In this document: piece after piece, positions 1-64,000 of the stretch
How positions within the stretch are numbered: the first letter of the stretch is position 1
How the letters are laid out: every line of letters begins with the position of its first letter
Made by a program: the position numbers and the translations under genes
Source of the DNA: an uncultured Methanobrevibacter sp.
GTDB taxonomy: Archaea; Methanobacteriota; Methanobacteria; Methanobacteriales; Methanobacteriaceae
Assembly: GCF_902770715.1 (NCBI RefSeq)
Contig: NZ_CACXTS010000003.1
Span: 1-64,000, forward strand
Length of the DNA stretch: 64,000 bases
Reading direction: 5' to 3'
Notes under the pieces: model-generated
What the model was told of the DNA's origin: nothing
Databases searched by the model: none
Seen by the model: the letters and a program-made list of their open reading frames with translations, nothing else

Positions 1-1
1 A

Positions 2-193
2 CTTGATGATAGGATACCCTTTTGGAGAACTCTTAAAGCGGATGGTGAATTAAATCCAAAATATCCTGGGGGAATTGAATATCAAAAAGAGAAACTATCT
101 TCTGAAGGCCACACCTTTAAAACAAAAGGTCGTAAGAACATCAGATATTTTGTTGAAGACTATGAAAATAAATTATATGATTTAACAATTTAA
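2..193 (+). CDS. MGMT-family / alkyltransferase-like protein, C-terminal part (5' end outside window)
   Basis: The open frame enters from the left edge and ends at a TAA at 191-193, giving 63 C-terminal residues. They contain PFWRTLKADG, then NPKYPGG and a basic tail (TKGRKN), which fits the DNA-binding domain of the O6-alkylguanine-DNA alkyltransferase family. In true alkyltransferases the matching position is PCHR with the acceptor Cys; here it reads PFWR, so this is more likely a non-catalytic alkyltransferase-like lesion-recognition protein. The N-terminal helix-turn-helix is not in the window, so the assignment rests on the tail only. Confidence 0.7.
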   Translation, partial: LDDRIPFWRTLKADGELNPKYPGGIEYQKEKLSSEGHTFKTKGRKNIRYFVEDYENKLYDLTI

Positions 194-366
194 TAAAACT
201 AAAATTTATTAATGTGTTTAAAATGAATGTTTTCTTGTGAAATGTTCTAAACAATAGCTCTTCAAGAAATTTTTTTTCCAACTAGATGATTTCATAAAAA
301 TATAGGCAAGATATAAATAAGTTTTGACTTAAATTAATTTTAGAAGACTATTGCGAAGGTTAAAAT

Positions 367-1191
367 ATGAACAATTTTTGTACTAACTGTGGGGCGAAAA
401 TAAGAAAAGGGGATAATTTTTGCACTCATTGCGGAACTAAAATCGATAAATCTTATATGGTGCAGAATAATCATTTAAACTCAGCATCAGACACCATAGA
501 AAAAAAGAATGCAAAAAAAGAACTTAAACGAGTAGTTGGCAAAAGAATTTTATACAATAAAAATTTTGCTAATGAATTACACATGAAGAGTTTAGATGTC
601 ATCAATACAGGAAAAGCAATCAGGCAACAGGTTGAAAAAGAAATAGACGCCGGTCAAATTAAAATTGGGGGCGTGGAATATAGGGTGAATCAATTAATAC
701 TTGAATACAAAATCAAGAAACAGGAAGAAAATAAAAAATTAAAAATGCTTGATGAACTTTTTGAATCAGAAGAAATCAAATCAGAAATAAGAACAAACAA
801 AATTGACCAAACACATGCAATCTCCATTAAGGATACTGTAAAAAACAAGCTCATTAATGAACAAGCACCTATGAATGATGATGAAATTAAATATTTCATA
901 AAAACAGAAACAGAAAAAGCAATTAATGAATACATAAAAAAAATTAAGGGCATTCAAGAGCAAATAAATAATATACACATTAAAGAAAAGGAAATAAAAC
1001 GTGAAAAAATAAAAGAGAATGAAATGATATCTGGAGGCTATTGTGATTTAAATTGCCAATATTGCTATGAAGAACTATTTGATAGTGGAGGAGGAGTAGT
1101 TGGTGATTTAGATAGCGAAGGGTATACTGAGTATTATTGCCATTTAGGACATTCTATAATCTTGGGACGTTATTGTGAAGATTATAAATAA
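367..1191 (+). CDS. Zinc-ribbon protein with coiled-coil middle and Cys/His C-terminus, function unknown
   Basis: The 274-residue protein begins with a zinc ribbon (CTNC and CTHC, Cys at about 5, 8, 19 and 22). A long Lys/Glu-rich, probably coiled-coil middle follows (about 45-225). It ends in a second Cys/His cluster (CDLNC, CYE, CHLGH, RYC) that could bind another metal. The ATG follows AAGGTTAAAAT, an acceptable ribosome binding site. There is no signal peptide or membrane segment, so it is probably cytoplasmic. It stands alone on the plus strand. I do not recognise the family; a scaffold or nucleic-acid-binding role is only a guess. Confidence 0.75.
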   Translation: MNNFCTNCGAKIRKGDNFCTHCGTKIDKSYMVQNNHLNSASDTIEKKNAKKELKRVVGKRILYNKNFANELHMKSLDVINTGKAIRQQVEKEIDAGQIKIGGVEYRVNQLILEYKIKKQEENKKLKMLDELFESEEIKSEIRTNKIDQTHAISIKDTVKNKLINEQAPMNDDEIKYFIKTETEKAINEYIKKIKGIQEQINNIHIKEKEIKREKIKENEMISGGYCDLNCQYCYEELFDSGGGVVGDLDSEGYTEYYCHLGHSIILGRYCEDYK

Positions 1192-1424
1192 ATTATTATA
1201 ATTGTTTAAACAGTACAAATCCACAATTTAACAAAACTTAAATGATTTATCCTGTTTTTTCTTTTAAAAATCATTTTTCACATTTTAAAAAAGAAGAAAA
1301 AAATAAAATTCAATTAATGAGCATGTCATTATATATTCAAAATGCATGCTTTAACTCTTTTTAAATTAATATTACTATAGTTAACTTCACTAAACTTAAA
1401 TATTTTTAAAAATAATATATTAGC

Positions 1425-1853
1425 ATGACTTTAATGAATAATAATGCCAATATAAAACAGTTTCAATTGATTAGATTCATAAATGAAAATTGCATTGATG
1501 ATCATGTGATTTCAAAGATTTCAATCGTTCTTCGCCGGGACAAAATAGAAGCTCCCTATTTTATGGACACCAAAATCAGACTCTCTTCCTGTGTTGATAT
1601 GGAAGAAAACGGAATTATTCATGCAATGGACATATTAAACCATAACAGAATGTATAATTTGACTGAAGACAAATATGCTGAAATCAAGTCACTCATTACT
1701 GATGCATTTGATGAAGAATCTGACAAGGTAAAAATCTTTAAAAAGGAAAAACAGCTGAAGATAGTTTTAATGTCTAAAAATGATGATGAAATAAGAGCTC
1801 TTTTTAATGAGTATGGTGACCTTTTTGAAAAAATTGACAATCTGATTGATTAG
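1425..1853 (+). CDS. Hypothetical protein, 142 residues
   Basis: An acidic, soluble protein with no motif I recognise and no signal or membrane segment. The first ATG at 1425 has no Shine-Dalgarno sequence but lies about 25-30 bases after an AT-rich TATA-like stretch (around 1396-1405), which would suit a leaderless transcript. A second ATG at 1434 is possible. Codon use matches the neighbours. It is monocistronic, between a zinc-ribbon gene and a tRNA on the other strand. Confidence 0.6.
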   Translation: MTLMNNNANIKQFQLIRFINENCIDDHVISKISIVLRRDKIEAPYFMDTKIRLSSCVDMEENGIIHAMDILNHNRMYNLTEDKYAEIKSLITDAFDEESDKVKIFKKEKQLKIVLMSKNDDEIRALFNEYGDLFEKIDNLID

Positions 1854-1967
1854 GAAATTTTTCATATCATCATTTGTGCATTAATTAATATAATAAATTT
1901 TAATATGTACAAAAAAATTAGTACATATGGAAAAAACAGATATGAAATATTAAAATAAATGGAAAAT

Positions 1968-2043
<76 letters not shown>

Positions 2044-2066
2044 ATGCGATTATTTATAGAAATCAT

Positions 2067-2077
2067 CCTATAAATAG
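2067..2077 (-). promoter_or_regulatory. TATA box of the tRNA-Gln gene
   Basis: On the minus strand CTATTTATAGG lies 24-34 bases upstream of the first tRNA base, the expected distance for an archaeal TATA box when the transcript starts just before the mature 5' end. The same bases can form a small hairpin (CCTAT/ATAGG). Confidence 0.5.
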
Positions 2078-2237
2078 ATAGGGATTGACAAAAATGTTAG
2101 CTTATGATTTCTTTTTTGTTTGATTTTAAAGGAATTTAAGATATTTAGATTCATATTAAACTCATATAAACATTTGAATATCTGTTTAATGCAGAAAATT
2201 ATAGAATAATATAATAATCGAATATAACCGTGATTAG

Positions 2238-2723
2238 ATGATTAGAAAAGCACTGAAAAAGGATTACTCAGAAATACTGAAACTAAATCGGAATGATGTG
2301 GAAATGCTGTCTCCGCTGGACTACAATCTTCTAGGCAAAATGGATGAACTCTCAGAGATATTTCAAGTGATAGAAGAGGACAATAGGGTTATTGCATTTA
2401 TATTGGCATTTAAAGACGGATGCGACTACTGGAGCGACAATTACGGTTGGTTTTTGGACAACTACACCAATTTCATATATATCGACCGCATTGTAATTGA
2501 TGAAAGCTACAGAAAGCGGGGATTGGCTCAAGAGCTCTATGAACATCTTTTTGATTATGCATTGAAGAACAAATATAATCTGGTCTGTGCCGAAATAGAT
2601 ATCGAACCCGAATACAATTGCCCGAGCATCCGTTTTCACGAAAAAATGGGCTTCAGGCAAGTCGGCACAAGAATATCCAAACAGACATTAACAGTTTCCC
2701 TGCAGGTTAAAGAACTCAAATAA
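2238..2723 (+). CDS. GNAT family N-acetyltransferase
   Basis: The 161-residue protein has the GNAT fold. A beta-strand region ends in IDRIVIDESYRKRGLAQELYEHL (about 88-110), which contains the acetyl-CoA pyrophosphate-binding R-x-x-G-x-A loop. The C-terminal motif B is NCPSIRFHEKMGFRQVG. The acceptor substrate cannot be predicted. The ATG follows GTGATTAG. It converges with the HEAT-like repeat gene only three bases downstream, so the two transcripts probably share a termination zone. Confidence 0.85.
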   Translation: MIRKALKKDYSEILKLNRNDVEMLSPLDYNLLGKMDELSEIFQVIEEDNRVIAFILAFKDGCDYWSDNYGWFLDNYTNFIYIDRIVIDESYRKRGLAQELYEHLFDYALKNKYNLVCAEIDIEPEYNCPSIRFHEKMGFRQVGTRISKQTLTVSLQVKELK

Positions 2724-2725
2724 TT

Positions 2726-3412
2726 TCATAATGGTTTGGATATTATGTTGCCACAATCATTACAAACATAATCTATTATACTCCATGCACAATAGCTATA
2801 ACCCGGATTAGGCGCCTTATGGGATTTAACAGTCATATTTTCACTACCGCATTTTTCACAGATAACTTTAGTTAATCTTTCTTCATTTAAATCGATGTCA
2901 TCTAAAACGGACTCATCACTAATCTTTTGAGCAGCTGCACGACGAACATAATCATCCTCATCATTCATAGCAATATCAATTAAGACAGACTCATCACTAA
3001 TCTTTTGAGTAGCAGCACGACGAACATATGAATTTTCATCATTTTTAGCAATATCAATTAAGACAGACTCGTCACTAATCTTTTGAGCCGAAGTTGCACG
3101 AACTAAGAAATCTTCATCATTTTTAGCAATTTCAATTAAAACTGGCTGATCATTAATCTTTTGGGCAGCTTCGTTACGAAAGGGACCTTTACCATTTTTA
3201 ACAATACCTATTAAAAAAGAATCATCATTAATCTTTTCAATCGCTTTTGAAACAATCTTAGAATCAGTGGCATTCATAGCAATATCAGCTAAAATATCCA
3301 TATTACTAATCATTTCAACTGCTTCTAAACGAGCTTGGAAATCTTTATCATTTTTAGCAATATCCCCTAAAACATTCTCATTATCCAAATCATTTCTATC
3401 CATTTCTACCAT
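2726..3412 (-). CDS. HEAT-like (leucine-rich variant) repeat protein with C-terminal zinc ribbon
   Basis: The 228-residue protein consists of about seven units of 25-26 residues with consensus VLIDIAKNDED-VRRAAAQKISDES, followed by a Cys cluster (CEKC, CAW, CNDC) at about 185-222 that probably forms a zinc ribbon. Alpha-solenoids of this kind usually mediate protein-protein contacts. The last complete units are nearly identical at DNA level (78-base period), which suggests recent unit duplication. The ATG at 3412 is preceded by GGGGA with a seven-base spacer. A partner cannot be named. Confidence 0.8.
   Translation of the reverse strand: MVEMDRNDLDNENVLGDIAKNDKDFQARLEAVEMISNMDILADIAMNATDSKIVSKAIEKINDDSFLIGIVKNGKGPFRNEAAQKINDQPVLIEIAKNDEDFLVRATSAQKISDESVLIDIAKNDENSYVRRAATQKISDESVLIDIAMNDEDDYVRRAAAQKISDESVLDDIDLNEERLTKVICEKCGSENMTVKSHKAPNPGYSYCAWSIIDYVCNDCGNIISKPL
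2905..3150 (-). repeat. 78-bp tandem repeat units inside the HEAT-like gene
   Basis: Three consecutive stretches carry almost the same sequence, for example GACAGACTCATCACTAATC in slightly varied form at about 2910, 2983 and 3063. They encode the repeated KISDESVLIDIA motif in frame. Unit number could vary between strains by slippage or recombination without breaking the frame. Confidence 0.7.
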
Positions 3413-3594
3413 ATTTCCATCCCCTAATTTAACAATAATTACAGTTTAAAGTGAATGTTTTTCATTAAAATATTCAATACTCTTAAAAGTTATGCTTTAA
3501 TGAAGTTATGTCTTTAATGTTATTATAATTTTGGTATGTGTTTTTAACGGCTATATCTTTGTTGTTTCAAACTTTAAATTACCTTTCAATCATA

Positions 3595-3665
3595 ATTTAA
3601 AGATGAAAGTGAGAGTTTACATTCGGAAAACTATTTATATGTGCTTTTTAAAAGTAATAAATACG
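3595..3665 (+). promoter_or_regulatory. Conserved promoter/operator element, copy A (upstream of LURP-one-like gene)
   Basis: About 70 bases here closely match 5586-5655. The shared core reads AAGATG-AAGTGAG--TTACATTCG-AAAACTATTTATATG, then a T-run and AAAGTAATAAATA. CTATTTATAT (3631-3640) is a good archaeal TATA box, and the partly palindromic GTGAG..TTTAC just upstream could be the binding site of a shared regulator. Transcription would start near 3662-3668, leaving a leader of about 105 bases before the 3772 start. Confidence 0.6.
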
Positions 3666-3771
3666 TATAATATGTTCTACAAAAATTTAAGGTTGAAAAT
3701 ATCTTAAGGACAACATCATGTATACCCAAAGATAACAAAATAACTATCAATTGAATAATGAAGTGAAAATA

Positions 3772-4245
3772 ATGAAACTCATATTTAAACAGAAACTATT
3801 CTCAATACTTGATTCCTATGATGTTTATAGTGAAAACGGAAATACAGCATATAAAGTTAAAGGACAATTGGCTGTGAAACATAAATTAAAGATATACGAT
3901 CCGCAGGGCAACGAACTCGGAGAAGTCAAAGAAAAACTCATATCAATAACACCAACATTTGATTTGTATGAAAACGGCAAAAAAGTAGGCAGCCTTAAAA
4001 AGAAACTATTCAAGTTACTCGGTTCATCATACAACATAGATTCATTAGGCTGGACTGCAAAAGGAAATTTCGTAGAATGGGACTACAGCATTCATGATTC
4101 CAATGGAAATTTGGTTGCCACACTCGGAAAACAGCTGTTGAACTTGACAGACACATATGTTTTAGACATTGTCAACCCCCAAGATGCATTACATGTTTTA
4201 ATGTTTGTAATTGCAATAGACGCTGAAAAATGCTCAAGAGATTAG
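3772..4245 (+). CDS. LURP-one-related / YxjI-like family protein
   Basis: The 157-residue protein is made of short beta-hairpin repeats of the form YDVYSENGNTAYKVKG, KIYDPQGNELGEVKEK, DLYENGKKVGSLKKK and YSIHDSNGNLVATLGK. This is typical of the LURP-one/Tubby-like beta-barrel family, which has no firmly known biochemical role in prokaryotes. The frame is open back to a TTG at 3751. I place the start at the ATG at 3772 because GAAGTGA lies just before it and the family usually starts at this MKLIFKQK-like sequence. It is transcribed from the element at 3595-3665. Confidence 0.75.
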   Translation: MKLIFKQKLFSILDSYDVYSENGNTAYKVKGQLAVKHKLKIYDPQGNELGEVKEKLISITPTFDLYENGKKVGSLKKKLFKLLGSSYNIDSLGWTAKGNFVEWDYSIHDSNGNLVATLGKQLLNLTDTYVLDIVNPQDALHVLMFVIAIDAEKCSRD

Positions 4246-4280
4246 GACTAAAGATAATGGGGCTAAATCTTAATTTAGTC
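4246..4280 (+). terminator. Inverted repeat after the LURP-one-like gene
   Basis: GACTAAA (4246-4252) pairs with TTTAGTC (4274-4280) across a long loop, directly after the stop codon and between convergent genes. It may act as a terminator or be incidental; the loop of about 21 bases weakens the case. Confidence 0.3.
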
Positions 4281-4323
4281 TCCATAAATATTATTTTTAA
4301 AATATATTTTGAAATTATGTTTT

Positions 4324-5478
4324 TCAATAATTTTCCTTAAAATCTTCAACCAATCTTGAGAATATGGAGATATCTAAAGGAGGATTATCAATTTCTTCTT
4401 TACTGAACCATTTTGCATCAACTATTTCGCTTCCATCCACCTTTATCTCACCTGACTTGTATTTACATGTGCATCCAATCATCAATGAATTTGGAAATGG
4501 CCAGGATTGGCTTGCAAAGTACCGGATATCTTCGACTTCAACACCAACTTCCTCTCTGACTTCTCTTTTGACTGCATCCTCTATAGTTTCTCCAGCTTCC
4601 AAAAATCCTGCAACCAATGTATATCCCATACCTTTGTGATATGAATGCTTTGCCATGAGAAGCTTGTTTTCAATCTCGCCGTTTTCATTTTCTTCGGCTT
4701 TGGTAATTGTAGTTATAATGGAAGGGGATATTCTTGTAAAGCTTTTGAATCCGCATTCGGGACAAATTTTCACTCTTCTTCCAGGCATGGTAACTGTTTT
4801 AGCACCGCATCTTCCACAGAATTGATGGTTGTTTTCCCAATCAATAATTTGTATGGCTCTTCCGCTGATTAAATAGACTTCCTCATTAATTTCAAAAACA
4901 ATGAATAGATTATGAAAAATGATTTCATTTTCATTTGACTTTGGCTTGAGATTCTTAATTTTACTATACTCGTCTCCGCTTTGGTTCATTTCATCAATCT
5001 TAAGATTTTTGATCTTGCCGGATTCAATATTTTTAATAGTCAAATTATGCTCTGCTTCATCATAGAAATCTTCAATCTTAAGTTTTTCAATTTGATTTAA
5101 ATCAGCACTTTCAAAAATATCATTGTCTTTATTCTTTAAAATAAAATCTTCTTCATTAAAGTCTTCATTTAATTCAACGGCAAAACAATCATTATCATAG
5201 AATAATCCGATAAATATCTTGTTTTTAATGTCAACCTCATTAATGTAGATTTTTTCAATATCTGAGATTAGTGGAACTTGATTATTGACTAGCAAAAGCT
5301 TCCTTTGATGGAATATGAAATAATACTTATTTTCCGTGTTTTGAATTTCACCATCAAGATTATAGTTATCGTGAATTTCGACTTTTAATGAATTTTCATC
5401 TTTCATAATTAATGATATGTCTTTTAAAAAATATAATTTATTATAAAAAATGTTGCAAATGTAAACAATTCTTTCCAT
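4324..5478 (-). CDS. nudC: Nudix hydrolase, NADH pyrophosphatase (NudC) type
   Basis: The 384-residue protein has a divergent N-terminal half, then a zinc ribbon (CGRC and CPEC at about 220-245), then a Nudix domain. The Nudix box starts GFLEAGE and continues REVREEVG, so the metal-binding Glu residues are present. It is followed by SQSWPFPNSLM, the array that marks NADH pyrophosphatases (usually SQPWPFPxS); the first Pro is Ser here. Known members hydrolyse NAD(H), and some remove NAD caps from RNA. The first ATG (5478) has no ribosome binding site; another Met is 24 residues in. The N-terminal half is longer than in E. coli NudC. Confidence 0.85.
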   Translation of the reverse strand: MERIVYICNIFYNKLYFLKDISLIMKDENSLKVEIHDNYNLDGEIQNTENKYYFIFHQRKLLLVNNQVPLISDIEKIYINEVDIKNKIFIGLFYDNDCFAVELNEDFNEEDFILKNKDNDIFESADLNQIEKLKIEDFYDEAEHNLTIKNIESGKIKNLKIDEMNQSGDEYSKIKNLKPKSNENEIIFHNLFIVFEINEEVYLISGRAIQIIDWENNHQFCGRCGAKTVTMPGRRVKICPECGFKSFTRISPSIITTITKAEENENGEIENKLLMAKHSYHKGMGYTLVAGFLEAGETIEDAVKREVREEVGVEVEDIRYFASQSWPFPNSLMIGCTCKYKSGEIKVDGSEIVDAKWFSKEEIDNPPLDISIFSRLVEDFKENY

Positions 5479-5585
5479 GATTTAACAGCGAAAAAGGATA
5501 TGCAATTCCCAGCAAAAGTTTTTGTTGAAAAAAAAGCAATATCTATTGTATGCATTAAAATAACTATTTTTAACCTTTAATTTTG

Positions 5586-5655
5586 AATTTTAAGATGCAA
5601 GTGAGTACTTACATTCGAAAAACTATTTATATGATTTTTTTTAAAGTAATAAATA
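5586..5655 (+). promoter_or_regulatory. Conserved promoter/operator element, copy B (upstream of 36-residue protein)
   Basis: This copy matches 3595-3665 over about 70 bases. Here the upstream box is a better palindrome: GTGAGTACTTAC is self-complementary except for one base pair. It is followed by ATTCGAAAAACTATTTATATG, with the TATA box at about 5622-5632. The predicted transcription start is near 5655, about 38 bases before the small ORF at 5693. Two such copies suggest one regulator for two small transcription units. Confidence 0.6.
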
Positions 5656-5692
5656 AGTTTAAAGTGAACTCAAACATTTAAGAGGTGAAACT

Positions 5693-5803
5693 ATGAGTTG
5701 GAGAGGATTTGTAAGAATGTTGAATGAATCAATAGAAATGTGGAACGAATTATACAAGAACGGCAGTGTCAATCCTCAATTGACCAGCCAATATTACGGC
5801 TAA
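5693..5803 (+). CDS. Small protein of 36 residues, unknown function
   Basis: The ATG at 5693 follows a strong Shine-Dalgarno sequence (AGAGGTGAAACT) and the well-formed promoter element at 5586-5655. The peptide starts MSWRGFVRMLNESIEMW and ends QLTSQYYG. It is amphipathic with several aromatic residues, no Cys and no obvious membrane span. Promoter, ribosome binding site and coding-like composition make expression likely. I do not recognise it; a small regulatory or stress protein is a guess based on the shared promoter. Confidence 0.65.
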   Translation: MSWRGFVRMLNESIEMWNELYKNGSVNPQLTSQYYG

Positions 5804-5924
5804 GAGAGTTTAACAAATTATTTTTATTTCATATCATGAGGGCATTTCTCTTTGAAACGAATGCATTAGTGCAATATCAAAAGCTAATGCAAAAACTAAT
5901 ATTGGATTTAAACTAACATATTTC

Positions 5925-6389
5925 ATGAGCAGCATGGATACAATTTACACTGATGAAAAGGATGAAAGATTTCTGGAGCTTGTAGGCGAGCTTGATAGAG
6001 GATATTATGAACGCATTGGTGATGAACTGTCAAAATACGACAGTTACAATGAGTTCAAAGATCCTCATGTCGTCATATTGGCAGTTGATAATGATAATGC
6101 TGTTGCCTGCGCCAGCTATCGTGCTTTTGGCAATGATTCAGTTGAATTTAAAAGAGTCTATGTTAAAAGTGAGTATCGAAAAAGGGGAATTGCCTATAAC
6201 CTCATTAAAGAGCTGGAAAAATCAGCAGTCAAAAGTGATTTCAAATATTCATATATAGTTACCGGAAAGAACAATCAGCCGGCAATAAGATTATATGAAA
6301 AATTAAATTATCATCTGATCGATAATTTTGGGCAATTCAAGGATGATGATGTTGTCGTTTGCATGAAAAAAGAGTTTAAGCTAGAATAA
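5925..6389 (+). CDS. GNAT family N-acetyltransferase
   Basis: The 154-residue protein has the GNAT core. FKRVYVKSEYRKRGIAYNLI (about 76-95) holds the acetyl-CoA-binding R-x-x-G-x-A loop, and NNQPAIRLYEKLNYHLI is motif B. The substrate is unknown. The ATG at 5925 has no clear ribosome binding site. The last nine bases overlap the end of the convergent radical SAM gene. Confidence 0.8.
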   Translation: MSSMDTIYTDEKDERFLELVGELDRGYYERIGDELSKYDSYNEFKDPHVVILAVDNDNAVACASYRAFGNDSVEFKRVYVKSEYRKRGIAYNLIKELEKSAVKSDFKYSYIVTGKNNQPAIRLYEKLNYHLIDNFGQFKDDDVVVCMKKEFKLE

Positions 6390-7241
6390 TCTGGATTGGA
6401 CTGAATTTGATGGGAATTCATATACATAATCGAATATATCCTCCTGTTTATAGAGCATCCCATTCCTTTGGCATCTGTCCTTTATTATTCCTTTTAGTTT
6501 TCTGTTATTTTTGCTGTAAATGAAGTTTGAATCACCAAATTCATCAATATATCTATCCTTTAAACCGGGGAAATTTTCATCAAGCTTTTTATAGAAGTAT
6601 TCGCGATTTCCTTCCCGCAGGGATAAGCCCATTTCCAGGTTCAAAACACCCTTCACGTTTGTATCGATGCAATAATCCAAAATGGAGTTAATGTTCTCCT
6701 CACTGTCATTGATGTGGGGCAATATCGGAGACAGCCAAACGACTGCGGGAATACCGTTTTCATTCAATCTTTCAAGCACTTCAACACGTCTGGATGTTGG
6801 ACAGACATTCGGCTCAATCAACCTGCATAAGTCGTCATCGGCAGTTGTTAATGTAATCTGAACTACGACCTTGCTTTTTTCATTGATCTTTTTAAGCAGA
6901 TCCAAATCCCGAAGAATCAAATCCGATTTTGTAAGGCATGAAAAACCGTATCCATACCTATAAATCACTTCCAAACATTTTCGTACATGCTTTAATCTCT
7001 TTTCAATTGGAACATATGGGTCAGTCATCGCACCGGTCACTACCATGAAAGGCTTGCGTCTGACCAATTCCCTTTTAAGTAATTCAACCGCATTTTCCTT
7101 CACTTCAATATCCTCAAACTTATGGTTTAACTGATAGATGTCACTTCTTGAGTCACAATAGATGCAGCCGTGTGTACATCCCCTATACAAGTTTATGCCA
7201 TAGTCCGAAGTGAAGATTCCTTTGGCCTTTACATAATGCAT
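6381..7241 (-). CDS. SPL-family radical SAM protein
   Basis: The 286-residue protein has RGCTHGCIYC near residue 20, the CxxxCxxC motif that binds the radical SAM iron-sulfur cluster, in the YRGCxHGCxYC context typical of spore photoproduct lyase-like proteins in organisms that do not sporulate. Further barrel elements include VTGAMTDPYVPIE and LTKSDLILRDLDLL. Whether it repairs DNA lesions or modifies another substrate is not known for this subgroup. It is monocistronic. Confidence 0.8.
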   Translation of the reverse strand: MHYVKAKGIFTSDYGINLYRGCTHGCIYCDSRSDIYQLNHKFEDIEVKENAVELLKRELVRRKPFMVVTGAMTDPYVPIEKRLKHVRKCLEVIYRYGYGFSCLTKSDLILRDLDLLKKINEKSKVVVQITLTTADDDLCRLIEPNVCPTSRRVEVLERLNENGIPAVVWLSPILPHINDSEENINSILDYCIDTNVKGVLNLEMGLSLREGNREYFYKKLDENFPGLKDRYIDEFGDSNFIYSKNNRKLKGIIKDRCQRNGMLYKQEDIFDYVYEFPSNSVQSRLF

Positions 7242-7354
7242 GATGTTAGCTTTATGGTTAATGTTATAATAAGATTCCTAAACTATGAAAAAAATTCAAT
7301 TAAAATCTTAAAAAAATAAAAAAAAGTAAAATAGTTTTTTGCAACTATTTAAAA

Positions 7355-7855
7355 TCATTTCATTTTAGCAACGAATAATTGGTTATCGCTGGTTCTAAGT
7401 CCTACTGAATCAACAGTAACGTCAGATGAACCGTCTATTGATGTATAATATGAAGAAGCACCCATCTTTAATGTATCCCCATTAAGGGAAATGTCCGCTC
7501 CTTGGAACAGTTCCACGGTTACCTTGTGATTATCAGAGGACATGTTCATAATAAATGAAGTATTTTTATCCTTTACCGCATCAGCCAACAATTTTTTGTC
7601 TGCATCACTCATTTTTGATGTGTCTATTTCAAAATCAGCTGTAAAATCAACATCATATAACTGTGTAGAAGGTACAGGACTTGAAGTCACTGGACTAGGC
7701 ATGGAATTCTTTGCAGAAACACCATTTATTTGGAAATCTGAGGATGTTATTTTACCCAAATCTATAGGCCCTGACGAACCGGCACAGGCTACACCTAATG
7801 AAATAGACAATACCATTAAAATAATAGATATTGTTAATATTTTATTGAAATTCAT
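7355..7855 (-). CDS. Secreted hypothetical protein
   Basis: The 166-residue protein has an N-terminal signal segment (ILTISIILMVLSISLGVACAG) with a possible cleavage site near ACA-GSS, a Ser/Pro-rich linker (about 50-66), and a beta-rich domain of about 100 residues with an FTADFEIDTSKMSDADKKLL stretch. The ATG follows GGTGGTATT. The Cys just before the likely cleavage site could anchor a lipid, but the lipobox is not convincing. No known family recognised; probably extracellular. Confidence 0.65.
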   Translation of the reverse strand: MNFNKILTISIILMVLSISLGVACAGSSGPIDLGKITSSDFQINGVSAKNSMPSPVTSSPVPSTQLYDVDFTADFEIDTSKMSDADKKLLADAVKDKNTSFIMNMSSDNHKVTVELFQGADISLNGDTLKMGASSYYTSIDGSSDVTVDSVGLRTSDNQLFVAKMK

Positions 7856-8001
7856 AATACCACCATCTTTAATGATAGTATATCAAATTTTATTAATAAA
7901 TGTTTAGGATTTTTACAATCCTGTGAAAAATTTTCAATATAGGACTGAAGATTATTAAGAACTAGATTTAATAAAAAAAAGAAAAAAATGATAAAAATCA
8001 T

Positions 8002-8937
8002 TTAATATTCGTAGAATCCTTTGCCCGCATTGATACCTGTTTCACCAGCATCAATCTTTTCCTTAAGCTTTAAAGCGATTTTGCCTTGGGTTGTTTCAGG
8101 GTCTTGGGATCTAGGGTCCATGATAATGATATTATATGCTGTTACAAGCCCTACAATATCCAAAATCTGGAAAGGACCGTTAGGTGAACCTGTAGCAAGT
8201 CTCCAAGTCAAGTCGATTGTTTCAGGATCGGCAACCTCTTCAGCCCATAACGCCTGTCCTGCAGAAAGGAACGGAACAAGCAAAGAGTTGAGCACATAAC
8301 CTGGTTGCTCTTTCAATACTTTAATAGGCACCATGTTGATGTCTTCTGCAAATTGTACAATTGCATCAAAGTATTGCTGGTCGGTTCCAGGGTGAGGCAT
8401 TACTTCAGCAGTGTTTTGAGCCCAAATGTTGTTTGCAAAGTGGAATGCAAGGTATTTTTCAGGCCTTCCGGTGTGTTCTGCAAACTGGCTTGGAAGCAAT
8501 GTTGATGAGTTTGTAACAACAATTGTTTTTTCAGGAAGGTATTTGGCCAATTCTTCATAGAATGGAATTTTTTGTTCTGGGTCTTCTGCAATTGCTTCAA
8601 TTACAAGGTCTGCATCTTCTGCTGCCTCTTCATAGCTTGTGGTCAATGTCAAGCTGTCAAATGCTTTTTGAGCTTGTTCTTTTAAGGCATCAATCTCTTC
8701 ATCGCTTAAGTCAGGGGTTTTGCTGAATCCTCTGCAATAGGCTGACTTATCGGTTTTCATTTGTTCAAGTGTTGCCTGATAGATGTTCAAAAGTCTTTCG
8801 AATTTAGGTTTTGCCCTTTCGATTGAACCTTCGCTTCTTAGCCAAACAGTCACATCAAAACCGCAGAATGCAGATTGATAAGCAATTTGACTACCTAAAA
8901 CTCCTCCACCGGCTACTACAACTTTTTTGATATCCAT
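8002..8937 (-). CDS. 3-hydroxyacyl-CoA dehydrogenase family protein
   Basis: The 311-residue protein begins with a Rossmann motif (VVVAGGGVLGSQIA) and has the conserved acyl-CoA-binding and catalytic surroundings NSSTLLPSQFA and LAFHFANNIW, with His at about 166. A C-terminal helical domain contains PGYVLNSLLVPFL and GKGFYEY. Length and motifs fit NAD-dependent (S)-3-hydroxyacyl-CoA or hydroxybutyryl-CoA dehydrogenases. No thiolase, crotonase or acyl-CoA dehydrogenase gene is nearby, so a complete beta-oxidation or butyrate pathway is not supported. The family is more typical of bacteria, so transfer is possible. A good GGTGATTTAA precedes the ATG. Confidence 0.85.
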   Translation of the reverse strand: MDIKKVVVAGGGVLGSQIAYQSAFCGFDVTVWLRSEGSIERAKPKFERLLNIYQATLEQMKTDKSAYCRGFSKTPDLSDEEIDALKEQAQKAFDSLTLTTSYEEAAEDADLVIEAIAEDPEQKIPFYEELAKYLPEKTIVVTNSSTLLPSQFAEHTGRPEKYLAFHFANNIWAQNTAEVMPHPGTDQQYFDAIVQFAEDINMVPIKVLKEQPGYVLNSLLVPFLSAGQALWAEEVADPETIDLTWRLATGSPNGPFQILDIVGLVTAYNIIIMDPRSQDPETTQGKIALKLKEKIDAGETGINAGKGFYEY

Positions 8938-9086
8938 TTAAATCACCAATATTTCATATAAACTATATTTTACATAAAATTAAAAAATTATAAAATATAA
9001 TTCGTTGGTTTTATTATATTTTTTAAAATATTTAAAATTTTATAAACAATTCTTAAATGATTCTTAATAATTCTTTATGATATTTA

Positions 9087-9797
9087 TCAGACATCTGAAA
9101 TATCCTTTATCACTTCACCGGCAATTATCAGTCCTGCAACGGAAGGCACAAAGGAAACGCTCCCCTTGACTTTAAACTTCCTGTCCTTATTAATAGGACA
9201 ATCATTGGTGTTTATAGGATGTTCTTTGGAATAGACTACCTTCAGTTTTTCAATGTTTCTCTTTCGAAGGTCCTTCTTCATTATTCTGGCAAGAGGACAT
9301 ACAGAAGTCTCAAAAATGTCGGCCACTTCAAACATTGTTGGATCCAACTTGTTTCCGGTCCCCATAGAAGAGATTACAGGAACATCAAGTTCATCGCATT
9401 TGCATATTACTGCAATCTTGGCCATTATGGTATCCACGCAGTCGACGGCATATGACAGGTCTTCGGTAATGATACCGGTTTCGGAATCGGCCATGTAAAA
9501 TTCCCTATGGGCTTCAACATTAGCATCCGGATTGATTTCAAGAATTCTCTCCTTCATCAAGTCGACCTTATGTCTGCCGATTGTTTTTTCCGTTGCAATC
9601 AGCTGCCTGTTGATGTTGCTTTCATCAATCTTGTCAAAGTCAACTAAAACGAAGTTGCCTACACCGCTTCTGGCCAGCCCTTCACAGACATATGAACCTA
9701 CACCTCCAAGGCCGAATACGGCAACCTTGGCATTTTTCAGCTTTTCCATTCCATCATTTCCAATTAACATTTCTGTTCTTGAAAACTTCTCTTCCAT
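9087..9797 (-). CDS. tcdA: ThiF/HesA-family E1-like protein, TcdA type (tRNA t6A dehydratase)
   Basis: The 236-residue protein has the ATP-binding glycine motif GLGGVGSYVCEGLARSGVG, then DESNINRQ, as in ThiF/MoeB adenylating enzymes. The sequence DIFETSVCPLARIMKKDLRK matches the CPLAR..RKRxI region of TcdA (CsdL), which cyclises N6-threonylcarbamoyladenosine in tRNA to ct6A. No zinc Cys pairs of MoeB type are visible. The ATG follows GAGAGGAT. It is divergent from tatD with about 90 bases between the start codons. Confidence 0.8.
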   Translation of the reverse strand: MEEKFSRTEMLIGNDGMEKLKNAKVAVFGLGGVGSYVCEGLARSGVGNFVLVDFDKIDESNINRQLIATEKTIGRHKVDLMKERILEINPDANVEAHREFYMADSETGIITEDLSYAVDCVDTIMAKIAVICKCDELDVPVISSMGTGNKLDPTMFEVADIFETSVCPLARIMKKDLRKRNIEKLKVVYSKEHPINTNDCPINKDRKFKVKGSVSFVPSVAGLIIAGEVIKDISDV

Positions 9798-9887
9798 ATC
9801 CTCTCACCAAAAAATATAATTTAATTTAATTTATATTATATAATAAATAAAAAGTTATGCCAAATCAATTCTATAAGTGATAATTTT

Positions 9888-10637
9888 ATGATAATTGATA
9901 CACATTGCCATATTTACGGCAGCGAAATGGAAAATGCTGAAGAGATAATAGAAAAAGCTGCTGAATATGGCATCCGGTTAATATTGAACGGTACTGATCC
10001 AAAAAGCAATGAAGATGTATTGGAGCTTTCAGGCAGATATGATAATGTCCATGCTGCATTGGGATATCTCTATACATTTGCAGATGAGGCAACAGAAGAA
10101 GACATTTGCCTGCTGGACAATCAGCTCAAAAGCAATGATGTGATTGCTGTAGGTGAAATTGGCCTTGATTATTATCATACAAAAGATAATATGGATAAGC
10201 AAAAAGAGCTATTTGAAAAAATGTTGGAATTGGCTGAAAAACATTCCCTGCCTGTTATAGTTCATTCCAGAAAGGCGATGCAGGACACATTCGATATATT
10301 GAAAAATCATGAAGTTGTTGGATCCATGCACTGTTATCAGGGTTCAGCTGAAATGGCACAGCAATTTATCAAATTGGGCTTCTATATTGGAATAGCCGGA
10401 CCGATTACCCACACAAACAACAAGAAAATAAGAAAAATGGTTAAAAAAATTGATATTGGCCATATGCTTGTAGAGACAGATTCTCCTTACTTAAGTCCAG
10501 AAGAGAAGAGAGGAGAGATGAACACTTCACTAAACATAAAATATATAACCGGAAAAATAGCCGAAGAATTGGGCATGAGTGAAGAGGAAGTCATTGAAAT
10601 CACCACAGAAAACGCCAAAAGATTATTTAAGATATAA
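9888..10637 (+). CDS. tatD: TatD family metal-dependent hydrolase (DNase)
   Basis: The 249-residue protein has all family metal-ligand motifs in order: DTHCHI (about 3-8), GEIGLDYY (about 84-91), HSRKA, HCYQGS and ETDSPYLSP. TatD proteins are TIM-barrel metal-dependent nucleases, mostly 3'-5' exonucleases linked to DNA repair and oxidative stress. The start has a weak GTGAT site. It is a single gene divergent from the TcdA-like gene. Confidence 0.9.
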   Translation: MIIDTHCHIYGSEMENAEEIIEKAAEYGIRLILNGTDPKSNEDVLELSGRYDNVHAALGYLYTFADEATEEDICLLDNQLKSNDVIAVGEIGLDYYHTKDNMDKQKELFEKMLELAEKHSLPVIVHSRKAMQDTFDILKNHEVVGSMHCYQGSAEMAQQFIKLGFYIGIAGPITHTNNKKIRKMVKKIDIGHMLVETDSPYLSPEEKRGEMNTSLNIKYITGKIAEELGMSEEEVIEITTENAKRLFKI

Positions 10638-10786
10638 CAAATTTTAGAGATTTTCAAAAACAAAATTATTAATAAAATATGAGTTATCGTGTTAAACTTA
10701 TTCTCAAATATGACTATCACTAAAATAACTTTAATAATTTATTTTTATAATCCGGCGATAAAACATTAAAAAAAAGAGTTAAATAA

Positions 10787-10812
10787 TTTTAGAAGTAATT
10801 AAACTTCTAAAA
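10787..10812 (-). terminator. Perfect hairpin downstream of the small membrane protein gene
   Basis: TTTTAGAAGT and ACTTCTAAAA form a perfect 10-bp stem with loop AATTAA, about 18 bases beyond the stop codon of the minus-strand gene. A near copy with one mismatch occurs at 14357-14384, also just after a small minus-strand gene. Confidence 0.5.
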
Positions 10813-10829
10813 TATTATTTTTAGGAACA

Positions 10830-11009
10830 TTAACGTCCTTTAATATAAAGAACAATTCCCATAATAATCACAATTAATCCTAAAAAGGATACTATATTGA
10901 AAGCCATGCCTATCAATTTAAAGCCTAACTTTAAAAAGAAAGGTCCTATTGCACAGAACAATAATAACAAACCTACAATAATTGCAATTATTCCACCAAT
11001 TCCTTTCAT
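10830..11009 (-). CDS. Small membrane protein, 59 residues
   Basis: The frame opens at 11054, but the ATG at 11009 has an excellent ribosome binding site (AGGGAGGTAAAAAA), so I start there. The product MKGIGGIIAIIVGLLLL... has two hydrophobic spans (about 4-25 and 34-56) and ends YIKGR. It is probably an integral membrane hairpin of unknown function. The 45 bases upstream could be the end of its leader. Confidence 0.7.
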   Translation of the reverse strand: MKGIGGIIAIIVGLLLLFCAIGPFFLKLGFKLIGMAFNIVSFLGLIVIIMGIVLYIKGR

Positions 11010-11099
11010 TTTTTTACCTCCCTCTTTAAATAAGATATTAAAAATACCTTTCATTTAATACTATGGATATAATACTATATAAAACTAAATTTTTTTAAG

Positions 11100-11320
11100 T
11101 CCAAAATAGCAAATATACAACTTCAAACACAAATCTATTACTTTTGTCAAAATATATGTTCGGAAATTGCATATTATCAATGGACGAATCGGGCAAAAAA
11201 CAGACTACATGAATCATTTGTAATAGTTTGGCATTGACCTCTAGTGCGGACCACCAATTTGCAGATCCCTTAATTGCGTATTTACCTGCCAATATCTGCA
11301 GTTCAGACATATTCATTGAT
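11100..11320 (-). pseudogene. Decayed copy of the small Cys protein gene found at 14398-14646
   Basis: Several blocks match the intact gene at DNA level: TTTGTCAAAATA..GTTCGGA (around 11144), GACTACATGAATCATT (around 11203) and TTTACCTGCCAATATCTGCAG (around 11280). On the minus strand it first reads CLNCRYWQVN as in the intact gene. A shift and stop codons follow (TAG, TGA), and the last part matches YFDK in another frame. The 5' end (MYEIDGINIG) is missing. The long frame across this area is an accident of the decay. Confidence 0.75.
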
Positions 11321-11413
11321 TTTAATCCATAAATAAAGCTTATCCTCATTAATAAATAAAAGATATATATCAGTTTATTTATACATTTACACAATAAGAT
11401 TAATCTGATAATT

Positions 11414-13054
11414 ATGAACAAACTACAAAAGAACCTTTATAAACTTCTATTAGAGATAGACAACATCTGTAATGAATATGATATAGACTATTTTTTGGCT
11501 TATGGTAATTCATTAGGTGCAATAAGGCATAACAGATTTTTGCCCTGGGATGATGATATAGATATACTCATAACAAGAGAAAACTGGGACAAATTAAAAA
11601 AAGTCATTGAAATAGATGGCGTTCTACCTGAAAATCGTTCTTTTGTCCATAATGACAACACTCTTTACTATGGTAATCTTTTGGCCAGATATGTTGATGA
11701 TAATACAACAAATATCCATATCTCTCAGGCGTTAGCCGCAAAAACCTGTGGCCAACAACTAGAATTTTTCATATTGGATCCAATGCCAACCGGTGAAGAA
11801 GATAAAAAGGAATTCATTGATTTATTTAGAGTATATGCTGATTTAATTTCACCTTACTTTATTGTATCCCAAAATTTGCCTTTAGATGAATGGCAAAAAC
11901 ACTATGGCCATTATAAGCATTATTGTGATAGGATAGATAAAGAGGGTGAAGAAAAGATATTAAATGAACTGGAAAATAAATTGCTCCATTTTAGTGAAGA
12001 TGAATGTGATGAATATCATGTGAGATGGGGATTGTTTACCCATATATTTAAAAAAGAGTATTTTGATGATATTCGCTATGAAACATTTGAAGATCGCCAA
12101 TTTCCAGTTGCAAAAGGTGCCGAATTTATTTTTAGATATTTCTATGGAGATGACTGGATGTATGTTCCTGAAATTTCCAAGCAGAAGACCCATTTTGCTC
12201 TTAGAAATTTGGATGTTCCATTCCATGAGTATACTGATTCTTATCTTGATAGAATTAATCAGGATGAAGTGTTTAAAAAATTCAAGAAAAATAAGCGCAA
12301 CAATATGGACCTGTATTATAGAAGAAATAGACTTGATGAAATTACTGCACAGATACGTGTTAATGTTGAATCAGAACATGTATGCAATTATTTAAATGAA
12401 AAAGAGGAATATTTTGATTCACTATTGAAAGATAGAAAATATGAAGAGATATTGAAGGAGTTCAATGATTTTAGTTCCTTGCAAATGAATGATGATGTTA
12501 AAAAATATAATGTTCATGTTCCAATTTCGGATAAGAATCTCACGACTTTACTTTCATGTTTAATTGCACAAGGGAAATATTATGATGCTGATAAGTTTTT
12601 AAGAATCAGAAAAGTGCAGGATGAACCTATAAATGATGAATTGAATGAAATTTCAGACATTATTGATTTCTGCAGGCAGCTATCCGTCGCTCGCTATGAT
12701 AAGCAGGATATTCAATTAGTCCAATCACTGATAAATGAATATGATTCCGTTTATCCTAATCTATTGGACATATACCGTGCAAAATTATGGATAAAAGATT
12801 TGAATGCAGAATCATCTGAGGATTATAAGGAAATGGACAATCTTTGCAATGAGATATTGGATTTATACCCATTTGATGGGGAAACAATGGCCTATCAAGC
12901 CAAGGCCAAAACAGAATGCGGACTAAAAGAGGAAGGCAATTCATTATATGAAAAGGCAATGTATTACACTAGAAACGGATTTATCTGGCAAAAAATTGAA
13001 GATGAAAGTGGTTTTAGCCGTATTGAAATAGAAAGGGATATTGTTGGGAGTTGA
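11414..13054 (+). CDS. LicD family protein, LicD-A of cassette 1
   Basis: The 546-residue protein starts with a LicD domain: YFLAYGNSLGAIRHNRFLPWDDDIDIL places the catalytic acidic cluster D46-D48, D50, and LEFFILDPMP (about 116-125) is the later acidic motif. LicD proteins transfer phosphocholine or related phospho-groups from CDP-activated donors to glycans. The C-terminal half (about 320-546) is helical and TPR-like and ends in a block shared by all four copies (YPFDGETMAYQAKAKTECG, then WQKIEDESG). The start has no ribosome binding site but lies some 30-40 bases from TTTATTTATAC, so a very short leader is likely. It is followed after three bases by LicD-B. Confidence 0.85.
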   Translation: MNKLQKNLYKLLLEIDNICNEYDIDYFLAYGNSLGAIRHNRFLPWDDDIDILITRENWDKLKKVIEIDGVLPENRSFVHNDNTLYYGNLLARYVDDNTTNIHISQALAAKTCGQQLEFFILDPMPTGEEDKKEFIDLFRVYADLISPYFIVSQNLPLDEWQKHYGHYKHYCDRIDKEGEEKILNELENKLLHFSEDECDEYHVRWGLFTHIFKKEYFDDIRYETFEDRQFPVAKGAEFIFRYFYGDDWMYVPEISKQKTHFALRNLDVPFHEYTDSYLDRINQDEVFKKFKKNKRNNMDLYYRRNRLDEITAQIRVNVESEHVCNYLNEKEEYFDSLLKDRKYEEILKEFNDFSSLQMNDDVKKYNVHVPISDKNLTTLLSCLIAQGKYYDADKFLRIRKVQDEPINDELNEISDIIDFCRQLSVARYDKQDIQLVQSLINEYDSVYPNLLDIYRAKLWIKDLNAESSEDYKEMDNLCNEILDLYPFDGETMAYQAKAKTECGLKEEGNSLYEKAMYYTRNGFIWQKIEDESGFSRIEIERDIVGS

Positions 13055-13057
13055 ATA

Positions 13058-14248
13058 ATGAAAGAAAAAATTGATATTCAATTGGAATTGCTGAGTGAAC
13101 TTAATGAAATTTGTGCCAAAAATGATTTGAAGTACATTTTATTGGGTAAAAGTGCCCTAAATGGATATCAAAATAAGACTTTAAAAAATGGTTCCAGATA
13201 TGTTTCAGTTGCAATGACCAATGGAGATATTGAACGATTTTGTGAAATAATAGAAAGAGATTACAGCGAAAATCGTTATGTGGAAGGAATTTTCAATAAT
13301 CCATTTTTTGTCCCCTTTTATGTAACTTATGGGAATAGGAACACAACGGATTTTTATGTTGCCAACTATAATAAAAACATCAATCATGGAATCCATATTC
13401 GCTTATACCCAATATGCAAATATGCCAAAAAAAAGGGCAGAAAACTAAAATCATGGGATGAAAATCTAACAAAAAATAAGGAATATCGTGAAAGCTTTAC
13501 AGATCCTGTTGAAAATAATTTTTGGAAAAAGAATGTTGAAGCTCGCCTTTATCCTCATTTTGGACGTAATGAACGTTATTATAAGCAATATAAAATATAT
13601 AATGCAATCGATAAATGGGAAGATATTCAGAAATATCTAATTGCTCGTATTGATAAGAAAACCTTCTTTTCTAAAATTTTCAAAAGCACTGAAAAATATG
13701 ATGTTGATGATACTCACATATTTCTGCCTAAAGACACAGATGCCTATTTCACCAGACTATTCGGTAAAAATTTCAGAGACAAGAAAATTGAAAAGCAATC
13801 ACATACAAAAAGGGAAATTGTTGATACCGAGCTTGGCTATGAAGAGGTTATCAATCAAAATTCAAAACTTTTAAAGGAAGCGAATTCGATTAAACAGGAA
13901 TTGGAAATAGAGATATTCCATCAAGATGATGAAAAAGAGATAGCTGCAAAGCTTTGGAAGCTAGTTCAAATGACACATAAGCAAGTTGGATTCAGACATT
14001 ATTTCAGCAATTATAAAACTAATTATTTATTATCAAAAGATTTAAGCAATAAAAATGAATTTAATGAAGTTTATAATGAGTTACGTCCGGTTATTAATAC
14101 ATTGAATAGATATGCTGAGTATGATTTGACCTTTTCGGTAAATCCAAAAATTGATGGCCTAATAAAAGAGGTTTTAATAAAGAAAAACAATATTGAACTG
14201 TTAGATAAGATAGAAATGTTATCTCAAAAAGAATTTTTAATTGAATAA
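13058..14248 (+). CDS. LicD-like protein without acidic motif, LicD-B of cassette 1
   Basis: The 396-residue protein aligns without gaps to the start of LicD-A: LLSELNEICAKNDLKYILLGKSALNGYQNK matches LLIEFDDLCKRYDIKYLLAAGASLGAVRNH. The stretch that is WDDDID in LicD-A is GSRYVS here, so the metal-binding acids are gone. A His-rich segment (NHGIHIRLYPI) and a conserved C-terminal helical domain follow. It begins with ATG at 13058, three bases after the LicD-A stop, with its GGGAG site inside the end of LicD-A, so translation is probably coupled. A non-catalytic partner of LicD-A is my inference; a changed enzyme is the alternative. Confidence 0.75.
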   Translation: MKEKIDIQLELLSELNEICAKNDLKYILLGKSALNGYQNKTLKNGSRYVSVAMTNGDIERFCEIIERDYSENRYVEGIFNNPFFVPFYVTYGNRNTTDFYVANYNKNINHGIHIRLYPICKYAKKKGRKLKSWDENLTKNKEYRESFTDPVENNFWKKNVEARLYPHFGRNERYYKQYKIYNAIDKWEDIQKYLIARIDKKTFFSKIFKSTEKYDVDDTHIFLPKDTDAYFTRLFGKNFRDKKIEKQSHTKREIVDTELGYEEVINQNSKLLKEANSIKQELEIEIFHQDDEKEIAAKLWKLVQMTHKQVGFRHYFSNYKTNYLLSKDLSNKNEFNEVYNELRPVINTLNRYAEYDLTFSVNPKIDGLIKEVLIKKNNIELLDKIEMLSQKEFLIE

Positions 14249-14356
14249 ACTATGATTAACTTTTTATTTTAAAAATAATCATCATATAATTTAATAAATA
14301 GCATATCCCAATTATAATTTTAACAAATATTCAAAGATTAAATTGGAGTAGAATAA

Positions 14357-14384
14357 TTTTTAGAAGTAATTAAACCTCTAAAAA
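14357..14384 (-). terminator. Hairpin downstream of the small Cys protein gene
   Basis: TTTTTAGAAGT and ACCTCTAAAAA form an 11-bp stem with one mismatch and loop AATTAA, about 14 bases past the stop of the minus-strand gene. It is nearly identical to the hairpin at 10787-10812, including the loop. Confidence 0.5.
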
Positions 14385-14397
14385 TATTTATCCATAA

Positions 14398-14646
14398 TTA
14401 CAGCTTCCAAACGTCCATCTTATTCCTTTTGTCAAAATAACCGTTCGGATTCTGCATACTGTCGGTAGACTGATTGGGAGAAAACATACTACATGAATCA
14501 TTGGGATTAGTCTGGCCTTGGCCTCTGGTGCATATCATTCCAGTTGCAGCTCCCTTCAATTGCACATTTACCTGCCAATATCTGCAGTTCAGGCAAACTT
14601 CATCATAATTGACATCACCAATATTGATTCCATCGATTTCATACAT
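14398..14646 (-). CDS. Small four-cysteine protein, 82 residues
   Basis: The protein starts MYEIDGINIGDVNYDE and contains CLNCRYWQV (about 18-26), MICTRGQG (about 37-44) and DSCSMF (about 50-55). Four Cys in this pattern suggest a zinc or iron-sulfur site. It is cytoplasmic by sequence. I do not recognise the family. A broken relative lies at 11100-11320, so the two flank LicD cassette 1. Confidence 0.65.
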   Translation of the reverse strand: MYEIDGINIGDVNYDEVCLNCRYWQVNVQLKGAATGMICTRGQGQTNPNDSCSMFSPNQSTDSMQNPNGYFDKRNKMDVWKL

Positions 14647-14689
14647 TCAAATAACCCTTTTTTAGTTATATTAAAAAGTAATATCCCCA

Positions 14690-17600
14690 TTACTGTGCGT
14701 TAACTGTAATATTATTTATAGTAACCTTATTGTTATATTTACTTGTTATAGAATAGTTTCCTGCTGATAGGTTAATGGCTAATTTTGCAATACCTCTAGC
14801 ATCCGTTTTAATGTTGTATGTTTTGTTTTTTATTGTGATTTTAACTATTTGGCCGGATAACTGAATTACCTTACCTTCCTCATCAACTAATTGCACCTCA
14901 TAAGATGTTCCATCCCTATAAGTCATATTAACATCTTTTGCAGTAATATTTATTTTATCGGTGTTGACAGTAATGGAATTTGTAATATTTGCTAATTCAT
15001 ATTTAGAATCATATATGCTGGCTTGGATAGTGTAATTTCCCAAATAAAGATTAATTGGCAAGCTCGCAATACCCTTTGAATCAGTTTTAACATCATAACA
15101 TGACTCTCCAATTTTGAATTTGATATTTGCATTTGCAACTGGATTGCCATTGCAGTCTGTTAAATTAATTTTATAAGAACTGCCATCTTTGTAACTCATT
15201 ATGAGATCTTCACCATATAATGTTAAAATTGCTTTATTAACGGTTAGTGTTGCATTAATAAAAGCCGAACTTAATTTGGAAGTAGCATCAAAAGTAGCAT
15301 TGATTAGATATGTGCCGGGAGCTAAGTTTACAGGGAGTGATGCAGTACCATTTTTGTTAGTTAAACGGCTGTAAACTTTACCCGCAACACCTATATTAAC
15401 ATAAACACCGGAAATAGCATTGCCACTATCATCGCTTAAAGTAACATCCCAACAGCTACCATCATTATAAAACATGGATAACGATTCACCGGACAGATTG
15501 GTTGAAATTTTGTTTATTATTATCATCGCATTAACGAATGAAGAATTATACATATAATTCCCATTAAATGTTGCATTAATTGAATATGTGCCAGGAGTTA
15601 AATTTATAGGAAAACTAACGCTGCCGTTTTCATCAGTCACTAAAGTATATGTTTCATTTACATTAAGCTCAATTTTGATTTCTGAGTTTGAAATAGCATT
15701 TCCATCATCATCAGTCAATGTAACATTCCAGCAGCTGCCGTCATCGTAAGTCATTTCAACATCACTTGCAGTTAATGTTGAATTTTTATTTTCAAAGACA
15801 GCTTCAAGTAAATATTTTGCAAATGCATTTCCATATTGGCTGTAAGCATATTTTGTATAATGCAGGTTATCAGATGCCAAATATGGGCATGTATCCTCAT
15901 TAACTATATTGTAATCCCTAGTCTTGAAATTAAATAATTCCAAATACTCACTATTTTGCCATTTTGAATATTGGCTATCTAATGCATTTTGATAATCGCA
16001 TAAGGTCAAACCGATTTTGTTTGGAATGACATCCCTATTTTGTCTTATTTTGATATTATAAGAGCGATCTGAATAACATAAATCTACAAATACAACTTTT
16101 ATAGGACTCTCTCCCCTGTCTACACGCATCCTACTTGCAGTTTCAATTCTATCCATAATATGATTGAATGCACCATTGAATGTTGATGTATCATTGCTGT
16201 CTTCTGAGCCCAATTCTGAATTATCAAGGTAATCGTTAGTGCCAGCTGCTAAAACGACAATATTATAGTAATCTATGGTCGTGTTAGTTATGCCTTCACT
16301 ATTTTTTGCATTGTCAAGGTCTTCCCAGTTTCCAGGAAGTTCACCTAAATATACTGGATCCACCAATTCACGGCAAATACGATACCTATAGTACTTGGAG
16401 TTTAATATGTTCTGGCCGTCGATTTGACCCAAATCATGATAGGTTGATCCTGGAATTGACGGGTTATAGTAAACATTGCCCAAAAGCTGCGCCACTCTGT
16501 GAGGTATGGAAAAGATATGTCTGCTGGATGCTGATTTATAGGGTGAACCATAGGTAATACTATCTCCAAAATACAAAATCTTATAATTGGAATTATCATC
16601 AGAGTAGTTCATTAAGGAAAAACCATCATCAAAGCCACTGTATGCCATTTCGCCATTTTTAATCGCATATGCCTGCACGGAATAATATGCATTATAATCA
16701 ATATCATTTAAAAGCATTGAAATAACTGCTTTATTCTTTTGATTCACTTGGCCTATAACTTCCCAATCATTTTCATTCTTTTTAAGAACGGAATAACCGT
16801 CAGCATTCGGAACATGACCCCATTTAATAGTATTGTTGTTAAGAGATACAATGCTTGGTGACTCCAAATTGAAGTCACCGTCCTTCAAGTACAATCCATA
16901 GCTAATGCTACCATCCTTGATTTCACATGCCCGAACTGTATAAAATAGTTGGTTGAAGCTTGCATCAGCAAAAGTTTTACTATTTAGTATGCTTGACAGT
17001 TCTTTTGCGGAATTGTAATAATAATCCACATAGCTATTTTGATTGGCATCAACCACAGCTATACACTTAAATTGGCCGTCACGACCTAATTTTCTGAATA
17101 TGCGATATTTTGTAACATTGTCAATCTTGCTCCAGGTAACATTAGCCATCAGATTTTGAAAATCAACACTGACACTAGGAGATGCTATCAATCTTAAACC
17201 TTCAACATCATAAAGGCTATATATTATTTTACTGCCATTATTTTCTGCTATTTCTCTAACGGAATATGTATATGAACAGTCATTGCCTATATTATCATAA
17301 AATATCATTTCTTCTGAATCGGCATTAACTGTTGCAATGACATTGAAGTCTTCCGTATCCTTCCTTAAAATTTCATATGTGCTTCCAATATGGGAAACCC
17401 AACATAATTTAGCATAATAATCATCATTTTTAGGATAATATTGCAGTTTAATTAATTTAGGAGCATCCAAAATTATTGAACAATTTTCTGAGGCATTATC
17501 CATAGAATCATTTTCCAGATTATTACTTTCATTCATACCATTATTATCTGATGGAATTTCTTCGTCAGTGAAATTATTGTTGTGAGTTTCATTTTCCTTC

Positions 17601-17776
17601 AGGATATGAATGTTCATTTCAGTTTCATAATCTGTCTCTACGGCATTATCCACGGGCGCCTGTGAAACGCTATCTGAAATGTTTTCATACGCACAAACTG
17701 ATCCAATCATCAAAAACAATAAAATAAAAATTGAAAAAATTATTAAAATTCCTTTTTTATTTCTAACTAATTTCAT
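14690..17776 (-). CDS. Surface adhesin-like protein with SGNH hydrolase domain and Ig-like repeats
   Basis: The 1028-residue protein has a signal peptide (KKGILIIFSIFILLFLMIGSVCAYE) and a low-complexity Asn/Glu-rich stretch (to about 105). Three fibronectin-like segments follow (about 105-385). The SGNH/GDSL esterase domain has FGDSITYG (about 402), GTND (about 512) and SDNLHYTKYAYSQYG (about 635), giving Ser, Gly/Asn and Asp/His of blocks I, III and V. Four Ig-like repeats of about 85 residues (consensus TYSINATFNGN...LTV) fill 690-1028. No C-terminal membrane anchor is visible. It probably removes ester groups, such as acetyl, from a glycan at the cell surface or outside. Confidence 0.85.
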   Translation of the reverse strand: MKLVRNKKGILIIFSIFILLFLMIGSVCAYENISDSVSQAPVDNAVETDYETEMNIHILKENETHNNNFTDEEIPSDNNGMNESNNLENDSMDNASENCSIILDAPKLIKLQYYPKNDDYYAKLCWVSHIGSTYEILRKDTEDFNVIATVNADSEEMIFYDNIGNDCSYTYSVREIAENNGSKIIYSLYDVEGLRLIASPSVSVDFQNLMANVTWSKIDNVTKYRIFRKLGRDGQFKCIAVVDANQNSYVDYYYNSAKELSSILNSKTFADASFNQLFYTVRACEIKDGSISYGLYLKDGDFNLESPSIVSLNNNTIKWGHVPNADGYSVLKKNENDWEVIGQVNQKNKAVISMLLNDIDYNAYYSVQAYAIKNGEMAYSGFDDGFSLMNYSDDNSNYKILYFGDSITYGSPYKSASSRHIFSIPHRVAQLLGNVYYNPSIPGSTYHDLGQIDGQNILNSKYYRYRICRELVDPVYLGELPGNWEDLDNAKNSEGITNTTIDYYNIVVLAAGTNDYLDNSELGSEDSNDTSTFNGAFNHIMDRIETASRMRVDRGESPIKVVFVDLCYSDRSYNIKIRQNRDVIPNKIGLTLCDYQNALDSQYSKWQNSEYLELFNFKTRDYNIVNEDTCPYLASDNLHYTKYAYSQYGNAFAKYLLEAVFENKNSTLTASDVEMTYDDGSCWNVTLTDDDGNAISNSEIKIELNVNETYTLVTDENGSVSFPINLTPGTYSINATFNGNYMYNSSFVNAMIIINKISTNLSGESLSMFYNDGSCWDVTLSDDSGNAISGVYVNIGVAGKVYSRLTNKNGTASLPVNLAPGTYLINATFDATSKLSSAFINATLTVNKAILTLYGEDLIMSYKDGSSYKINLTDCNGNPVANANIKFKIGESCYDVKTDSKGIASLPINLYLGNYTIQASIYDSKYELANITNSITVNTDKINITAKDVNMTYRDGTSYEVQLVDEEGKVIQLSGQIVKITIKNKTYNIKTDARGIAKLAINLSAGNYSITSKYNNKVTINNITVNAQ

Positions 17777-18178
17777 ATTATCTTCTGTTATTAAGTTATT
17801 AAAAAATTATAAATATATTAAAATATGTAAAATATATTATATATACTAATTCATACAATTTTAAATTATTTCAGGTTTATTTAAGTCTTTAATATTTGAC
17901 TGCAGATAAGTTATTTCACACTCAATCATATTAAAAGATGTAAAAAACATATGGCATTCTGGTGGTTCTTTTTTGAACAATTTAAAGATAATCAGCAGTT
18001 TTTTTCATATCTAAAGAAAAATTTTTATAATTAAAAGATACATACAACTTAATAACAATTAAATTTTGTTGATATAACTTCTTGGAGAAAATTTTTCACA
18101 AATTAAACTGTTTATTTTGTTGTGTAGAAAAAATATTTAATGAAAAAATAACATATAATATACGTTGGAGGAAAAACT
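17777..18178. other. AT-rich intergenic region between divergent surface-protein and LicD cassette 2 genes
   Basis: This 402-base stretch must hold the promoters of both divergent units. TATA-like runs occur on the minus side (around 17820-17845) and on the plus side (around 18125-18155, CATATAATATA). A 27-codon ATG frame at 17951-18034 has no ribosome binding site and I do not call it. I see no RNA gene or repeat. Confidence 0.4.
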
Positions 18179-19243
18179 ATGAGTCATTTATTTACAATCG
18201 GACCCGTTGAAATGTTTCCGGAAACTTTAGAAATTGGTGGAAAGCAAGTACCCTACTTCAGAAATGATGAATTTTCACAGATTGTTTATTCTGCCAGCGA
18301 AAGTTTAAAAAGGTTATTGTTCACTGAAAATGGAGAGATTATTTTATTAACCTGCTCTGGAACTGGAGCTATGGAAGCGACTGTAATGAACTGCTTTACA
18401 AAAGAGGATAATCTCATTGTAATTGATGGAGGTTCCTTTGGTCATCGGTTTGCCGAAATCTGTGACGTTCATGAAATTCCCCATACTGTCATTAAACTTG
18501 ATAAGGATGATATATTAACCCGTGAAATGATTGACGAGCTAATTAAAGATAATAAATTTACAGGCGTTCTTGTAAACTTGGATGAAACTTCAATTGGGAA
18601 ATTATATGATCTTGAAATGCTCGCAGATGTTTGCAAAGAAAATGACTTAATATTAGTAGTTGATGCAATAAGTGCTTTTTTAGCAGATGAAATTAATATG
18701 GATAAATACGGCATTGATGTTGTAATTTTAAGTTCTCAAAAAGCTTTATCATTGGCTCCAGGTTTGTCAATTGTAGCATTAAGCGAAAAAATATTAGAAA
18801 GAATTAAAGATATTAATTCAAAATCTGTTTACTTTGATTTTAAAGATTATCTTAAAAATGGTGAAAGAGGCCAAACTCCTTTTACTCCGGCCATAAGAGT
18901 CATTATTGAACTTGAAGACATGGTTAAACGTATAGAAGATAAAGGCATTGAAAATATAATTAATGAAACTGGTGAACTTGCAGCTTATTTCAGGAGCAGA
19001 GTAAAAGAAATTGGATTAGATTATCCAGACTATCCTTTGTCAAATGCTGTTACTCCAGTCATATTTCCAGATGAAAACGCAGATGTTATTTATAGGGAAT
19101 TAATAGATAAATACGGTTTAACTGTTAATCCGAGTGGTGGAGATTATGCAAAAACAATGTTTAGGGTTTCTCATGTTGGAAAACATTCTAAAGAGGATAT
19201 AGACAATTTAATAAATGCAATGGATGAAATAATTAATTCTTAA
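18179..19243 (+). CDS. Class V PLP-dependent aminotransferase, cassette 2
   Basis: The 354-residue protein has the class V (alanine-glyoxylate / 2-aminoethylphosphonate transaminase-like) fold. It shows TIGPVEMFPE at the N-terminus, TCSGTGAMEA (about 58-67), VDAISAF with the PLP-contacting Asp at 162, and SSQKALSLAPG with the PLP Lys at about 188. The ATG has a strong GGAGG site. LicD-A follows 16 bases after the stop, so it belongs to the LicD operon. A close paralogue is at 37782-38852. It probably makes an amino-containing precursor of the group that LicD transfers; the substrate is not known. Confidence 0.85.
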   Translation: MSHLFTIGPVEMFPETLEIGGKQVPYFRNDEFSQIVYSASESLKRLLFTENGEIILLTCSGTGAMEATVMNCFTKEDNLIVIDGGSFGHRFAEICDVHEIPHTVIKLDKDDILTREMIDELIKDNKFTGVLVNLDETSIGKLYDLEMLADVCKENDLILVVDAISAFLADEINMDKYGIDVVILSSQKALSLAPGLSIVALSEKILERIKDINSKSVYFDFKDYLKNGERGQTPFTPAIRVIIELEDMVKRIEDKGIENIINETGELAAYFRSRVKEIGLDYPDYPLSNAVTPVIFPDENADVIYRELIDKYGLTVNPSGGDYAKTMFRVSHVGKHSKEDIDNLINAMDEIINS

Positions 19244-19259
19244 AAAATGAGGGTTTCAA

Positions 19260-20924
19260 TTGTCTAAAATGAACAATTTACAAAAAAATCTCTATGGATT
19301 ATTAATAGAATTTGATGATTTGTGCAAAAGATATGATATTAAATATCTATTGGCAGCAGGCGCTTCATTAGGTGCTGTTAGAAATCATCGTTTCATGCCT
19401 TGGGATGATGATATCGATCTGTATATTTCTAGAGACAATTGGAATAAATTGAGGCATATTTTAGAAACTGAAGAGAATGTTCTTCCAGAAGGAAGGTCAT
19501 TTGTATATAAAGAGAATACTCCATACTATTGCAATCCAATTCCAAGATATGTGAATAATCAAACCACTACAATTTATGTTTCACAATCATTACCCGCAAA
19601 AGCATGTGGGCAACATCTTGAACTGTTTATTTTTGATCCAATGCCTTTAGGAGAAGAAGCTAAAGAGGAATATTTGGATTTATTGCATGTTTATACTGAA
19701 TTATTATCCCCATATTTTGTTGTAAATAAAAATGCTTCCCTTGAAGATTGGAAAAGACATTATGAGTTATATGAACATTACTGTAAGAGGGTCGATGAAG
19801 AGGGTGAAGAGAAAATCATTAAAGAATTAGAAGAAACATTACAGCAATATTCACCTGAAGATAGTGACCAATATTGCATGCGTTGGGGAATCAAGAATTA
19901 TATTTATGACAAGGAACACTTTGAACTTGAAAGCGAGATGGGTCAATTTGAAGATGGCGAGTTTCCTATAGGATATTATCCTGAAGGTATTCTTAGAGTT
20001 GCATATGGTGACAGTTGGATGTATGTTCCTGAATATGAAGAACAAGTTGTTCATGGAGGATTGAAAAATTATAAAATTCCCTTTGAAGAATATACTAGCC
20101 GTTATCTTCCAAAAATGAATCGTGAGTCTGTTTTTGAGAAATATAAAATAAACAAACGCAATAATGCCAGTGTTTTTTATCAAAGAAGAGAAGTGGACAT
20201 GTTAGTTGCTAAAGAAAAAGTTCTTGTTGGATCAATGCATGTTATTAGAGATTTGAAAGGAAAAGAAGATTATTTACGTTCATTACTTAATAATAGAGAG
20301 TATGATGCTATTTCTGAAAACTTAAGAAGTTTTTTGGAATTGCAAAAAACAAAAGATGTAATAAAGTATAATATTCTTGTACCCATTTCTGATATGAATC
20401 TGGCAACATATTTATTTAGCTTGATTGGGCAAGGGAAATATTATGAGGTTCAAATATTTTTAAATGTTCGAGAAATGCAGGATAAACCTTTAAATGACGA
20501 ATATAATCAAATTAAAGATATGATATCAATATGTAGGGAGATATCCATAGCTCGTTATGATAAAAAGGATGTGAATTTGGTTCAATCACTTATAGACAAA
20601 TATGAAAAAAAATACCCTGATTTATTAGATATTTATCGTGCAAAGATTTGGGTTATGGAAAGCACTGCCAATTCTATTGATGACTATAAAGATATTGATA
20701 GTCTCTGCAATCATATCTTATCATTATATCCTTTTGATGGAGAGATAATGGCATTTCAAGCCAAAGCAAAATTGGAATGCGGGCATGAAGAAGACGCAAT
20801 GAAACTTTATAATGAATCAATTAATAATACTAGAAACGGTTTAATCTGGCAAAAAGTTGAAGACGAATCAGGAATCAGCCGTATTGAAATCGAATCTGAA
20901 TTGATTAAGATGATTGATGATTAG
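19260..20924 (+). CDS. LicD family protein, LicD-A of cassette 2 (TTG start)
   Basis: The 554-residue protein has the LicD domain with GASLGAVRNHRFMPWDDDID (acidic cluster D49-D51, D53) and LELFIFDPMP, then the conserved TPR-like C-terminal half (YPFDGEIMAFQAKAKLECG). The start is TTG at 19260, with GAGGG six bases upstream, and it aligns with the TTG starts of cassettes 3 and 4; the first ATG, three codons in, is too far from that site. It is the second gene of an operon: aminotransferase, LicD-A, LicD-B. Confidence 0.85.
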   Translation: MSKMNNLQKNLYGLLIEFDDLCKRYDIKYLLAAGASLGAVRNHRFMPWDDDIDLYISRDNWNKLRHILETEENVLPEGRSFVYKENTPYYCNPIPRYVNNQTTTIYVSQSLPAKACGQHLELFIFDPMPLGEEAKEEYLDLLHVYTELLSPYFVVNKNASLEDWKRHYELYEHYCKRVDEEGEEKIIKELEETLQQYSPEDSDQYCMRWGIKNYIYDKEHFELESEMGQFEDGEFPIGYYPEGILRVAYGDSWMYVPEYEEQVVHGGLKNYKIPFEEYTSRYLPKMNRESVFEKYKINKRNNASVFYQRREVDMLVAKEKVLVGSMHVIRDLKGKEDYLRSLLNNREYDAISENLRSFLELQKTKDVIKYNILVPISDMNLATYLFSLIGQGKYYEVQIFLNVREMQDKPLNDEYNQIKDMISICREISIARYDKKDVNLVQSLIDKYEKKYPDLLDIYRAKIWVMESTANSIDDYKDIDSLCNHILSLYPFDGEIMAFQAKAKLECGHEEDAMKLYNESINNTRNGLIWQKVEDESGISRIEIESELIKMIDD

Positions 20925-20977
20925 AGATAAGTATTAAAGTATGATGATTTGACTGAATTAGAAAGAAAAATAATCGC

Positions 20978-20984
20978 AAGGAGG
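20978..20984 (+). promoter_or_regulatory. Shine-Dalgarno sequence that sets an ATT start
   Basis: AAGGAGG is followed by seven bases (AATTAAT) and then ATT at 20992. No ATG, GTG or TTG lies in frame between the upstream stop at 20971 and Met at 21133. Confidence 0.65.
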
Positions 20985-20991
20985 AATTAAT

Positions 20992-22323
20992 ATTTTAACC
21001 AAACATGAAATTCAATTAAAATTATTAAAGGAAATTGATTTAATTTCATCCGAAAATAATCTGCATTATTTTTTAATAGGTTCTAATTCACTTAGTGCTT
21101 ATAATAATCATACCATTGATACAGGTGCAAGAATGGTTGCTGTTGTAATGCCTTCAGAAGATATTGAAATCTTTTGTAAAATTATTAAAAAAGATTATAA
21201 GGCAGATAGGTATGTAGAAAAGAGTTCTAATGATAAAGAAAATCCGCTTTTCCATATTGCCTATGGAGATAAAAATACGGCAGATTTTATTCTTACAAAT
21301 TTAAATACTCACAAACAGCATGGCATTCGTGTTCGTATTTATCCGATGCGTAAAACAATTATGGATGAAATTGATTTAGAGGAACATTCAAGCATCAGAA
21401 CTGAAATGAAAGCAAGTTTCAATAAGTTCATTAGAAAACACAATACAAATAGGGATAAATTTTATTTCAGATATTTCTTAAATTTTGTTAATTTTGGATA
21501 TAATTTAATTTATAATTCTTATAACTATTTCAAAAATAGATATCCTAAAGCAATTATTAAAGAACATTTATTTGATATTTTTGGTAGAGATTCCCGGTTT
21601 ACTGATTCCATGATTGGACTTTATGAATATATGTATTCAATCATCAATAAAACCTACTTTTTCTTTAAGAATCTGAAAAAACACCCGTTCATTGAAAATT
21701 GGGATGATTTAGAAAATTATAATGATGTTCAAATCATCAACCGGAAAATAACTGCTGAAGCATTTGATGAAGTTAATAAGGTCAATGTAGATGGGATTGA
21801 TGTTAATTTATTAGGCCCTAATTTTTTCTCAGAGGTTTTTGGAAAAAATTATGAAAATAGGAAAATCAAAATCAAAGCCCCTAGAGCTTCTGCAATTTTG
21901 GATACTGAAACAAGTTATGAAAAGATTATTAAAGAACGAAAAGAAGCAATTAAAAAAATTAAAGTTATCCAAAGGGAAATCAGGAAAAAAAGATTTGAAG
22001 TAATGGAAGAGACAAGTGTTGTAAATAATGTTTTCAATCTTGTTAAAATGACAGATGCCCAGATTAAAGTTCAAAAATTCTTTGAGAGACATAGGGACTA
22101 TCTGTTTTCTTTAGATATGGATGATGAAGAGGAATTTATAGAATTGTATGATCGATTGACTCCTACCATAAATTATCTAAGAAGATATTCCGAATATAAT
22201 ATGACCTTTTCAATTGATGAAGAAGCTGATTTATTAGTTAAAAAAGTAATGTTGAAAACGGGTGAAGATGAGTTAGTAGATAAATTAGAAGAATTGTCTA
22301 AAATGGAATATTTCATCGAATAA
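20992..22323 (+). CDS. LicD-like protein without acidic motif, LicD-B of cassette 2 (apparent ATT start)
   Basis: Starting at ATT the product has 443 residues, exactly the length of the cassette 4 paralogue. Its start ILTKHEIQL lines up with MKTKQDIQL, the ATG-started N-terminus in cassette 3, and the region before the first ATG (21133) codes for conserved LicD-B sequence (HYFLIGSNSLSAYNNH). The first ATG is therefore internal. The WDDDID position reads GARMVA. Compared with the short LicD-B type there is an extra helical, aromatic-rich segment (about 150-220). A probable partner of the LicD-A just upstream. Confidence 0.75.
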   Translation: MLTKHEIQLKLLKEIDLISSENNLHYFLIGSNSLSAYNNHTIDTGARMVAVVMPSEDIEIFCKIIKKDYKADRYVEKSSNDKENPLFHIAYGDKNTADFILTNLNTHKQHGIRVRIYPMRKTIMDEIDLEEHSSIRTEMKASFNKFIRKHNTNRDKFYFRYFLNFVNFGYNLIYNSYNYFKNRYPKAIIKEHLFDIFGRDSRFTDSMIGLYEYMYSIINKTYFFFKNLKKHPFIENWDDLENYNDVQIINRKITAEAFDEVNKVNVDGIDVNLLGPNFFSEVFGKNYENRKIKIKAPRASAILDTETSYEKIIKERKEAIKKIKVIQREIRKKRFEVMEETSVVNNVFNLVKMTDAQIKVQKFFERHRDYLFSLDMDDEEEFIELYDRLTPTINYLRRYSEYNMTFSIDEEADLLVKKVMLKTGEDELVDKLEELSKMEYFIE

Positions 22324-22522
22324 ATAAGGTAATAAATATTTTCTAAATCCCAGTATTGGATATTTTTTTAAAAAAAATCATATTTTTGAAATTATTAAAA
22401 TGATATAATTTGATAGCATTATTGAGAACATCTCCAAATTAATGAAAAAAAGTTATATAACTGATTACAAATTTAAATAATTGTTCTTAAATATTATTAT
22501 ATATAAAGATGGAGAAATTATA

Positions 22523-23161
22523 ATGGATGATAAAGAATATTGGGCGAATTATTACAGTGAAAATTTAGATCCTACCAATCAATCATCATTTGCAGAATTC
22601 ATTCTTCCCAAATTAACAAAAAATAAAAAATTAATTGATTTAGGTTGTGGAAATGCAAGAGACAGCTTGTATTTTTCAAGAAATGGATTAAATGTAATTG
22701 CAGTAGACCAAATAAAAGAGGAAATCGATTACTTAAATAAGAATTATAAAAACGACAACATCAATTTCATTTGTGACGATTTCACCGATTTGGAAAATTC
22801 ATCCAATGAATTATTTGATAAAAAATTTGATTATATTTATTCCAGATTCACATTCCATGCAATCAATGAAAAAAAAGAAGATAAAACATTGGATTGGATT
22901 ACTAATCATTTAAAAGAGGATTCATTGTTCTTACTTGAAGCAAGAAGCATTAAAGATCCAATGTATAATGAAGGTAAAAAGTTAAGTAAAACAGAAAATT
23001 TTACAACTCATTATCGCAGATTTATGCAATTGGATAAGATTGTTTCCAAATTGGAATCAAGAGATTTGGAAATCATATATCAGATTGAAGATAAAGATTT
23101 AGCAGTATACAAAGATGACAACCCTTATGTCATACGTTTAATTGCTAAAAAAAATCGTTAA
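22523..23161 (+). CDS. Class I SAM-dependent methyltransferase
   Basis: The 212-residue protein contains LIDLGCGNARDSLYFSRNG (motif I, about 43-61), AVDQIKEEI (motif II) and DYIYSRFTFHAINE (motif IV), a Rossmann methyltransferase. The frame extends 14 codons further up, but the ATG at 22523 has GGAGA at good spacing. The YSRFTFHA stretch resembles small-molecule methyltransferases of the TPMT/tellurite-resistance type. The substrate is unknown. It stands 199 bases after cassette 2 and need not belong to it. Confidence 0.8.
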   Translation: MDDKEYWANYYSENLDPTNQSSFAEFILPKLTKNKKLIDLGCGNARDSLYFSRNGLNVIAVDQIKEEIDYLNKNYKNDNINFICDDFTDLENSSNELFDKKFDYIYSRFTFHAINEKKEDKTLDWITNHLKEDSLFLLEARSIKDPMYNEGKKLSKTENFTTHYRRFMQLDKIVSKLESRDLEIIYQIEDKDLAVYKDDNPYVIRLIAKKNR

Positions 23162-23321
23162 TTTTCTTCAAAACAATATTCAGCCATTATTTTTTCCAAA
23201 AACACTGCATGCATAGCCAACTACGCATAAATCTATTTTTAAGTGTTTATTATTAAAATATATTGATGATTTTTTTTAAAAGCTTTCCTAAACATGGCTG
23301 AAAAAAATGTCGAATAAATGA

Positions 23322-24137
23322 CTACCAATCTTTCAAATCCTTGTATGTCATATTAACAATAAGTGGTGTTAAGCTTGGTCTTTTCTCAACAAACAATGCA
23401 TATCCGTCGCTGTCTTTTTCATATTCCTGAACCAAATTGGAAGTAATCATAATCAAATCATCGCTATCCTGATTTTCATCTAAAGGATAATTGAACAAAT
23501 CGGCCTTTTCTTCATTTTCATTGTCTATGACATGCTTGTCAAGCATCTTATGTGACAAGGAGGTAATCTTGAGGTCTTCTGATTCATAGTTTGAGGGCAC
23601 ATTCAAATTGAATAAGTCAACTCCTTCGGGAAATCCATCATTAATTATCTTTAAGACAAGTTCATGCAAAACTTTCTTTGTTAATGTAAAGTCATAATCC
23701 AGATACCATTCACCGTTTTCATCCTGTTTGTATGATGTTTTAGGATCAATGAATAGGGAAACGGCAATTGCAGGGATGCCCAGGCTGACTGCCTCAAAGG
23801 CGGCGCATACAGTTCCTGATGATGTTATGTCACAGCTTATATTGACACCTTTATTTATCCCTGTTATGACCAAATCAGGTTTCTCATCCATTACATAATC
23901 AACACCGACAATTACCGAATCAGCAGGACTTCCTGAAACAGAATAGGCAGGACTTCCATCTTCAAGTTCACATGAATTAATTTTCAAATGTTGAAACAAT
24001 GAAATTCGACGCCCCACACTGCTGTTATTCCTGTCAGGAGCAACTACAGTTACATCAGCCAAATCCTCAACCGCCTGCTTTGCAGCCAATATTCCAGGTG
24101 CAAATATGCCATCATCATTAGATATTAAAATTTTCAT
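23322..24137 (-). CDS. surE: 5'/3'-nucleotidase SurE
   Basis: The 271-residue protein starts MKILISNDDG, with the metal-binding NDD at 7-9, followed by VVAPDRNNSSVGR and SGTVCAAFEA, the classic SurE motifs. SurE enzymes dephosphorylate nucleoside monophosphates and short polyphosphates. I use the ATG at 24137 rather than the TTG three codons earlier because it gives the usual N-terminus. It is a single gene. Confidence 0.9.
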   Translation of the reverse strand: MKILISNDDGIFAPGILAAKQAVEDLADVTVVAPDRNNSSVGRRISLFQHLKINSCELEDGSPAYSVSGSPADSVIVGVDYVMDEKPDLVITGINKGVNISCDITSSGTVCAAFEAVSLGIPAIAVSLFIDPKTSYKQDENGEWYLDYDFTLTKKVLHELVLKIINDGFPEGVDLFNLNVPSNYESEDLKITSLSHKMLDKHVIDNENEEKADLFNYPLDENQDSDDLIMITSNLVQEYEKDSDGYALFVEKRPSLTPLIVNMTYKDLKDW

Positions 24138-24333
24138 AATGTCCAAAACCTAAAGTCTGTTATAATTAATATTTTAGGGAGTCATTAATTAAAAAATATT
24201 TCTTTTTGAACTGAAATTTTCTAACGATATGCCTAAAAATTACTTAAAAAGGGTTTATATAATAGATTAATTAAACTAAATAATAAAAATTGACTGAAAA
24301 ATGTAAAGAAATCTTCAATTTGAACTGAATAAT

Positions 24334-25722
24334 ATGTCAACAATAACTTTAGATACAAAAACACGGAATTTGATACTTGTACTTTTTTTAATAGGCGTCT
24401 TTATGGGTTCCTTAGATACTGGAATAATAGGTCCTGTTCTTCCCTCAATAGAGCAAAGCTTTCACCTGACAAGCAGGGAATCCAGCTGGATATTTACGTT
24501 ATTTGTAATCACATTCATGATTGGTTCACCGGTCATGGCCAAATTTTCAGACTTCTACGGCAGGAAAAAGATTTTCATTTTAGATGTTATTCTCTTCGGT
24601 ATCGGATCTTGCTTAATTGCTTTTTCATTAAATATAGAATCAATATTCATAGGAAGAATCATTCAGGGTTTCGGTTGCGGAGGCCTCTTTCCTGTTGCCG
24701 GAGCATTTGTAGGAGATGCATTTCCACTTGAAGAGCGAGGAAAAGCATTGGGAATTCTAGGCAGCGTGTTCGGAATATCCGCAATCGGAGGACCATTGGT
24801 AGGTGCCGCACTGATTCCATTCGGTTGGAACTGGTGCTTTACAATCAACATACCAATAAGCATATTCTTGGTAATATTCGCATGGCACATTCTTCCAGAT
24901 GCGGAAAACCAAAGAAAATTAAAAATTGATTATCTGGGAATTATTGTACTTACATTGCTTGCAATATTTTTGGCATATGGATTGAATCAAATCGACTCAA
25001 ATAATTTCATGAACAGTCTATTATCTTTAAGTGTTGCACCATTTCTATTATTATTCATAGTCATAATTCCAATATTCTTAATCATAGAAAAAAGAGCGGA
25101 AGAATCAATCGTTCCCATACACATGTTGCAAAACAAAGAGATAACAATTGCATGTATCGAAACATTATGTTACGGAATAATTTACTCATCAGCAATATTT
25201 ATACCGTCCCTTGTAATTCTTTCAATGGGTTTGAATGACCAATTGGCAAGCTTAATGCTGATTCCAATTTTGGGAGCCAATGCAGTAGCTGCTCCAATTC
25301 TAGGTAAAATACTTGATTCCACAGGTTCACGTAAGATTATGGCTATTGGAACACTTATAATGGCATTTGGTTTGATTGCTATTGCACTATATCCCGACAA
25401 TTTCCTATTGTTCATAATAGCGGGATGCCTAATCGGCGTAGGTATGGTGACAATCATAGGTGCTCCTTTAAGATATATTGTTTTATGTGAAGCTAAACCT
25501 ACAGAAAGAGGTGCCGGCCAGGCTATTGTAAATATGCTTTCCAGTGCAGGCCAATTGATTGGCGGAGCTCTCATCGGTGGGATAATCGCATCATTTTCAG
25601 GAATATTCGGTTATAAAATTAGCTTAATTTTAGCTGCATTTGTTGCGTTAATTGCGTTCATATTCACCTTGAAACTAAAAGGCCGTGACGAGCAGATAGC
25701 AACAATGAAATCAAATTTTTAA
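24334..25722 (+). CDS. MFS transporter, drug efflux (DHA2-like) type
   Basis: The 462-residue protein has about 12-14 membrane spans. It has the MFS motif between spans 2 and 3 (AKFSDFYGRKKIFI, about 74-87), the drug/proton antiporter stretch FMGSLDTGIIGPVLPSI near the N-terminus, and GSVFGISAIGGPLVGA (motif C-like, antiporter signature). It is probably a proton-driven exporter; the substrate is unknown. It ends 16 bases before a perfect palindrome shared with the convergent pyridoxamine kinase gene. Confidence 0.85.
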   Translation: MSTITLDTKTRNLILVLFLIGVFMGSLDTGIIGPVLPSIEQSFHLTSRESSWIFTLFVITFMIGSPVMAKFSDFYGRKKIFILDVILFGIGSCLIAFSLNIESIFIGRIIQGFGCGGLFPVAGAFVGDAFPLEERGKALGILGSVFGISAIGGPLVGAALIPFGWNWCFTINIPISIFLVIFAWHILPDAENQRKLKIDYLGIIVLTLLAIFLAYGLNQIDSNNFMNSLLSLSVAPFLLLFIVIIPIFLIIEKRAEESIVPIHMLQNKEITIACIETLCYGIIYSSAIFIPSLVILSMGLNDQLASLMLIPILGANAVAAPILGKILDSTGSRKIMAIGTLIMAFGLIAIALYPDNFLLFIIAGCLIGVGMVTIIGAPLRYIVLCEAKPTERGAGQAIVNMLSSAGQLIGGALIGGIIASFSGIFGYKISLILAAFVALIAFIFTLKLKGRDEQIATMKSNF

Positions 25723-25737
25723 AAAGAAGAAAATTTT

Positions 25738-25757
25738 GTACTACAATTATGTAGTAC
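25738..25757. terminator. Palindrome between convergent MFS and pyridoxamine kinase genes
   Basis: GTACTACA-ATTA-TGTAGTAC is a perfect 8-bp inverted repeat located between the two stop codons, so it may terminate transcription from both sides. Related TGTAGTACA sequence occurs again at 26717-26725 in the divergent promoter region beyond the kinase gene. Confidence 0.45.
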
Positions 25758-25767
25758 ATTATAAATT

Positions 25768-26613
25768 TTAATATTTTTTCAACAAATCATACAGTTCAGG
25801 AATGACCTGCTCGAACTTGACTCCATAAGTATGAGTTTCGTCACCGATTGTTTTTTCAATTGCCCTTTTTGTAAATTCACCGGCAATCTTTGCTGCTTGA
25901 GTTGGGGTTTTGCCGTTCATGGTTGATCCGACAAATGCTGAAGCAAATACATCCCCGGTTCCATGTGATACATAATCCACCTTATCATTGAATACAATAT
26001 CACAGGTTTCCTCATCTTTATCCAAAACAATCATGCCCAATTGGCCTTCCTTATGTGTGTCACCCTTTAGGATTACATGCCTTTTGGTAAATTCAGACAG
26101 TTCATTTGCCATTTCCAACATTTCTTCTTTGGTAAACTCTTCCTTCCATGGTTTGTGTAAAATATAGCAAGCTTCGGTTGTATTTGGAAGAACATAATCT
26201 CCCAATTTACATAGTTCACCCATTTTATCCGCAAATTCCTGGTCGAATCCATTGTAGAATTCACCATGGTCAGCCATAGCAGGGTCAACAAATACAAGCC
26301 CGCCAGGTTTTAGTCTTGAATCGATAATATCTTTAATGTAGTCTAATTGTTCAATTGATGCTATAAAACCAGTATAAATTGCATCAAATAATATGCCTTC
26401 CTTTTCCCAATGTTTTCTGATTTCAGGCAAGTCTTCTGTCAAATCCCTAACGGTGAAATCTGTAAAACCTGCTGTATGTGTAGACAATACTGCTGAAGGC
26501 AATATTGCTGTTTCAATACCAAATGCAGAAACAATCGGCAGTGCGACTGTTATAGAGCACTGACCATAACAAGAGATATCTTGTATAGTTAAGATTTTTA
26601 TAGTTTCATTCAT
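25768..26613 (-). CDS. pdxY: Pyridoxamine kinase (pyridoxal kinase family)
   Basis: The 281-residue ribokinase-fold protein starts with ILTIQDISCYGQCS and has PSAVLSTHTAGF, GGLVFVDPAMAD and the C-terminal SHGTGDVFASAFVG, whose GTGD holds the catalytic Asp and anion hole. It phosphorylates pyridoxamine or pyridoxal in vitamin B6 salvage. The ATG has AGGTAG at good spacing. Several PLP enzymes are encoded in the window, but no direct link is shown. The gene symbol follows the closest bacterial family; pdxK is equally possible. Confidence 0.85.
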   Translation of the reverse strand: MNETIKILTIQDISCYGQCSITVALPIVSAFGIETAILPSAVLSTHTAGFTDFTVRDLTEDLPEIRKHWEKEGILFDAIYTGFIASIEQLDYIKDIIDSRLKPGGLVFVDPAMADHGEFYNGFDQEFADKMGELCKLGDYVLPNTTEACYILHKPWKEEFTKEEMLEMANELSEFTKRHVILKGDTHKEGQLGMIVLDKDEETCDIVFNDKVDYVSHGTGDVFASAFVGSTMNGKTPTQAAKIAGEFTKRAIEKTIGDETHTYGVKFEQVIPELYDLLKKY

Positions 26614-26788
26614 TTTTTCTACCTAAATTTTTATAATTTTTTATTATCCTTAGATAATCATATACTTTTCTCTAAAAAGCTTATTTATATTATATAACAT
26701 GCCCTATATAAAGCTTTGTAGTACAATAATGTACATTAAAGTACTTAATATTATAGTTACCTTTATATAGAATCAAAGGGAATAATAT

Positions 26789-26808
26789 CCTAACGAACGG
26801 TTGGTAGG
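26789..26808 (+). promoter_or_regulatory. Likely TetR operator overlapping the ribosome binding site
   Basis: An imperfect 20-base palindrome (outer arms CCTA and TAGG, core CGAACGGTTGG) ends three bases before the TetR start codon and about 20 bases after the TATA box TTTATATAG (26762-26770). The position, between TATA box and start codon, suits autorepression. Confidence 0.5.
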
Positions 26809-26811
26809 AAT

Positions 26812-27441
26812 ATGAATACAAAAGAAAAAATATTTGAAGTGGCATTGGACTTATTTTCTAAAAAAGGATACGATTCAGTTTCACTAAGAGAGATTGCAGA
26901 TAATGTTGGAATTAAAAAAAGTTCAATTTATAGCCATTATCCTTCAAAAGAAGCCATACTTATGGACATATTTGAATATTTGACAAATCTTATAGAATAT
27001 GATGAATTGCTTAACAGCGAAGATTTGAATTTGACTGCGAATAATGATATGCTGCTGGAAAATCCTGAATTGTTCTATCATAACGGTTCGGAAGCTATTA
27101 AAATGATGTTTTCACAGGAAAGAAATCTAAAGATTTGGAGACTGATATTTATTCAAATGCACCATAATGAAGCAATCAAGGAATTTTTCCAAAATGAGAT
27201 ACTGGTAAAACCGTTGGTTTTCTGGAAAGAATTCTTCACAATTCTAAAAGAAAAAGGAATCATTCGCCAAGACAGCAATCCAGAATTGCTTGCAAAAGAA
27301 TATTATAGTTTTCCTATTTACCTGCTATTGGAAATTACCGCGAAATATGATGATATTCCGAAAAGTTCACTAGAAGACTTCTTTAACCAGACAGAAGAAC
27401 ATGCAAAATTCCTACTAGATAGTGTAAAGGTGAAACAATGA
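26812..27441 (+). CDS. TetR/AcrR family transcriptional regulator
   Basis: The 209-residue protein has an N-terminal helix-turn-helix (FSKKGYDSVSLREIADNVG, then KKSSIYSHYPSKEAIL, about 14-50), typical of TetR regulators, and a helical ligand-binding C-terminal domain. A palindrome sits just upstream. The stop overlaps the start of the radical SAM gene (ATGA), so both are one operon and probably autoregulated. The inducer is unknown. Confidence 0.9.
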   Translation: MNTKEKIFEVALDLFSKKGYDSVSLREIADNVGIKKSSIYSHYPSKEAILMDIFEYLTNLIEYDELLNSEDLNLTANNDMLLENPELFYHNGSEAIKMMFSQERNLKIWRLIFIQMHHNEAIKEFFQNEILVKPLVFWKEFFTILKEKGIIRQDSNPELLAKEYYSFPIYLLLEITAKYDDIPKSSLEDFFNQTEEHAKFLLDSVKVKQ

Positions 27442-28529
27442 ATAATGAGTTTAATTTACAGGATTATTTAGCCAATGGAGTTGAAATCATCATAAAGGAT
27501 GCTCTTAGGGCTTCCATTAAAAATCCAAAGGAAATATTATTCTTACGCAGATTTTCAAAACACACAAGAAAAGCTAATGAAATCAGACAAAAATATGATG
27601 AAAATGGACAAAATATCCCTGCTTTTTTAATTGCAAGCATTACAAGCAGCTGCAACTTACACTGTACCGGATGCTATTCAAGGGCAAACAAAGCATGCAG
27701 TGATGATGCTCCGTTAAATCAACTTTCAGGAGATGAATGGGGCGACATCTTTAATGAAGCAAAAGATCTTGGAATCAGTTTCATTGTTCTTGCAGGTGGA
27801 GAACCAATGATCAGGGAAGATGTTATTGTTAAGGCAAGCAATTGTCCTGAAATCCTATTTCCAATATTTACAAATGGAACAATGTTCAATAATGATTATT
27901 TGAAACTATTCGATAAGAACAGAAATCTTGTTCCAATATTATCCATAGAAGGAGATGAACAGGTAACTGATTCCAGGCGTGGCGAAGGCGTTTACAGCAA
28001 ATTAGTTGATTCAATGGAACTGATGAAGAAGAACAATATAATATTCGGCGCTTCGCTTACATTTACAAAAGGCAATTTATCCACATTGGTCTCAGATGAA
28101 TATATCAAAAAATTGCATGATTTCGGATGCAAAGTAATATTTTTCATTGAATATGTTCCAGTTAATGGGGAAACAATTGAGCTTGCACCAAGCGACAATG
28201 AACGGGACTTGCTATTCAATGAAATAAACCGTTTAAGAAAAGAATATGATGATATGCTATTTTTATCATTTCCTGGAGATGAAAAGACTTCCGGAGGATG
28301 TCTAGCTGCAGGCAGAGGATTTTTCCACATAAATTCCCATGGAGGTGCTGAACCTTGTCCTGCGTCACCTTATTCAGACATCAACGTTAATGACACATCA
28401 CTTCTAGAAGCTTTAAACTCCAAGCTATTCAAATCACTTAGGGATGGCGGTCTTCTTATGGATGACCATGAAGGCGGCTGCGTCCTGTTTGAACATGAAG
28501 CGGAAGTAAAAAAATTATTAGATAGCTAA
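27438..28529 (+). CDS. Radical SAM protein with SPASM-like C-terminus
   Basis: The 363-residue protein has CNLHCTGC (about 73-80), the CxxxCxxC radical SAM cluster motif, then VLAGGEPM (the GGE SAM-binding motif) and a C-terminal Cys region (GGCLAAGRG, PCPASPY, GGCVLF) that may hold a second iron-sulfur cluster as in SPASM/Twitch proteins. Such enzymes modify peptides, cofactors or small molecules. Translation is coupled to the TetR gene by a four-base overlap, and a GGTGAAACA site precedes the ATG. No precursor peptide gene is seen next to it. Confidence 0.85.
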   Translation: MNNEFNLQDYLANGVEIIIKDALRASIKNPKEILFLRRFSKHTRKANEIRQKYDENGQNIPAFLIASITSSCNLHCTGCYSRANKACSDDAPLNQLSGDEWGDIFNEAKDLGISFIVLAGGEPMIREDVIVKASNCPEILFPIFTNGTMFNNDYLKLFDKNRNLVPILSIEGDEQVTDSRRGEGVYSKLVDSMELMKKNNIIFGASLTFTKGNLSTLVSDEYIKKLHDFGCKVIFFIEYVPVNGETIELAPSDNERDLLFNEINRLRKEYDDMLFLSFPGDEKTSGGCLAAGRGFFHINSHGGAEPCPASPYSDINVNDTSLLEALNSKLFKSLRDGGLLMDDHEGGCVLFEHEAEVKKLLDS

Positions 28530-28542
28530 AAAATAGAAAAAT

Positions 28543-29280
28543 TTACTCTTTGGATTTGATGGATGTTACAAAAATTATAAACAATGAAATTAAAACCAAA
28601 GCTAATGGATTGCCTGTTGAATAAAGTGATTTAGCAACCATGTCTGAATCGTTATCATCATCTTCTGGTTCCAAAACATCAATCTCCTCTTCTTCATAGC
28701 TTTCATTGTTTAAATTAATACTGTCTGTTGTTAGGTTTGCTTTATTAATCTTTTCACCAACAGAAAGCGCTTTTACAGTGATATTTAAAAATACTTCACC
28801 GTCTTCAGCAGAGAGATTTCCAATATTCCATATGCCTGTTTTTGGATTGAAAGTACCTTTTGTTGCTGTATGCTTTATATATTCCATTCCATCAGGCAGC
28901 TGATCATATACTTTAACGTTTTTAGCAATATCCGGACCCTTATTTATAACACTGACAATCCAGACAACATAATCCCCAACATAGACATTTTCTATATTGG
29001 CATCATTATCCAATACCAAATAAGCTGAGGAATCGGTTTTTCCGTTGGATTCATTGCTGGATAAAATCTCTTCATCAGCAGTAGTTTCAAGAACATTCAC
29101 ATCAGAAGTGATTTCCAAAACATCTTCATTATCATCAGATAGTTCCAAGTTTGACTCTTGTGAAACGTCATCATTTACTTCCAATACTACATCTGTACTG
29201 TTGGAATCATTTGCATTTACACAAGACAATGATAACAAAGTAACCATAATCATCAAAGCTATGAAAATTTTATATTTAAT
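28543..29280 (-). CDS. DUF11-type surface protein with signal peptide and C-terminal anchor (apparent ATT start)
   Basis: The secreted protein has a DUF11/conserved-repeat domain (NVYVGDYVVWIVSVINKGPD, KVYDQLPDGMEY, TFNPKTGIWNIGNLS; about 95-200). An acidic Asp/Glu linker and a C-terminal membrane span (NPLALVLISLFIIFVTSIKSKE) follow. The first ATG gives a signal peptide without a basic n-region. Reading from ATT at 29280 gives IKYKIFIALMIMVTLLSLS, a complete signal peptide, and GGAGG lies seven bases before that ATT. I therefore use 29280 (245 residues); TTG at 29256 is the alternative. Confidence 0.75.
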   Translation of the reverse strand: MKYKIFIALMIMVTLLSLSCVNANDSNSTDVVLEVNDDVSQESNLELSDDNEDVLEITSDVNVLETTADEEILSSNESNGKTDSSAYLVLDNDANIENVYVGDYVVWIVSVINKGPDIAKNVKVYDQLPDGMEYIKHTATKGTFNPKTGIWNIGNLSAEDGEVFLNITVKALSVGEKINKANLTTDSINLNNESYEEEEIDVLEPEDDDNDSDMVAKSLYSTGNPLALVLISLFIIFVTSIKSKE

Positions 29281-29347
29281 TTGAAAACCTCCAATATCAA
29301 CTAAATATATTTATTGTTTTTAATACATTTATAATTATGGAGATATT

Positions 29348-30013
29348 ATGAACAAGGACATTAAAATCATAGAAGATTCTGATTTATTAATCAATGCCAG
29401 AAACCCTCAAGGAAAATTAGGCAATCAATTGATAGATAAAATGAATGTTAATCATGAAGGATTGGCAAAATGGAGTTTAAGTCATTTAGATATATCAAAA
29501 GATAATGTTATCCTGGATATCGGCTGTGGCGGAGGAGTCAATGTTAAGCGATTTTTGAAAATGACCGAAAACAAGGTTTATGGCATTGACTATTCCGAAC
29601 TTGCAGTTGAAAGATCCATCAAATTAAATAAATCTGCCGTTGATGAAGGCAAATGTGAAATTATTAAGGGTTCAGTTTCCAATTTGCCCTTCAATGACAA
29701 TAGCTTTGATATCGTGACTGGATTTGAAACTGTTTATTTCTGGCCGGATTTTGTAAATGATTTGAAAGAAGTTTTAAGAGTATTGAAAGATGATGGAGTC
29801 ATATTCATTGCAAATGAGGCTCTTCCAAAAGAGGGTGATGAGCGCCAAAAAGAACTTATTGAATTATTGGACATGAAAATATATTCAGAAGATGAATTGG
29901 TTGAATCATTAAAAATGGCCGGATTTTCAAATGTGACCACCTATATCAAGGATTCGAAAGACTCCTTTACCGGTGAGGATGCTGAGTGGATTTGTGTAAT
30001 TGCACAAAAATAA
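29348..30013 (+). CDS. Class I SAM-dependent methyltransferase
   Basis: The 221-residue protein has VILDIGCGGGVNVKRFL (SAM motif I, about 55-71), YGIDYSELAVE (motif II) and PFNDNSFDIVTGFETVYFW (motif IV region), as in UbiE/COQ5-like small-molecule methyltransferases. GGAG precedes the ATG. The substrate is unknown. It is followed 83 bases on by a cysteine synthase-like gene on the same strand; common transcription is possible but not shown. Confidence 0.85.
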   Translation: MNKDIKIIEDSDLLINARNPQGKLGNQLIDKMNVNHEGLAKWSLSHLDISKDNVILDIGCGGGVNVKRFLKMTENKVYGIDYSELAVERSIKLNKSAVDEGKCEIIKGSVSNLPFNDNSFDIVTGFETVYFWPDFVNDLKEVLRVLKDDGVIFIANEALPKEGDERQKELIELLDMKIYSEDELVESLKMAGFSNVTTYIKDSKDSFTGEDAEWICVIAQK

Positions 30014-30096
30014 CTATTTTTTACAATTTTAAAAAAGTATTTTAAAAATAACTGACATATATAATGATGTTATATTATTGAATTGGATTGAATGTT

Positions 30097-31056
30097 ATGA
30101 GTATTGAAAAGTTAATTGGCAATACGCCAATGATAAAAGTTAATTATGAATATGAAGGAAAAAAAGGTAGCATATATACCAAACTTGAATTTTACAATTA
30201 TTCTGGAAGCATTAAAGACAGAATGGCTTTCTATATCATTACAAAAGAAAGAGAAAATGGCAATCTGAAGGAAGGCCAATCAATTGTAGAGGTTACAAGT
30301 GGAAATACCGGAATTGCTTTCAGCGCAATAGGTGCCCTTATGGGACATGACGTTCATATTTACATGCCGGACTGGGTATCTCTTGAAAGGAGAAAGATCA
30401 TTGAAATGTATGGTGCTCATGTTCATCTTGTATCAAAAGAAGAAGGCGGATTCAAAGGAGCTCTTGAGCTTGCAGAAGATTTCGCTGAAAAAATTGATGC
30501 ATACAGACCACTCCAATTTGATAATAAGTTAAACGTTGAAGCCCAATATAAAACAACCGGTAAGGAAATCATTGATGCCATACCTGAAGTCAACGCTTTC
30601 GTGTCAGGAATCGGAACCGGCGGAACATTGATGGGTATCGGAAAAAGATTGAAGGACAACAATCCAGATTCCAAAATATTTGCCCTAGAGCCATCCACCT
30701 TATCAATCCTTAAAATGGGTATGGAAGAGGGAAGCCATATGATTGAAGGAATCGGAGATGACTTTATTCCGGGAATTGTTGAGCAGGATTTAATTGATGA
30801 TATAGTATTGATTCATGACTGTGATGCAATCAACATGTCAAAAAGAATAGCTAAGGAATTAGGTTTAGGTATTGGTATTTCCAGCGGTGCAAACTTCCTT
30901 GCAAGCGTCATAATGAATAGAGATGACTTAACCATTGCAACCGTTTTTCCGGATGACAACAAGAAATACATTACAACAAAGCTGTCAGAACCCGTTGATG
31001 AAGACTCTAAACTAATTTCAAATAAAATAAAGCTTCTTGGCTTTGAAGTAATATAA
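30097..31056 (+). CDS. cysK: PLP-dependent cysteine synthase family protein
   Basis: The 319-residue fold type II PLP enzyme begins MSIEKLIGNTPM. The PLP Lys is in SGSIKDR (Lys at about 40), the substrate-binding loop is TSGNTG (about 69), and the phosphate-binding glycine loop is SGIGTGGTLMGIG. This fits O-acetylserine or O-phosphoserine sulfhydrylases. Cystathionine beta-synthase-like members cannot be excluded. I start at the ATG (30097), not at the TTG three codons before, because SIEKLIGNTP is the usual start of the family. Confidence 0.85.
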   Translation: MSIEKLIGNTPMIKVNYEYEGKKGSIYTKLEFYNYSGSIKDRMAFYIITKERENGNLKEGQSIVEVTSGNTGIAFSAIGALMGHDVHIYMPDWVSLERRKIIEMYGAHVHLVSKEEGGFKGALELAEDFAEKIDAYRPLQFDNKLNVEAQYKTTGKEIIDAIPEVNAFVSGIGTGGTLMGIGKRLKDNNPDSKIFALEPSTLSILKMGMEEGSHMIEGIGDDFIPGIVEQDLIDDIVLIHDCDAINMSKRIAKELGLGIGISSGANFLASVIMNRDDLTIATVFPDDNKKYITTKLSEPVDEDSKLISNKIKLLGFEVI

Positions 31057-31089
31057 AGCATTACTCTTTTTTAAAAAAATTGATAAAAT

Positions 31090-31578
31090 ATGAATATTCG
31101 AAAAGCGGAAATTGGCGATTTAAGCAAAATCATGGATATTTATAAAATTGCACAGGATTTCATGATTGAATCTGGAAATCCTAATCAATGGGGGCATTTT
31201 TACCCTAGTGAAGATTTAATTAGGCAGGACATCAAAGAGGAAGTTTGTCATGTGATATCTGATGATGAAGATATTCATGCTGTATTTGCACTTTTCAACG
31301 GTTCAGAACCAACTTATGAATACATTGAAAATGGCGATTGGCTCAATGATAATGAATATGTAACTGTGCATAGAATCGCAAGTGACGGAAAGCTTCGAGG
31401 CATATTCAAGTTCACTATCGATTACTGCAAGAGCATATCAGACAACATAAGAATTGACACCCACAGCAACAATTTAATAATGCAAAAGCAGATTGAAAAA
31501 AACGGATTTGAAAAATGCGGAATCATATATGTGGCTGACGGGTCTCCAAGAATTGCCTATCAATGGTCAAAAAATTAA
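31090..31578 (+). CDS. GNAT family N-acetyltransferase
   Basis: The 162-residue protein has the layout of GNAT enzymes that act on small molecules: a long N-terminal helix region with ESGNPNQWGHFYP, VTVHRIASDGKLRGIF as the core strand and acetyl-CoA loop, and IRIDTHSNNLIMQKQIEKNGFEKCGIIYV as motif B. The ATG has no ribosome binding site, which suggests a leaderless transcript or translation from the gene upstream 33 bases away. The substrate is unknown. Confidence 0.8.
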   Translation: MNIRKAEIGDLSKIMDIYKIAQDFMIESGNPNQWGHFYPSEDLIRQDIKEEVCHVISDDEDIHAVFALFNGSEPTYEYIENGDWLNDNEYVTVHRIASDGKLRGIFKFTIDYCKSISDNIRIDTHSNNLIMQKQIEKNGFEKCGIIYVADGSPRIAYQWSKN

Positions 31579-31582
31579 AAAA

Positions 31583-31603
31583 AAACATAGAAAGTCTATG
31601 TTT
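31583..31603. terminator. Bidirectional hairpin between convergent genes
   Basis: AAACATAGA and TCTATGTTT form a perfect 9-bp stem with a 3-base loop (AAG), between the GNAT stop codon and the stop codon of the minus-strand oxidoreductase. A-runs and T-runs flank it. Confidence 0.5.
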
Positions 31604-33050
31604 AAAATTTATAGTGAATATTGTGCAACTTATACAAGCATACTGAACTGCTTGATGGGAATGCATAAATCATATAATCCAGCTCTTCAAGGGTTATCTT
31701 TTTGTTGATGATGAATGTAAACATGTTTGCAACGTTTTCTGCATCCGCAGCGTAAATTTCAGCACCAACTATTTGAAGATCCTTGTCAACGATTATCTTT
31801 GCCTCAGCGGTCAAATCGTTTTTGAGCTCCAATGAATAGGACCTTCCATATTTGATTGTGTGAACATCATATTCATCGCTTTCTTCTGCAACATAAGCAG
31901 GCACTCCGACAGTAGCTATTCTAGGTATTGTATAAGCAACAGCAGGAACAACAGGATATGTTATTGCATCAGCCTCACCCAGCAATTCCTTTGCGAGATA
32001 TTTTGAGTGGTGAATGGCAACTGTTACAAGCTTTGCGATTCCAGTATCGGCAACATCCCCTGATGCATAAATGTTAGGCACTTCTGTCTGTAGATGGTCA
32101 TTAACCTTAATTCCCTGCTTTGTATATGTCAAGCCTACATTTTCAAGGCCAATGTCTTCAACGTTAGCAGTCCTTCCCATTGCTGCAATGACGTAATCTC
32201 CGGTCAGGCTCAAACCGCTTTCGCAGTTCACGGTAAACCCATTTTCATATGCTATGTTGTCTATTTTTGATTCAGGATCTCTTAAGAATTCATCTGAATT
32301 TTGTGCGCAAGCCACGTTCAAAACTTTATCTTCAGGATTGTCGATTTCTATATTGCTTATTACTTCTTTGACTTGCTCATTGAAATGGAAATGAATATTT
32401 TTCTCCTTTAATAATTCAATTACATTCTGCACATATGGCTGGTGGAAGTATTTTAAGGCCATATTTCCTCTGATTATCACATCAGCCTCCAATCCTGCTT
32501 CGGCAAGTATAGATGCAAATTCCATACCTACAAAACCAGCACCAATAATTATGGCATGTTTTGGAAGTTCATCAATATCCAAAAAGTCAGTACTATCATG
32601 GAGGTATTCCCTACCTTTAATATCCGGAATAACCGGCTTAAGACCTGTACATATAACGATTTTGTCAGTGGTGAACTGTTTTTCTCCCACTTGGACGGTA
32701 TGCTCATCAATGATGATTCCCTTTCCATGTGCAACATCCAAATTATATTCATCGAATTTTCCGTCAAGAAATGTTGACATTCCGGCAATCCGTTTTCTTT
32801 TAAATTTCATCAAATCTGGCCAGCTGACTTCAAAATTGCCTGATTTTCCAACGCCTTCAAAATTGTCTGCCAATGCTTTGATTTCATAAGGAGCATCCAA
32901 TAAAGCTTTTGAGTTGCAGCCCCTATTTGCACAGGCTCCACCATATAAGCTTTCTTCAACTATTAATATTTTAAGCCCGGCTTTTCTTAAAAACCGTCCT
33001 CCTTGCCAGGCTGCATTTCCGCTTCCAATATAAACGACATCATAATCCAT
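31602..33050 (-). CDS. FAD-dependent pyridine nucleotide-disulfide oxidoreductase (dihydrolipoamide dehydrogenase-like)
   Basis: The 482-residue protein has an N-terminal FAD-binding motif (VYIGSGNAAWQGG), a redox-active pair in GGACANRGCNSK (CxxxxC, about 36-47), an NAD(P)-binding GAGFVGMEFA (about 172-181), and the FAD motif NIYASGDVAD (about 325-334). The C-terminal dimerisation domain lacks the usual HxxxxE pair, as the end reads YAFPSSSSVC. It resembles dihydrolipoyl or mercuric reductase-like enzymes, but with no lipoyl complex gene nearby the electron acceptor is open. Confidence 0.85.
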   Translation of the reverse strand: MDYDVVYIGSGNAAWQGGRFLRKAGLKILIVEESLYGGACANRGCNSKALLDAPYEIKALADNFEGVGKSGNFEVSWPDLMKFKRKRIAGMSTFLDGKFDEYNLDVAHGKGIIIDEHTVQVGEKQFTTDKIVICTGLKPVIPDIKGREYLHDSTDFLDIDELPKHAIIIGAGFVGMEFASILAEAGLEADVIIRGNMALKYFHQPYVQNVIELLKEKNIHFHFNEQVKEVISNIEIDNPEDKVLNVACAQNSDEFLRDPESKIDNIAYENGFTVNCESGLSLTGDYVIAAMGRTANVEDIGLENVGLTYTKQGIKVNDHLQTEVPNIYASGDVADTGIAKLVTVAIHHSKYLAKELLGEADAITYPVVPAVAYTIPRIATVGVPAYVAEESDEYDVHTIKYGRSYSLELKNDLTAEAKIIVDKDLQIVGAEIYAADAENVANMFTFIINKKITLEELDYMIYAFPSSSSVCLYKLHNIHYKF

Positions 33051-33190
33051 GTTTTAACCTCTACGTTATCTTTGTACAAAATTGTATAAATCATTTATGA
33101 AAAAAATTTATTATCATTTTTTTAAAAAGGAAAGCATAATATTTATATTTAATTAATTATAAAGAAAAAATGAAATTGACTGGTGATAAA

Positions 33191-33868
33191 ATGAAAAGAA
33201 AAACAGTTATTTTGATCATTCTGCTATTGATTATCGGCGGGATAGTTTATTTCGAAACTCACAATTACAATGAAATAACTTATACAACATTAGCCAATAC
33301 CAGCATTGGAACTGTTGAAGTGGGCATTTCAGGAAACGAAAATGCGAGCAAATGCATTGCTTTAATAACAGGCATTCATCCAAGAGAAACATTGTCAATA
33401 GAACCTGAAATTCAAGCAGCAAGAGAATTTGGCGGTGATGACGTTAAAATAATCAATTATAAAGTGACAGTGACCCAAAATCCTGAAGACTATAATGAAG
33501 GAAGGGCAAACGGAGAAAGCCTGGTTCATGATTACGTGAATCCTCATGTTACATCATCTGATGCCGATGCAGTGATTATCAGTCATTCACATAACCCAAA
33601 TTATGGTGAAGGATTTTATCTTGCAACCCCTGAAATGGACAGCGCATCTGTAGGCATAGCTCAAAAAATTAGCCAGACAAGCGATTTCAACTATTATCCG
33701 GTTACAGGAAATGAAACTTATAAGTCAACTTCAGCCGTTTTGGTTTCAAAGCCTATTGCACAGGCAGGCTATCCTACATTCGTATATGAAATACCTGAAG
33801 ATATTTGGGAATTTACTGCCACCTGGAAAACAAAAGAATTATTTAATTTAATTGCTCAAAATATTTAA
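33191..33868 (+). CDS. Membrane-anchored M14-like (zinc carboxypeptidase-like) protein
   Basis: The 225-residue protein starts with an N-terminal anchor (KTVILIILLLIIGGIVYF). The outer domain contains GIHPRET, close to the GIHxRE zinc-binding motif (HxxE) of M14 carboxypeptidases. A later IISHSHN could give the third zinc ligand, and VYEIPED near the C-terminus could give the catalytic Glu. The domain is shorter than in typical carboxypeptidases. I use the ATG at 33191 because GGTGATAAA precedes it. A role in trimming wall peptides is possible but unproven. Confidence 0.6.
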   Translation: MKRKTVILIILLLIIGGIVYFETHNYNEITYTTLANTSIGTVEVGISGNENASKCIALITGIHPRETLSIEPEIQAAREFGGDDVKIINYKVTVTQNPEDYNEGRANGESLVHDYVNPHVTSSDADAVIISHSHNPNYGEGFYLATPEMDSASVGIAQKISQTSDFNYYPVTGNETYKSTSAVLVSKPIAQAGYPTFVYEIPEDIWEFTATWKTKELFNLIAQNI

Positions 33869-34092
33869 CTACATGTATAGCAATTAATTTACTTTATTAT
33901 TTTTTCTATTACTAATTAATTTAATTATATTTTACTTATTATAATATTACTTTTAAAATGATTACTATTAAAATAATCAGCCATCTTTTTATTTATTATC
34001 ATAGCAATTTTTATCCTAAAATCCCAACAATTAATTATATATCTAATAAATTGAAAAATTATTATTGAGAAATTAATTTTATGAGGGATAAA

Positions 34093-34884
34093 ATGATAGT
34101 TGAATGCAATAACGAAGACATCACTTCTGTTTTTGATTATATCGGTGAAGATTACGGGAAATGTTTATACATTTACATTGACTTAAAAAAATACGGCATC
34201 GATGATGAAAACTTTAACGTTTGGATTCAATATAATGAAAATGAAGATATCTGCGCTATAATCAGCGAATATTATGGAGGAATCCAAATATACAGCAAAG
34301 AAGAGGATTTCCTAGTTGATGAAATTGTTGATTTCATTAAGCAAAAAGATCCTAATGTTTTCTTTTCAATCAAACCGAATATCGATAAACTTAAAGTTCA
34401 TTTTCCTGAATATGAACAGGAAACAGGCATTGTTGGTGAATTGAAAGAACTCAAATATCCGCCAAACATTAAAGCATATTCAGCACCACTTGATGAACTC
34501 AAAGAAATCGTTGAAATAATCGCTGAAGATGAAGACATTGGAAAGCCATACGGTTTTGATTCATTATATGAACAGTACTGCGAAAGAAAAAAAGATAATT
34601 TCGGACGTAATTTTGTTTTACGTGATGATGATACTCATGAAATCATTTGTCATGCCGGAACATATGCCGAACTTACAGAATTGGCTGTAATCGGAGGAGT
34701 AATCACTTCAGTACCATACAGAGGCAAAGGATTTTCTAAAGAAACATTGTCATCCCTATGCAGTGAACTGAAATCCGAAAACAAAAGAATCTTTTCATTC
34801 TATTATATACCCCCTGCTGAAAGAATGCATGTTGGTGTAGGTTTTGAAAAGATAGAAGACTGGTCAAAATTAGCAAAAATGTAG
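34093..34884 (+). CDS. GNAT-fold acetyltransferase, two-domain type (paralogue of 51525-52307)
   Basis: The 263-residue protein has an N-terminal domain of about 110 residues (YIGEDYGKCLYIYIDLKKYGI) and a C-terminal GNAT domain with ELAVIGGVITSVPYRGKGFSKETLSSL (acetyl-CoA loop, about 195-222) and GVGFEKIEDW. The ATG at 34093 follows GAGGGATAAA. Its paralogue with the same layout lies near cassette 4, and this one converges with LicD-B of cassette 3. A link to the LicD product, such as acetylation of an amino group, is plausible but only by position. Confidence 0.75.
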   Translation: MIVECNNEDITSVFDYIGEDYGKCLYIYIDLKKYGIDDENFNVWIQYNENEDICAIISEYYGGIQIYSKEEDFLVDEIVDFIKQKDPNVFFSIKPNIDKLKVHFPEYEQETGIVGELKELKYPPNIKAYSAPLDELKEIVEIIAEDEDIGKPYGFDSLYEQYCERKKDNFGRNFVLRDDDTHEIICHAGTYAELTELAVIGGVITSVPYRGKGFSKETLSSLCSELKSENKRIFSFYYIPPAERMHVGVGFEKIEDWSKLAKM

Positions 34885-34900
34885 GATTGACTCCTACATT
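34878..34900. terminator. Hairpin between convergent GNAT and LicD-B genes
   Basis: AATGTAGGA and TCCTACATT form a perfect 9-bp stem with loop TTGAC, overlapping the GNAT stop codon and lying just beyond the LicD-B stop on the other strand. Confidence 0.5.
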
Positions 34901-34907
34901 AAATTAT

Positions 34908-36110
34908 TTATTCTACAAAATACTTTTTTTTGGATATCTTTTCAATTCTATTAATCAAATCCTCTTTTTCAAGTTTAACCAATACCCTTTTAATCAAATC
35001 CATTGATTTAGGTTCAATCGGGAAAGTCATTCCATATTTAGAGTACCTATTCAAGCTTCTGATAACAGGTTCCAATTCATCATATAACTCTTCAAACTCC
35101 TGTTCATCATCCAAATCATAAGTCAACAATCTATCTATATTCTCTTCAAAGAATTCCTCATATTCCAGTTCCTTGCCGGTCATCTTAACTAGATTCCAAA
35201 CCTTCTTAACGGTTTCCTTTTCATGGCTGACTTTTCGCCTTCCCCAAACAAGCTCCTCATGTGTTGATCTGATTTCCGTTAAGATAGATTGTGTTTCGCT
35301 TAGAATTTGTTCATAACCTATTTCTGTATCAACAATTGCACGTTTTCTTGGAGGTTTAGGTTTAATTTTAATTTCTTTGAAGTCCTCACCATATATTTCG
35401 CTAAATAATGCATCTGAATCTTTAAGCAAGTTAACTTCAATGCCATCAACTTCAACTCTTTGAAAGTCAAGAAAATGTTTGCTGCTAACAGTTTTATTGA
35501 TAAATCGGACCTTTGAATAATTCTGAATATCTTCCCATTTGTCAATTGCAATATTCCTTTTTACATTATTATAATATCTTTTTGCGCCGCCTGTTATTTT
35601 ATATGCAAAATTTAAAGCGCCAAATCCTGCTTTCATATACCAGAATTTTTTATTTTCTATCCTTTTGCTTGAAAATTTACGGAATTCCCTTTCTTTGGAT
35701 AATCTTGAATCCCATCCAACAATCGGTTCACCATCAAGAGTTTCAGCTTTAAAGATAGGATATAACCTTATGTGAATTCCATGATGGATATTACGGTTTA
35801 AGGCAACCATATGAAAATCAGTGGTATTTGTATTCCCGTAAGTTACATAAACGGGTAAGAAATTAGGATTATTGAAAATTCCTTCAACGTATCGGTTGGA
35901 ATTGTTTTGCTTTTCAATTATCTGGCAAAACTTATCAATATCTCCTTGTGCCATTCCAACGGCAACAATTCTGGAAGCATTTCTAATTGTATTATTAAGA
36001 TAAGCGTTCAATGAATTAAGTCCAATTAAAAAATATTTCAAATTATTATCTTTACAGATTTCATCTAATTCCTGAAGCAATTCTAATTGAATATCCTGCT
36101 TAGTTTTCAT
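34908..36110 (-). CDS. LicD-like protein without acidic motif, LicD-B of cassette 3
   Basis: The 400-residue protein starts MKTKQDIQLELLQELDEIC and contains YFLIGLNSLNAYLNN; the WDDDID position reads ASRIVA. HHGIHIRLYPIFK and a C-terminal helical block (YSKYGMTFPIEPK) are shared with the other LicD-B proteins. I choose the ATG at 36110: GGAG lies seven bases before it, inside the end of LicD-A, and the two genes overlap by 11 bases (translational coupling). It is the last gene of a four-gene operon with LicD-A, the aminotransferase and the cytidylyltransferase fusion. Confidence 0.8.
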   Translation of the reverse strand: MKTKQDIQLELLQELDEICKDNNLKYFLIGLNSLNAYLNNTIRNASRIVAVGMAQGDIDKFCQIIEKQNNSNRYVEGIFNNPNFLPVYVTYGNTNTTDFHMVALNRNIHHGIHIRLYPIFKAETLDGEPIVGWDSRLSKEREFRKFSSKRIENKKFWYMKAGFGALNFAYKITGGAKRYYNNVKRNIAIDKWEDIQNYSKVRFINKTVSSKHFLDFQRVEVDGIEVNLLKDSDALFSEIYGEDFKEIKIKPKPPRKRAIVDTEIGYEQILSETQSILTEIRSTHEELVWGRRKVSHEKETVKKVWNLVKMTGKELEYEEFFEENIDRLLTYDLDDEQEFEELYDELEPVIRSLNRYSKYGMTFPIEPKSMDLIKRVLVKLEKEDLINRIEKISKKKYFVE

Positions 36111-37764
36111 TGTTAAACTCCTCAATTAAATCACGTTCAATATCTAAACGACTAATTCCAGATTCATCTTCAACCTTTTGCCAGATTAAACCGTTTCTAG
36201 TATTGTGAATGGCTTTATCATATAATTCCATTGCTTCTTTTTCAAAGCCACATTCCATTTTGGCTTTAGCTTGAATCGCCATTATTTCACCATCGAATGG
36301 ATATAATGACAATGCCTCTTCACATAAATCATTTATAATTTCATAATCCGGTTTAGATCTTGCATCATTCTCTTTAACCCATATCCTTGCACGGAAACTA
36401 TCAAGCAGGTCAGAATATTTGCTTTCATGTTCATCTAAAATAGATTGGACCAGACTACAGTCTTTTCTGTCATAGCGTGCAACAGACAGTTCTCTGCAAT
36501 ACACAACTAAATTCTCTATTTCAATCAGTTCATCGGACAATGGCTTATCCTGCAGCTTACGAATGCTTAGATACTTATTGACAGCATAATATTTTCCCTG
36601 TTCGATTAGTCCAAACAACAATGTTGCAAGATTTTTATCGGAAATTGGAACCATGAAATTGAATTTCATGACATCAGGAATTAATTGTATTGAATTATAT
36701 ATTTCAAATTCTTCAATTAATTTTTCATAATCTTTATTTTTTAATAGGGAGCGTAAATAATCCTCTTTTCCTTCAAGACTTTTTTTAACATGAATGGAAC
36801 CAACGGCGACTTTTTCCTTTGCAACCAACATGTCAACCTTCTTACGAGTATAGAACATGCTTGCGTTATTACGTTTATTCTTGATAAATTGTGGAAATAC
36901 TGTTTCCCTATTGATTTTAGGAAGGTAACGTTCAGTATAATCAGTGAAAGGTCTTGAATCTTTTAACCCATTATGAGATATTTGTTCTTCAAATTCAGGA
37001 ATATACATCCAGCTATCTCCATAAGCAACCCTGAGGATGCATTCAGTATTTGTGCCGATAGGGAATTTTCTTCCTTCAAATAGGCCAGGTTCGCCTTCTT
37101 CAAAAAGTTCCTTATCATAAATGTAATTTTTAATTCCCCAGCGCATGCAATATTGGTCGCAATCTTCTATATCATATTGCTGCAATGTTTCTTCCAATTC
37201 TTTCAGCACTTTTTCTTCGCCTTCCTTATCGACTCTTTCACAATAATGAACATATAAGTCATAATGCCTTTGCCAATCTTCCAGAGAGGCATTTTTATTT
37301 ACAATAAAATAAGGGGATATCAATTCAGTATATACATGCAATAAGTCAAGATATTCCTCTTTTGCCTTTTCTCCTTTTGGCATTGGATCAAATATGAATA
37401 ACTCTAAATGTTGTCCGCATGATTTGCCCGGAAGAGCTTGTGAAACGTATATTGTGGTTGTGTCGTTTTTGATGTATCGCGGAAGTGGATTACAGTAATA
37501 CTTGGTATTTTCCTTATAAACAAGAGACCTTCCTTCAGGCAGGAAATCCTCTTCTGTTTCATAAAGATGTCTAAACTTATTCCAATTATCTCTAGTGATA
37601 TATAAATCTATATCATCATCCCATGGAAGAAAACGACGATTTCTGACAGCTCCCAAAGATGCACCGGCCGCCAAAAGATATTTAATATCATGCTTTTTGC
37701 AGATTTCATCGAATTCTATTAGCAATTGGAACAGATTTTCCTGTAATTCATTCATTTGATTCAA
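36100..37764 (-). CDS. LicD family protein, LicD-A of cassette 3 (TTG start)
   Basis: The 554-residue protein has the LicD domain with GASLGAVRNRRFLPWDDDID (D49-D51, D53) and LELFIFDPMP, then the TPR-like C-terminal half with YPFDGEIMAIQAKAKMECG and WQKVEDESG. The TTG at 37764 has GGAGAG seven bases upstream, whereas the next ATG is 16 bases away, so TTG is preferred. It lies 17 bases after the aminotransferase and overlaps LicD-B. Predicted to transfer a phospho-linked substituent from a CDP donor to a surface glycan, by family. Confidence 0.85.
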   Translation of the reverse strand: MNQMNELQENLFQLLIEFDEICKKHDIKYLLAAGASLGAVRNRRFLPWDDDIDLYITRDNWNKFRHLYETEEDFLPEGRSLVYKENTKYYCNPLPRYIKNDTTTIYVSQALPGKSCGQHLELFIFDPMPKGEKAKEEYLDLLHVYTELISPYFIVNKNASLEDWQRHYDLYVHYCERVDKEGEEKVLKELEETLQQYDIEDCDQYCMRWGIKNYIYDKELFEEGEPGLFEGRKFPIGTNTECILRVAYGDSWMYIPEFEEQISHNGLKDSRPFTDYTERYLPKINRETVFPQFIKNKRNNASMFYTRKKVDMLVAKEKVAVGSIHVKKSLEGKEDYLRSLLKNKDYEKLIEEFEIYNSIQLIPDVMKFNFMVPISDKNLATLLFGLIEQGKYYAVNKYLSIRKLQDKPLSDELIEIENLVVYCRELSVARYDRKDCSLVQSILDEHESKYSDLLDSFRARIWVKENDARSKPDYEIINDLCEEALSLYPFDGEIMAIQAKAKMECGFEKEAMELYDKAIHNTRNGLIWQKVEDESGISRLDIERDLIEEFNNEN

Positions 37765-37781
37765 TCAGATTCTCTCCTAAC

Positions 37782-38852
37782 TTACTCTTTTGAATTTATA
37801 ATTTCATCTATTGCTAAAATTAGTTCCTCTGTCTTTTCAATGGAATGATTACCTACATGTGAAACTCTAAACATGGTTTTTGCAAAGTCCCCTCCGCTTG
37901 GATTTACAGTAAATCCATAATCATCAATTAATCTTCTGTATATCACATCGGCATTTTCATCAGGAAAAATTACTGGTGTGACTGCATTTGATAGGGGATA
38001 TGACGGATATTCCAAACCAATTTCATTAATTCTTTTTCTGAAGTATAATGCTATTTCTTTAGTTTCAGCAATGATATTATCAATGCCCTTTTCCTCTATA
38101 CGTTTAACCATGTCTTCAAGCTCAATAATTAACCTAACAGCTGGAGTGAATGGGGTTTGACCTCTTTCAGCATTTTTCAAATGATCCTTAAAATCAAAAT
38201 AGATGGATTTGGAGTCGATTTCATCAACTCTTTTCAACATTCTTTCACTCAAAGAGACAACTGATAAACCAGGAGCCAATGATAAAGCCTTTTGTGAACT
38301 TAATATAACTGCATCAATTCCATATTTGTCCATGTTAACTTCATCTGCTAAAAAAGCGCTGATTGCATCAACGACAAAAACAAGGCCTTTTTCCTTACAT
38401 AATTCTGACAACATGTTGATATCATATAACTGTCCGTTTGAGGTTTCATCCAAATTAACAAGCAATCCTGTGAATTCTTCATCACCGATTACCTCATCAA
38501 TCATGTCTCTTGTCAATGTTATGCCATGCTCCACTTTAACCGCTTTGAATGGAATTTCATGAACCTCACAAATTTGAGTAAATCTGTGGCCGAAGGAACC
38601 TCCCTCAATGACTAGAAGTTTGTCCTCTTTTGTAAAACAGTTCATGATAGTTGCTTCCATGGCACCAGTACCAGAACATGTCAGTAGAATAACCTTGCCC
38701 TTTTCATTGAATAGTAGCCTGTTTAATCCCTCACTAGCGGATAAAACCACTTGTGAAAATTCATCATTTCGGAAATATGGCACTTGCTTTCCACCAATTT
38801 CCAATGTTTCAGGGTACATTTCTACAGGCCCTATTGTAAATAAATGACTCAT
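37782..38852 (-). CDS. Class V PLP-dependent aminotransferase, cassette 3
   Basis: The 356-residue protein is a close paralogue of 18179-19243, with the same TIGPVEMYPETLEIGGKQVP start, TCSGTGAMEA, VDAISAF and SSQKALSLAPG (PLP Lys at about 188). The ATG follows GGAG. It sits between the cytidylyltransferase fusion (24 bases upstream) and LicD-A (17 bases downstream), which ties amination to CTP activation and transfer. Substrates such as an aldehyde- or keto-phosphate are possible; nothing in the sequence fixes one. Confidence 0.85.
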   Translation of the reverse strand: MSHLFTIGPVEMYPETLEIGGKQVPYFRNDEFSQVVLSASEGLNRLLFNEKGKVILLTCSGTGAMEATIMNCFTKEDKLLVIEGGSFGHRFTQICEVHEIPFKAVKVEHGITLTRDMIDEVIGDEEFTGLLVNLDETSNGQLYDINMLSELCKEKGLVFVVDAISAFLADEVNMDKYGIDAVILSSQKALSLAPGLSVVSLSERMLKRVDEIDSKSIYFDFKDHLKNAERGQTPFTPAVRLIIELEDMVKRIEEKGIDNIIAETKEIALYFRKRINEIGLEYPSYPLSNAVTPVIFPDENADVIYRRLIDDYGFTVNPSGGDFAKTMFRVSHVGNHSIEKTEELILAIDEIINSKE

Positions 38853-38876
38853 TATAAACTCTCCTAATAAAAATAA

Positions 38877-40181
38877 TTATTTTTCAGCCTTTTTAACGTC
38901 TTCCAATATTTCCACGATTTTTATGGATTCATCTTCAAAGATACTTTTTGAATTAATTCGATTATTTGATAACATTGATGAAAGTTCCCTTATCAGGTAT
39001 TTGAATCCATTGCCTTCAAAGTTTGTAGTGTACAATTGAACATCACTTGATCCGGGAGTATGCAATTCAAAGCTTTTACTTCTCCACCAATCTCCCTTCA
39101 TGCGAATTGTACCTTTTGTTCCTATGATTTCCAATTGATTATCAACACGAATAGTGTTACCGACATTAATTACTGCTCTTCCATTAGGATAAACGAAATT
39201 CATTGAAGCAAATTCAATGTTATCACCGTCTTTGGATACATTGAAATCCGCTTTTTCATAATCCAAACCCATAATCTTCAACATTGGCAATAGGGTATAA
39301 ACACTTAAATCGTAAAACAGGTTGCTACGACTTTCATCATTTTTTGAAATTGAACAATTGAAGCTCAATATATCTCCAATCAATCCTCCCTGTGTCATCC
39401 ACAATAGTTGATTGAAAACATAAATATGAACCATTTTAATATTTTCCATTAAAATTAAATTCTTTTCCTTGGCTAATGAGATTAATTCTTTTATTTCATC
39501 TGATTTGAATGTTGCAGGAGGGTCATATAATACATGTTTTCCAGATTCTAACGCTTGGCGAATATAATCATATCTCTTTGAAGTAGAGCAACGGACATAA
39601 ATAATATCTGATTCCTCGACCATATCCATATAACTGTCGAATGAATTTTCTATGGCATATTTTTCCTGTAAACTTTCTAAAACATTGTCATCATCAGAGC
39701 ATACATTTTTCACTTCAAAGCCATTTACCAATTTTGCTTCCTTAACTATTTGGTTATCGTCTACTATATCACATATCATCCCAATATCATAATGGCCAAA
39801 TGTCTCTTCTCTAATTTGAGTGCTGGAAATGCCTTTTGTCCTCTCCAAATATATCATTTCACAGTATCTTGACAAATGGTCGAATTTGCCCCTCCAGTCA
39901 TCTCCAATTACAAAGGCATCAATATTATATTTAATTATATCTCCAATCTTCTGACCGAGATATTCCTCAACGATAATTTCATCTGCAAAACCAGTTTTTA
40001 AAACATTTTCGATTCTTGTTGCCAGTGAATCATGAACATTTAATTTTCCACGCCCAATGTCATAATTTTCACCAGTGACACCAACAATTAAATAATCACC
40101 ATGCTCCTTTGCCCTTTTTAAGATATTATAATGACCTATATGAAACAAATCGAATGTTCCATATGTAATAATTTTTTTCAT
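38877..40181 (-). CDS. Cytidylyltransferase (TagD-like) fused to Gfo/Idh/MocA-type oxidoreductase
   Basis: The 434-residue fusion has residues 1-127 as a nucleotidyltransferase of the glycerol-3-phosphate/ethanolamine-phosphate cytidylyltransferase type, with YGTFDLFHIGHYN (HxGH at 14-17) and ERTKGISSTQIRE (about 113-125). The rest is a Gfo/Idh/MocA-like dehydrogenase: IYVRCSTSKRYDYIRQAL, GKHVLYDPPAT and MENIKMVHIY. The catalytic EKP Lys is replaced (DPP), so the second domain may have changed activity. I use the ATG at 40181, which has GAGAGGAC in front. First gene of the cassette 3 operon. Confidence 0.85.
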   Translation of the reverse strand: MKKIITYGTFDLFHIGHYNILKRAKEHGDYLIVGVTGENYDIGRGKLNVHDSLATRIENVLKTGFADEIIVEEYLGQKIGDIIKYNIDAFVIGDDWRGKFDHLSRYCEMIYLERTKGISSTQIREETFGHYDIGMICDIVDDNQIVKEAKLVNGFEVKNVCSDDDNVLESLQEKYAIENSFDSYMDMVEESDIIYVRCSTSKRYDYIRQALESGKHVLYDPPATFKSDEIKELISLAKEKNLILMENIKMVHIYVFNQLLWMTQGGLIGDILSFNCSISKNDESRSNLFYDLSVYTLLPMLKIMGLDYEKADFNVSKDGDNIEFASMNFVYPNGRAVINVGNTIRVDNQLEIIGTKGTIRMKGDWWRSKSFELHTPGSSDVQLYTTNFEGNGFKYLIRELSSMLSNNRINSKSIFEDESIKIVEILEDVKKAEK

Positions 40182-40347
40182 TTTTTGTCCTCTCATCATC
40201 AATGTAAAAGAAAATTTAACTTAATTATATTTTAGTAATTAAAACTATTAAAAGTTACTCTAAAAAATAGCAAAATAACATCTTTAGAAATGAATAAAAA
40301 ATAATGTTTTTATTTAATTATAAAAAAAAGAAAATAAGAATAGGTAA

Positions 40348-42942
40348 TTAGAATGATATTCCAGAATAAATTCCCTTAAGGGAGAATGATTTGGTATTCC
40401 AATTAACTACACTTCCAACTGAATTTCTTGAACTTGTTGCATCAGCAACTGTCCATGTATTTCCAATTAAAACCTGTGTCCAAACATGGCCGTAAGTACT
40501 GCCGCTTGAGAATCTGCAGGTTCCATGAACATATCTTGCCGGTAAATCAGCAGTTCTAAACATTGCTACAAGCAAATGTGAGTGATCGACACAATTTCCA
40601 GTCTTATGGGACAATGTACCTGTTGCACCATATCTTGTATCGTAATAGAAACTGTATGATACTGTATCCCTTACGTAATTAAATATTGCAACCGCTTTTT
40701 CCCTGTCAGTTTTCAAATCTTTAGTTAAAGATGTAACAATCTTCTTGATTGTAGAACTGTTCACTTGACAATTTGTGGAAGACTTAAGATACATTGATAA
40801 ATCGCTGACTGTATTCTTTTCATTTAAACCGGATCCTCCTTGTGATGAACCATAACCGTAGTTAATAACCACATAATTAGGCATACGCTTTTCAGCCTTA
40901 TAAAATGCTAATATTCTTGAAAATGAATCGACAACTTCTGAATATATGATTTTACCAACAGCTGAAGAAGCATAGTTAGGAGCAAATTTATTGGTTTTAA
41001 TATAGGTTGCTATATTATTTGCAACAGCCACATATTTTTCCATGTATAAATTTTTTGAGTTAATATTATCTCCTGAAGGATTCTTAGGAGCTGCAACATC
41101 TGGGATATATTCAATATTATTGGTTTTTGAATTTCCTATCTCATTTATAGCTTCGCTCATTATGTATAAGAATTCAGGAACTGTAAATGTAAGACTTCCA
41201 ACATTTACTGTATTCGGAAACTTATTGTTGCTGTCATAGTAGTTTTTAAAGTTGGTTGCCGCAGTAAGCACTTCATTTAAAGTAACTGTCTTAGGAGCAA
41301 CCACGGTCAGTTTTGCAGATCCGGAACTGGCCAGATTAAGATTATCCCCTTCAAATTCATATGAAACTGAATAGCTTCCGGCAGGTAAACTTACACTGAA
41401 TTTAGCATATCCATTAGATGCAGTTTTAGCTGTGTATGTATTGGCTTTGACAGTCAATTTGACAGTAGCTCCGCTGATTGCTTTTTTGCTGGAGTCCAAT
41501 AACAATACATTCACATATTGAGATCCTGAATTTAGGGAAGTTTCACTTTTCCATGCGAGGGAAGTGGAAGTTCTTTTCTTAACTGTAATTTCAGTTGACC
41601 CATTGACAGAGTCAATTTTTGAATCTTTTGCATTAGTATACTTTATTGTATATTTTCCAACAGCAAGATTAATAGGTATTGAAACAATACCATTGCTATC
41701 TGTAGTTTCTGTATAAGTATTGCTTTTAACTGTGAGAGTGACTTTCTTATTGGCCAATGGAATAGAACCTGATGTTAAAGCAACTTTAAAAGGTATATTT
41801 GAACCTTTACCGAAAGTTGTTGTACTTTTTACTGTAAAAGTAGGTGTTTTACTTGGTATAATAGTTAATTTACTGGATGTGCTTGACGCTTTGTAAAAAT
41901 TATTTCCTGCAAATTTATATTTGACTGTGTAAAACCCTTCTTTTAGTGAAGGCAATTTGAGTTTTGCAATACCTTTACTGTTTGTTTTTGCGTCATATGA
42001 TTTTCCATTGACAGTGAATTTGATTATTTTACCAGCACCTGGAGCATACCCAAATTTATTGAGTAATTTAACGCTTATAGTTTTAGATTCACTTTTGAGG
42101 AAAGTGTAGGCACTAGCAGTTAAGGATGATGTAGTGGATTTGACAACTTTGATTGTTTTAGTTTTAGTCAAACCGTCAACATTATATGAAGTTATCTTAT
42201 ATGTGCCAACTTTCAATGATTTTAAAGATAAACTTGCCACACCATTTGAATTAGTCTTTTTGGTGAATGTCTTTCCATTAAGTTTGAATTTTATGTTTTT
42301 GTTAGCTAACGCTTTTCCAGTGCTTTTAAGAAAAGTAGCGTAAAATTTTCTACCGTCTGTGTAGACTTTTGATATATCCTTAGCACTAATGGTTGATAAA
42401 ACCTTTATGGTAGTTGTAAAGCTATATCCTGTTTTAGGATTAGTTGTAACAGCCTTATATGTCCCTGGTTTGAGACTTTTAATGGATAAGGTCGCAACTC
42501 CATTTGTATCGGTTTTTTTAGTGAAAGATTTACCATTTAATGTAATTTTAACATTAGTATTTTTCAATGCTTTTCCATTCATATCAAGGAACTTTGCTGA
42601 GTATTTTGCGGTTCCTTTGTAGTATTTAGTAATGTCTTTTGAAGTGATTGTTTTTGATTTGTCAATTGTTGTATTAGAAGCAGCTAATACGTCGGCATTA
42701 TTTTCACTTTTCAGTAAAGAATTACTTTCAGCGTCAGTTGATAAAATATCTGAATTATCAGATTTTAGAATATTGTCATTAGATGAATCATCATCAACAG
42801 CTGAATTATAAACAGATACATACGTGTCATCCTGTGCTACAGCATATGAATCCGTAGTATTTACTTCACTTGCATGAATAGTGCTTACCGATAATGCAAC
42901 AATGAGCACCATCAAAACAGTGAGTAATAATTCTCTGTTCAA
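40348..42942 (-). CDS. Surface protein with Ig-like repeats, pseudomurein-binding repeats and transglutaminase-like domain (TTG start)
   Basis: The 864-residue protein has a signal peptide (LLLTVLMVLIVALSVSTIHA), about six Ig-like repeats (about 95-545) and two pseudomurein-binding repeat regions (YDSNNKFPNTVNVGSLTFT and YIKTNKFAPNYA, about 555-690). The C-terminal papain-like transglutaminase domain has Cys in GNCVDHSH, His in YGHVWTQV and Asp in VADATS (about 781, 816, 831). This set resembles pseudomurein endoisopeptidases and wall-acting transglutaminases. The frame opens with an ATG at 42957, but GGAGG lies within it, so translation probably starts at TTG 42942. Confidence 0.85.
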   Translation of the reverse strand: MNRELLLTVLMVLIVALSVSTIHASEVNTTDSYAVAQDDTYVSVYNSAVDDDSSNDNILKSDNSDILSTDAESNSLLKSENNADVLAASNTTIDKSKTITSKDITKYYKGTAKYSAKFLDMNGKALKNTNVKITLNGKSFTKKTDTNGVATLSIKSLKPGTYKAVTTNPKTGYSFTTTIKVLSTISAKDISKVYTDGRKFYATFLKSTGKALANKNIKFKLNGKTFTKKTNSNGVASLSLKSLKVGTYKITSYNVDGLTKTKTIKVVKSTTSSLTASAYTFLKSESKTISVKLLNKFGYAPGAGKIIKFTVNGKSYDAKTNSKGIAKLKLPSLKEGFYTVKYKFAGNNFYKASSTSSKLTIIPSKTPTFTVKSTTTFGKGSNIPFKVALTSGSIPLANKKVTLTVKSNTYTETTDSNGIVSIPINLAVGKYTIKYTNAKDSKIDSVNGSTEITVKKRTSTSLAWKSETSLNSGSQYVNVLLLDSSKKAISGATVKLTVKANTYTAKTASNGYAKFSVSLPAGSYSVSYEFEGDNLNLASSGSAKLTVVAPKTVTLNEVLTAATNFKNYYDSNNKFPNTVNVGSLTFTVPEFLYIMSEAINEIGNSKTNNIEYIPDVAAPKNPSGDNINSKNLYMEKYVAVANNIATYIKTNKFAPNYASSAVGKIIYSEVVDSFSRILAFYKAEKRMPNYVVINYGYGSSQGGSGLNEKNTVSDLSMYLKSSTNCQVNSSTIKKIVTSLTKDLKTDREKAVAIFNYVRDTVSYSFYYDTRYGATGTLSHKTGNCVDHSHLLVAMFRTADLPARYVHGTCRFSSGSTYGHVWTQVLIGNTWTVADATSSRNSVGSVVNWNTKSFSLKGIYSGISF

Positions 42943-43431
42943 AATATTTTCCTCCATAACAGATTATTTTTAATATATTGTGATTTTATTCTCACCTTAT
43001 AAGTAAATATTTAAAAAATCTTATATAAACCTTTTTATTTACCATACTTAATTAGATGAGTTTAATTTTAAAAAATAAGGATTAAACTTTATGAAAATTT
43101 AAAATTAAGCTTAATTATACTTCAATTAAACTATAAAAGAATTATAATTTATGAAATTATTTATTAAGCTAATTCAATATATGAAATTGAAAACATTAAT
43201 CGAACAAACATCAATAACATATCCTATAAGCTTAAAATCAAGCATATATCAATAAATGGAATATTATTAAGAAAAATAATAAAATTCGCTTTAAAAACTT
43301 AAATATTCCTAAAAAAAGAATTTTTAATCAAATTTGATTTTTTATATAAAAAATAATTTTCATGTGCAGAAATAAGCATTATTTCTTAAGAAAATATTAA
43401 AAAATTATTGTAAAAATAAAAAAAAGATGAA
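42943..43431. other. Long AT-rich region with the surface protein's promoter
   Basis: This 489-base stretch has no convincing gene. On the minus strand GGTTTATATAAG (43020-43031) is a strong TATA box for the surface protein, giving a leader of about 55 bases with GGAGG at 42951-42955. The remainder is A/T-rich with many short stop-filled frames. It ends at the stop of a small acidic protein gene. Confidence 0.5.
43020..43031 (-). promoter_or_regulatory. TATA box of the pseudomurein-binding surface protein gene
   Basis: GGTTTATATAAG on the minus strand matches the archaeal TATA consensus and lies 78-90 bases before the TTG start codon, so the leader would be about 55 bases. Confidence 0.5.
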
Positions 43432-43743
43432 TTAAAATTTAAAGATGTCTTTAGCCCAACTAACTTTGGCTTTAATTTCTTGTGCTTTTAATTCATAAGT
43501 TTTATCTGTTTCCCCATAATTGTCATCCAATACTTCAGCTTTGCCATCAACATCCAATGAAGTATCTTTAATCTTACCAAATAATCCAATCTGTTCATCT
43601 GCAATTGATTCAATTTCAGGCAATGTTTTTTCCTTCAATTCGAATAATGTATCAATAGCTTCACCGATTGTAACTCCATTTTCCTTTAATAATTTTACTT
43701 TCTCTTCCTGTTCAGGTGTCAACTCAATTTCCATTTTGCTCAT
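43432..43743 (-). CDS. Small acidic hypothetical protein, 103 residues
   Basis: The protein starts MSKMEIELTPEQEEKVKLLKENGVTIGEAIDTLFELKE. It is helical, rich in Glu and Lys, with no Cys and no membrane span. The N-terminal part resembles short ribbon-helix-helix or phage-type regulators in style only; no DNA-binding motif is clear. AGGGGAAATTTT precedes the ATG. It is divergent from the MarR gene, with 144 bases between the start codons. Confidence 0.65.
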   Translation of the reverse strand: MSKMEIELTPEQEEKVKLLKENGVTIGEAIDTLFELKEKTLPEIESIADEQIGLFGKIKDTSLDVDGKAEVLDDNYGETDKTYELKAQEIKAKVSWAKDIFKF

Positions 43744-43887
43744 AAAATTTCCCCTGTAAAATAATTAATACTATATATTATTATTTTCATTTAAATTATT
43801 TTCTAGAAAAAATATTGTTTCATTTTTAACTGTTTCAAAAGAAACAATTATATGCTATAAAAGAATAATAGTTATACAGGTGAAAAT

Positions 43888-44337
43888 ATGGAAGATGAAA
43901 TTTTTCAAGGTATAGAAGATAAGTCCCCATTTGTGGCATGGATTCACAATATTTCACTAAATCAGCAAAAGTATATGAAATCAAAATTTTCTAATTATGA
44001 TTTTGGCCATGACATACGCTACATCATGTTCATTTATGACCACCCCAACTGCTCACAGGAGGATCTGGTGAACATGTTCTGCCAAAGTAAGGGAAACGTT
44101 GCCAAAATACTGAAGAAATTTGAAAATGAAGGATATATCAAAAGGGAAGTCAATCCTGAAAACAGACGCAAATACATGTTGAATGTAACCGAAAAAGGCA
44201 AAATGTTAGCACCAAAATACCGGCAGTTTGCTAAAGACTGGGAAAAGGAAGTAGGGATAACAGACGAAGATGACTTGTTGAAAGAAAGACTTAAAGAAAT
44301 AGCCATTAAAGGCATGAAGATTATTGAAAATAAATAA
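43888..44337 (+). CDS. MarR family transcriptional regulator
   Basis: The 149-residue protein has the winged helix-turn-helix of MarR regulators: HPNCSQEDLVNMFCQSKGNVAKILKKFENEGYIKRE (about 52-87), then the wing NPENRRKYMLNVTEKGK. AGGTGAAAAT precedes the ATG. Two MFS exporters follow on the same strand (15 bases, then 36 bases), so it probably represses this operon and releases it on binding a toxic compound. The inducer is unknown. Confidence 0.9.
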   Translation: MEDEIFQGIEDKSPFVAWIHNISLNQQKYMKSKFSNYDFGHDIRYIMFIYDHPNCSQEDLVNMFCQSKGNVAKILKKFENEGYIKREVNPENRRKYMLNVTEKGKMLAPKYRQFAKDWEKEVGITDEDDLLKERLKEIAIKGMKIIENK

Positions 44338-44351
44338 AAGAGATGATGATA

Positions 44352-45737
44352 ATGAAAATGGATTCTGAAACATATGTAGTTTTCGTTGCATTCATAACAT
44401 CATTTTTTGCTGTATTCTTATCAGCGGGAATTGTTTTGGGCGTTCCATCAATTGCAAATGATTTTGGAATGAACAACATTATTCAAAATTGGATTCCTAC
44501 AATAGCATTGCTTGTTATAGCTGTATTCACCCTACCAGCAGGTCAGATTTCGGGTAAATACGGTGTTAAAAAGTCTTTGATTGCAGGACTAATTATTTTT
44601 ATAATAGCATCAGTCGGCGGAGCTCTATCCTTTTCAACAGAATCATTCTTATTTTTTAGGGTGCTTCAAGGAATAGGCATTGCATTCTTGAATGTATCTG
44701 CAATGGCAATGGTCGTGCAAGCCATCAAACCACAAAACAGAGGAAAAGCTTTAGGATATACTGTTACAGGCATTTATCTTGCAGGATCACTATCTCCCGT
44801 ATTCTGTGGATTTTTAGTATATAATTTCGGTTGGAGATCAATGTTTTATTTTGTATTGCCGTTTTTAGTACTTTGCTTAATATTGATTATGATAAAAATT
44901 CCTGGAGAATGGAAAACTTATGAAAACAGCAAAATCGACAGTATAGGATATGTTCTATACGGAATTGGCATTCTATTATTCATTTATGGATTTACAAACT
45001 TAATGAATACAATGGGAATAATCAGCGTTGCAATTGGTACAATCCTACTGCTCATTTTTGCATATTATGAACTTAAGGCTAAAAGTCCAGCATTCAATAT
45101 GCATCTATTCAAAAATATGAAATTCACTTCATCAAATATTGCGGCATTATGCAGCTATCTTGCCATTGCAGCAATAACCACCATATTGAATTATCATTTC
45201 CAATATGTGAGGGGATGGAATGCACAGCTTTCAGGATTAATTCTGATAATCACACCAATAATCATGGCAATTATGGCGCCTAATGCAGGTAAGCTATCAG
45301 ATAAGATTCATCCGCAAAAGCTGGCTGCATTGGGAATGGGCATTGCAACAGTAACACTATTGATATTGATATTTTTAGATGCCAATACTCCACTTTATCT
45401 TATTGTTATAGCCATGATACTTCAGGGTATTGGAATGGGATTATTTACAACTCCAAACACCAATGCAATTATGAGTTCCGTTCCACCAAACGAAACCCCA
45501 AATGCATCTGCGGCCCAATCTGCAATGAGAACCATTGGTCAAACTATGAGTCTGGGTCTTTTAACCCTCGTATTTGCTTGGATGATGGGAAGTCTTAAAC
45601 TTTCTTCAGAATATGCTGCTCTGATAGTTCAAAGTTCACAATTGGTCTGTTTGATATGTACAATAATTTGCATAATAGCTATTTTTGCTTCACTTGTAGG
45701 CATTAAATCAAAAGATTCATTTAATTTAGAGAGGTAA
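44352..45737 (+). CDS. MFS drug exporter (14-span DHA2 type), first copy
   Basis: The 461-residue protein starts MKMDSETYVVFVAFITSFFAVFLSAG. It has IPTIALLVIAVFTLPAGQISGKYGVKKSLI (motif A region) and GYTVTGIYLAGSLSPVFCGFLV (motif C, antiporter type). I use the ATG that aligns with the start of the second copy; two further ATG codons lie just upstream. It belongs to an operon with the MarR gene and a close paralogue downstream. It probably exports hydrophobic toxic compounds. Confidence 0.85.
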   Translation: MKMDSETYVVFVAFITSFFAVFLSAGIVLGVPSIANDFGMNNIIQNWIPTIALLVIAVFTLPAGQISGKYGVKKSLIAGLIIFIIASVGGALSFSTESFLFFRVLQGIGIAFLNVSAMAMVVQAIKPQNRGKALGYTVTGIYLAGSLSPVFCGFLVYNFGWRSMFYFVLPFLVLCLILIMIKIPGEWKTYENSKIDSIGYVLYGIGILLFIYGFTNLMNTMGIISVAIGTILLLIFAYYELKAKSPAFNMHLFKNMKFTSSNIAALCSYLAIAAITTILNYHFQYVRGWNAQLSGLILIITPIIMAIMAPNAGKLSDKIHPQKLAALGMGIATVTLLILIFLDANTPLYLIVIAMILQGIGMGLFTTPNTNAIMSSVPPNETPNASAAQSAMRTIGQTMSLGLLTLVFAWMMGSLKLSSEYAALIVQSSQLVCLICTIICIIAIFASLVGIKSKDSFNLER

Positions 45738-45772
45738 GATTATTTAAAATTTAATTAATAGAGAGGGAAATC

Positions 45773-47164
45773 ATGAAAATAGAATTTGAAACATATGTTG
45801 TATTTGTATCATTTATAACATCATTTTTTGCAGTTTTCTTGTCAAATGGGATAATCATTGGTGTTCCCGCAATTGCACAGGACTTTGCAATGAATAATGT
45901 TATTCAAAATTGGGTGCCGACAATATTTTTCCTTGTCGTAGCGGTATTCACAGTACCGGCCGGACAGATTTCAGGAAAATTCGGTGTTAAAAAATCATTG
46001 CTAGCAGGAATCCTTGTATTCCTATTTGGGTCTATAGGGGCCTGTCTTGCATTTTCAACAGAATCATTTTTAGTTTTTAGAATGATACAGGGTGCAGGAG
46101 TAGCATTTTTAAATGTATCAGCTATGGCTATGGTAGTACAAGCGGTTAAACCGCAAAACAGGGGAAAAGCATTGGGTTTTACAGTGACTGGAGTTTATCT
46201 GGCAACTTCACTTTCACCGGTAATCTGCGGATTTTTAGTGCATAACCTCGGCTGGAGATCAATGTTTTACTTTGTTATTCCATTTTTAGTATTGTGTATC
46301 ATATTGATGCTTACAAAAATACCTCAAGAATGGAAGACCTATCAACATGACAAGATTGATAAAGTAGGATCTATACTATATGCCATTGGAATCTTATTAT
46401 TCATCTATGGATTCACCACTTTGATTACATCAACAGGTAAAATATTAACCGTTGCTGGAATTATATTGCTAGTAATATTTGGTCTCTATGAATTGAGACA
46501 GAAATCACCAGTGTTCAACATGAACCTGTTTAAAAACAAAAAATTCACATCCTCAAATGTCGCAGCATTGTGCAGCTACTTGGCGATTATGGTAGTTACC
46601 ACAATTCTGAATTACCACTTCCAGTATGTAAGGGGATGGGACGCACAAATGTCCGGAATGATATTGATTATTACACCAATCATCATGGCAATCATGGCTC
46701 CGAATGCAGGAAAACTATCAGATAGAATACATCCGCAGAAATTAGCGGCAATTGGTATTGGAATAGCTGCGGTGGCACTGGCAATACTTACATTCCTAAC
46801 CGGAGATACACCAATCTATATTGTGATATTGGCTATGGTCCTGCAGGGTATTGGAATGGGACTATTCTCAAGTCCAAATATGAACGCTATCATGAGTTCA
46901 GTTCCTCCAAAGGACGCTCCGACAGCATCAGCTTCTCAAGCTACAATGAGAACAATCGGCCAGACCATGAGTTTAGGTCTTTTAACTCTTATATTCGCTT
47001 GGGTGATGGGCAGCTTGGAATTGGCTCCTCAATATGCTTCCATGATTGTGCAGGCATCACAAACAATCTGTTTGATTTGTACAATAGCATGCATCCTTGC
47101 TGTATTCGCTTCATTGGTTGGTATAAAATCCAGCGACAAATTCAATACTGAAAGGCCAAACTGA
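45773..47164 (+). CDS. MFS drug exporter (14-span DHA2 type), second copy
   Basis: The 463-residue protein is colinear with and very similar to the preceding exporter (for example NYHFQYVRGW and IITPIIMAIMAPNAGKLSD occur in both), a recent tandem duplication. GAGGG precedes the ATG. It may form a heteromer with, or have another substrate range than, the first copy. Confidence 0.85.
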   Translation: MKIEFETYVVFVSFITSFFAVFLSNGIIIGVPAIAQDFAMNNVIQNWVPTIFFLVVAVFTVPAGQISGKFGVKKSLLAGILVFLFGSIGACLAFSTESFLVFRMIQGAGVAFLNVSAMAMVVQAVKPQNRGKALGFTVTGVYLATSLSPVICGFLVHNLGWRSMFYFVIPFLVLCIILMLTKIPQEWKTYQHDKIDKVGSILYAIGILLFIYGFTTLITSTGKILTVAGIILLVIFGLYELRQKSPVFNMNLFKNKKFTSSNVAALCSYLAIMVVTTILNYHFQYVRGWDAQMSGMILIITPIIMAIMAPNAGKLSDRIHPQKLAAIGIGIAAVALAILTFLTGDTPIYIVILAMVLQGIGMGLFSSPNMNAIMSSVPPKDAPTASASQATMRTIGQTMSLGLLTLIFAWVMGSLELAPQYASMIVQASQTICLICTIACILAVFASLVGIKSSDKFNTERPN

Positions 47165-47186
47165 TTAGTTATTCATTTAACTAATC
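47163..47186 (+). terminator. Hairpin after the second MFS gene
   Basis: GATTAGTT and AACTAATC form a perfect 8-bp stem with loop ATTCATTT, overlapping the stop codon, followed by a pyrimidine run ending in seven T. This is a good terminator for the MarR-MFS operon. Confidence 0.55.
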
Positions 47187-47257
47187 CCCTTTCCTTTTTT
47201 TAATTAATCTGATATAATTGAAAAATAATGATATGATTTATATAATCATCAAAATGT

Positions 47258-48589
47258 TTATTCGATGAAATACTCTTTTTTAGACAACTCTTTTAAGGTA
47301 GAAACCAATTCCTCTTCACCGATCTTAATTAATACATTCTGAATTAATAAATCAGCTTCCTCATCAATTGAAAAAGTCATACCCTCTTGAGAGTATCTTC
47401 TTAAAGTGTTTATAATAGGACGCAGTCTATTATACAATTCCATAAATTCTTCCTCATTATCCATATCCAGTGAGAACAAATACTTCCTACGCCTTTTAAA
47501 GTAATTTTGATATTTTATTTGAGAATCAGTCATTTTAACAAGCTTAAAAATCTTGTTAACAGCAGTTGTTTCTTCTAGTACTTCATATCTTGTTTTCCTA
47601 ATCTCTCTTTGGATAGCTTTAATTTCATTGATGTTATCTTTTCTTTCATTGAGAATCTTTTGATAGCTTGTCCCAGTATCTAAAACCGCTGTAGATTTCA
47701 GCGGCTTGAATTTGATTTTTCGGTTCATATAATTTTTTCCGAAAACCTCTTCATAAAAATCAGAATTGGGTAAATTCAAATCAATTCCATCGACTTCCCA
47801 TTTATCAACACCCTCAAATAATTCAGTATTCAAATCCCTATTAATAATTTGGGCATTATCGTAATATTGAAGCTCATCCCAAGTTTCAATAAATGGATGT
47901 TTTCTTAAATTCTTGAAATAGAAATATGTGAAGTCTAAAGAGGCAAAAACATAATTATATATCGTGATTATGGTATTGGTTAAGTAAGAATCCCTACCAA
48001 AAATATCATATAATCTTTCTTTTACAATTGCTTTTGGATACCTGCGAACAAAATAATTTTTAACCTTAGCAAGATGATTATGTACAAAACGGATGACCTT
48101 TAGACCATATCTCACATAGAAAGCTTCCCTATAAAGCAAATTTTTCCTAATGAAGCTATTGAAACTAATTTTCATTGAAGTATAAAAGCTGATTGGCTGT
48201 TCCGTATCCTCGATATTGATAATGGACTTACGAATAGGATAAATACGAACAATAATTCCATGGGGTTTAAGAATATCCAGATTTGATAGAACAAAAAAGG
48301 TAGAGTTCCTATCACCATAAGAGACGAAAAATGATGAATCTTCTTTATCATTTACGCTTCTTTCGACATATCTGTCCTTATCATAATTCTTTTTCACGAT
48401 TTTACTGAATATTTCAATATCCTCCGAAGGCATGGCTACTGCTACCATCCTTGATCCATTGTCAATGGTATGGTCATTGTAAGCACTGAGAGAGTTAGCA
48501 CCAATTAAAAAATAATGTAGGCCATTACGGGAACAAATACTATCTATCTCTTTTAGTAACTTCAATTGAATTTTATGCCTTGTTTGAAT
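47258..48589 (-). CDS. LicD-like protein without acidic motif, LicD-B of cassette 4 (apparent ATT start)
   Basis: Read from ATT at 48589 the product has 443 residues, the same as LicD-B of cassette 2, and begins IQTRHKIQLKLLKEIDSIC, aligned with MKTKQDIQLELLQELDEIC of cassette 3. AGGGGGA lies six bases upstream. The only other in-frame candidate, TTG at 48565, has no ribosome binding site, and no ATG or GTG lies between the upstream stop (48614-48616) and it. GSRMVA replaces WDDDID. It is the long LicD-B type with an extra helical, aromatic-rich segment. Confidence 0.75.
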   Translation of the reverse strand: MQTRHKIQLKLLKEIDSICSRNGLHYFLIGANSLSAYNDHTIDNGSRMVAVAMPSEDIEIFSKIVKKNYDKDRYVERSVNDKEDSSFFVSYGDRNSTFFVLSNLDILKPHGIIVRIYPIRKSIINIEDTEQPISFYTSMKISFNSFIRKNLLYREAFYVRYGLKVIRFVHNHLAKVKNYFVRRYPKAIVKERLYDIFGRDSYLTNTIITIYNYVFASLDFTYFYFKNLRKHPFIETWDELQYYDNAQIINRDLNTELFEGVDKWEVDGIDLNLPNSDFYEEVFGKNYMNRKIKFKPLKSTAVLDTGTSYQKILNERKDNINEIKAIQREIRKTRYEVLEETTAVNKIFKLVKMTDSQIKYQNYFKRRRKYLFSLDMDNEEEFMELYNRLRPIINTLRRYSQEGMTFSIDEEADLLIQNVLIKIGEEELVSTLKELSKKEYFIE

Positions 48590-48595
48590 ACTTAA

Positions 48596-48602
48596 TCCCC
48601 CT
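48596..48602 (-). promoter_or_regulatory. Shine-Dalgarno sequence that sets an ATT start
   Basis: AGGGGGA on the minus strand is followed by TTAAGT and ATT (48589). The next TTG is 24 bases further on and has no such site. Confidence 0.6.
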
Positions 48603-48613
48603 AAATAATAATG

Positions 48614-48715
48614 TTATCTGACAAAATGCACCCTATCAAAGATACTGTTAATTTCCACACATGAATCATCGATTTCATGATGCAATTCAGCAAACAGCGC
48701 CAGTTTACTTTTCAT
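48614..48715 (-). pseudogene. 33-residue remnant of a LicD-B N-terminus
   Basis: The ATG at 48715 overlaps the end of LicD-A by 11 bases with GGAG seven bases upstream, exactly the geometry of the LicD-A/LicD-B overlap in cassette 3. The peptide starts MKSKLALFAELHHEIDDSC, which matches MKTKQDIQLELLQELDEIC at M, K, K, E, L, E, D and C without gaps. It then diverges and stops after 33 residues. I read it as the leftover start of an earlier LicD-B copy that was cut off. It could still be translated. Confidence 0.6.
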
Positions 48716-50375
48716 TATTCAACTCCTCAATCAATTCAGCTTCCATATCCATACGACTAATTCCTGATTCATCTTCAACTTTTTGCCAAATTATTCCATT
48801 TCTAGTGTGGTCAACTGATTTTCTATAAAGTTCCATAGCCTGTTTTTTCTGACCGCATTTGGTTTTAGCGTTAGCTTGAAAAGCCATTGTCTCTCCATCA
48901 AATGGATATAATGATAAAACATGACTGCATAATTCATCAATCATCTTATAATCATCAATAGATTCTGCGGTATTTTCCATAATCCAGATTCTTGCACGAT
49001 ATATGTCAAGTAAATCATCATATGTATCTTCATACTCATCAACAAGAGATTGAACCAAACTAACATCTTTCAGATCATAGCGCGCTACTGAAATCTCATG
49101 ACATATTGAAATGATATCCATAATTCTATTCAATTCATCATTTAAAGGTTTGTCTTGAGCTTCACGGGCATTCAAGTATTTGGAAGCATCAAAATATCTT
49201 CCCTGTTCAATCAAACTGAACAAATATGTTGCAAGATTCTTATCTGAAATTGGAGCTAAAATATTATACTTAAACACATTTTCAATATTCTGCAAATCGG
49301 TGAAATTTCCAAACTCCGCAGATAATTCATCATAATTCTTATCTTCAAGAAGAGAACGCAAATAATCATCCTTACCGTCCAAATCTTTAGATACTTGGAC
49401 TGACCCTACAGCAACAATCTCTTTAGCAATCAACATTTCAACTTTTCGCCTATTATAATATACCTTAGCATTATTACGTTTGTTTATTTTGCATTTCTCA
49501 AAAATAGATTCTCGATTTATTTTTGGAAGATAACGACTAGAATATTCTTCAAATGGAAGAAAATCATTTCTTACTGCATTATGAATAAGTTGTTCTTCAT
49601 ATTCTGGAATGTACATCCAACTATCGCCATAAGCTGACCTAAGAAGACCTTCGGGACGATAACCCAGTGGAAATACTCCATCTTCAAACTGGCCCATTTC
49701 ACTTTCAAGTTGAAAATGTTCCTTATCATAAACATGCTTATTATATCCCCAGAACACACAGTACTGATCACAAAATTTCGGAGAATATTGCTGCAGTTCA
49801 TCTTCCAGCTCCTTTAGAACCTTTTCTTCTCCTTCCTCATCAATTCTTTGGCAATAATGCTCATACAATTCATAATGTTTTTCCCATTCCTCAAGTGTGG
49901 CTCTTTTGTTCACGACAAAATATGGGGATAATAACTCTGTATAGACATGCAATTTATCCATATATTCTTCCTTAGCCTTTTCACCTAAAGGCATCGGATT
50001 GAAGATAAAGAATTCTATTTGATGTCCGCATGATTTTGCAGGCAATGACTGAGAAACATAAATTGTAGTTGTTTCAGTATTTACATATCTTGGAAGAGGA
50101 TTACAATAATATGGAGTATTTTCTTTATATACCATTGAACGTCCCTCAGGAAGAACGTTTTCTTCAGTTTCTATGATATGTCTCAGTTTATTCCAGTTGT
50201 CTCTAGTGATAAACAAATCAATGTCATCATCCCATGGCATGAAACGACGATTTCTGATTGAACCTAAGCTAGCACCACCTGCCAACAAATAATCAATATC
50301 ATACTTTTTACAGATTTCATCCAATTCAACCAGTAACTGGTATAAATTTTTTTGTATCCTATTCAACTTATACAA
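48705..50375 (-). CDS. LicD family protein, LicD-A of cassette 4 (TTG start)
   Basis: The 556-residue protein has a LicD domain with GASLGSIRNRRFMPWDDDID (D49-D51, D53), and LDPMP is FNPMP here (IEFFIFNPMP), so one acidic residue of the second motif is Asn, unlike the other copies. The TPR-like C-terminal half is conserved (YPFDGETMAFQANAKTKCG). The TTG at 50375 has GGAG eight bases upstream. No aminotransferase precedes it directly; the acyltransferase at 50439 is 63 bases upstream in the same direction. Confidence 0.85.
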   Translation of the reverse strand: MYKLNRIQKNLYQLLVELDEICKKYDIDYLLAGGASLGSIRNRRFMPWDDDIDLFITRDNWNKLRHIIETEENVLPEGRSMVYKENTPYYCNPLPRYVNTETTTIYVSQSLPAKSCGHQIEFFIFNPMPLGEKAKEEYMDKLHVYTELLSPYFVVNKRATLEEWEKHYELYEHYCQRIDEEGEEKVLKELEDELQQYSPKFCDQYCVFWGYNKHVYDKEHFQLESEMGQFEDGVFPLGYRPEGLLRSAYGDSWMYIPEYEEQLIHNAVRNDFLPFEEYSSRYLPKINRESIFEKCKINKRNNAKVYYNRRKVEMLIAKEIVAVGSVQVSKDLDGKDDYLRSLLEDKNYDELSAEFGNFTDLQNIENVFKYNILAPISDKNLATYLFSLIEQGRYFDASKYLNAREAQDKPLNDELNRIMDIISICHEISVARYDLKDVSLVQSLVDEYEDTYDDLLDIYRARIWIMENTAESIDDYKMIDELCSHVLSLYPFDGETMAFQANAKTKCGQKKQAMELYRKSVDHTRNGIIWQKVEDESGISRMDMEAELIEELNNEK

Positions 50376-50438
50376 CTAGAACACTCCACCCTTAAACAAT
50401 GAAATTTAATCTCCAATTTTTCATACATAATTTTCTAA

Positions 50439-51467
50439 CTAATAAATACCAACAATATTATTTATGACCGGCATTCTTGATAATATTATCGCAACAATCA
50501 ATGACCCAACTACCAGCAATAAGAATACGACTGGAACAAGGTCAAATGTTGAAATCGGATAATATTGTAAAAGTAAATTTATGATATGTTCATGCATCAG
50601 ATAAATAGTATAACTGCAAACGCTTAATGCGTAGACTATGGTTCCAATGAATGATTTTTCAATGAAATGATGCAATTTTGACAATGCGCTTTTCGGATTG
50701 AATGATGAAAATTTAGTTAAATATCTCAAAATCAAGAACAATGCGGAACATTGAATTATAATTGAAATTGATTCAATGTATACAATTGCTGCAAAGTTCA
50801 AGGCATTGTAAATGTTTATTGCAATGCAAACAATGAATATTACAGTACAGAATATTGTCATTGGAAGGGAATAAATCCTAAATTCCTTATTTGCCAAATA
50901 GTATCCCAAGACTACATAACCCATATAGATGCCAAAATTTTGAAAAATCAAAGTTACATAATACTCCTGAGCAAGATTCAAATTAGTTAAAACAATGAAA
51001 ATTAACCATATCAATAAGAAATATTCTGCCCCTCTAGTACCATGCTCCTTGATAAAAGAATTGAAAATCGGCATTAATAAATAAATTCCAATAATTACAC
51101 AAACAAACCATGGAAATGGTGCATCATAAATCCAGAGATACATTAAATCAAAGTTGAATGAATTAACATATGCAACAGAGAAGAATAATATGATATACCA
51201 AAATATAGCTGGAATCAACACTCTTGAAAAACGTTTTTTAATGAATTGTGAAATTGAATATTCCCTATTTAAAAGTAATGCTCCACTAAGCATGAAAAAC
51301 AATGGGACTCCCATTCTGGAAATTGCAAGATAAGATAATAGAGTAGGAGATGTTAAATAGTTCATATTCACTGGAAAATATTGGATAGTGTGTGCCAACA
51401 AAACCAAAAGTATTGCAATTGCCCGCAATTCATCTAAATAAAAAATCCTATCTTTTCGTAATACCAT
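50439..51467 (-). CDS. Acyltransferase family 3 membrane protein
   Basis: The 342-residue protein has about ten membrane spans. It opens with FYLDELRAIAILLVLLAHTIQYF, the acyltransferase-3 signature with catalytic His at about 21, and has SRMGVPLFFMLSGALLLNREYS and RFSRVLIPAIFWY (about 50-90). Such proteins move acyl groups, often acetyl, across the membrane onto surface sugars or peptides. AGGGATACG precedes the ATG. It lies between LicD-A of cassette 4 and a GNAT gene on the same strand. Confidence 0.85.
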   Translation of the reverse strand: MVLRKDRIFYLDELRAIAILLVLLAHTIQYFPVNMNYLTSPTLLSYLAISRMGVPLFFMLSGALLLNREYSISQFIKKRFSRVLIPAIFWYIILFFSVAYVNSFNFDLMYLWIYDAPFPWFVCVIIGIYLLMPIFNSFIKEHGTRGAEYFLLIWLIFIVLTNLNLAQEYYVTLIFQNFGIYMGYVVLGYYLANKEFRIYSLPMTIFCTVIFIVCIAINIYNALNFAAIVYIESISIIIQCSALFLILRYLTKFSSFNPKSALSKLHHFIEKSFIGTIVYALSVCSYTIYLMHEHIINLLLQYYPISTFDLVPVVFLLLVVGSLIVAIILSRMPVINNIVGIY

Positions 51468-51524
51468 CGTATCCCTAAATTATTTGGATAATAATGAATT
51501 CATTAAGTGAATAAGAAAAACATC

Positions 51525-52307
51525 CTAATGTAACTTTCCAATTTCACAAGAAATTTCAAATCCTAATTTATCATATAATCCAGTTGATTCTTCTGTATAA
51601 TTAATTAAATAAACCTTTTTACCCTCATCAATCAAGTCATTACATAATCTGCTGCAGACTTTTGTTGCAAGGCCTTTTCCTCTGTATGCTTGGTCTGTAA
51701 TGACATTGGATAATACCGCAATATTTTCAAGTTCGGCATTTGTTGAAGCATTGGAAATGATTTTGCCATCATCCTTAATTATATAATTCCTTCCAAAATT
51801 ATCGTCATCTCTTTCTTTGATTTGAGAAATCAATTCATCCAAATCGTAAAATTCTCCCATAGGATCATTTTTAATTAATTTTGAAATTTCAACGAAATCC
51901 TCATCTTCAACAGCTAATTCCACACATGAATTTTCACATTCATAATGATTTGATAAGACTCTAACCCAACCATAGTCAGTAGAATATTCCTTTTCTTTAA
52001 GAATTTCAGACAACTTTTCAATAAGAAATTTTTCAGCACATATGACTGAAGGATTCTCATCCATTACTAACTCTTTAATTTCATCAAAGTCACAGTCTCT
52101 GTTCTTTGAAAATACATGCATTCCAGAGTAATATTTTAAAACTACACAGTTAATTTCATCATCTTTTGAATCAAACCAAAACTTTAAGTTATCATTGTCT
52201 AATCCATATTTTAAAAAATCCAAATATAGATATAAACATTTATCATAGTCATTTCCAATATATTCTTTAATTAATTTCACATTCTCTTGATTAACTCTTT
52301 TAAACAT
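51525..52307 (-). CDS. GNAT-fold acetyltransferase, two-domain type (paralogue of 34093-34884)
   Basis: The 260-residue protein has an N-terminal domain with YIGNDYDKCLYLYLDFLKYGL, matching YIGEDYGKCLYIYIDLKKYGI of the paralogue, and a C-terminal GNAT domain with ENIAVLSNVITDQAYRGKGLATKVCSRL (acetyl-CoA loop) and YDKLGFEIS. I use the ATG at 52307, which has GGG seven bases upstream. Its neighbours are surface-modification genes on the same strand. Confidence 0.8.
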   Translation of the reverse strand: MFKRVNQENVKLIKEYIGNDYDKCLYLYLDFLKYGLDNDNLKFWFDSKDDEINCVVLKYYSGMHVFSKNRDCDFDEIKELVMDENPSVICAEKFLIEKLSEILKEKEYSTDYGWVRVLSNHYECENSCVELAVEDEDFVEISKLIKNDPMGEFYDLDELISQIKERDDDNFGRNYIIKDDGKIISNASTNAELENIAVLSNVITDQAYRGKGLATKVCSRLCNDLIDEGKKVYLINYTEESTGLYDKLGFEISCEIGKLH

Positions 52308-52381
52308 GTTCATTCCCTTTCATTTCTTAAGTGACTTACTAAAAATCTATTCCGGCATTTTCCTAATTAATATCCAGATAA

Positions 52382-53443
52382 TTATTGATCAATATCCTCT
52401 AAAGCTTCAATAAATATGTCCATTACTTCACTTTCACCTATGGAAACACGCAAACAATCGCCTAAATCAGGAATATCTTTATAAACTTTGATTAAAATCT
52501 TTTTTTCCTCTTTCATTTGTTTGACAATGCTTTCAGCATCAAGATGCTTTGGTTTGATAAAAATAAAGTTTCCTTCTTTAGCACTAACACAATATCCTTT
52601 TTCTTGCAACGTATCAATCAAGTGCTGTTTACCTGTCAATTGCTTTTCAACAAGTTCATCAATCATACCGTCTTTTTCAATTAGTGCTTGTGCAAATGCC
52701 ATTCCAAAAGCATTTACATTATGTGGTGTGGCCAGCTTTTGAACTATTTCAACATCATACTTTTTACCAACAACATAACCCAATCTTCCCCCTGCAAGAG
52801 AAAACACTTTAGAAAATGTTCTGGTTAATAGAACATGATCATTTTCTATTGCATATTTAATAAAGGAGTTTGGATAGTAATAAAAATAAGCTTCATCAAT
52901 TAATAGAGTACATTCATGTTTTTTACAGGCCTCTAAAATGTTATCCATTTCCTCATAAGTGTAAACATCACCCACAGGATTATTAGGGTTTAAGATTATT
53001 ACCAAATCAATATCATCATTTATTGCATCAATAATGTCTTCAACATGCATCTCCAAATTTTCATCATAATACACGTGGACACTTTCCCTACCGTACATCT
53101 CACAGTATACATCATACATTGCATAAGAAGGACTGACAGACAGCACTTTACCCCCAGGCCTACTATATGCCTGAATAATATACCTTATTCCTTCTGCTGA
53201 ACCGTTTACAAGACATATATTTTCCACTTCAACTCCAATAAATTTGGCTAATTTTTTTGTAAATTCCAATTGTTCGGGATATTTTGCCACAAATTCTGGA
53301 GTAACTTTAGAAAGGACCTCATCAATAAATTCCTGAGGCAAACCAACGGGATTCTCATTTAAATCCAATCTGAGATATCCATCACGTGAGTTTTGATCAA
53401 AAATCCTATATAAATTTTTTATGTTTTCATTAATGTAATACAT
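52382..53443 (-). CDS. HisC-like (fold type I) PLP-dependent aminotransferase or decarboxylase
   Basis: The 353-residue protein has LDLNENPVGLP (about 26-36), ILNPNNPVGDVYTYEE, LLIDEAYFYY (about 180-189) and RTFSKVFSLAGGRLGY with the PLP Lys at about 212, as in histidinol-phosphate aminotransferases and L-threonine-phosphate decarboxylases. Its place among LicD, acyltransferase and GNAT genes makes histidine synthesis doubtful. Related enzymes in Campylobacter capsule loci make ethanolamine phosphate or serinol phosphate (from memory), a useful model. GGGGAG precedes the ATG. Confidence 0.8.
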   Translation of the reverse strand: MYYINENIKNLYRIFDQNSRDGYLRLDLNENPVGLPQEFIDEVLSKVTPEFVAKYPEQLEFTKKLAKFIGVEVENICLVNGSAEGIRYIIQAYSRPGGKVLSVSPSYAMYDVYCEMYGRESVHVYYDENLEMHVEDIIDAINDDIDLVIILNPNNPVGDVYTYEEMDNILEACKKHECTLLIDEAYFYYYPNSFIKYAIENDHVLLTRTFSKVFSLAGGRLGYVVGKKYDVEIVQKLATPHNVNAFGMAFAQALIEKDGMIDELVEKQLTGKQHLIDTLQEKGYCVSAKEGNFIFIKPKHLDAESIVKQMKEEKKILIKVYKDIPDLGDCLRVSIGESEVMDIFIEALEDIDQ

Positions 53444-53764
53444 AATCTCCCCTTAAATTATTCCTTTTTAATATTTTAATGCCACCAATGCATATTAACT
53501 CTATTAATGAATAAATCTAAAATTTCCAAAGGATTATGGGCCATAATATAATCTTTTTGTAAATATTTAATTTTTCGTGTTTAATAAAAAAATCCTTAAT
53601 TTTAGAATTGCATATTATATATAATTTATAAATTATTATTATAAATAATTTTTTAATAATAACTAAATTTAGATTTATAAATGTAAAATTTTAATGAATT
53701 TGAATTTAAAAGACAAATATCTTAAAAATATTATTTACAAAATATATATTAAAGGTTGACTGCT
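53444..53764. other. AT-rich intergenic region, divergent promoters
   Basis: About 320 bases separate two divergent genes. Runs such as TATTATATATAATTTATAAATTATTATTATAAAT contain several possible TATA boxes for either side. No open frame with a ribosome binding site, repeat or RNA gene is visible. Confidence 0.4.
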
Positions 53765-54331
53765 ATGGAAATTAGTGCAATTGAAATGAAAAAAAGCATA
53801 AGGAAAATATATGAAAGACTTGATGAAGTAACACCCGTAGATTTTGACTGCGGCAGGTTATGCGGAGAAGTCTGCTGCGTTTATGATGCTGAAGACTATC
53901 ACAATGAAGATTTGGCTCTTTATCTGCTTCCAGGCGAAGAGTTAATGTATGAGGGCAGTGATGAATTTGAACTTTACTACATCGATTCGTCTGAAATCAA
54001 ATATCCTCATTCATGGAAAGGACAGATTTATCTTGTAAAATGCAAAAATCCTCCAAAATGCGACCGTTCAATCAGACCTATCCAATGCAGAACTTTTCCA
54101 TTAATTCCCCACTTAGACAAAAAGGGCGAATTTCACCTGATTTTTGATGAGAGCGAATTTCCATACAAATGCCCAATAGTTCATGACCACATTAAACTAA
54201 ATGAGGATTTTATAAAAACTACCTTTGAAATATGGACTATGCTAATGGCAAATCCTCTAGTATATGATTTAATTGATATGGACTCCAGAATGAGAGACAA
54301 TAGAAAAACAGATTATGAAATTGTCATCTAG
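53765..54331 (+). CDS. YkgJ-type cysteine cluster protein
   Basis: The 188-residue protein contains CGRLCGEVCCVYD (about 24-36) and CKNPPKCDRSIRPIQCRTFPL (about 96-116), the conserved Cys pattern of the YkgJ family, whose zinc or iron-sulfur binding is predicted but not well understood. I use the ATG at 53765, which has AAAGG about nine bases upstream, not the TTG at 53756. Its end overlaps the convergent uracil-DNA glycosylase gene by four bases. Confidence 0.8.
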   Translation: MEISAIEMKKSIRKIYERLDEVTPVDFDCGRLCGEVCCVYDAEDYHNEDLALYLLPGEELMYEGSDEFELYYIDSSEIKYPHSWKGQIYLVKCKNPPKCDRSIRPIQCRTFPLIPHLDKKGEFHLIFDESEFPYKCPIVHDHIKLNEDFIKTTFEIWTMLMANPLVYDLIDMDSRMRDNRKTDYEIVI

Positions 54332-54990
54332 TCCAGTTTCCAATCTATTTCATCAATATTATTTTCTCTTAAAAATTCATTAGCCAATTTAAAATGATTT
54401 GAACCTAAAAATCCTCGTCTAGCAGAGAATGGTGAAGGATGGGACGTGATTAAAACCAAATGATTCGGATTTGAAATCAGCTCCTTTTTCTTTTCCGCCT
54501 GTTTTCCCCAAAGCATGAAAACAATCGGTTGGTTCTGGCAATTCAATATTCTTATTACGGCATCAGTAAATGTCTGCCAACCACATTTGCTGTGAGAATT
54601 GGCTTCACCCTCTACAACAGTCAAAACAGTATTAAGTAAAAAGACACCTTCTTTTGCCCACTTTTCCAAACATCCTGATTCAGGAATCGGAAAATCATAT
54701 TCAGCATTGATTTCCTTAAAAATATTTTTCAATGATCTTGGAATAGGTCTGCCATCTGGTGTTGAAAATGCAAGACCATGAGCCTGACCCTCCTCATGAT
54801 AGGGATCCTGGCCTAAAATAACAACCTTGACATTGCCTAAAGGAGTAAGTTTAAATGCATTGAATATATCCTCATAAGGCGGATAAACTGTTTTTGATTC
54901 ATATTCCTCATCAATGAAATCTGAAATTTTTAAAAAGTAGTCCTTTTCAAACTCATCAGCCAAGGCCAAATCCCAATCGTTTCCTATCAT
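54328..54990 (-). CDS. ung: Uracil-DNA glycosylase, family 1
   Basis: The 220-residue protein has the UDG motifs VVILGQDPYHEEGQAHGLAFS (catalytic Asp at about 63), GVFLLNTVLTV (uracil pocket), FMLWGKQAEKK and HPSPFSARRGFLGSNHF (catalytic His at about 186). It excises uracil from DNA. Family 1 is common in bacteria and eukaryotes and less so in archaea, so acquisition from bacteria is possible. No ribosome binding site is evident before the ATG. Confidence 0.92.
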   Translation of the reverse strand: MIGNDWDLALADEFEKDYFLKISDFIDEEYESKTVYPPYEDIFNAFKLTPLGNVKVVILGQDPYHEEGQAHGLAFSTPDGRPIPRSLKNIFKEINAEYDFPIPESGCLEKWAKEGVFLLNTVLTVVEGEANSHSKCGWQTFTDAVIRILNCQNQPIVFMLWGKQAEKKKELISNPNHLVLITSHPSPFSARRGFLGSNHFKLANEFLRENNIDEIDWKLD

Positions 54991-55016
54991 AGAACTTATT
55001 ATGTAACTAATCCATC

Positions 55017-56093
55017 TTAACTTTTTCCGGTGAACCTATCGAGATATGGGATTCTATTTAAAATTCCCAGAATAGCTAGAGAAATCGATGTTGTTAAGAT
55101 TACAAGAATCGGTATCCATAATAAGGGGTTTTGATTGCGGTATATGCCTATGAGGTTTATTTTTATGAGATTCAATATCATATAATGGCACAGATATAAG
55201 CCGAAACTGTATTTGCTTATGGTGATGAACAGTTTTCCTAATGTTTTATCTTCAATATCCATAAGATATTTGGTTTTTGAGAGATACTTGAACAAGGAAA
55301 ATATATTCACTGAAAGAGCCAATATCAAAAGGTTGAAATATCCCTTATAGACAAAATGATTTGCCTGAATTGATTTGGGAACTACAAAACCGAAGATGTA
55401 ATATCCGTATAATGCACATGAAACCAATAACGTAGCTATAATCATTTTGTTTGCACTGACTCTGCTTCCTATCAAATCATAATGGGAAATGAAGTATCCT
55501 ATGATGACATACGTAATGAATGACATGAAATAGAATACCTTAAAACTATAGTGTCCTAATATGCCAAAATGAGAAAGGGCTATGTAAATCACAGATAAAA
55601 CTGTCAATAAAGTGATGAATACTTTTTCAAAATTCTCTCTTTTTCTGCTACCATATATGATTAACCTGTTTATGATGAATATTTCGAAATAGACGATTAC
55701 AATCATCCAAATGAACCAGAATGCAACTCCAAGGGTTCCTGGTTTTCCGAAGAATATGTCCAATGCATTGGAAATATCAAATGAGTGTTTAAGATATACT
55801 ACAGAGTAAATAATGCTTATTACAACCCAGAAAACAAATGGAATGAATAATCTTGATAATCTCTTTTTGAAAAAATCGCCTAGAGAATCCTTTCTATTGA
55901 TCAATAACGCTCCGCTCAACATTACGAATATCGGTATTGAAAAATCCCGTAGGCAGTCAAAGAATGCTGAAATGTAAAATGTGGGATTGTCTACGCCAGT
56001 TAATACAAATGTTACTGAGGCATGACAAAAAACAATGCCAATAATCGCAATTGCGCGCAGCACATCATAATAAAAGATTCTCTTTTTAACCAT
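55017..56093 (-). CDS. Acyltransferase family 3 membrane protein
   Basis: The 358-residue multi-span protein opens with FYYDVLRAIAIIGIVFCHASVTF (catalytic His at about 24) and has FSIPIFVMLSGALLINRKDS and RLSRLFIPFVFW, the same family features as 50439-51467. The start ATG follows AGGTGCATGA, and only eight bases separate it from the NimA-like gene upstream. It probably acylates a surface glycan or lipid; the substrate is not known. Confidence 0.85.
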   Translation of the reverse strand: MVKKRIFYYDVLRAIAIIGIVFCHASVTFVLTGVDNPTFYISAFFDCLRDFSIPIFVMLSGALLINRKDSLGDFFKKRLSRLFIPFVFWVVISIIYSVVYLKHSFDISNALDIFFGKPGTLGVAFWFIWMIVIVYFEIFIINRLIIYGSRKRENFEKVFITLLTVLSVIYIALSHFGILGHYSFKVFYFMSFITYVIIGYFISHYDLIGSRVSANKMIIATLLVSCALYGYYIFGFVVPKSIQANHFVYKGYFNLLILALSVNIFSLFKYLSKTKYLMDIEDKTLGKLFITISKYSFGLYLCHYMILNLIKINLIGIYRNQNPLLWIPILVILTTSISLAILGILNRIPYLDRFTGKS

Positions 56094-56101
56094 TCATGCA
56101 C

Positions 56102-56572
56102 CTATTTTTCTTTAACTATCTTGCCGCTCATATGTTCAATTGTAATTTCAAATACTTCAGTTCTATCTAATAATCTGTTAATCTCATCAACTGTTTCTTT
56201 ATGGGTTGGGAAGAATTTATCACCCAAATGAGTCAATATTTCGATTTTTTCATCCAGGTCTGTTAATGTTTTTATCTTTCCAAAGACAATGACACTTTTG
56301 AATGTGTACCACCAGCTATCTTTAGCCTTAACACCTTTATCAATTACGCAATAGGAAACCTTAGAGTGCTTTTTAACCGCATCATTTTTATGACCAGTCT
56401 GTGCACCGTGAAAATAGATTTTCCCGTCGACATAAACATGACTCATCGGAATGGCATACGGATAATCATCATCACCCAAAAGAGCTAAAACCCCTCTAGG
56501 TTCATTGGTTAGGATTTCTTCACATTCTTCTTTTGATATCGCCTGGCCAATTCTCTTCATTTTTCTAAACAT
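56102..56572 (-). CDS. FMN-binding split-barrel protein, NimA / pyridoxamine-phosphate oxidase-like
   Basis: The 156-residue protein begins MFRKMKRIGQAISKEECEEIL and has RGVLALLGDDDYPYAIPMSHVYVDGKIYFHGA and GHKNDAVKKHSKVSYCVID, the standard set of NimA-like flavoproteins tied to nitroimidazole resistance in bacteria. The real substrate here is unknown. I choose the ATG at 56572 since the longer frame would need a TTG without a ribosome binding site and would not add family sequence. Confidence 0.85.
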   Translation of the reverse strand: MFRKMKRIGQAISKEECEEILTNEPRGVLALLGDDDYPYAIPMSHVYVDGKIYFHGAQTGHKNDAVKKHSKVSYCVIDKGVKAKDSWWYTFKSVIVFGKIKTLTDLDEKIEILTHLGDKFFPTHKETVDEINRLLDRTEVFEITIEHMSGKIVKEK

Positions 56573-56618
56573 ATGAATATATTTATTCAAACTTATAAAT
56601 TAAATTATAGTGATTTTT

Positions 56619-57095
56619 ATGGCAGAATTAACATTTAGGGAAGCATCAAGAGAGGATGTCAGTTTAATTTTAACATTTATTAAAAAGCTTGCTGATTATG
56701 AACACAGATTGGATGAAGTTATTGCAACCGAAGAAGACCTGGAAAAATGGATTTTCGACAAGGAACATGCAAATGTGATATTTGCACTTGAAGATGGAAA
56801 AGAGATAGGATTTGCCTTATACTTCTTAAGCTTTTCAACATATATCGGTAATGCAAATCTTCATTTGGAAGACCTATTCATTGATTCAGAATATCGCGGT
56901 AAAGGATATGGAACTGCACTGCTTAAAAAATTAGCAAAAATCGTGGACGACAAAGGATATGGTAGATTTGAATGGACATGCCTATCATGGAACCAGCCTA
57001 GCATTGACTTTTACATATCACTCGGCGCTGAACAGAAGGACTGGAATGTATTCCACCTGACTGGTGAAGAGTTGAAAAAATTAGCCGACAGCTAA
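56619..57095 (+). CDS. GNAT family N-acetyltransferase (diamine acetyltransferase-like)
   Basis: The 158-residue protein has FREASREDVSLILTFIKKLADYE at the N-terminus and LHLEDLFIDSEYRGKGYGTALLKKLAKI (about 79-106), with the acetyl-CoA loop RGKGYG, then FEWTCLSWNQPSIDFYISLGAEQKDW. The LEDLFVxxxxRGxGxG layout is typical of spermidine/diamine acetyltransferase-like GNATs. It begins at the ATG at 56619 without a clear ribosome binding site, divergent from the NimA-like gene by 46 bases. Confidence 0.85.
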   Translation: MAELTFREASREDVSLILTFIKKLADYEHRLDEVIATEEDLEKWIFDKEHANVIFALEDGKEIGFALYFLSFSTYIGNANLHLEDLFIDSEYRGKGYGTALLKKLAKIVDDKGYGRFEWTCLSWNQPSIDFYISLGAEQKDWNVFHLTGEELKKLADS

Positions 57096-57106
57096 TTTAA
57101 CCCTTT

Positions 57107-57814
57107 TTAAACAATATCCCGTATAAACTCAATTATTGCACTTGCACTTTGTTTTTGCTGTGATGAAGCGGAAATATTGGCAACACCATCACCTGACTGA
57201 TTTCCGTAATATGCAAATTGAGCATGATTTGCACCTTTAATTTCTATTTCGGTGAGATTATCTTCTATGAAATTTATTGAATCTAAGTATTTCTCCTTGT
57301 TCAATACCTTATCTTCACTTCCATAGATTGATAAAACCGGTTTTTCAATCTTGCAGGTTGAATAGGATGCGAACAATATCAGCCCATCAGTCTTGTTGGT
57401 GCTATTAACATATGAAGCTGCCATAGCTCCACCTAATGAATGGCCTGAAATGAAATAATGAGAGTAATTTCCACTGTCAATAATCTCATCAGCACTATTC
57501 TGGCCCAATAATGCCAGATTAAATGGCATCTCCACCAAATAGCAGTCAATTCCCTTTTCGGATAAGTCCTTGAACATCGGAGCGTATGCAGTATATTCAA
57601 TTTTTGCACCAGGATAGAATATCAGTGCGGTATCATTTCCAGGACCATCCAACAATAGGCCATTTGATGTTTTAACTACACTGACATTATCGTTTGCATT
57701 TAAACGGTCAATAGCTATTTTATCTGCATGATAATAATCATTAACATAGAATATTGCAAAACAAGCAATTAAAATAAAAACAATAATGATAGCAATTTTA
57801 ATTATTTTATTCAT
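57107..57814 (-). CDS. Membrane-anchored alpha/beta hydrolase
   Basis: The 235-residue protein has an N-terminal membrane anchor (IKIAIIIVFILIACFAIFYV). The hydrolase domain has ALIFYPGAKIEYTAY and FISGHSLGGAMAASYV, the nucleophile elbow with Ser at about 117. SIYGSEDKV gives the acid, and IKGANHAQFAYYG gives the catalytic His near the C-terminus. It probably acts outside the membrane as an esterase or lipase on an unknown substrate. No ribosome binding site is visible. Confidence 0.85.
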   Translation of the reverse strand: MNKIIKIAIIIVFILIACFAIFYVNDYYHADKIAIDRLNANDNVSVVKTSNGLLLDGPGNDTALIFYPGAKIEYTAYAPMFKDLSEKGIDCYLVEMPFNLALLGQNSADEIIDSGNYSHYFISGHSLGGAMAASYVNSTNKTDGLILFASYSTCKIEKPVLSIYGSEDKVLNKEKYLDSINFIEDNLTEIEIKGANHAQFAYYGNQSGDGVANISASSQQKQSASAIIEFIRDIV

Positions 57815-57840
57815 GATTATATTTTAAAAAAGAGTAATAT

Positions 57841-58254
57841 TTAAATGAATGCTAGAATTCCATAGGCTATGAAAATTAAAACAAGGCATGAAACGCAGGC
57901 AATAGTAGTTGGAAAATCATTTTTGTCCTGATTGGAACTATTCAATGATGTTGATTGAATTGAATATTTGTCTTCATTGTCATATACATCAGCAAGCTTA
58001 ATTGCAACCCATACAGAGCGGACAATAGAAATCAACAACAGTATCATGGCTATTGCTACATATACCTCAATTATTCCATCAAAATCGGAAAATATTATAC
58101 CAAAAACCCAAGGCAGCTCATAGATTACTCCTTCCAAAATCCAATTCTTATTGTCGTGTATAGCTCCAATAAAAATAAATCCCAAACCATTGAATATGAT
58201 AATCGGTGAAAAGATAACCCACCATGACCTTTTGATTTTTTCTAAAGCATTCAT
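57841..58254 (-). CDS. Hypothetical membrane protein, 137 residues
   Basis: The protein has four likely membrane spans: VIFSPIIIFNGLGFIFIG, an LPWVFGIIF segment, YVAIAMILLLISIVRSVWVAI, and a C-terminal TIACVSCLVLIFIAYGILAFI. A soluble Asp/Ser-rich loop lies before the last span. No family recognised. It lies downstream of the XpaC-TelA operon but a hairpin at 58277-58298 separates the two. Confidence 0.65.
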   Translation of the reverse strand: MNALEKIKRSWWVIFSPIIIFNGLGFIFIGAIHDNKNWILEGVIYELPWVFGIIFSDFDGIIEVYVAIAMILLLISIVRSVWVAIKLADVYDNEDKYSIQSTSLNSSNQDKNDFPTTIACVSCLVLIFIAYGILAFI

Positions 58255-58276
58255 CTTTTAACCTAAAAATTTTATT

Positions 58277-58298
58277 ATAGTGGAAATAAATCCACTAT
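58277..58298 (-). terminator. Hairpin at the end of the XpaC-zinc ribbon-TelA operon
   Basis: ATAGTGGA and TCCACTAT form a perfect 8-bp stem with loop AATAAA, overlapping the telA stop codon (58295-58297). Confidence 0.5.
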
Positions 58299-59437
58299 TC
58301 TAACAAATCTTTATTACTAGTTTCTATTTTATCAACAACTTTTTGACCTTCATCGGCAAGATCTGAGAACACTTCAATTGTTTCTTTCATTTTAGGAAGT
58401 GCTTGTTGTTTATAAGTGCTTACATCTTCAATAGCTTGAAGAGCTTCTGAGAATGAAGCCTTTAAAACTTCCGGAGAAATCATTGTCTCAGCACTGTGCC
58501 TTTGAATTTCACTTCCTTGTTCCTTAAGCATGTGTGATGTTGATTCAATAATATTTTCAGTAGTCTTGTTTAGGATATTAATCTTATCCATTACAATTTT
58601 TTGGTTATAAAGTGCACTTGCAACCATTACACCAGTCCTTAAGGCTGAAACTGTAACATTTTGGGCACGTTTAACTCCTCTAATCAGTTCCTTATTGTTT
58701 CTTCTGATTACATTAAGAGAAACAATTCCCTGTTGGTTTACAACAATCATCTGTTGCATATCCATGATTCTTTGTCTTAGAGGGAATAAAACCTCTTCAC
58801 GTACAAATGCAATTTTTTCTTCGTCAACACCATTGATTTCAGCCTCTTGAATTTGTGCTTCAATGGATTCGTCCATTTTCTTACCTAATTCAATGTCTGC
58901 AAGGAGTTTGTTTGTAACTTCCCTCAAATAGTTTTCTTCACTTAATAAGGTGGTATTGTCATTTTGCAATACTTTACCGCTTCTTTCAAGAGATTCAATA
59001 ATATGTGAAATGGATACTTCCGCTTTTTCATATTTAGCAAAATATTTCTTTACAGGATTGACCAGATTGCCAAGCATGCCCTTTTTTGCAAAATCAACTT
59101 TGCTTGGGTCTAAATCTTTCATTTGTTGATCCAATTCCAATAACTTTTCTCCAATGTTGTCCGCTTCCTTTCCGCCTTTAGTCAAGTCACTTAATCTGGT
59201 GGATAACATTTCATTATGGGATGCGGATTTAGACATGTCAGAAAGGCCAAAGTCATCTAAAGGTTTTAATATGCTTTCCCTTTCTTGCGGATTGTTTAAA
59301 TCAGCGTCGAAAATTGCAGTTGCGTTGTCTTGTGCTTGGTTTTTGAGATTTGAGTTTTCCAATTTTTCTTCTTCATCCTTAATGGATGTTTCAACATCTT
59401 TTTTAATTTCATCTACATCTAGAGAAAATTCAGCCAT
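58295..59437 (-). CDS. telA: Toxic anion resistance protein, TelA/KlaA family
   Basis: The 380-residue, mostly helical protein starts MAEFSLDVDEIKKDVETS. It has the family stretches DLDPSKVDFAKKGMLGN, YFAKYEKAEVSISHIIESLE, DNTTLLSEENYLREV and RVKRAQNVTVSALRTGVMVASALYNQKIV in approximate form. TelA proteins are linked to tellurite and cell-envelope stress resistance; the mechanism is unknown. I use the ATG at 59437, which follows AAGGTGATAAAG. The upstream zinc-ribbon gene ends 11 bases earlier, in one operon with the XpaC-like gene. Confidence 0.85.
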   Translation of the reverse strand: MAEFSLDVDEIKKDVETSIKDEEEKLENSNLKNQAQDNATAIFDADLNNPQERESILKPLDDFGLSDMSKSASHNEMLSTRLSDLTKGGKEADNIGEKLLELDQQMKDLDPSKVDFAKKGMLGNLVNPVKKYFAKYEKAEVSISHIIESLERSGKVLQNDNTTLLSEENYLREVTNKLLADIELGKKMDESIEAQIQEAEINGVDEEKIAFVREEVLFPLRQRIMDMQQMIVVNQQGIVSLNVIRRNNKELIRGVKRAQNVTVSALRTGVMVASALYNQKIVMDKINILNKTTENIIESTSHMLKEQGSEIQRHSAETMISPEVLKASFSEALQAIEDVSTYKQQALPKMKETIEVFSDLADEGQKVVDKIETSNKDLLE

Positions 59438-59447
59438 CTTTATCACC

Positions 59448-60029
59448 TTAATTAAGATAATCTATTTTATTCCTATCAACTTTAGCAGTAAAATTATCTA
59501 TGGTTTTACCACTTTTAATTATTTCTACATTAACATGATCCAAATTCAATTTTTTGTATGATGTGTAATCTCCAAAACTGATGCTGTAATCACTATCATA
59601 ATAGATATAGGATAACTTTTCAGATTCCTGGCCCAATAGAGTATTATTCTTATCATAATAAGAAGTTTTAACCACATAGCCCTTCATATCTGAAGGCACA
59701 TCTAAAAATAATGCTTCTGTATAAACGGTATAAGATGTTTTGTTATCATAATCACTGTCATAGCCTAAAACATCAGTAATAGTCAAATCAACATGTTCAA
59801 CACCATCATCTGTATCTGTTGCAACATGATTATTGCCGTTTCCAGATGTAAGGATGAATAACCCTCCAAAAACTAATATGATAGCAATTAATGCTAAAAA
59901 TATCTTCCCATTTGAAAAAATGCTTGAACTTGATTTTGAATTACCATCATTAAAACTATAGCCACAATCCATACAAAATTTTGCATCATCTGCTGCAGTT
60001 TTACCGCATTTAGGACAAGTCTTGCTCAT
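59448..60029 (-). CDS. Zinc-ribbon membrane protein between XpaC-like and TelA
   Basis: The 193-residue protein has an N-terminal zinc ribbon (CPKC and CMDC, about 4-20), a membrane span (IFLALIAIILVFGGLFILTSG, about 45-65), and an outer beta-rich domain of about 120 residues. The gene sits 9 bases after the XpaC-like gene and 11 bases before telA, so it is cotranscribed and may link a cytoplasmic TelA complex with the envelope. AGGTGATTGA precedes the ATG. Confidence 0.75.
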   Translation of the reverse strand: MSKTCPKCGKTAADDAKFCMDCGYSFNDGNSKSSSSIFSNGKIFLALIAIILVFGGLFILTSGNGNNHVATDTDDGVEHVDLTITDVLGYDSDYDNKTSYTVYTEALFLDVPSDMKGYVVKTSYYDKNNTLLGQESEKLSYIYYDSDYSISFGDYTSYKKLNLDHVNVEIIKSGKTIDNFTAKVDRNKIDYLN

Positions 60030-60037
60030 TCAATCAC

Positions 60038-60940
60038 CTAATATTCTTTAACAGAACTGATTAAGTTTTCCATTTCATCTAATAAATTCTTTACTTCTTC
60101 AGTTTTTTCATCATTAGAATTCAAATTGATGACCAATTCATTTGTCAAATCTTCGATTTGATTTATAATAGTTTTCATATTATTGATTTTGCTTTCAAGT
60201 TCACCTTCAATTCTTGGAGTGTCTTCAGCTGCAAGATTAATTATATTCAAAGCTGAATCACTTTGGGCATAAAACAATTTATGAGAACTTTCAATAACGC
60301 TCATGAACCTGTCATATGTAAGTTGAGGTGGAGTGAAACATTTCTTTATCAAATCCTTAACAACTTCCTCCTTTACATCAAACAACACTTTTAGATTATC
60401 CACTTCCTTTTCATATTTCTTAAGGGACTCAAGACCTATGCCTTTACGGATTTGTGTTGAATCGCTGGACTCACTTTGAGATGTCACCTTTTGCCTTTGC
60501 TTTTTCGGTTCAGCATTTGCATAACCTTTCGAATTTGATTGTTTATATAAATATAACAAAGGAACTACAAATAAAATTAAGATTAGGAACATTACTGTTT
60601 TATTTCCCCAAAAAGCGAAAGGAACCAAAATGCAGATTAAAGCAATATAATAAACACCTAATAGCCCAATAATGGAATTATTCGCTAATAAAAAATCAGA
60701 TGCATCACCCAAACCCCTTTGTAATTTAATTTTAGAAGCATAGCTAGAGTCAGGGGCATACTGTAGAACTTCATCATCGGTCAAGATGCCCGGTTTAGGT
60801 TCAATAATATACCTTATATCAGATAATGATTCTATACATTTAACCCTTACGCCATCACTGTCGTATGCCTTGGAATTTTTAAAGGTGATAGGAGTTGTTA
60901 ATCTCTTGATTTCATGGATTTTTGAGTTTTCATCAGACAT
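60038..60940 (-). CDS. XpaC-like protein (TelA partner family)
   Basis: The 300-residue protein has an N-terminal domain (about 1-95), two membrane spans (IGLLGVYYIALICILVPFAFWG and MFLILILFVVPLLYLY, about 95-135) and a C-terminal helical domain (about 175-300) with FDVKEEVVKDLIKKCFTPPQLTYDRFM. The helical part and the operon with telA fit the XpaC family, named from a Bacillus phosphatase screen but without proven enzyme activity. GGAG precedes the ATG. Confidence 0.7.
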   Translation of the reverse strand: MSDENSKIHEIKRLTTPITFKNSKAYDSDGVRVKCIESLSDIRYIIEPKPGILTDDEVLQYAPDSSYASKIKLQRGLGDASDFLLANNSIIGLLGVYYIALICILVPFAFWGNKTVMFLILILFVVPLLYLYKQSNSKGYANAEPKKQRQKVTSQSESSDSTQIRKGIGLESLKKYEKEVDNLKVLFDVKEEVVKDLIKKCFTPPQLTYDRFMSVIESSHKLFYAQSDSALNIINLAAEDTPRIEGELESKINNMKTIINQIEDLTNELVINLNSNDEKTEEVKNLLDEMENLISSVKEY

Positions 60941-61009
60941 TGATTGGTCTCCAATGATACTAATTATATATTAGGTATTTATAAACATTTGTATTTAATT
61001 TGTTACTAA

Positions 61010-61450
61010 CTAATCAAATTCCTTTTCCAATAATATAGTGACGGGACCGTTGTTTAAAAGATTAACTTTCATGTATGCGCCAAATTCGCCAGTTTCAACC
61101 TCAATGTCTTCGCCACACTTTGAAGCAAAATAGTCAAACAAGACTGTGGCCTGATCAGGTGCCAATGCCCTATGAAAAGAAGGCCTGTTCTTTTTTGTGT
61201 GAGCATATAAAGTGAATTGGGGAACAAGCAATAGCTTTCCTCCAATATCCTTTACTGATTTGTTCATACGACCGTTTTCATCTTGAAAAATTCTTAGTTT
61301 AACAAGCTTTTTTGCAAGATAATCCGCTTCCTTTTCAGTGTCGTTTTCTCCAAAGCCAACTAAAACCATCAAACCTTCATCGATTTGACCAACAATTTCA
61401 TTTTCCACTTCAACACTGGCATTGGAAACTCTTTGAACTACTAGTTTCAT
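61010..61450 (-). CDS. dtd: D-aminoacyl-tRNA deacylase, DTD1 type
   Basis: The 146-residue protein starts MKLVVQRVSNASVEV and has PQFTLYAHTKKNRPSFHRA (SQFTL motif, with Ser changed to Pro) and NNGPVTILLE (NxGPVT motif), the two signature elements of bacterial/eukaryotic DTD. The family removes D-amino acids and Gly from mischarged tRNAs. Archaea usually carry the unrelated DTD2, so transfer from bacteria is likely. The start overlaps the sstT stop by four bases (ATGA). Confidence 0.88.
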   Translation of the reverse strand: MKLVVQRVSNASVEVENEIVGQIDEGLMVLVGFGENDTEKEADYLAKKLVKLRIFQDENGRMNKSVKDIGGKLLLVPQFTLYAHTKKNRPSFHRALAPDQATVLFDYFASKCGEDIEVETGEFGAYMKVNLLNNGPVTILLEKEFD

Positions 61451-62688
61451 TTTGCAAATTCTCCTAAGAAATTAACTGGTTCTCCATTTACTCGCCTATC
61501 ATGATACTCAGCGGTTGCTGAGAAAAGCGCATCTCCAGCAGAGTTGAGGGCTGTTTCACATGAATCCTGAATGACCCCAATGATAAATCCAACAGCAACT
61601 GCCTGCATAGATACATCAGCTGGAATACCAAATAGTGAACAGGCCATAGGAATAAGCAAAAGAGATCCCCCTGCAACACCTGAAGCACCACATGCACCAA
61701 CTGTTGAAATTATGCATAAAACGACAGTAACAGGTAAAGGAACGGATATTCCCATGGTATGACAAACAGCAAGAGTCATGACGGTAATTGTTACTGCAGC
61801 ACCTTCCATGTTGATTGTTGCTCCTAGCGGGATGCTGATTGAGAAGAAATCCCTGTCCAATCCTAATCTTTCACATAACTGCATATTGACCGGAATATTA
61901 GCTGCAGAACTTCTTGTGAAAAATGCAGTAATACCACTTTCCCTTAAACAGGTCAATACCAATGGATAAGGATTGCGTCTTAATGCTACTGCAGATATGA
62001 TTGGATCTGTTACAAATGCAACAAATGCAATACATCCGACAAGCAATAGAATTAATTGAGAATATTGGACAAATATTCCCAGTCCGCTTTCGGAAACTGA
62101 AGTGAATACCAATCCCATGATACCGATAGGTGCAAATTGGATGATGCCCCTCACAATCAGGGTAACTGCATTTGCACAGTCAGTTACAACATCCTTTGTA
62201 GAGTCACTTGCAATGTTTTTAAGGGCAATTCCAAACACGATTGACCAGAACAGTATTCCCAAATAATGACCTTCCGAAATCAATCCGATCGGATTGGAGA
62301 AAATACCCAAAATCATATTAGACATCACTTCACCAAGGCCGCCAGGTGCAGCAGCAGTGCTTGCATCAGAAAGGTGAATTGTAACCGGGAACAATGTACT
62401 TGCGATAATCGCAACCATAGCTGATAGGAAAGTACTAAATAAATATAAAACTATTACTGTTTTAAACCTTGACCCAATTCCAGTTCTTGCTTTTGAAATA
62501 GCAGAAGCAACCAAAACAAAAACTAAAATTGGAGCAATAGCTTTTAGAGCACTTACAAATATTTCGCCTGGAAAACCTATAATTGTCCAATTAGGAACGA
62601 AAACACCTAAAATTGAACCAATAATCAAACCAATTACAATTTTTAAAATAAGACTTGATTCAGTCCATTTATTAATAATTCTGTTCAT
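61447..62688 (-). CDS. sstT: Serine/threonine:sodium symporter SstT
   Basis: The 413-residue dicarboxylate/amino acid:cation symporter (DAACS) has FTRSSAANIPVNMQLCERLG, SIPLGATINMEGAAVTI and GVAGGSLLLIPMACSLFGI, which match SstT. It imports Ser and Thr with sodium. The start ATG at 62688 has AGAGG seven bases upstream. It is cotranscribed with dtd through a four-base overlap. Confidence 0.9.
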   Translation of the reverse strand: MNRIINKWTESSLILKIVIGLIIGSILGVFVPNWTIIGFPGEIFVSALKAIAPILVFVLVASAISKARTGIGSRFKTVIVLYLFSTFLSAMVAIIASTLFPVTIHLSDASTAAAPGGLGEVMSNMILGIFSNPIGLISEGHYLGILFWSIVFGIALKNIASDSTKDVVTDCANAVTLIVRGIIQFAPIGIMGLVFTSVSESGLGIFVQYSQLILLLVGCIAFVAFVTDPIISAVALRRNPYPLVLTCLRESGITAFFTRSSAANIPVNMQLCERLGLDRDFFSISIPLGATINMEGAAVTITVMTLAVCHTMGISVPLPVTVVLCIISTVGACGASGVAGGSLLLIPMACSLFGIPADVSMQAVAVGFIIGVIQDSCETALNSAGDALFSATAEYHDRRVNGEPVNFLGEFAK

Positions 62689-62797
62689 TAACAATCCTCT
62701 ATAATTTTAATATATAATATTATGACATTAGATTAAAAAAAGTTAACTATGCTTTACATTGAAAAAAGTTTACAACAAATTAGTAAAAAAGTAAAAA

Positions 62798-63748
62798 TCA
62801 GATATCAAGATTTTCTTTTACTTCATAAGTTGCGTCACGAACAGTGTTGGCTGCCTTTATGAAGCTTTTTTTCTCAATATCATTCATATGAATAGGTACA
62901 ATCATTGCAACACCCTTTTTAGACATGACCGCAGGCACACCTAACGATACATCTTCAACGTTTTCAACTTCACCATCCAGATAACAGCTTACTGTTAAAA
63001 CCCTATGGGTGTCAGTGATTATTGTTGAAATCAGGTTTGAAATTGCATAAGCAGGACCGTATTCGGTAGCTCCCTTTTTTGAAATGATCGTGTTTCCTGC
63101 ATTTCTAAGCTGTTGCACCAATCCCCTAATATCCAAATCAACATACTCCACGAAATATTTCAAAGGAATACCACCTATGGTTGTTGAGCTTAAAAGCGGA
63201 ACCATGTTGTCACCGTGTTCGCCCACAACCCTAGTATGCACTTCAGAGCTGTTGATATTAATTTGCCTTGAGAAATAATTCTTCAACCTTAATGAATCCA
63301 AGTGGTTTCCAACACCGATAACCCTCATTTTGTCAAATCCTGAAGCATCAAGAGCAATAGTAGTCATCACATCAACAGGATTTGTTGCAACAAGTATGAT
63401 TGAATCCGGAGCATATTTTGCAACCTGTCTAGAATAATAATCAACTATTTTGGCATTTGGAACCGCCAAATCAAGCCTTTTCATGCCCTTTTCCCTATGA
63501 ATTCCTGCGGTAATTAACACGATAGCGGAACCTGCAATATCATTAAAATCACAAGTAGGAGTCAGCTTACAATCAATATCCCTTGCGGCTAGAGCATCAT
63601 ACATGTCATAAGTTTCACCCTTAACCTTATCAAGACTTTGAGGTCTTGCAACCATAACAATCTCATCAACTGTATCCTCTCTTGCTAGGGTAAACGCCAC
63701 ATTTTTACCTATTGTTCCAGTTGATCCGAAAATACTTACTTTTACCAT
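62798..63748 (-). CDS. mdh: Malate dehydrogenase (lactate/malate dehydrogenase family)
   Basis: The 316-residue protein has the Rossmann motif MVKVSIFGSTGTIGKNVA and TAGIHREKGMKRLDL with the substrate-binding Arg residues. It also has VATNPVDVMTTIAL, VIGVGNHLDSLR and GEHGDNMVPL (catalytic His). It fits archaeal malate dehydrogenase of the LDH-like type. In methanogens it serves the incomplete reductive branch of the citric acid cycle. I start at MVKVS (63748); an upstream ATG at 63772 is possible. Neither start has a clear ribosome binding site. Confidence 0.88.
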   Translation of the reverse strand: MVKVSIFGSTGTIGKNVAFTLAREDTVDEIVMVARPQSLDKVKGETYDMYDALAARDIDCKLTPTCDFNDIAGSAIVLITAGIHREKGMKRLDLAVPNAKIVDYYSRQVAKYAPDSIILVATNPVDVMTTIALDASGFDKMRVIGVGNHLDSLRLKNYFSRQININSSEVHTRVVGEHGDNMVPLLSSTTIGGIPLKYFVEYVDLDIRGLVQQLRNAGNTIISKKGATEYGPAYAISNLISTIITDTHRVLTVSCYLDGEVENVEDVSLGVPAVMSKKGVAMIVPIHMNDIEKKSFIKAANTVRDATYEVKENLDI

Positions 63749-63921
63749 AGTAATTATATTAGTTTTTATCATAAAAATAACTTTCTAATGGATTATTAGA
63801 GACTTATTTTAAATTATATTAAAAAATATACAAAAAAATTAGATAATATTTAAGTTTATTCAATTTAACAATAAATATTTATCTTAAAATGAAATAAATA
63901 TATAATAAACGAGTTGATAAC

Positions 63922-64000
63922 ATGGCCGATAATGAACTGAAACTGGAAACAAAATGCTACGACGCAAATGAATACGGATACCTATATGGATTGAACAAGA
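63922..64000 (+). CDS. Start of an unidentified gene, cut by the window edge
   Basis: The ATG at 63922 follows an AT-rich promoter-like stretch and a weak GAGTTGATAAC site. The first 26 residues (MADNELKLETKCYDANEYGYLYG...) are too few to identify a family. The gene diverges from malate dehydrogenase. Confidence 0.5.
   Translation, partial: MADNELKLETKCYDANEYGYLYGLNK

Follow-up and report, generated by a model that had tools for sequence, protein, structure and literature searches.

Paired LicD-family genes in Methanobrevibacter: a predicted phosphotransferase and its probable pseudoenzyme partner

Introduction

The LicD/FKRP family includes the human muscular-dystrophy protein FKRP. This protein is a CDP-ribitol phosphotransferase (PDB 6KAL/6KAM) in which each of four aspartates (Asp360, Asp362, Asp364 and Asp416) is reported to be essential (PMC6965139). 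A related protein is Cps7C, the capsule transition transferase of Actinobacillus pleuropneumoniae, which combines TPR with an FKRP-like NTase domain and transfers Gro3P from CDP-glycerol (PMC11666461). In pneumococci, two LicD proteins, LicD1 and LicD2, serve one pathway with a CDP-activated small group (PMC13385700), and aminoethylphosphonate tailoring clusters (PntC, PhnW-type) bring together an aminotransferase, a cytidylyltransferase and a LicD-like gene (PMC6697681).

The cell walls of rumen Methanobrevibacter were reported to contain phosphate at levels as high as those of teichoic-acid walls, with the polymer unidentified (PMC2812497), and the open literature searched did not mention LicD together with Methanobrevibacter. 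This study examines a stretch of 64,000 nucleotides (hereafter the window; positions 1 to 64,000 of contig NZ_CACXTS010000003.1, assembly GCF_902770715.1) from an uncultured Methanobrevibacter sp., in which tandem pairs of genes designated LicD-A and LicD-B are found.

LicD-A/LicD-B pairs in the window

The window contains four LicD-A/LicD-B pairs, two on each strand, with A always located 5' of B (Table 1). All four pairs of the original prediction are present in the fixed order that it described, and the coupling by an overlap or a three-base gap that it noted for two cassettes corresponds to A-to-B distances of -11 nt (pair 3) and +3 nt (pair 1); the distances in pairs 2 and 4 are +67 and +115 nt. 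Two of the predicted cassette spans (18179-22323 and 34908-38852) do contain a pair, but each also takes in an upstream PhnW-like aminotransferase, and the start of LicD-B3 is corrected from 36125 to a conserved ATG at 36110. Pairwise identity among the window copies ranges from 53 to 71% for the A proteins and from 33 to 62% for the B proteins.

Table 1. Coordinates of the paired genes, their cassette neighbors and related genes with a predicted ATT start; positions refer to the window unless another locus is named.
Feature	Position	Strand	Length	Description and basis
LicD-A1	11414..13054	+	546 aa	LicD/FKRP-type NTase domain and C-terminal helical repeats; Pfam LicD E=2.5e-23
LicD-B1	13058..14248	+	396 aa	Predicted pseudo-LicD; alignment with other B proteins
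LicD-A2	19260..20924	+	554 aa	Pfam LicD E=2.9e-20
LicD-B2	20992..22323	+	443 aa	Predicted AUU start after AAGGAGG
LicD-A3	36100..37764	-	554 aa	LicD domain, long helix and TPR-like solenoid; Pfam LicD E=2.7e-25
LicD-B3	34908..36110	-	400 aa	11-nt overlap with A3; FKRP is top fold match
LicD-A4	48705..50375	-	556 aa	Pfam LicD E=6.2e-21
LicD-B4	47258..48589	-	443 aa	Predicted AUU start after GGGGG
PhnW-like class V aminotransferase, cassette 2	18179..19243	+		Aminotran_5 E=3.4e-21; TIGR03301 PhnW-AepZ 169 bits, below cut-off 360.8; PLP motif SSQK
PhnW-like class V aminotransferase, cassette 3	37782..38852	-		Profile searches
TagD-like cytidylyltransferase and Gfo/Idh-like domain fusion, cassette 3	38877..40202	-		CTP_transf_like E=1.4e-16; GFO_IDH_MocA E=3.3e-13
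GNATa, conserved partner, convergent to cassette 3	34081..34884	+	267 aa	Weak Sat3 match E=0.0021
Membrane acyltransferase (Acyl_transf_3), cassette 4	50439..51467	-		Pfam E=1.9e-34
GNAT acetyltransferase (GNATb), cassette 4	51525..52313	-		Pfam GNAT_acetyltran E=1.3e-12
HisC/CobD-like class I aminotransferase, cassette 4	52382..53443	-		TIGR01141 hisC 245.5 bits, below cut-off 276.55
ATT-start B gene, G092	L073 9264-10595	-		
ATT-start B gene, G092	L073 4046-5380	+		
ATT-start B gene, G022	L078 about 1724-3055	-		

Distribution and duplication of the pairs

Profiles built from the A and B proteins of the window were searched in 139 genomes of the family, with LicD-A counted at E <= 1e-140. 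Nineteen of the 139 genomes, belonging to two genera, contain a total of 29 LicD-A copies, and those same 19 genomes contain 29 LicD-B copies, each directly downstream of A and on the same strand; neither A without B nor B without A was found in the 139 genomes. Because all 29 A genes are followed by B, the pairing is not attributable to chance. A broader B profile identified zero B genes outside the two A/B genera among 152 genomes of the phylum. Lone B homologs, whose common occurrence had been anticipated as an argument against a two-protein unit, are thus absent from both sets. Beyond the phylum, B was sought by one peptide pattern, which could miss more distant homologs and which, in species genomes, matched records of Methanobrevibacter and a single MAG from horse faeces labeled 'archaeon'.

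The proposal that the pair was duplicated and diversified is supported by its copy number, which is four in the window, three in genome G092 and one to three in other genomes. The divergence of A and that of B are correlated (Mantel rho 0.81, 0 of 2000 permutations, with species relatedness not corrected for). The LicD-A of G030 is cut off at a contig end.

Five additional LicD matches in the host genome do not adjoin B, three of them on contig C2 and two, in longer fused proteins, on contig C12. The two long LicD proteins of contig C12 (519 and 534 aa; L011 5817-7376 and 11646-13250) have a C-terminal LicD domain and are located among glycosyltransferases, without B.

LicD-A and LicD-B proteins

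LicD-A1 to LicD-A4 match Pfam LicD (PF04991) at 73.8 to 90.2 bits (cut-off 22.6). In the AF2 model of A3 (pLDDT 82.7), the LicD domain is accompanied by a long helix, and the C-terminal half is entirely helical; fold and profile matches are to FKRP and TPR proteins. Acid sites D49, D51, D53 and E121 of A, which are the counterparts of FKRP D360, D362, D364 and D416, are kept in all 25 A proteins examined, as DDDE in 24 of them and DDDD in one; LicD-A1 has DDDE. The DDDhD motif is likewise present in 11 of 11 ordinary LicDs of the family. From its sequence and modeled fold, LicD-A is predicted to be an active LicD/FKRP-fold transferase with an intact acid set and a C-terminal TPR-like solenoid. 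The conserved C-terminal domains that were at first described as unknown can now be placed, that of A as the TPR-like solenoid and that of B as a long helix with short helices, the latter seen in the AF2 model of B3 (pLDDT 87.0).

The LicD label in the original names of both proteins holds for A, which exceeds the Pfam cut-off, whereas B is a diverged homolog without the catalytic acids and not an equivalent LicD. Pfam LicD has no match in any of the four window B proteins, of which B3 has no Pfam match at all, and matches 4 of 26 B proteins weakly (best E=6e-4); in addition, a PHROGs search returned no match, and B had no meaningful match among PDB sequences. Aligned by HHalign, 26 A and 26 B proteins match with a probability of 96.9 (E=1.5e-10), and in the fold search with B3, 13 FKRP chains lead the PDB matches with probabilities of 0.98-1.00. 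The fold assignment leans on this probability and on the profile match because the Foldseek E-values are weak (best 0.018) and the TM-scores low (<0.3). Taken together, the profile-profile and fold comparisons support B as a highly diverged LicD homolog. It is too diverged for an A-B tree, and its origin may lie in A or in a short LicD.

The full four-acid set was found in 0 of 25 B proteins, and 17 of the 25 have no acid at all; for this count the sites were placed by eye in a motif register without gaps. LicD-B1 keeps zero catalytic acids, a six-member B clade keeps one or two, and the G020_c B keeps the fourth only; a conserved Arg takes the place of the fourth acid in 17 of 25. The B of G026 (L085 5188-6381) reads D-E-D-I-E at the motif position, with D, D and E at the first three sites and Ser at the fourth, possibly as an intermediate or by chance. 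Since the complete acid set is absent in 25 of 25, B is probably a pseudoenzyme partner and not a second transferase; its candidacy as an ordinary LicD was ruled out by the loss of the catalytic motif.

A coiled coil between the long helices of the two proteins is not claimed, since the B helix has heptad-like periodicity (3.46, p=0.003) and the A helix lacks it (p=0.67). No strong hydrophobic segment indicating membrane anchoring was found in the window A/B proteins (maximum KD19 1.41).

Start codons and the role of LicD-B

Five B genes (B2, B4, both G092 orthologs and the G022 homolog) have no ATG, GTG or TTG at the conserved N-terminus. In these genes, an ATT located approximately 7-8 nt after a GGAGG or GGGGG Shine-Dalgarno sequence aligns with the ATG of B1 and B3. 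Over the 141 nt that separate this ATT from the following ATG, comparison of B2 with its G092 ortholog gave a dN of 0.046 and a dS of 0.53, and third positions account for 12 of the 16 differences; upstream of the ATT, gap-free alignment of the two fails except at the Shine-Dalgarno sequence. The N-terminal codons of B2 after the ATT appear to be under purifying selection, and we infer that B2, B4 and the three relatives initiate at ATT (AUU), with a weaker case for B4 because it also has a TTG eight codons downstream. All five genes with this ATT are located at least 51 nt behind A (70 nt for G092_4, with the start at 4046), and among the ATG-start B genes most either overlap A or begin no more than 22 nt behind it, the exception being G049_a (60 nt, ATG).

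The uncoupling of the AUU-type B genes from A could reflect control of dosage, and B has kept the LicD fold without the acids; both would fit a regulator or antagonist of A, such as a decoy binding the CDP-donor or acceptor, in place of a stable subunit. This role is rather improbable, however, as A and B overlap or lie close together in most pairs, which points to balanced co-translation. It is likewise unlikely that both proteins are active transferases working independently on successive sites in the manner of pneumococcal LicD1/LicD2, with an unconventional active site in B. The FKRP-like fold of B, the D-D-E at the first three sites of the G026 protein and the precedent of the tandem LicD1/LicD2, which decorate two GalNAc units (PMC13385700), would all be compatible with such an arrangement, and the Arg that replaces the fourth acid could mean repurposing; but the LicD family depends on metal for its chemistry, nearly all B proteins are without the metal-binding acids that FKRP needs, and B is never found without A.

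Cassette neighbors and donor genes

Several genes recur beside the pairs in relatives, including the TagD-like cytidylyltransferase-Gfo/Idh fusion, PhnW-like and HisC-like aminotransferases, two acetyltransferase-like genes, an ornithine-cyclodeaminase-like gene and a bacterial-type NAD glycerol-3-phosphate dehydrogenase. Close versions of the fusion (at least 71% identity) are found in 16 of 19 A/B genomes compared to 3 of 120 others (Fisher p=2e-15), and close PhnW-like aminotransferases in 11 of 19 compared to 0 of 120 (Fisher p=1e-11), with genome relatedness not corrected for in either test. The A/B genomes without a close fusion are G049, G022 and G031; in G049, two pairs adjoin an IspD-like cytidylyltransferase and a zinc dehydrogenase, a combination reminiscent of CDP-ribitol synthesis. 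Of the 139 genomes, 10 carry the HisC-like aminotransferase, and 8 of these 10 also have A/B. GNATa, for which acetyltransferase similarity is weak and no Pfam match was found, adjoins A/B in G017, G018, G020, G036, G061, G066 and G092.

The cassette 3 fusion scores 113.9 bits against the TagD model TIGR01518, below the cut-off of 165.4, and carries GTFDLFHIGH and RTKGISST as its versions of the HxGH and RTxGISTT motifs. Its Gfo/Idh-like domain has DPP where the family has EKP, and DPP or DSP is present in 10 of the 11 close fusion sequences checked, with no pattern match in G054. Because the usual EKP lysine is replaced, a redox step is doubtful, and the domain may not be a normal dehydrogenase. 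Distant versions of the fusion and the aminotransferase are adjacent in many genomes without A/B, and since a single ordinary LicD lies nearby in several of these, it is suggested that the A/B pair replaced a single LicD. The A/B pair thus belongs to a larger putative CDP-headgroup cassette.

Other large proteins are also encoded near the pairs. A large secreted protein (14690-17776, minus strand) has GDSI, GTND and DNLHY motifs (SGNH-hydrolase-like) and repeats, and its homologs adjoin A/B cassettes in G036, G061 and G054. Next to cassette 3 is the gene of a large surface protein (40348-42957, minus strand) that has repeats and a transglutaminase-like end; in G092 and G066, homologs of this protein are encoded close to A/B cassettes.

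It is very doubtful that the cassettes attach phosphonates, with the PhnW-like aminotransferase forming 2-aminoethylphosphonate that would be CMP-activated and transferred by LicD-A. Bacterial aminoethylphosphonate clusters do contain LicD-like genes (PMC6697681), a cluster of the host genome combines a PEP-mutase/cytidylyltransferase fusion with LicDs, and in G020 a PEP-mutase cluster adjoins the A/B cassette. However, the cassette aminotransferase reaches less than half of the PhnW-AepZ cut-off (169 of 360.8 bits for TIGR03301) and 111.1 of 400.8 bits for TIGR02326 (PhnW), the cassette cytidylyltransferase is TagD-like, and PEP mutase is missing from the near-complete genomes G017 and G061, although both carry A/B and the aminotransferase. 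Phosphonate decoration as a general role was ruled out by the presence of PEP mutase in only 6 of 19 A/B genomes. The cluster of the host genome, on contig C2 (L012 5632-16322), encodes the PEP-mutase/cytidylyltransferase fusion, a TPP enzyme, a DUF6564 protein and three LicDs, and is a probable phosphonate decoration locus.

Proposed mechanism and significance

B has diverged more quickly than A (mean column identity 43% versus 63%), and in G031 stops or frameshifts, real or from assembly error, break the B gene (G031:C6:67042-68123) while the neighboring A is intact. It is nevertheless hardly credible that B is a decaying duplicate without function, since 28 of 29 copies match as a single frame that is open or almost so (the few stops being near the ends, in ranges overrunning the frame), B is always kept beside A, and B2 compared with its G092 ortholog (dN 0.081, dS 0.474, dN/dS about 0.17) indicates maintenance by purifying selection.

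The preferred reading, to which we assign a probability of roughly 60%, is that each cassette encodes a two-protein phosphotransferase, in which a catalytic A and an obligate non-catalytic B would act on CDP-(amino)polyol phosphate and a surface glycopolymer. It is based on the homology, order and co-occurrence of A and B, the loss of acids, the selection on B2 and the neighboring genes; complex formation, the donor, the acceptor and the role of B are deduced. The TagD-like cytidylyltransferase would make a CDP-polyol, to which the cassette aminotransferases would add an amino group and which the GNATs would probably acylate; the chemical identity of this donor is a guess from gene names. LicD-A would take the CDP-activated small (amino)polyol phosphate and transfer the phosphate-linked group to a cell-surface glycopolymer or glycoprotein glycan, with its TPR-like solenoid making protein or polymer contacts. 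LicD-B, a paralog without the metal-binding acids, would be its obligate partner as a stabilizer, acceptor holder or specificity subunit, and duplicated pairs with different donor genes could produce different decorations. A more specific version of this model is tentative: A and B would be an enzyme/pseudoenzyme transferase in which the dead LicD picks the acceptor, pair duplication and donor-gene swaps would diversify the phosphate decorations of the wall, and the dosage of one B clade might be set by its conserved AUU start.

The pairing is real and stronger than first stated, with B recast as a pseudoenzyme, and it falls within a known family. The A/B cassettes are concrete candidate genes for the surface phosphate groups of such methanogens. 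In addition, an always-paired dead LicD beside an active LicD offers a testable case of a pseudoenzyme subunit.

Comparison with known systems

The cassettes share the combination of an aminotransferase, a cytidylyltransferase and a LicD-like gene with the aminoethylphosphonate tailoring clusters, but differ from them in having a TagD-like cytidylyltransferase and, in most A/B genomes, no PEP mutase. The pneumococcal LicD1 and LicD2 resemble A and B as two LicD proteins in one pathway that uses a CDP-activated group; however, both are described as phosphocholine transferases, whereas B lacks the catalytic acids. Cps7C, with TPR joined to an FKRP-like NTase domain, provides a related architecture with measured activity, but its TPR is N-terminal and it works with Cps7A and Cps7D, with no pseudo-LicD partner described in the available excerpt of the source. 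FKRP is the top PDB fold match of B and among the top matches of A, and it shares with A the NTase-fold catalytic domain, the acid set and, as predicted here, a CDP-polyol donor. In contrast to the A/B pair, FKRP is a homotetramer with an N-terminal stem domain and no dead paralog encoded alongside, whereas A carries a C-terminal TPR-like solenoid.
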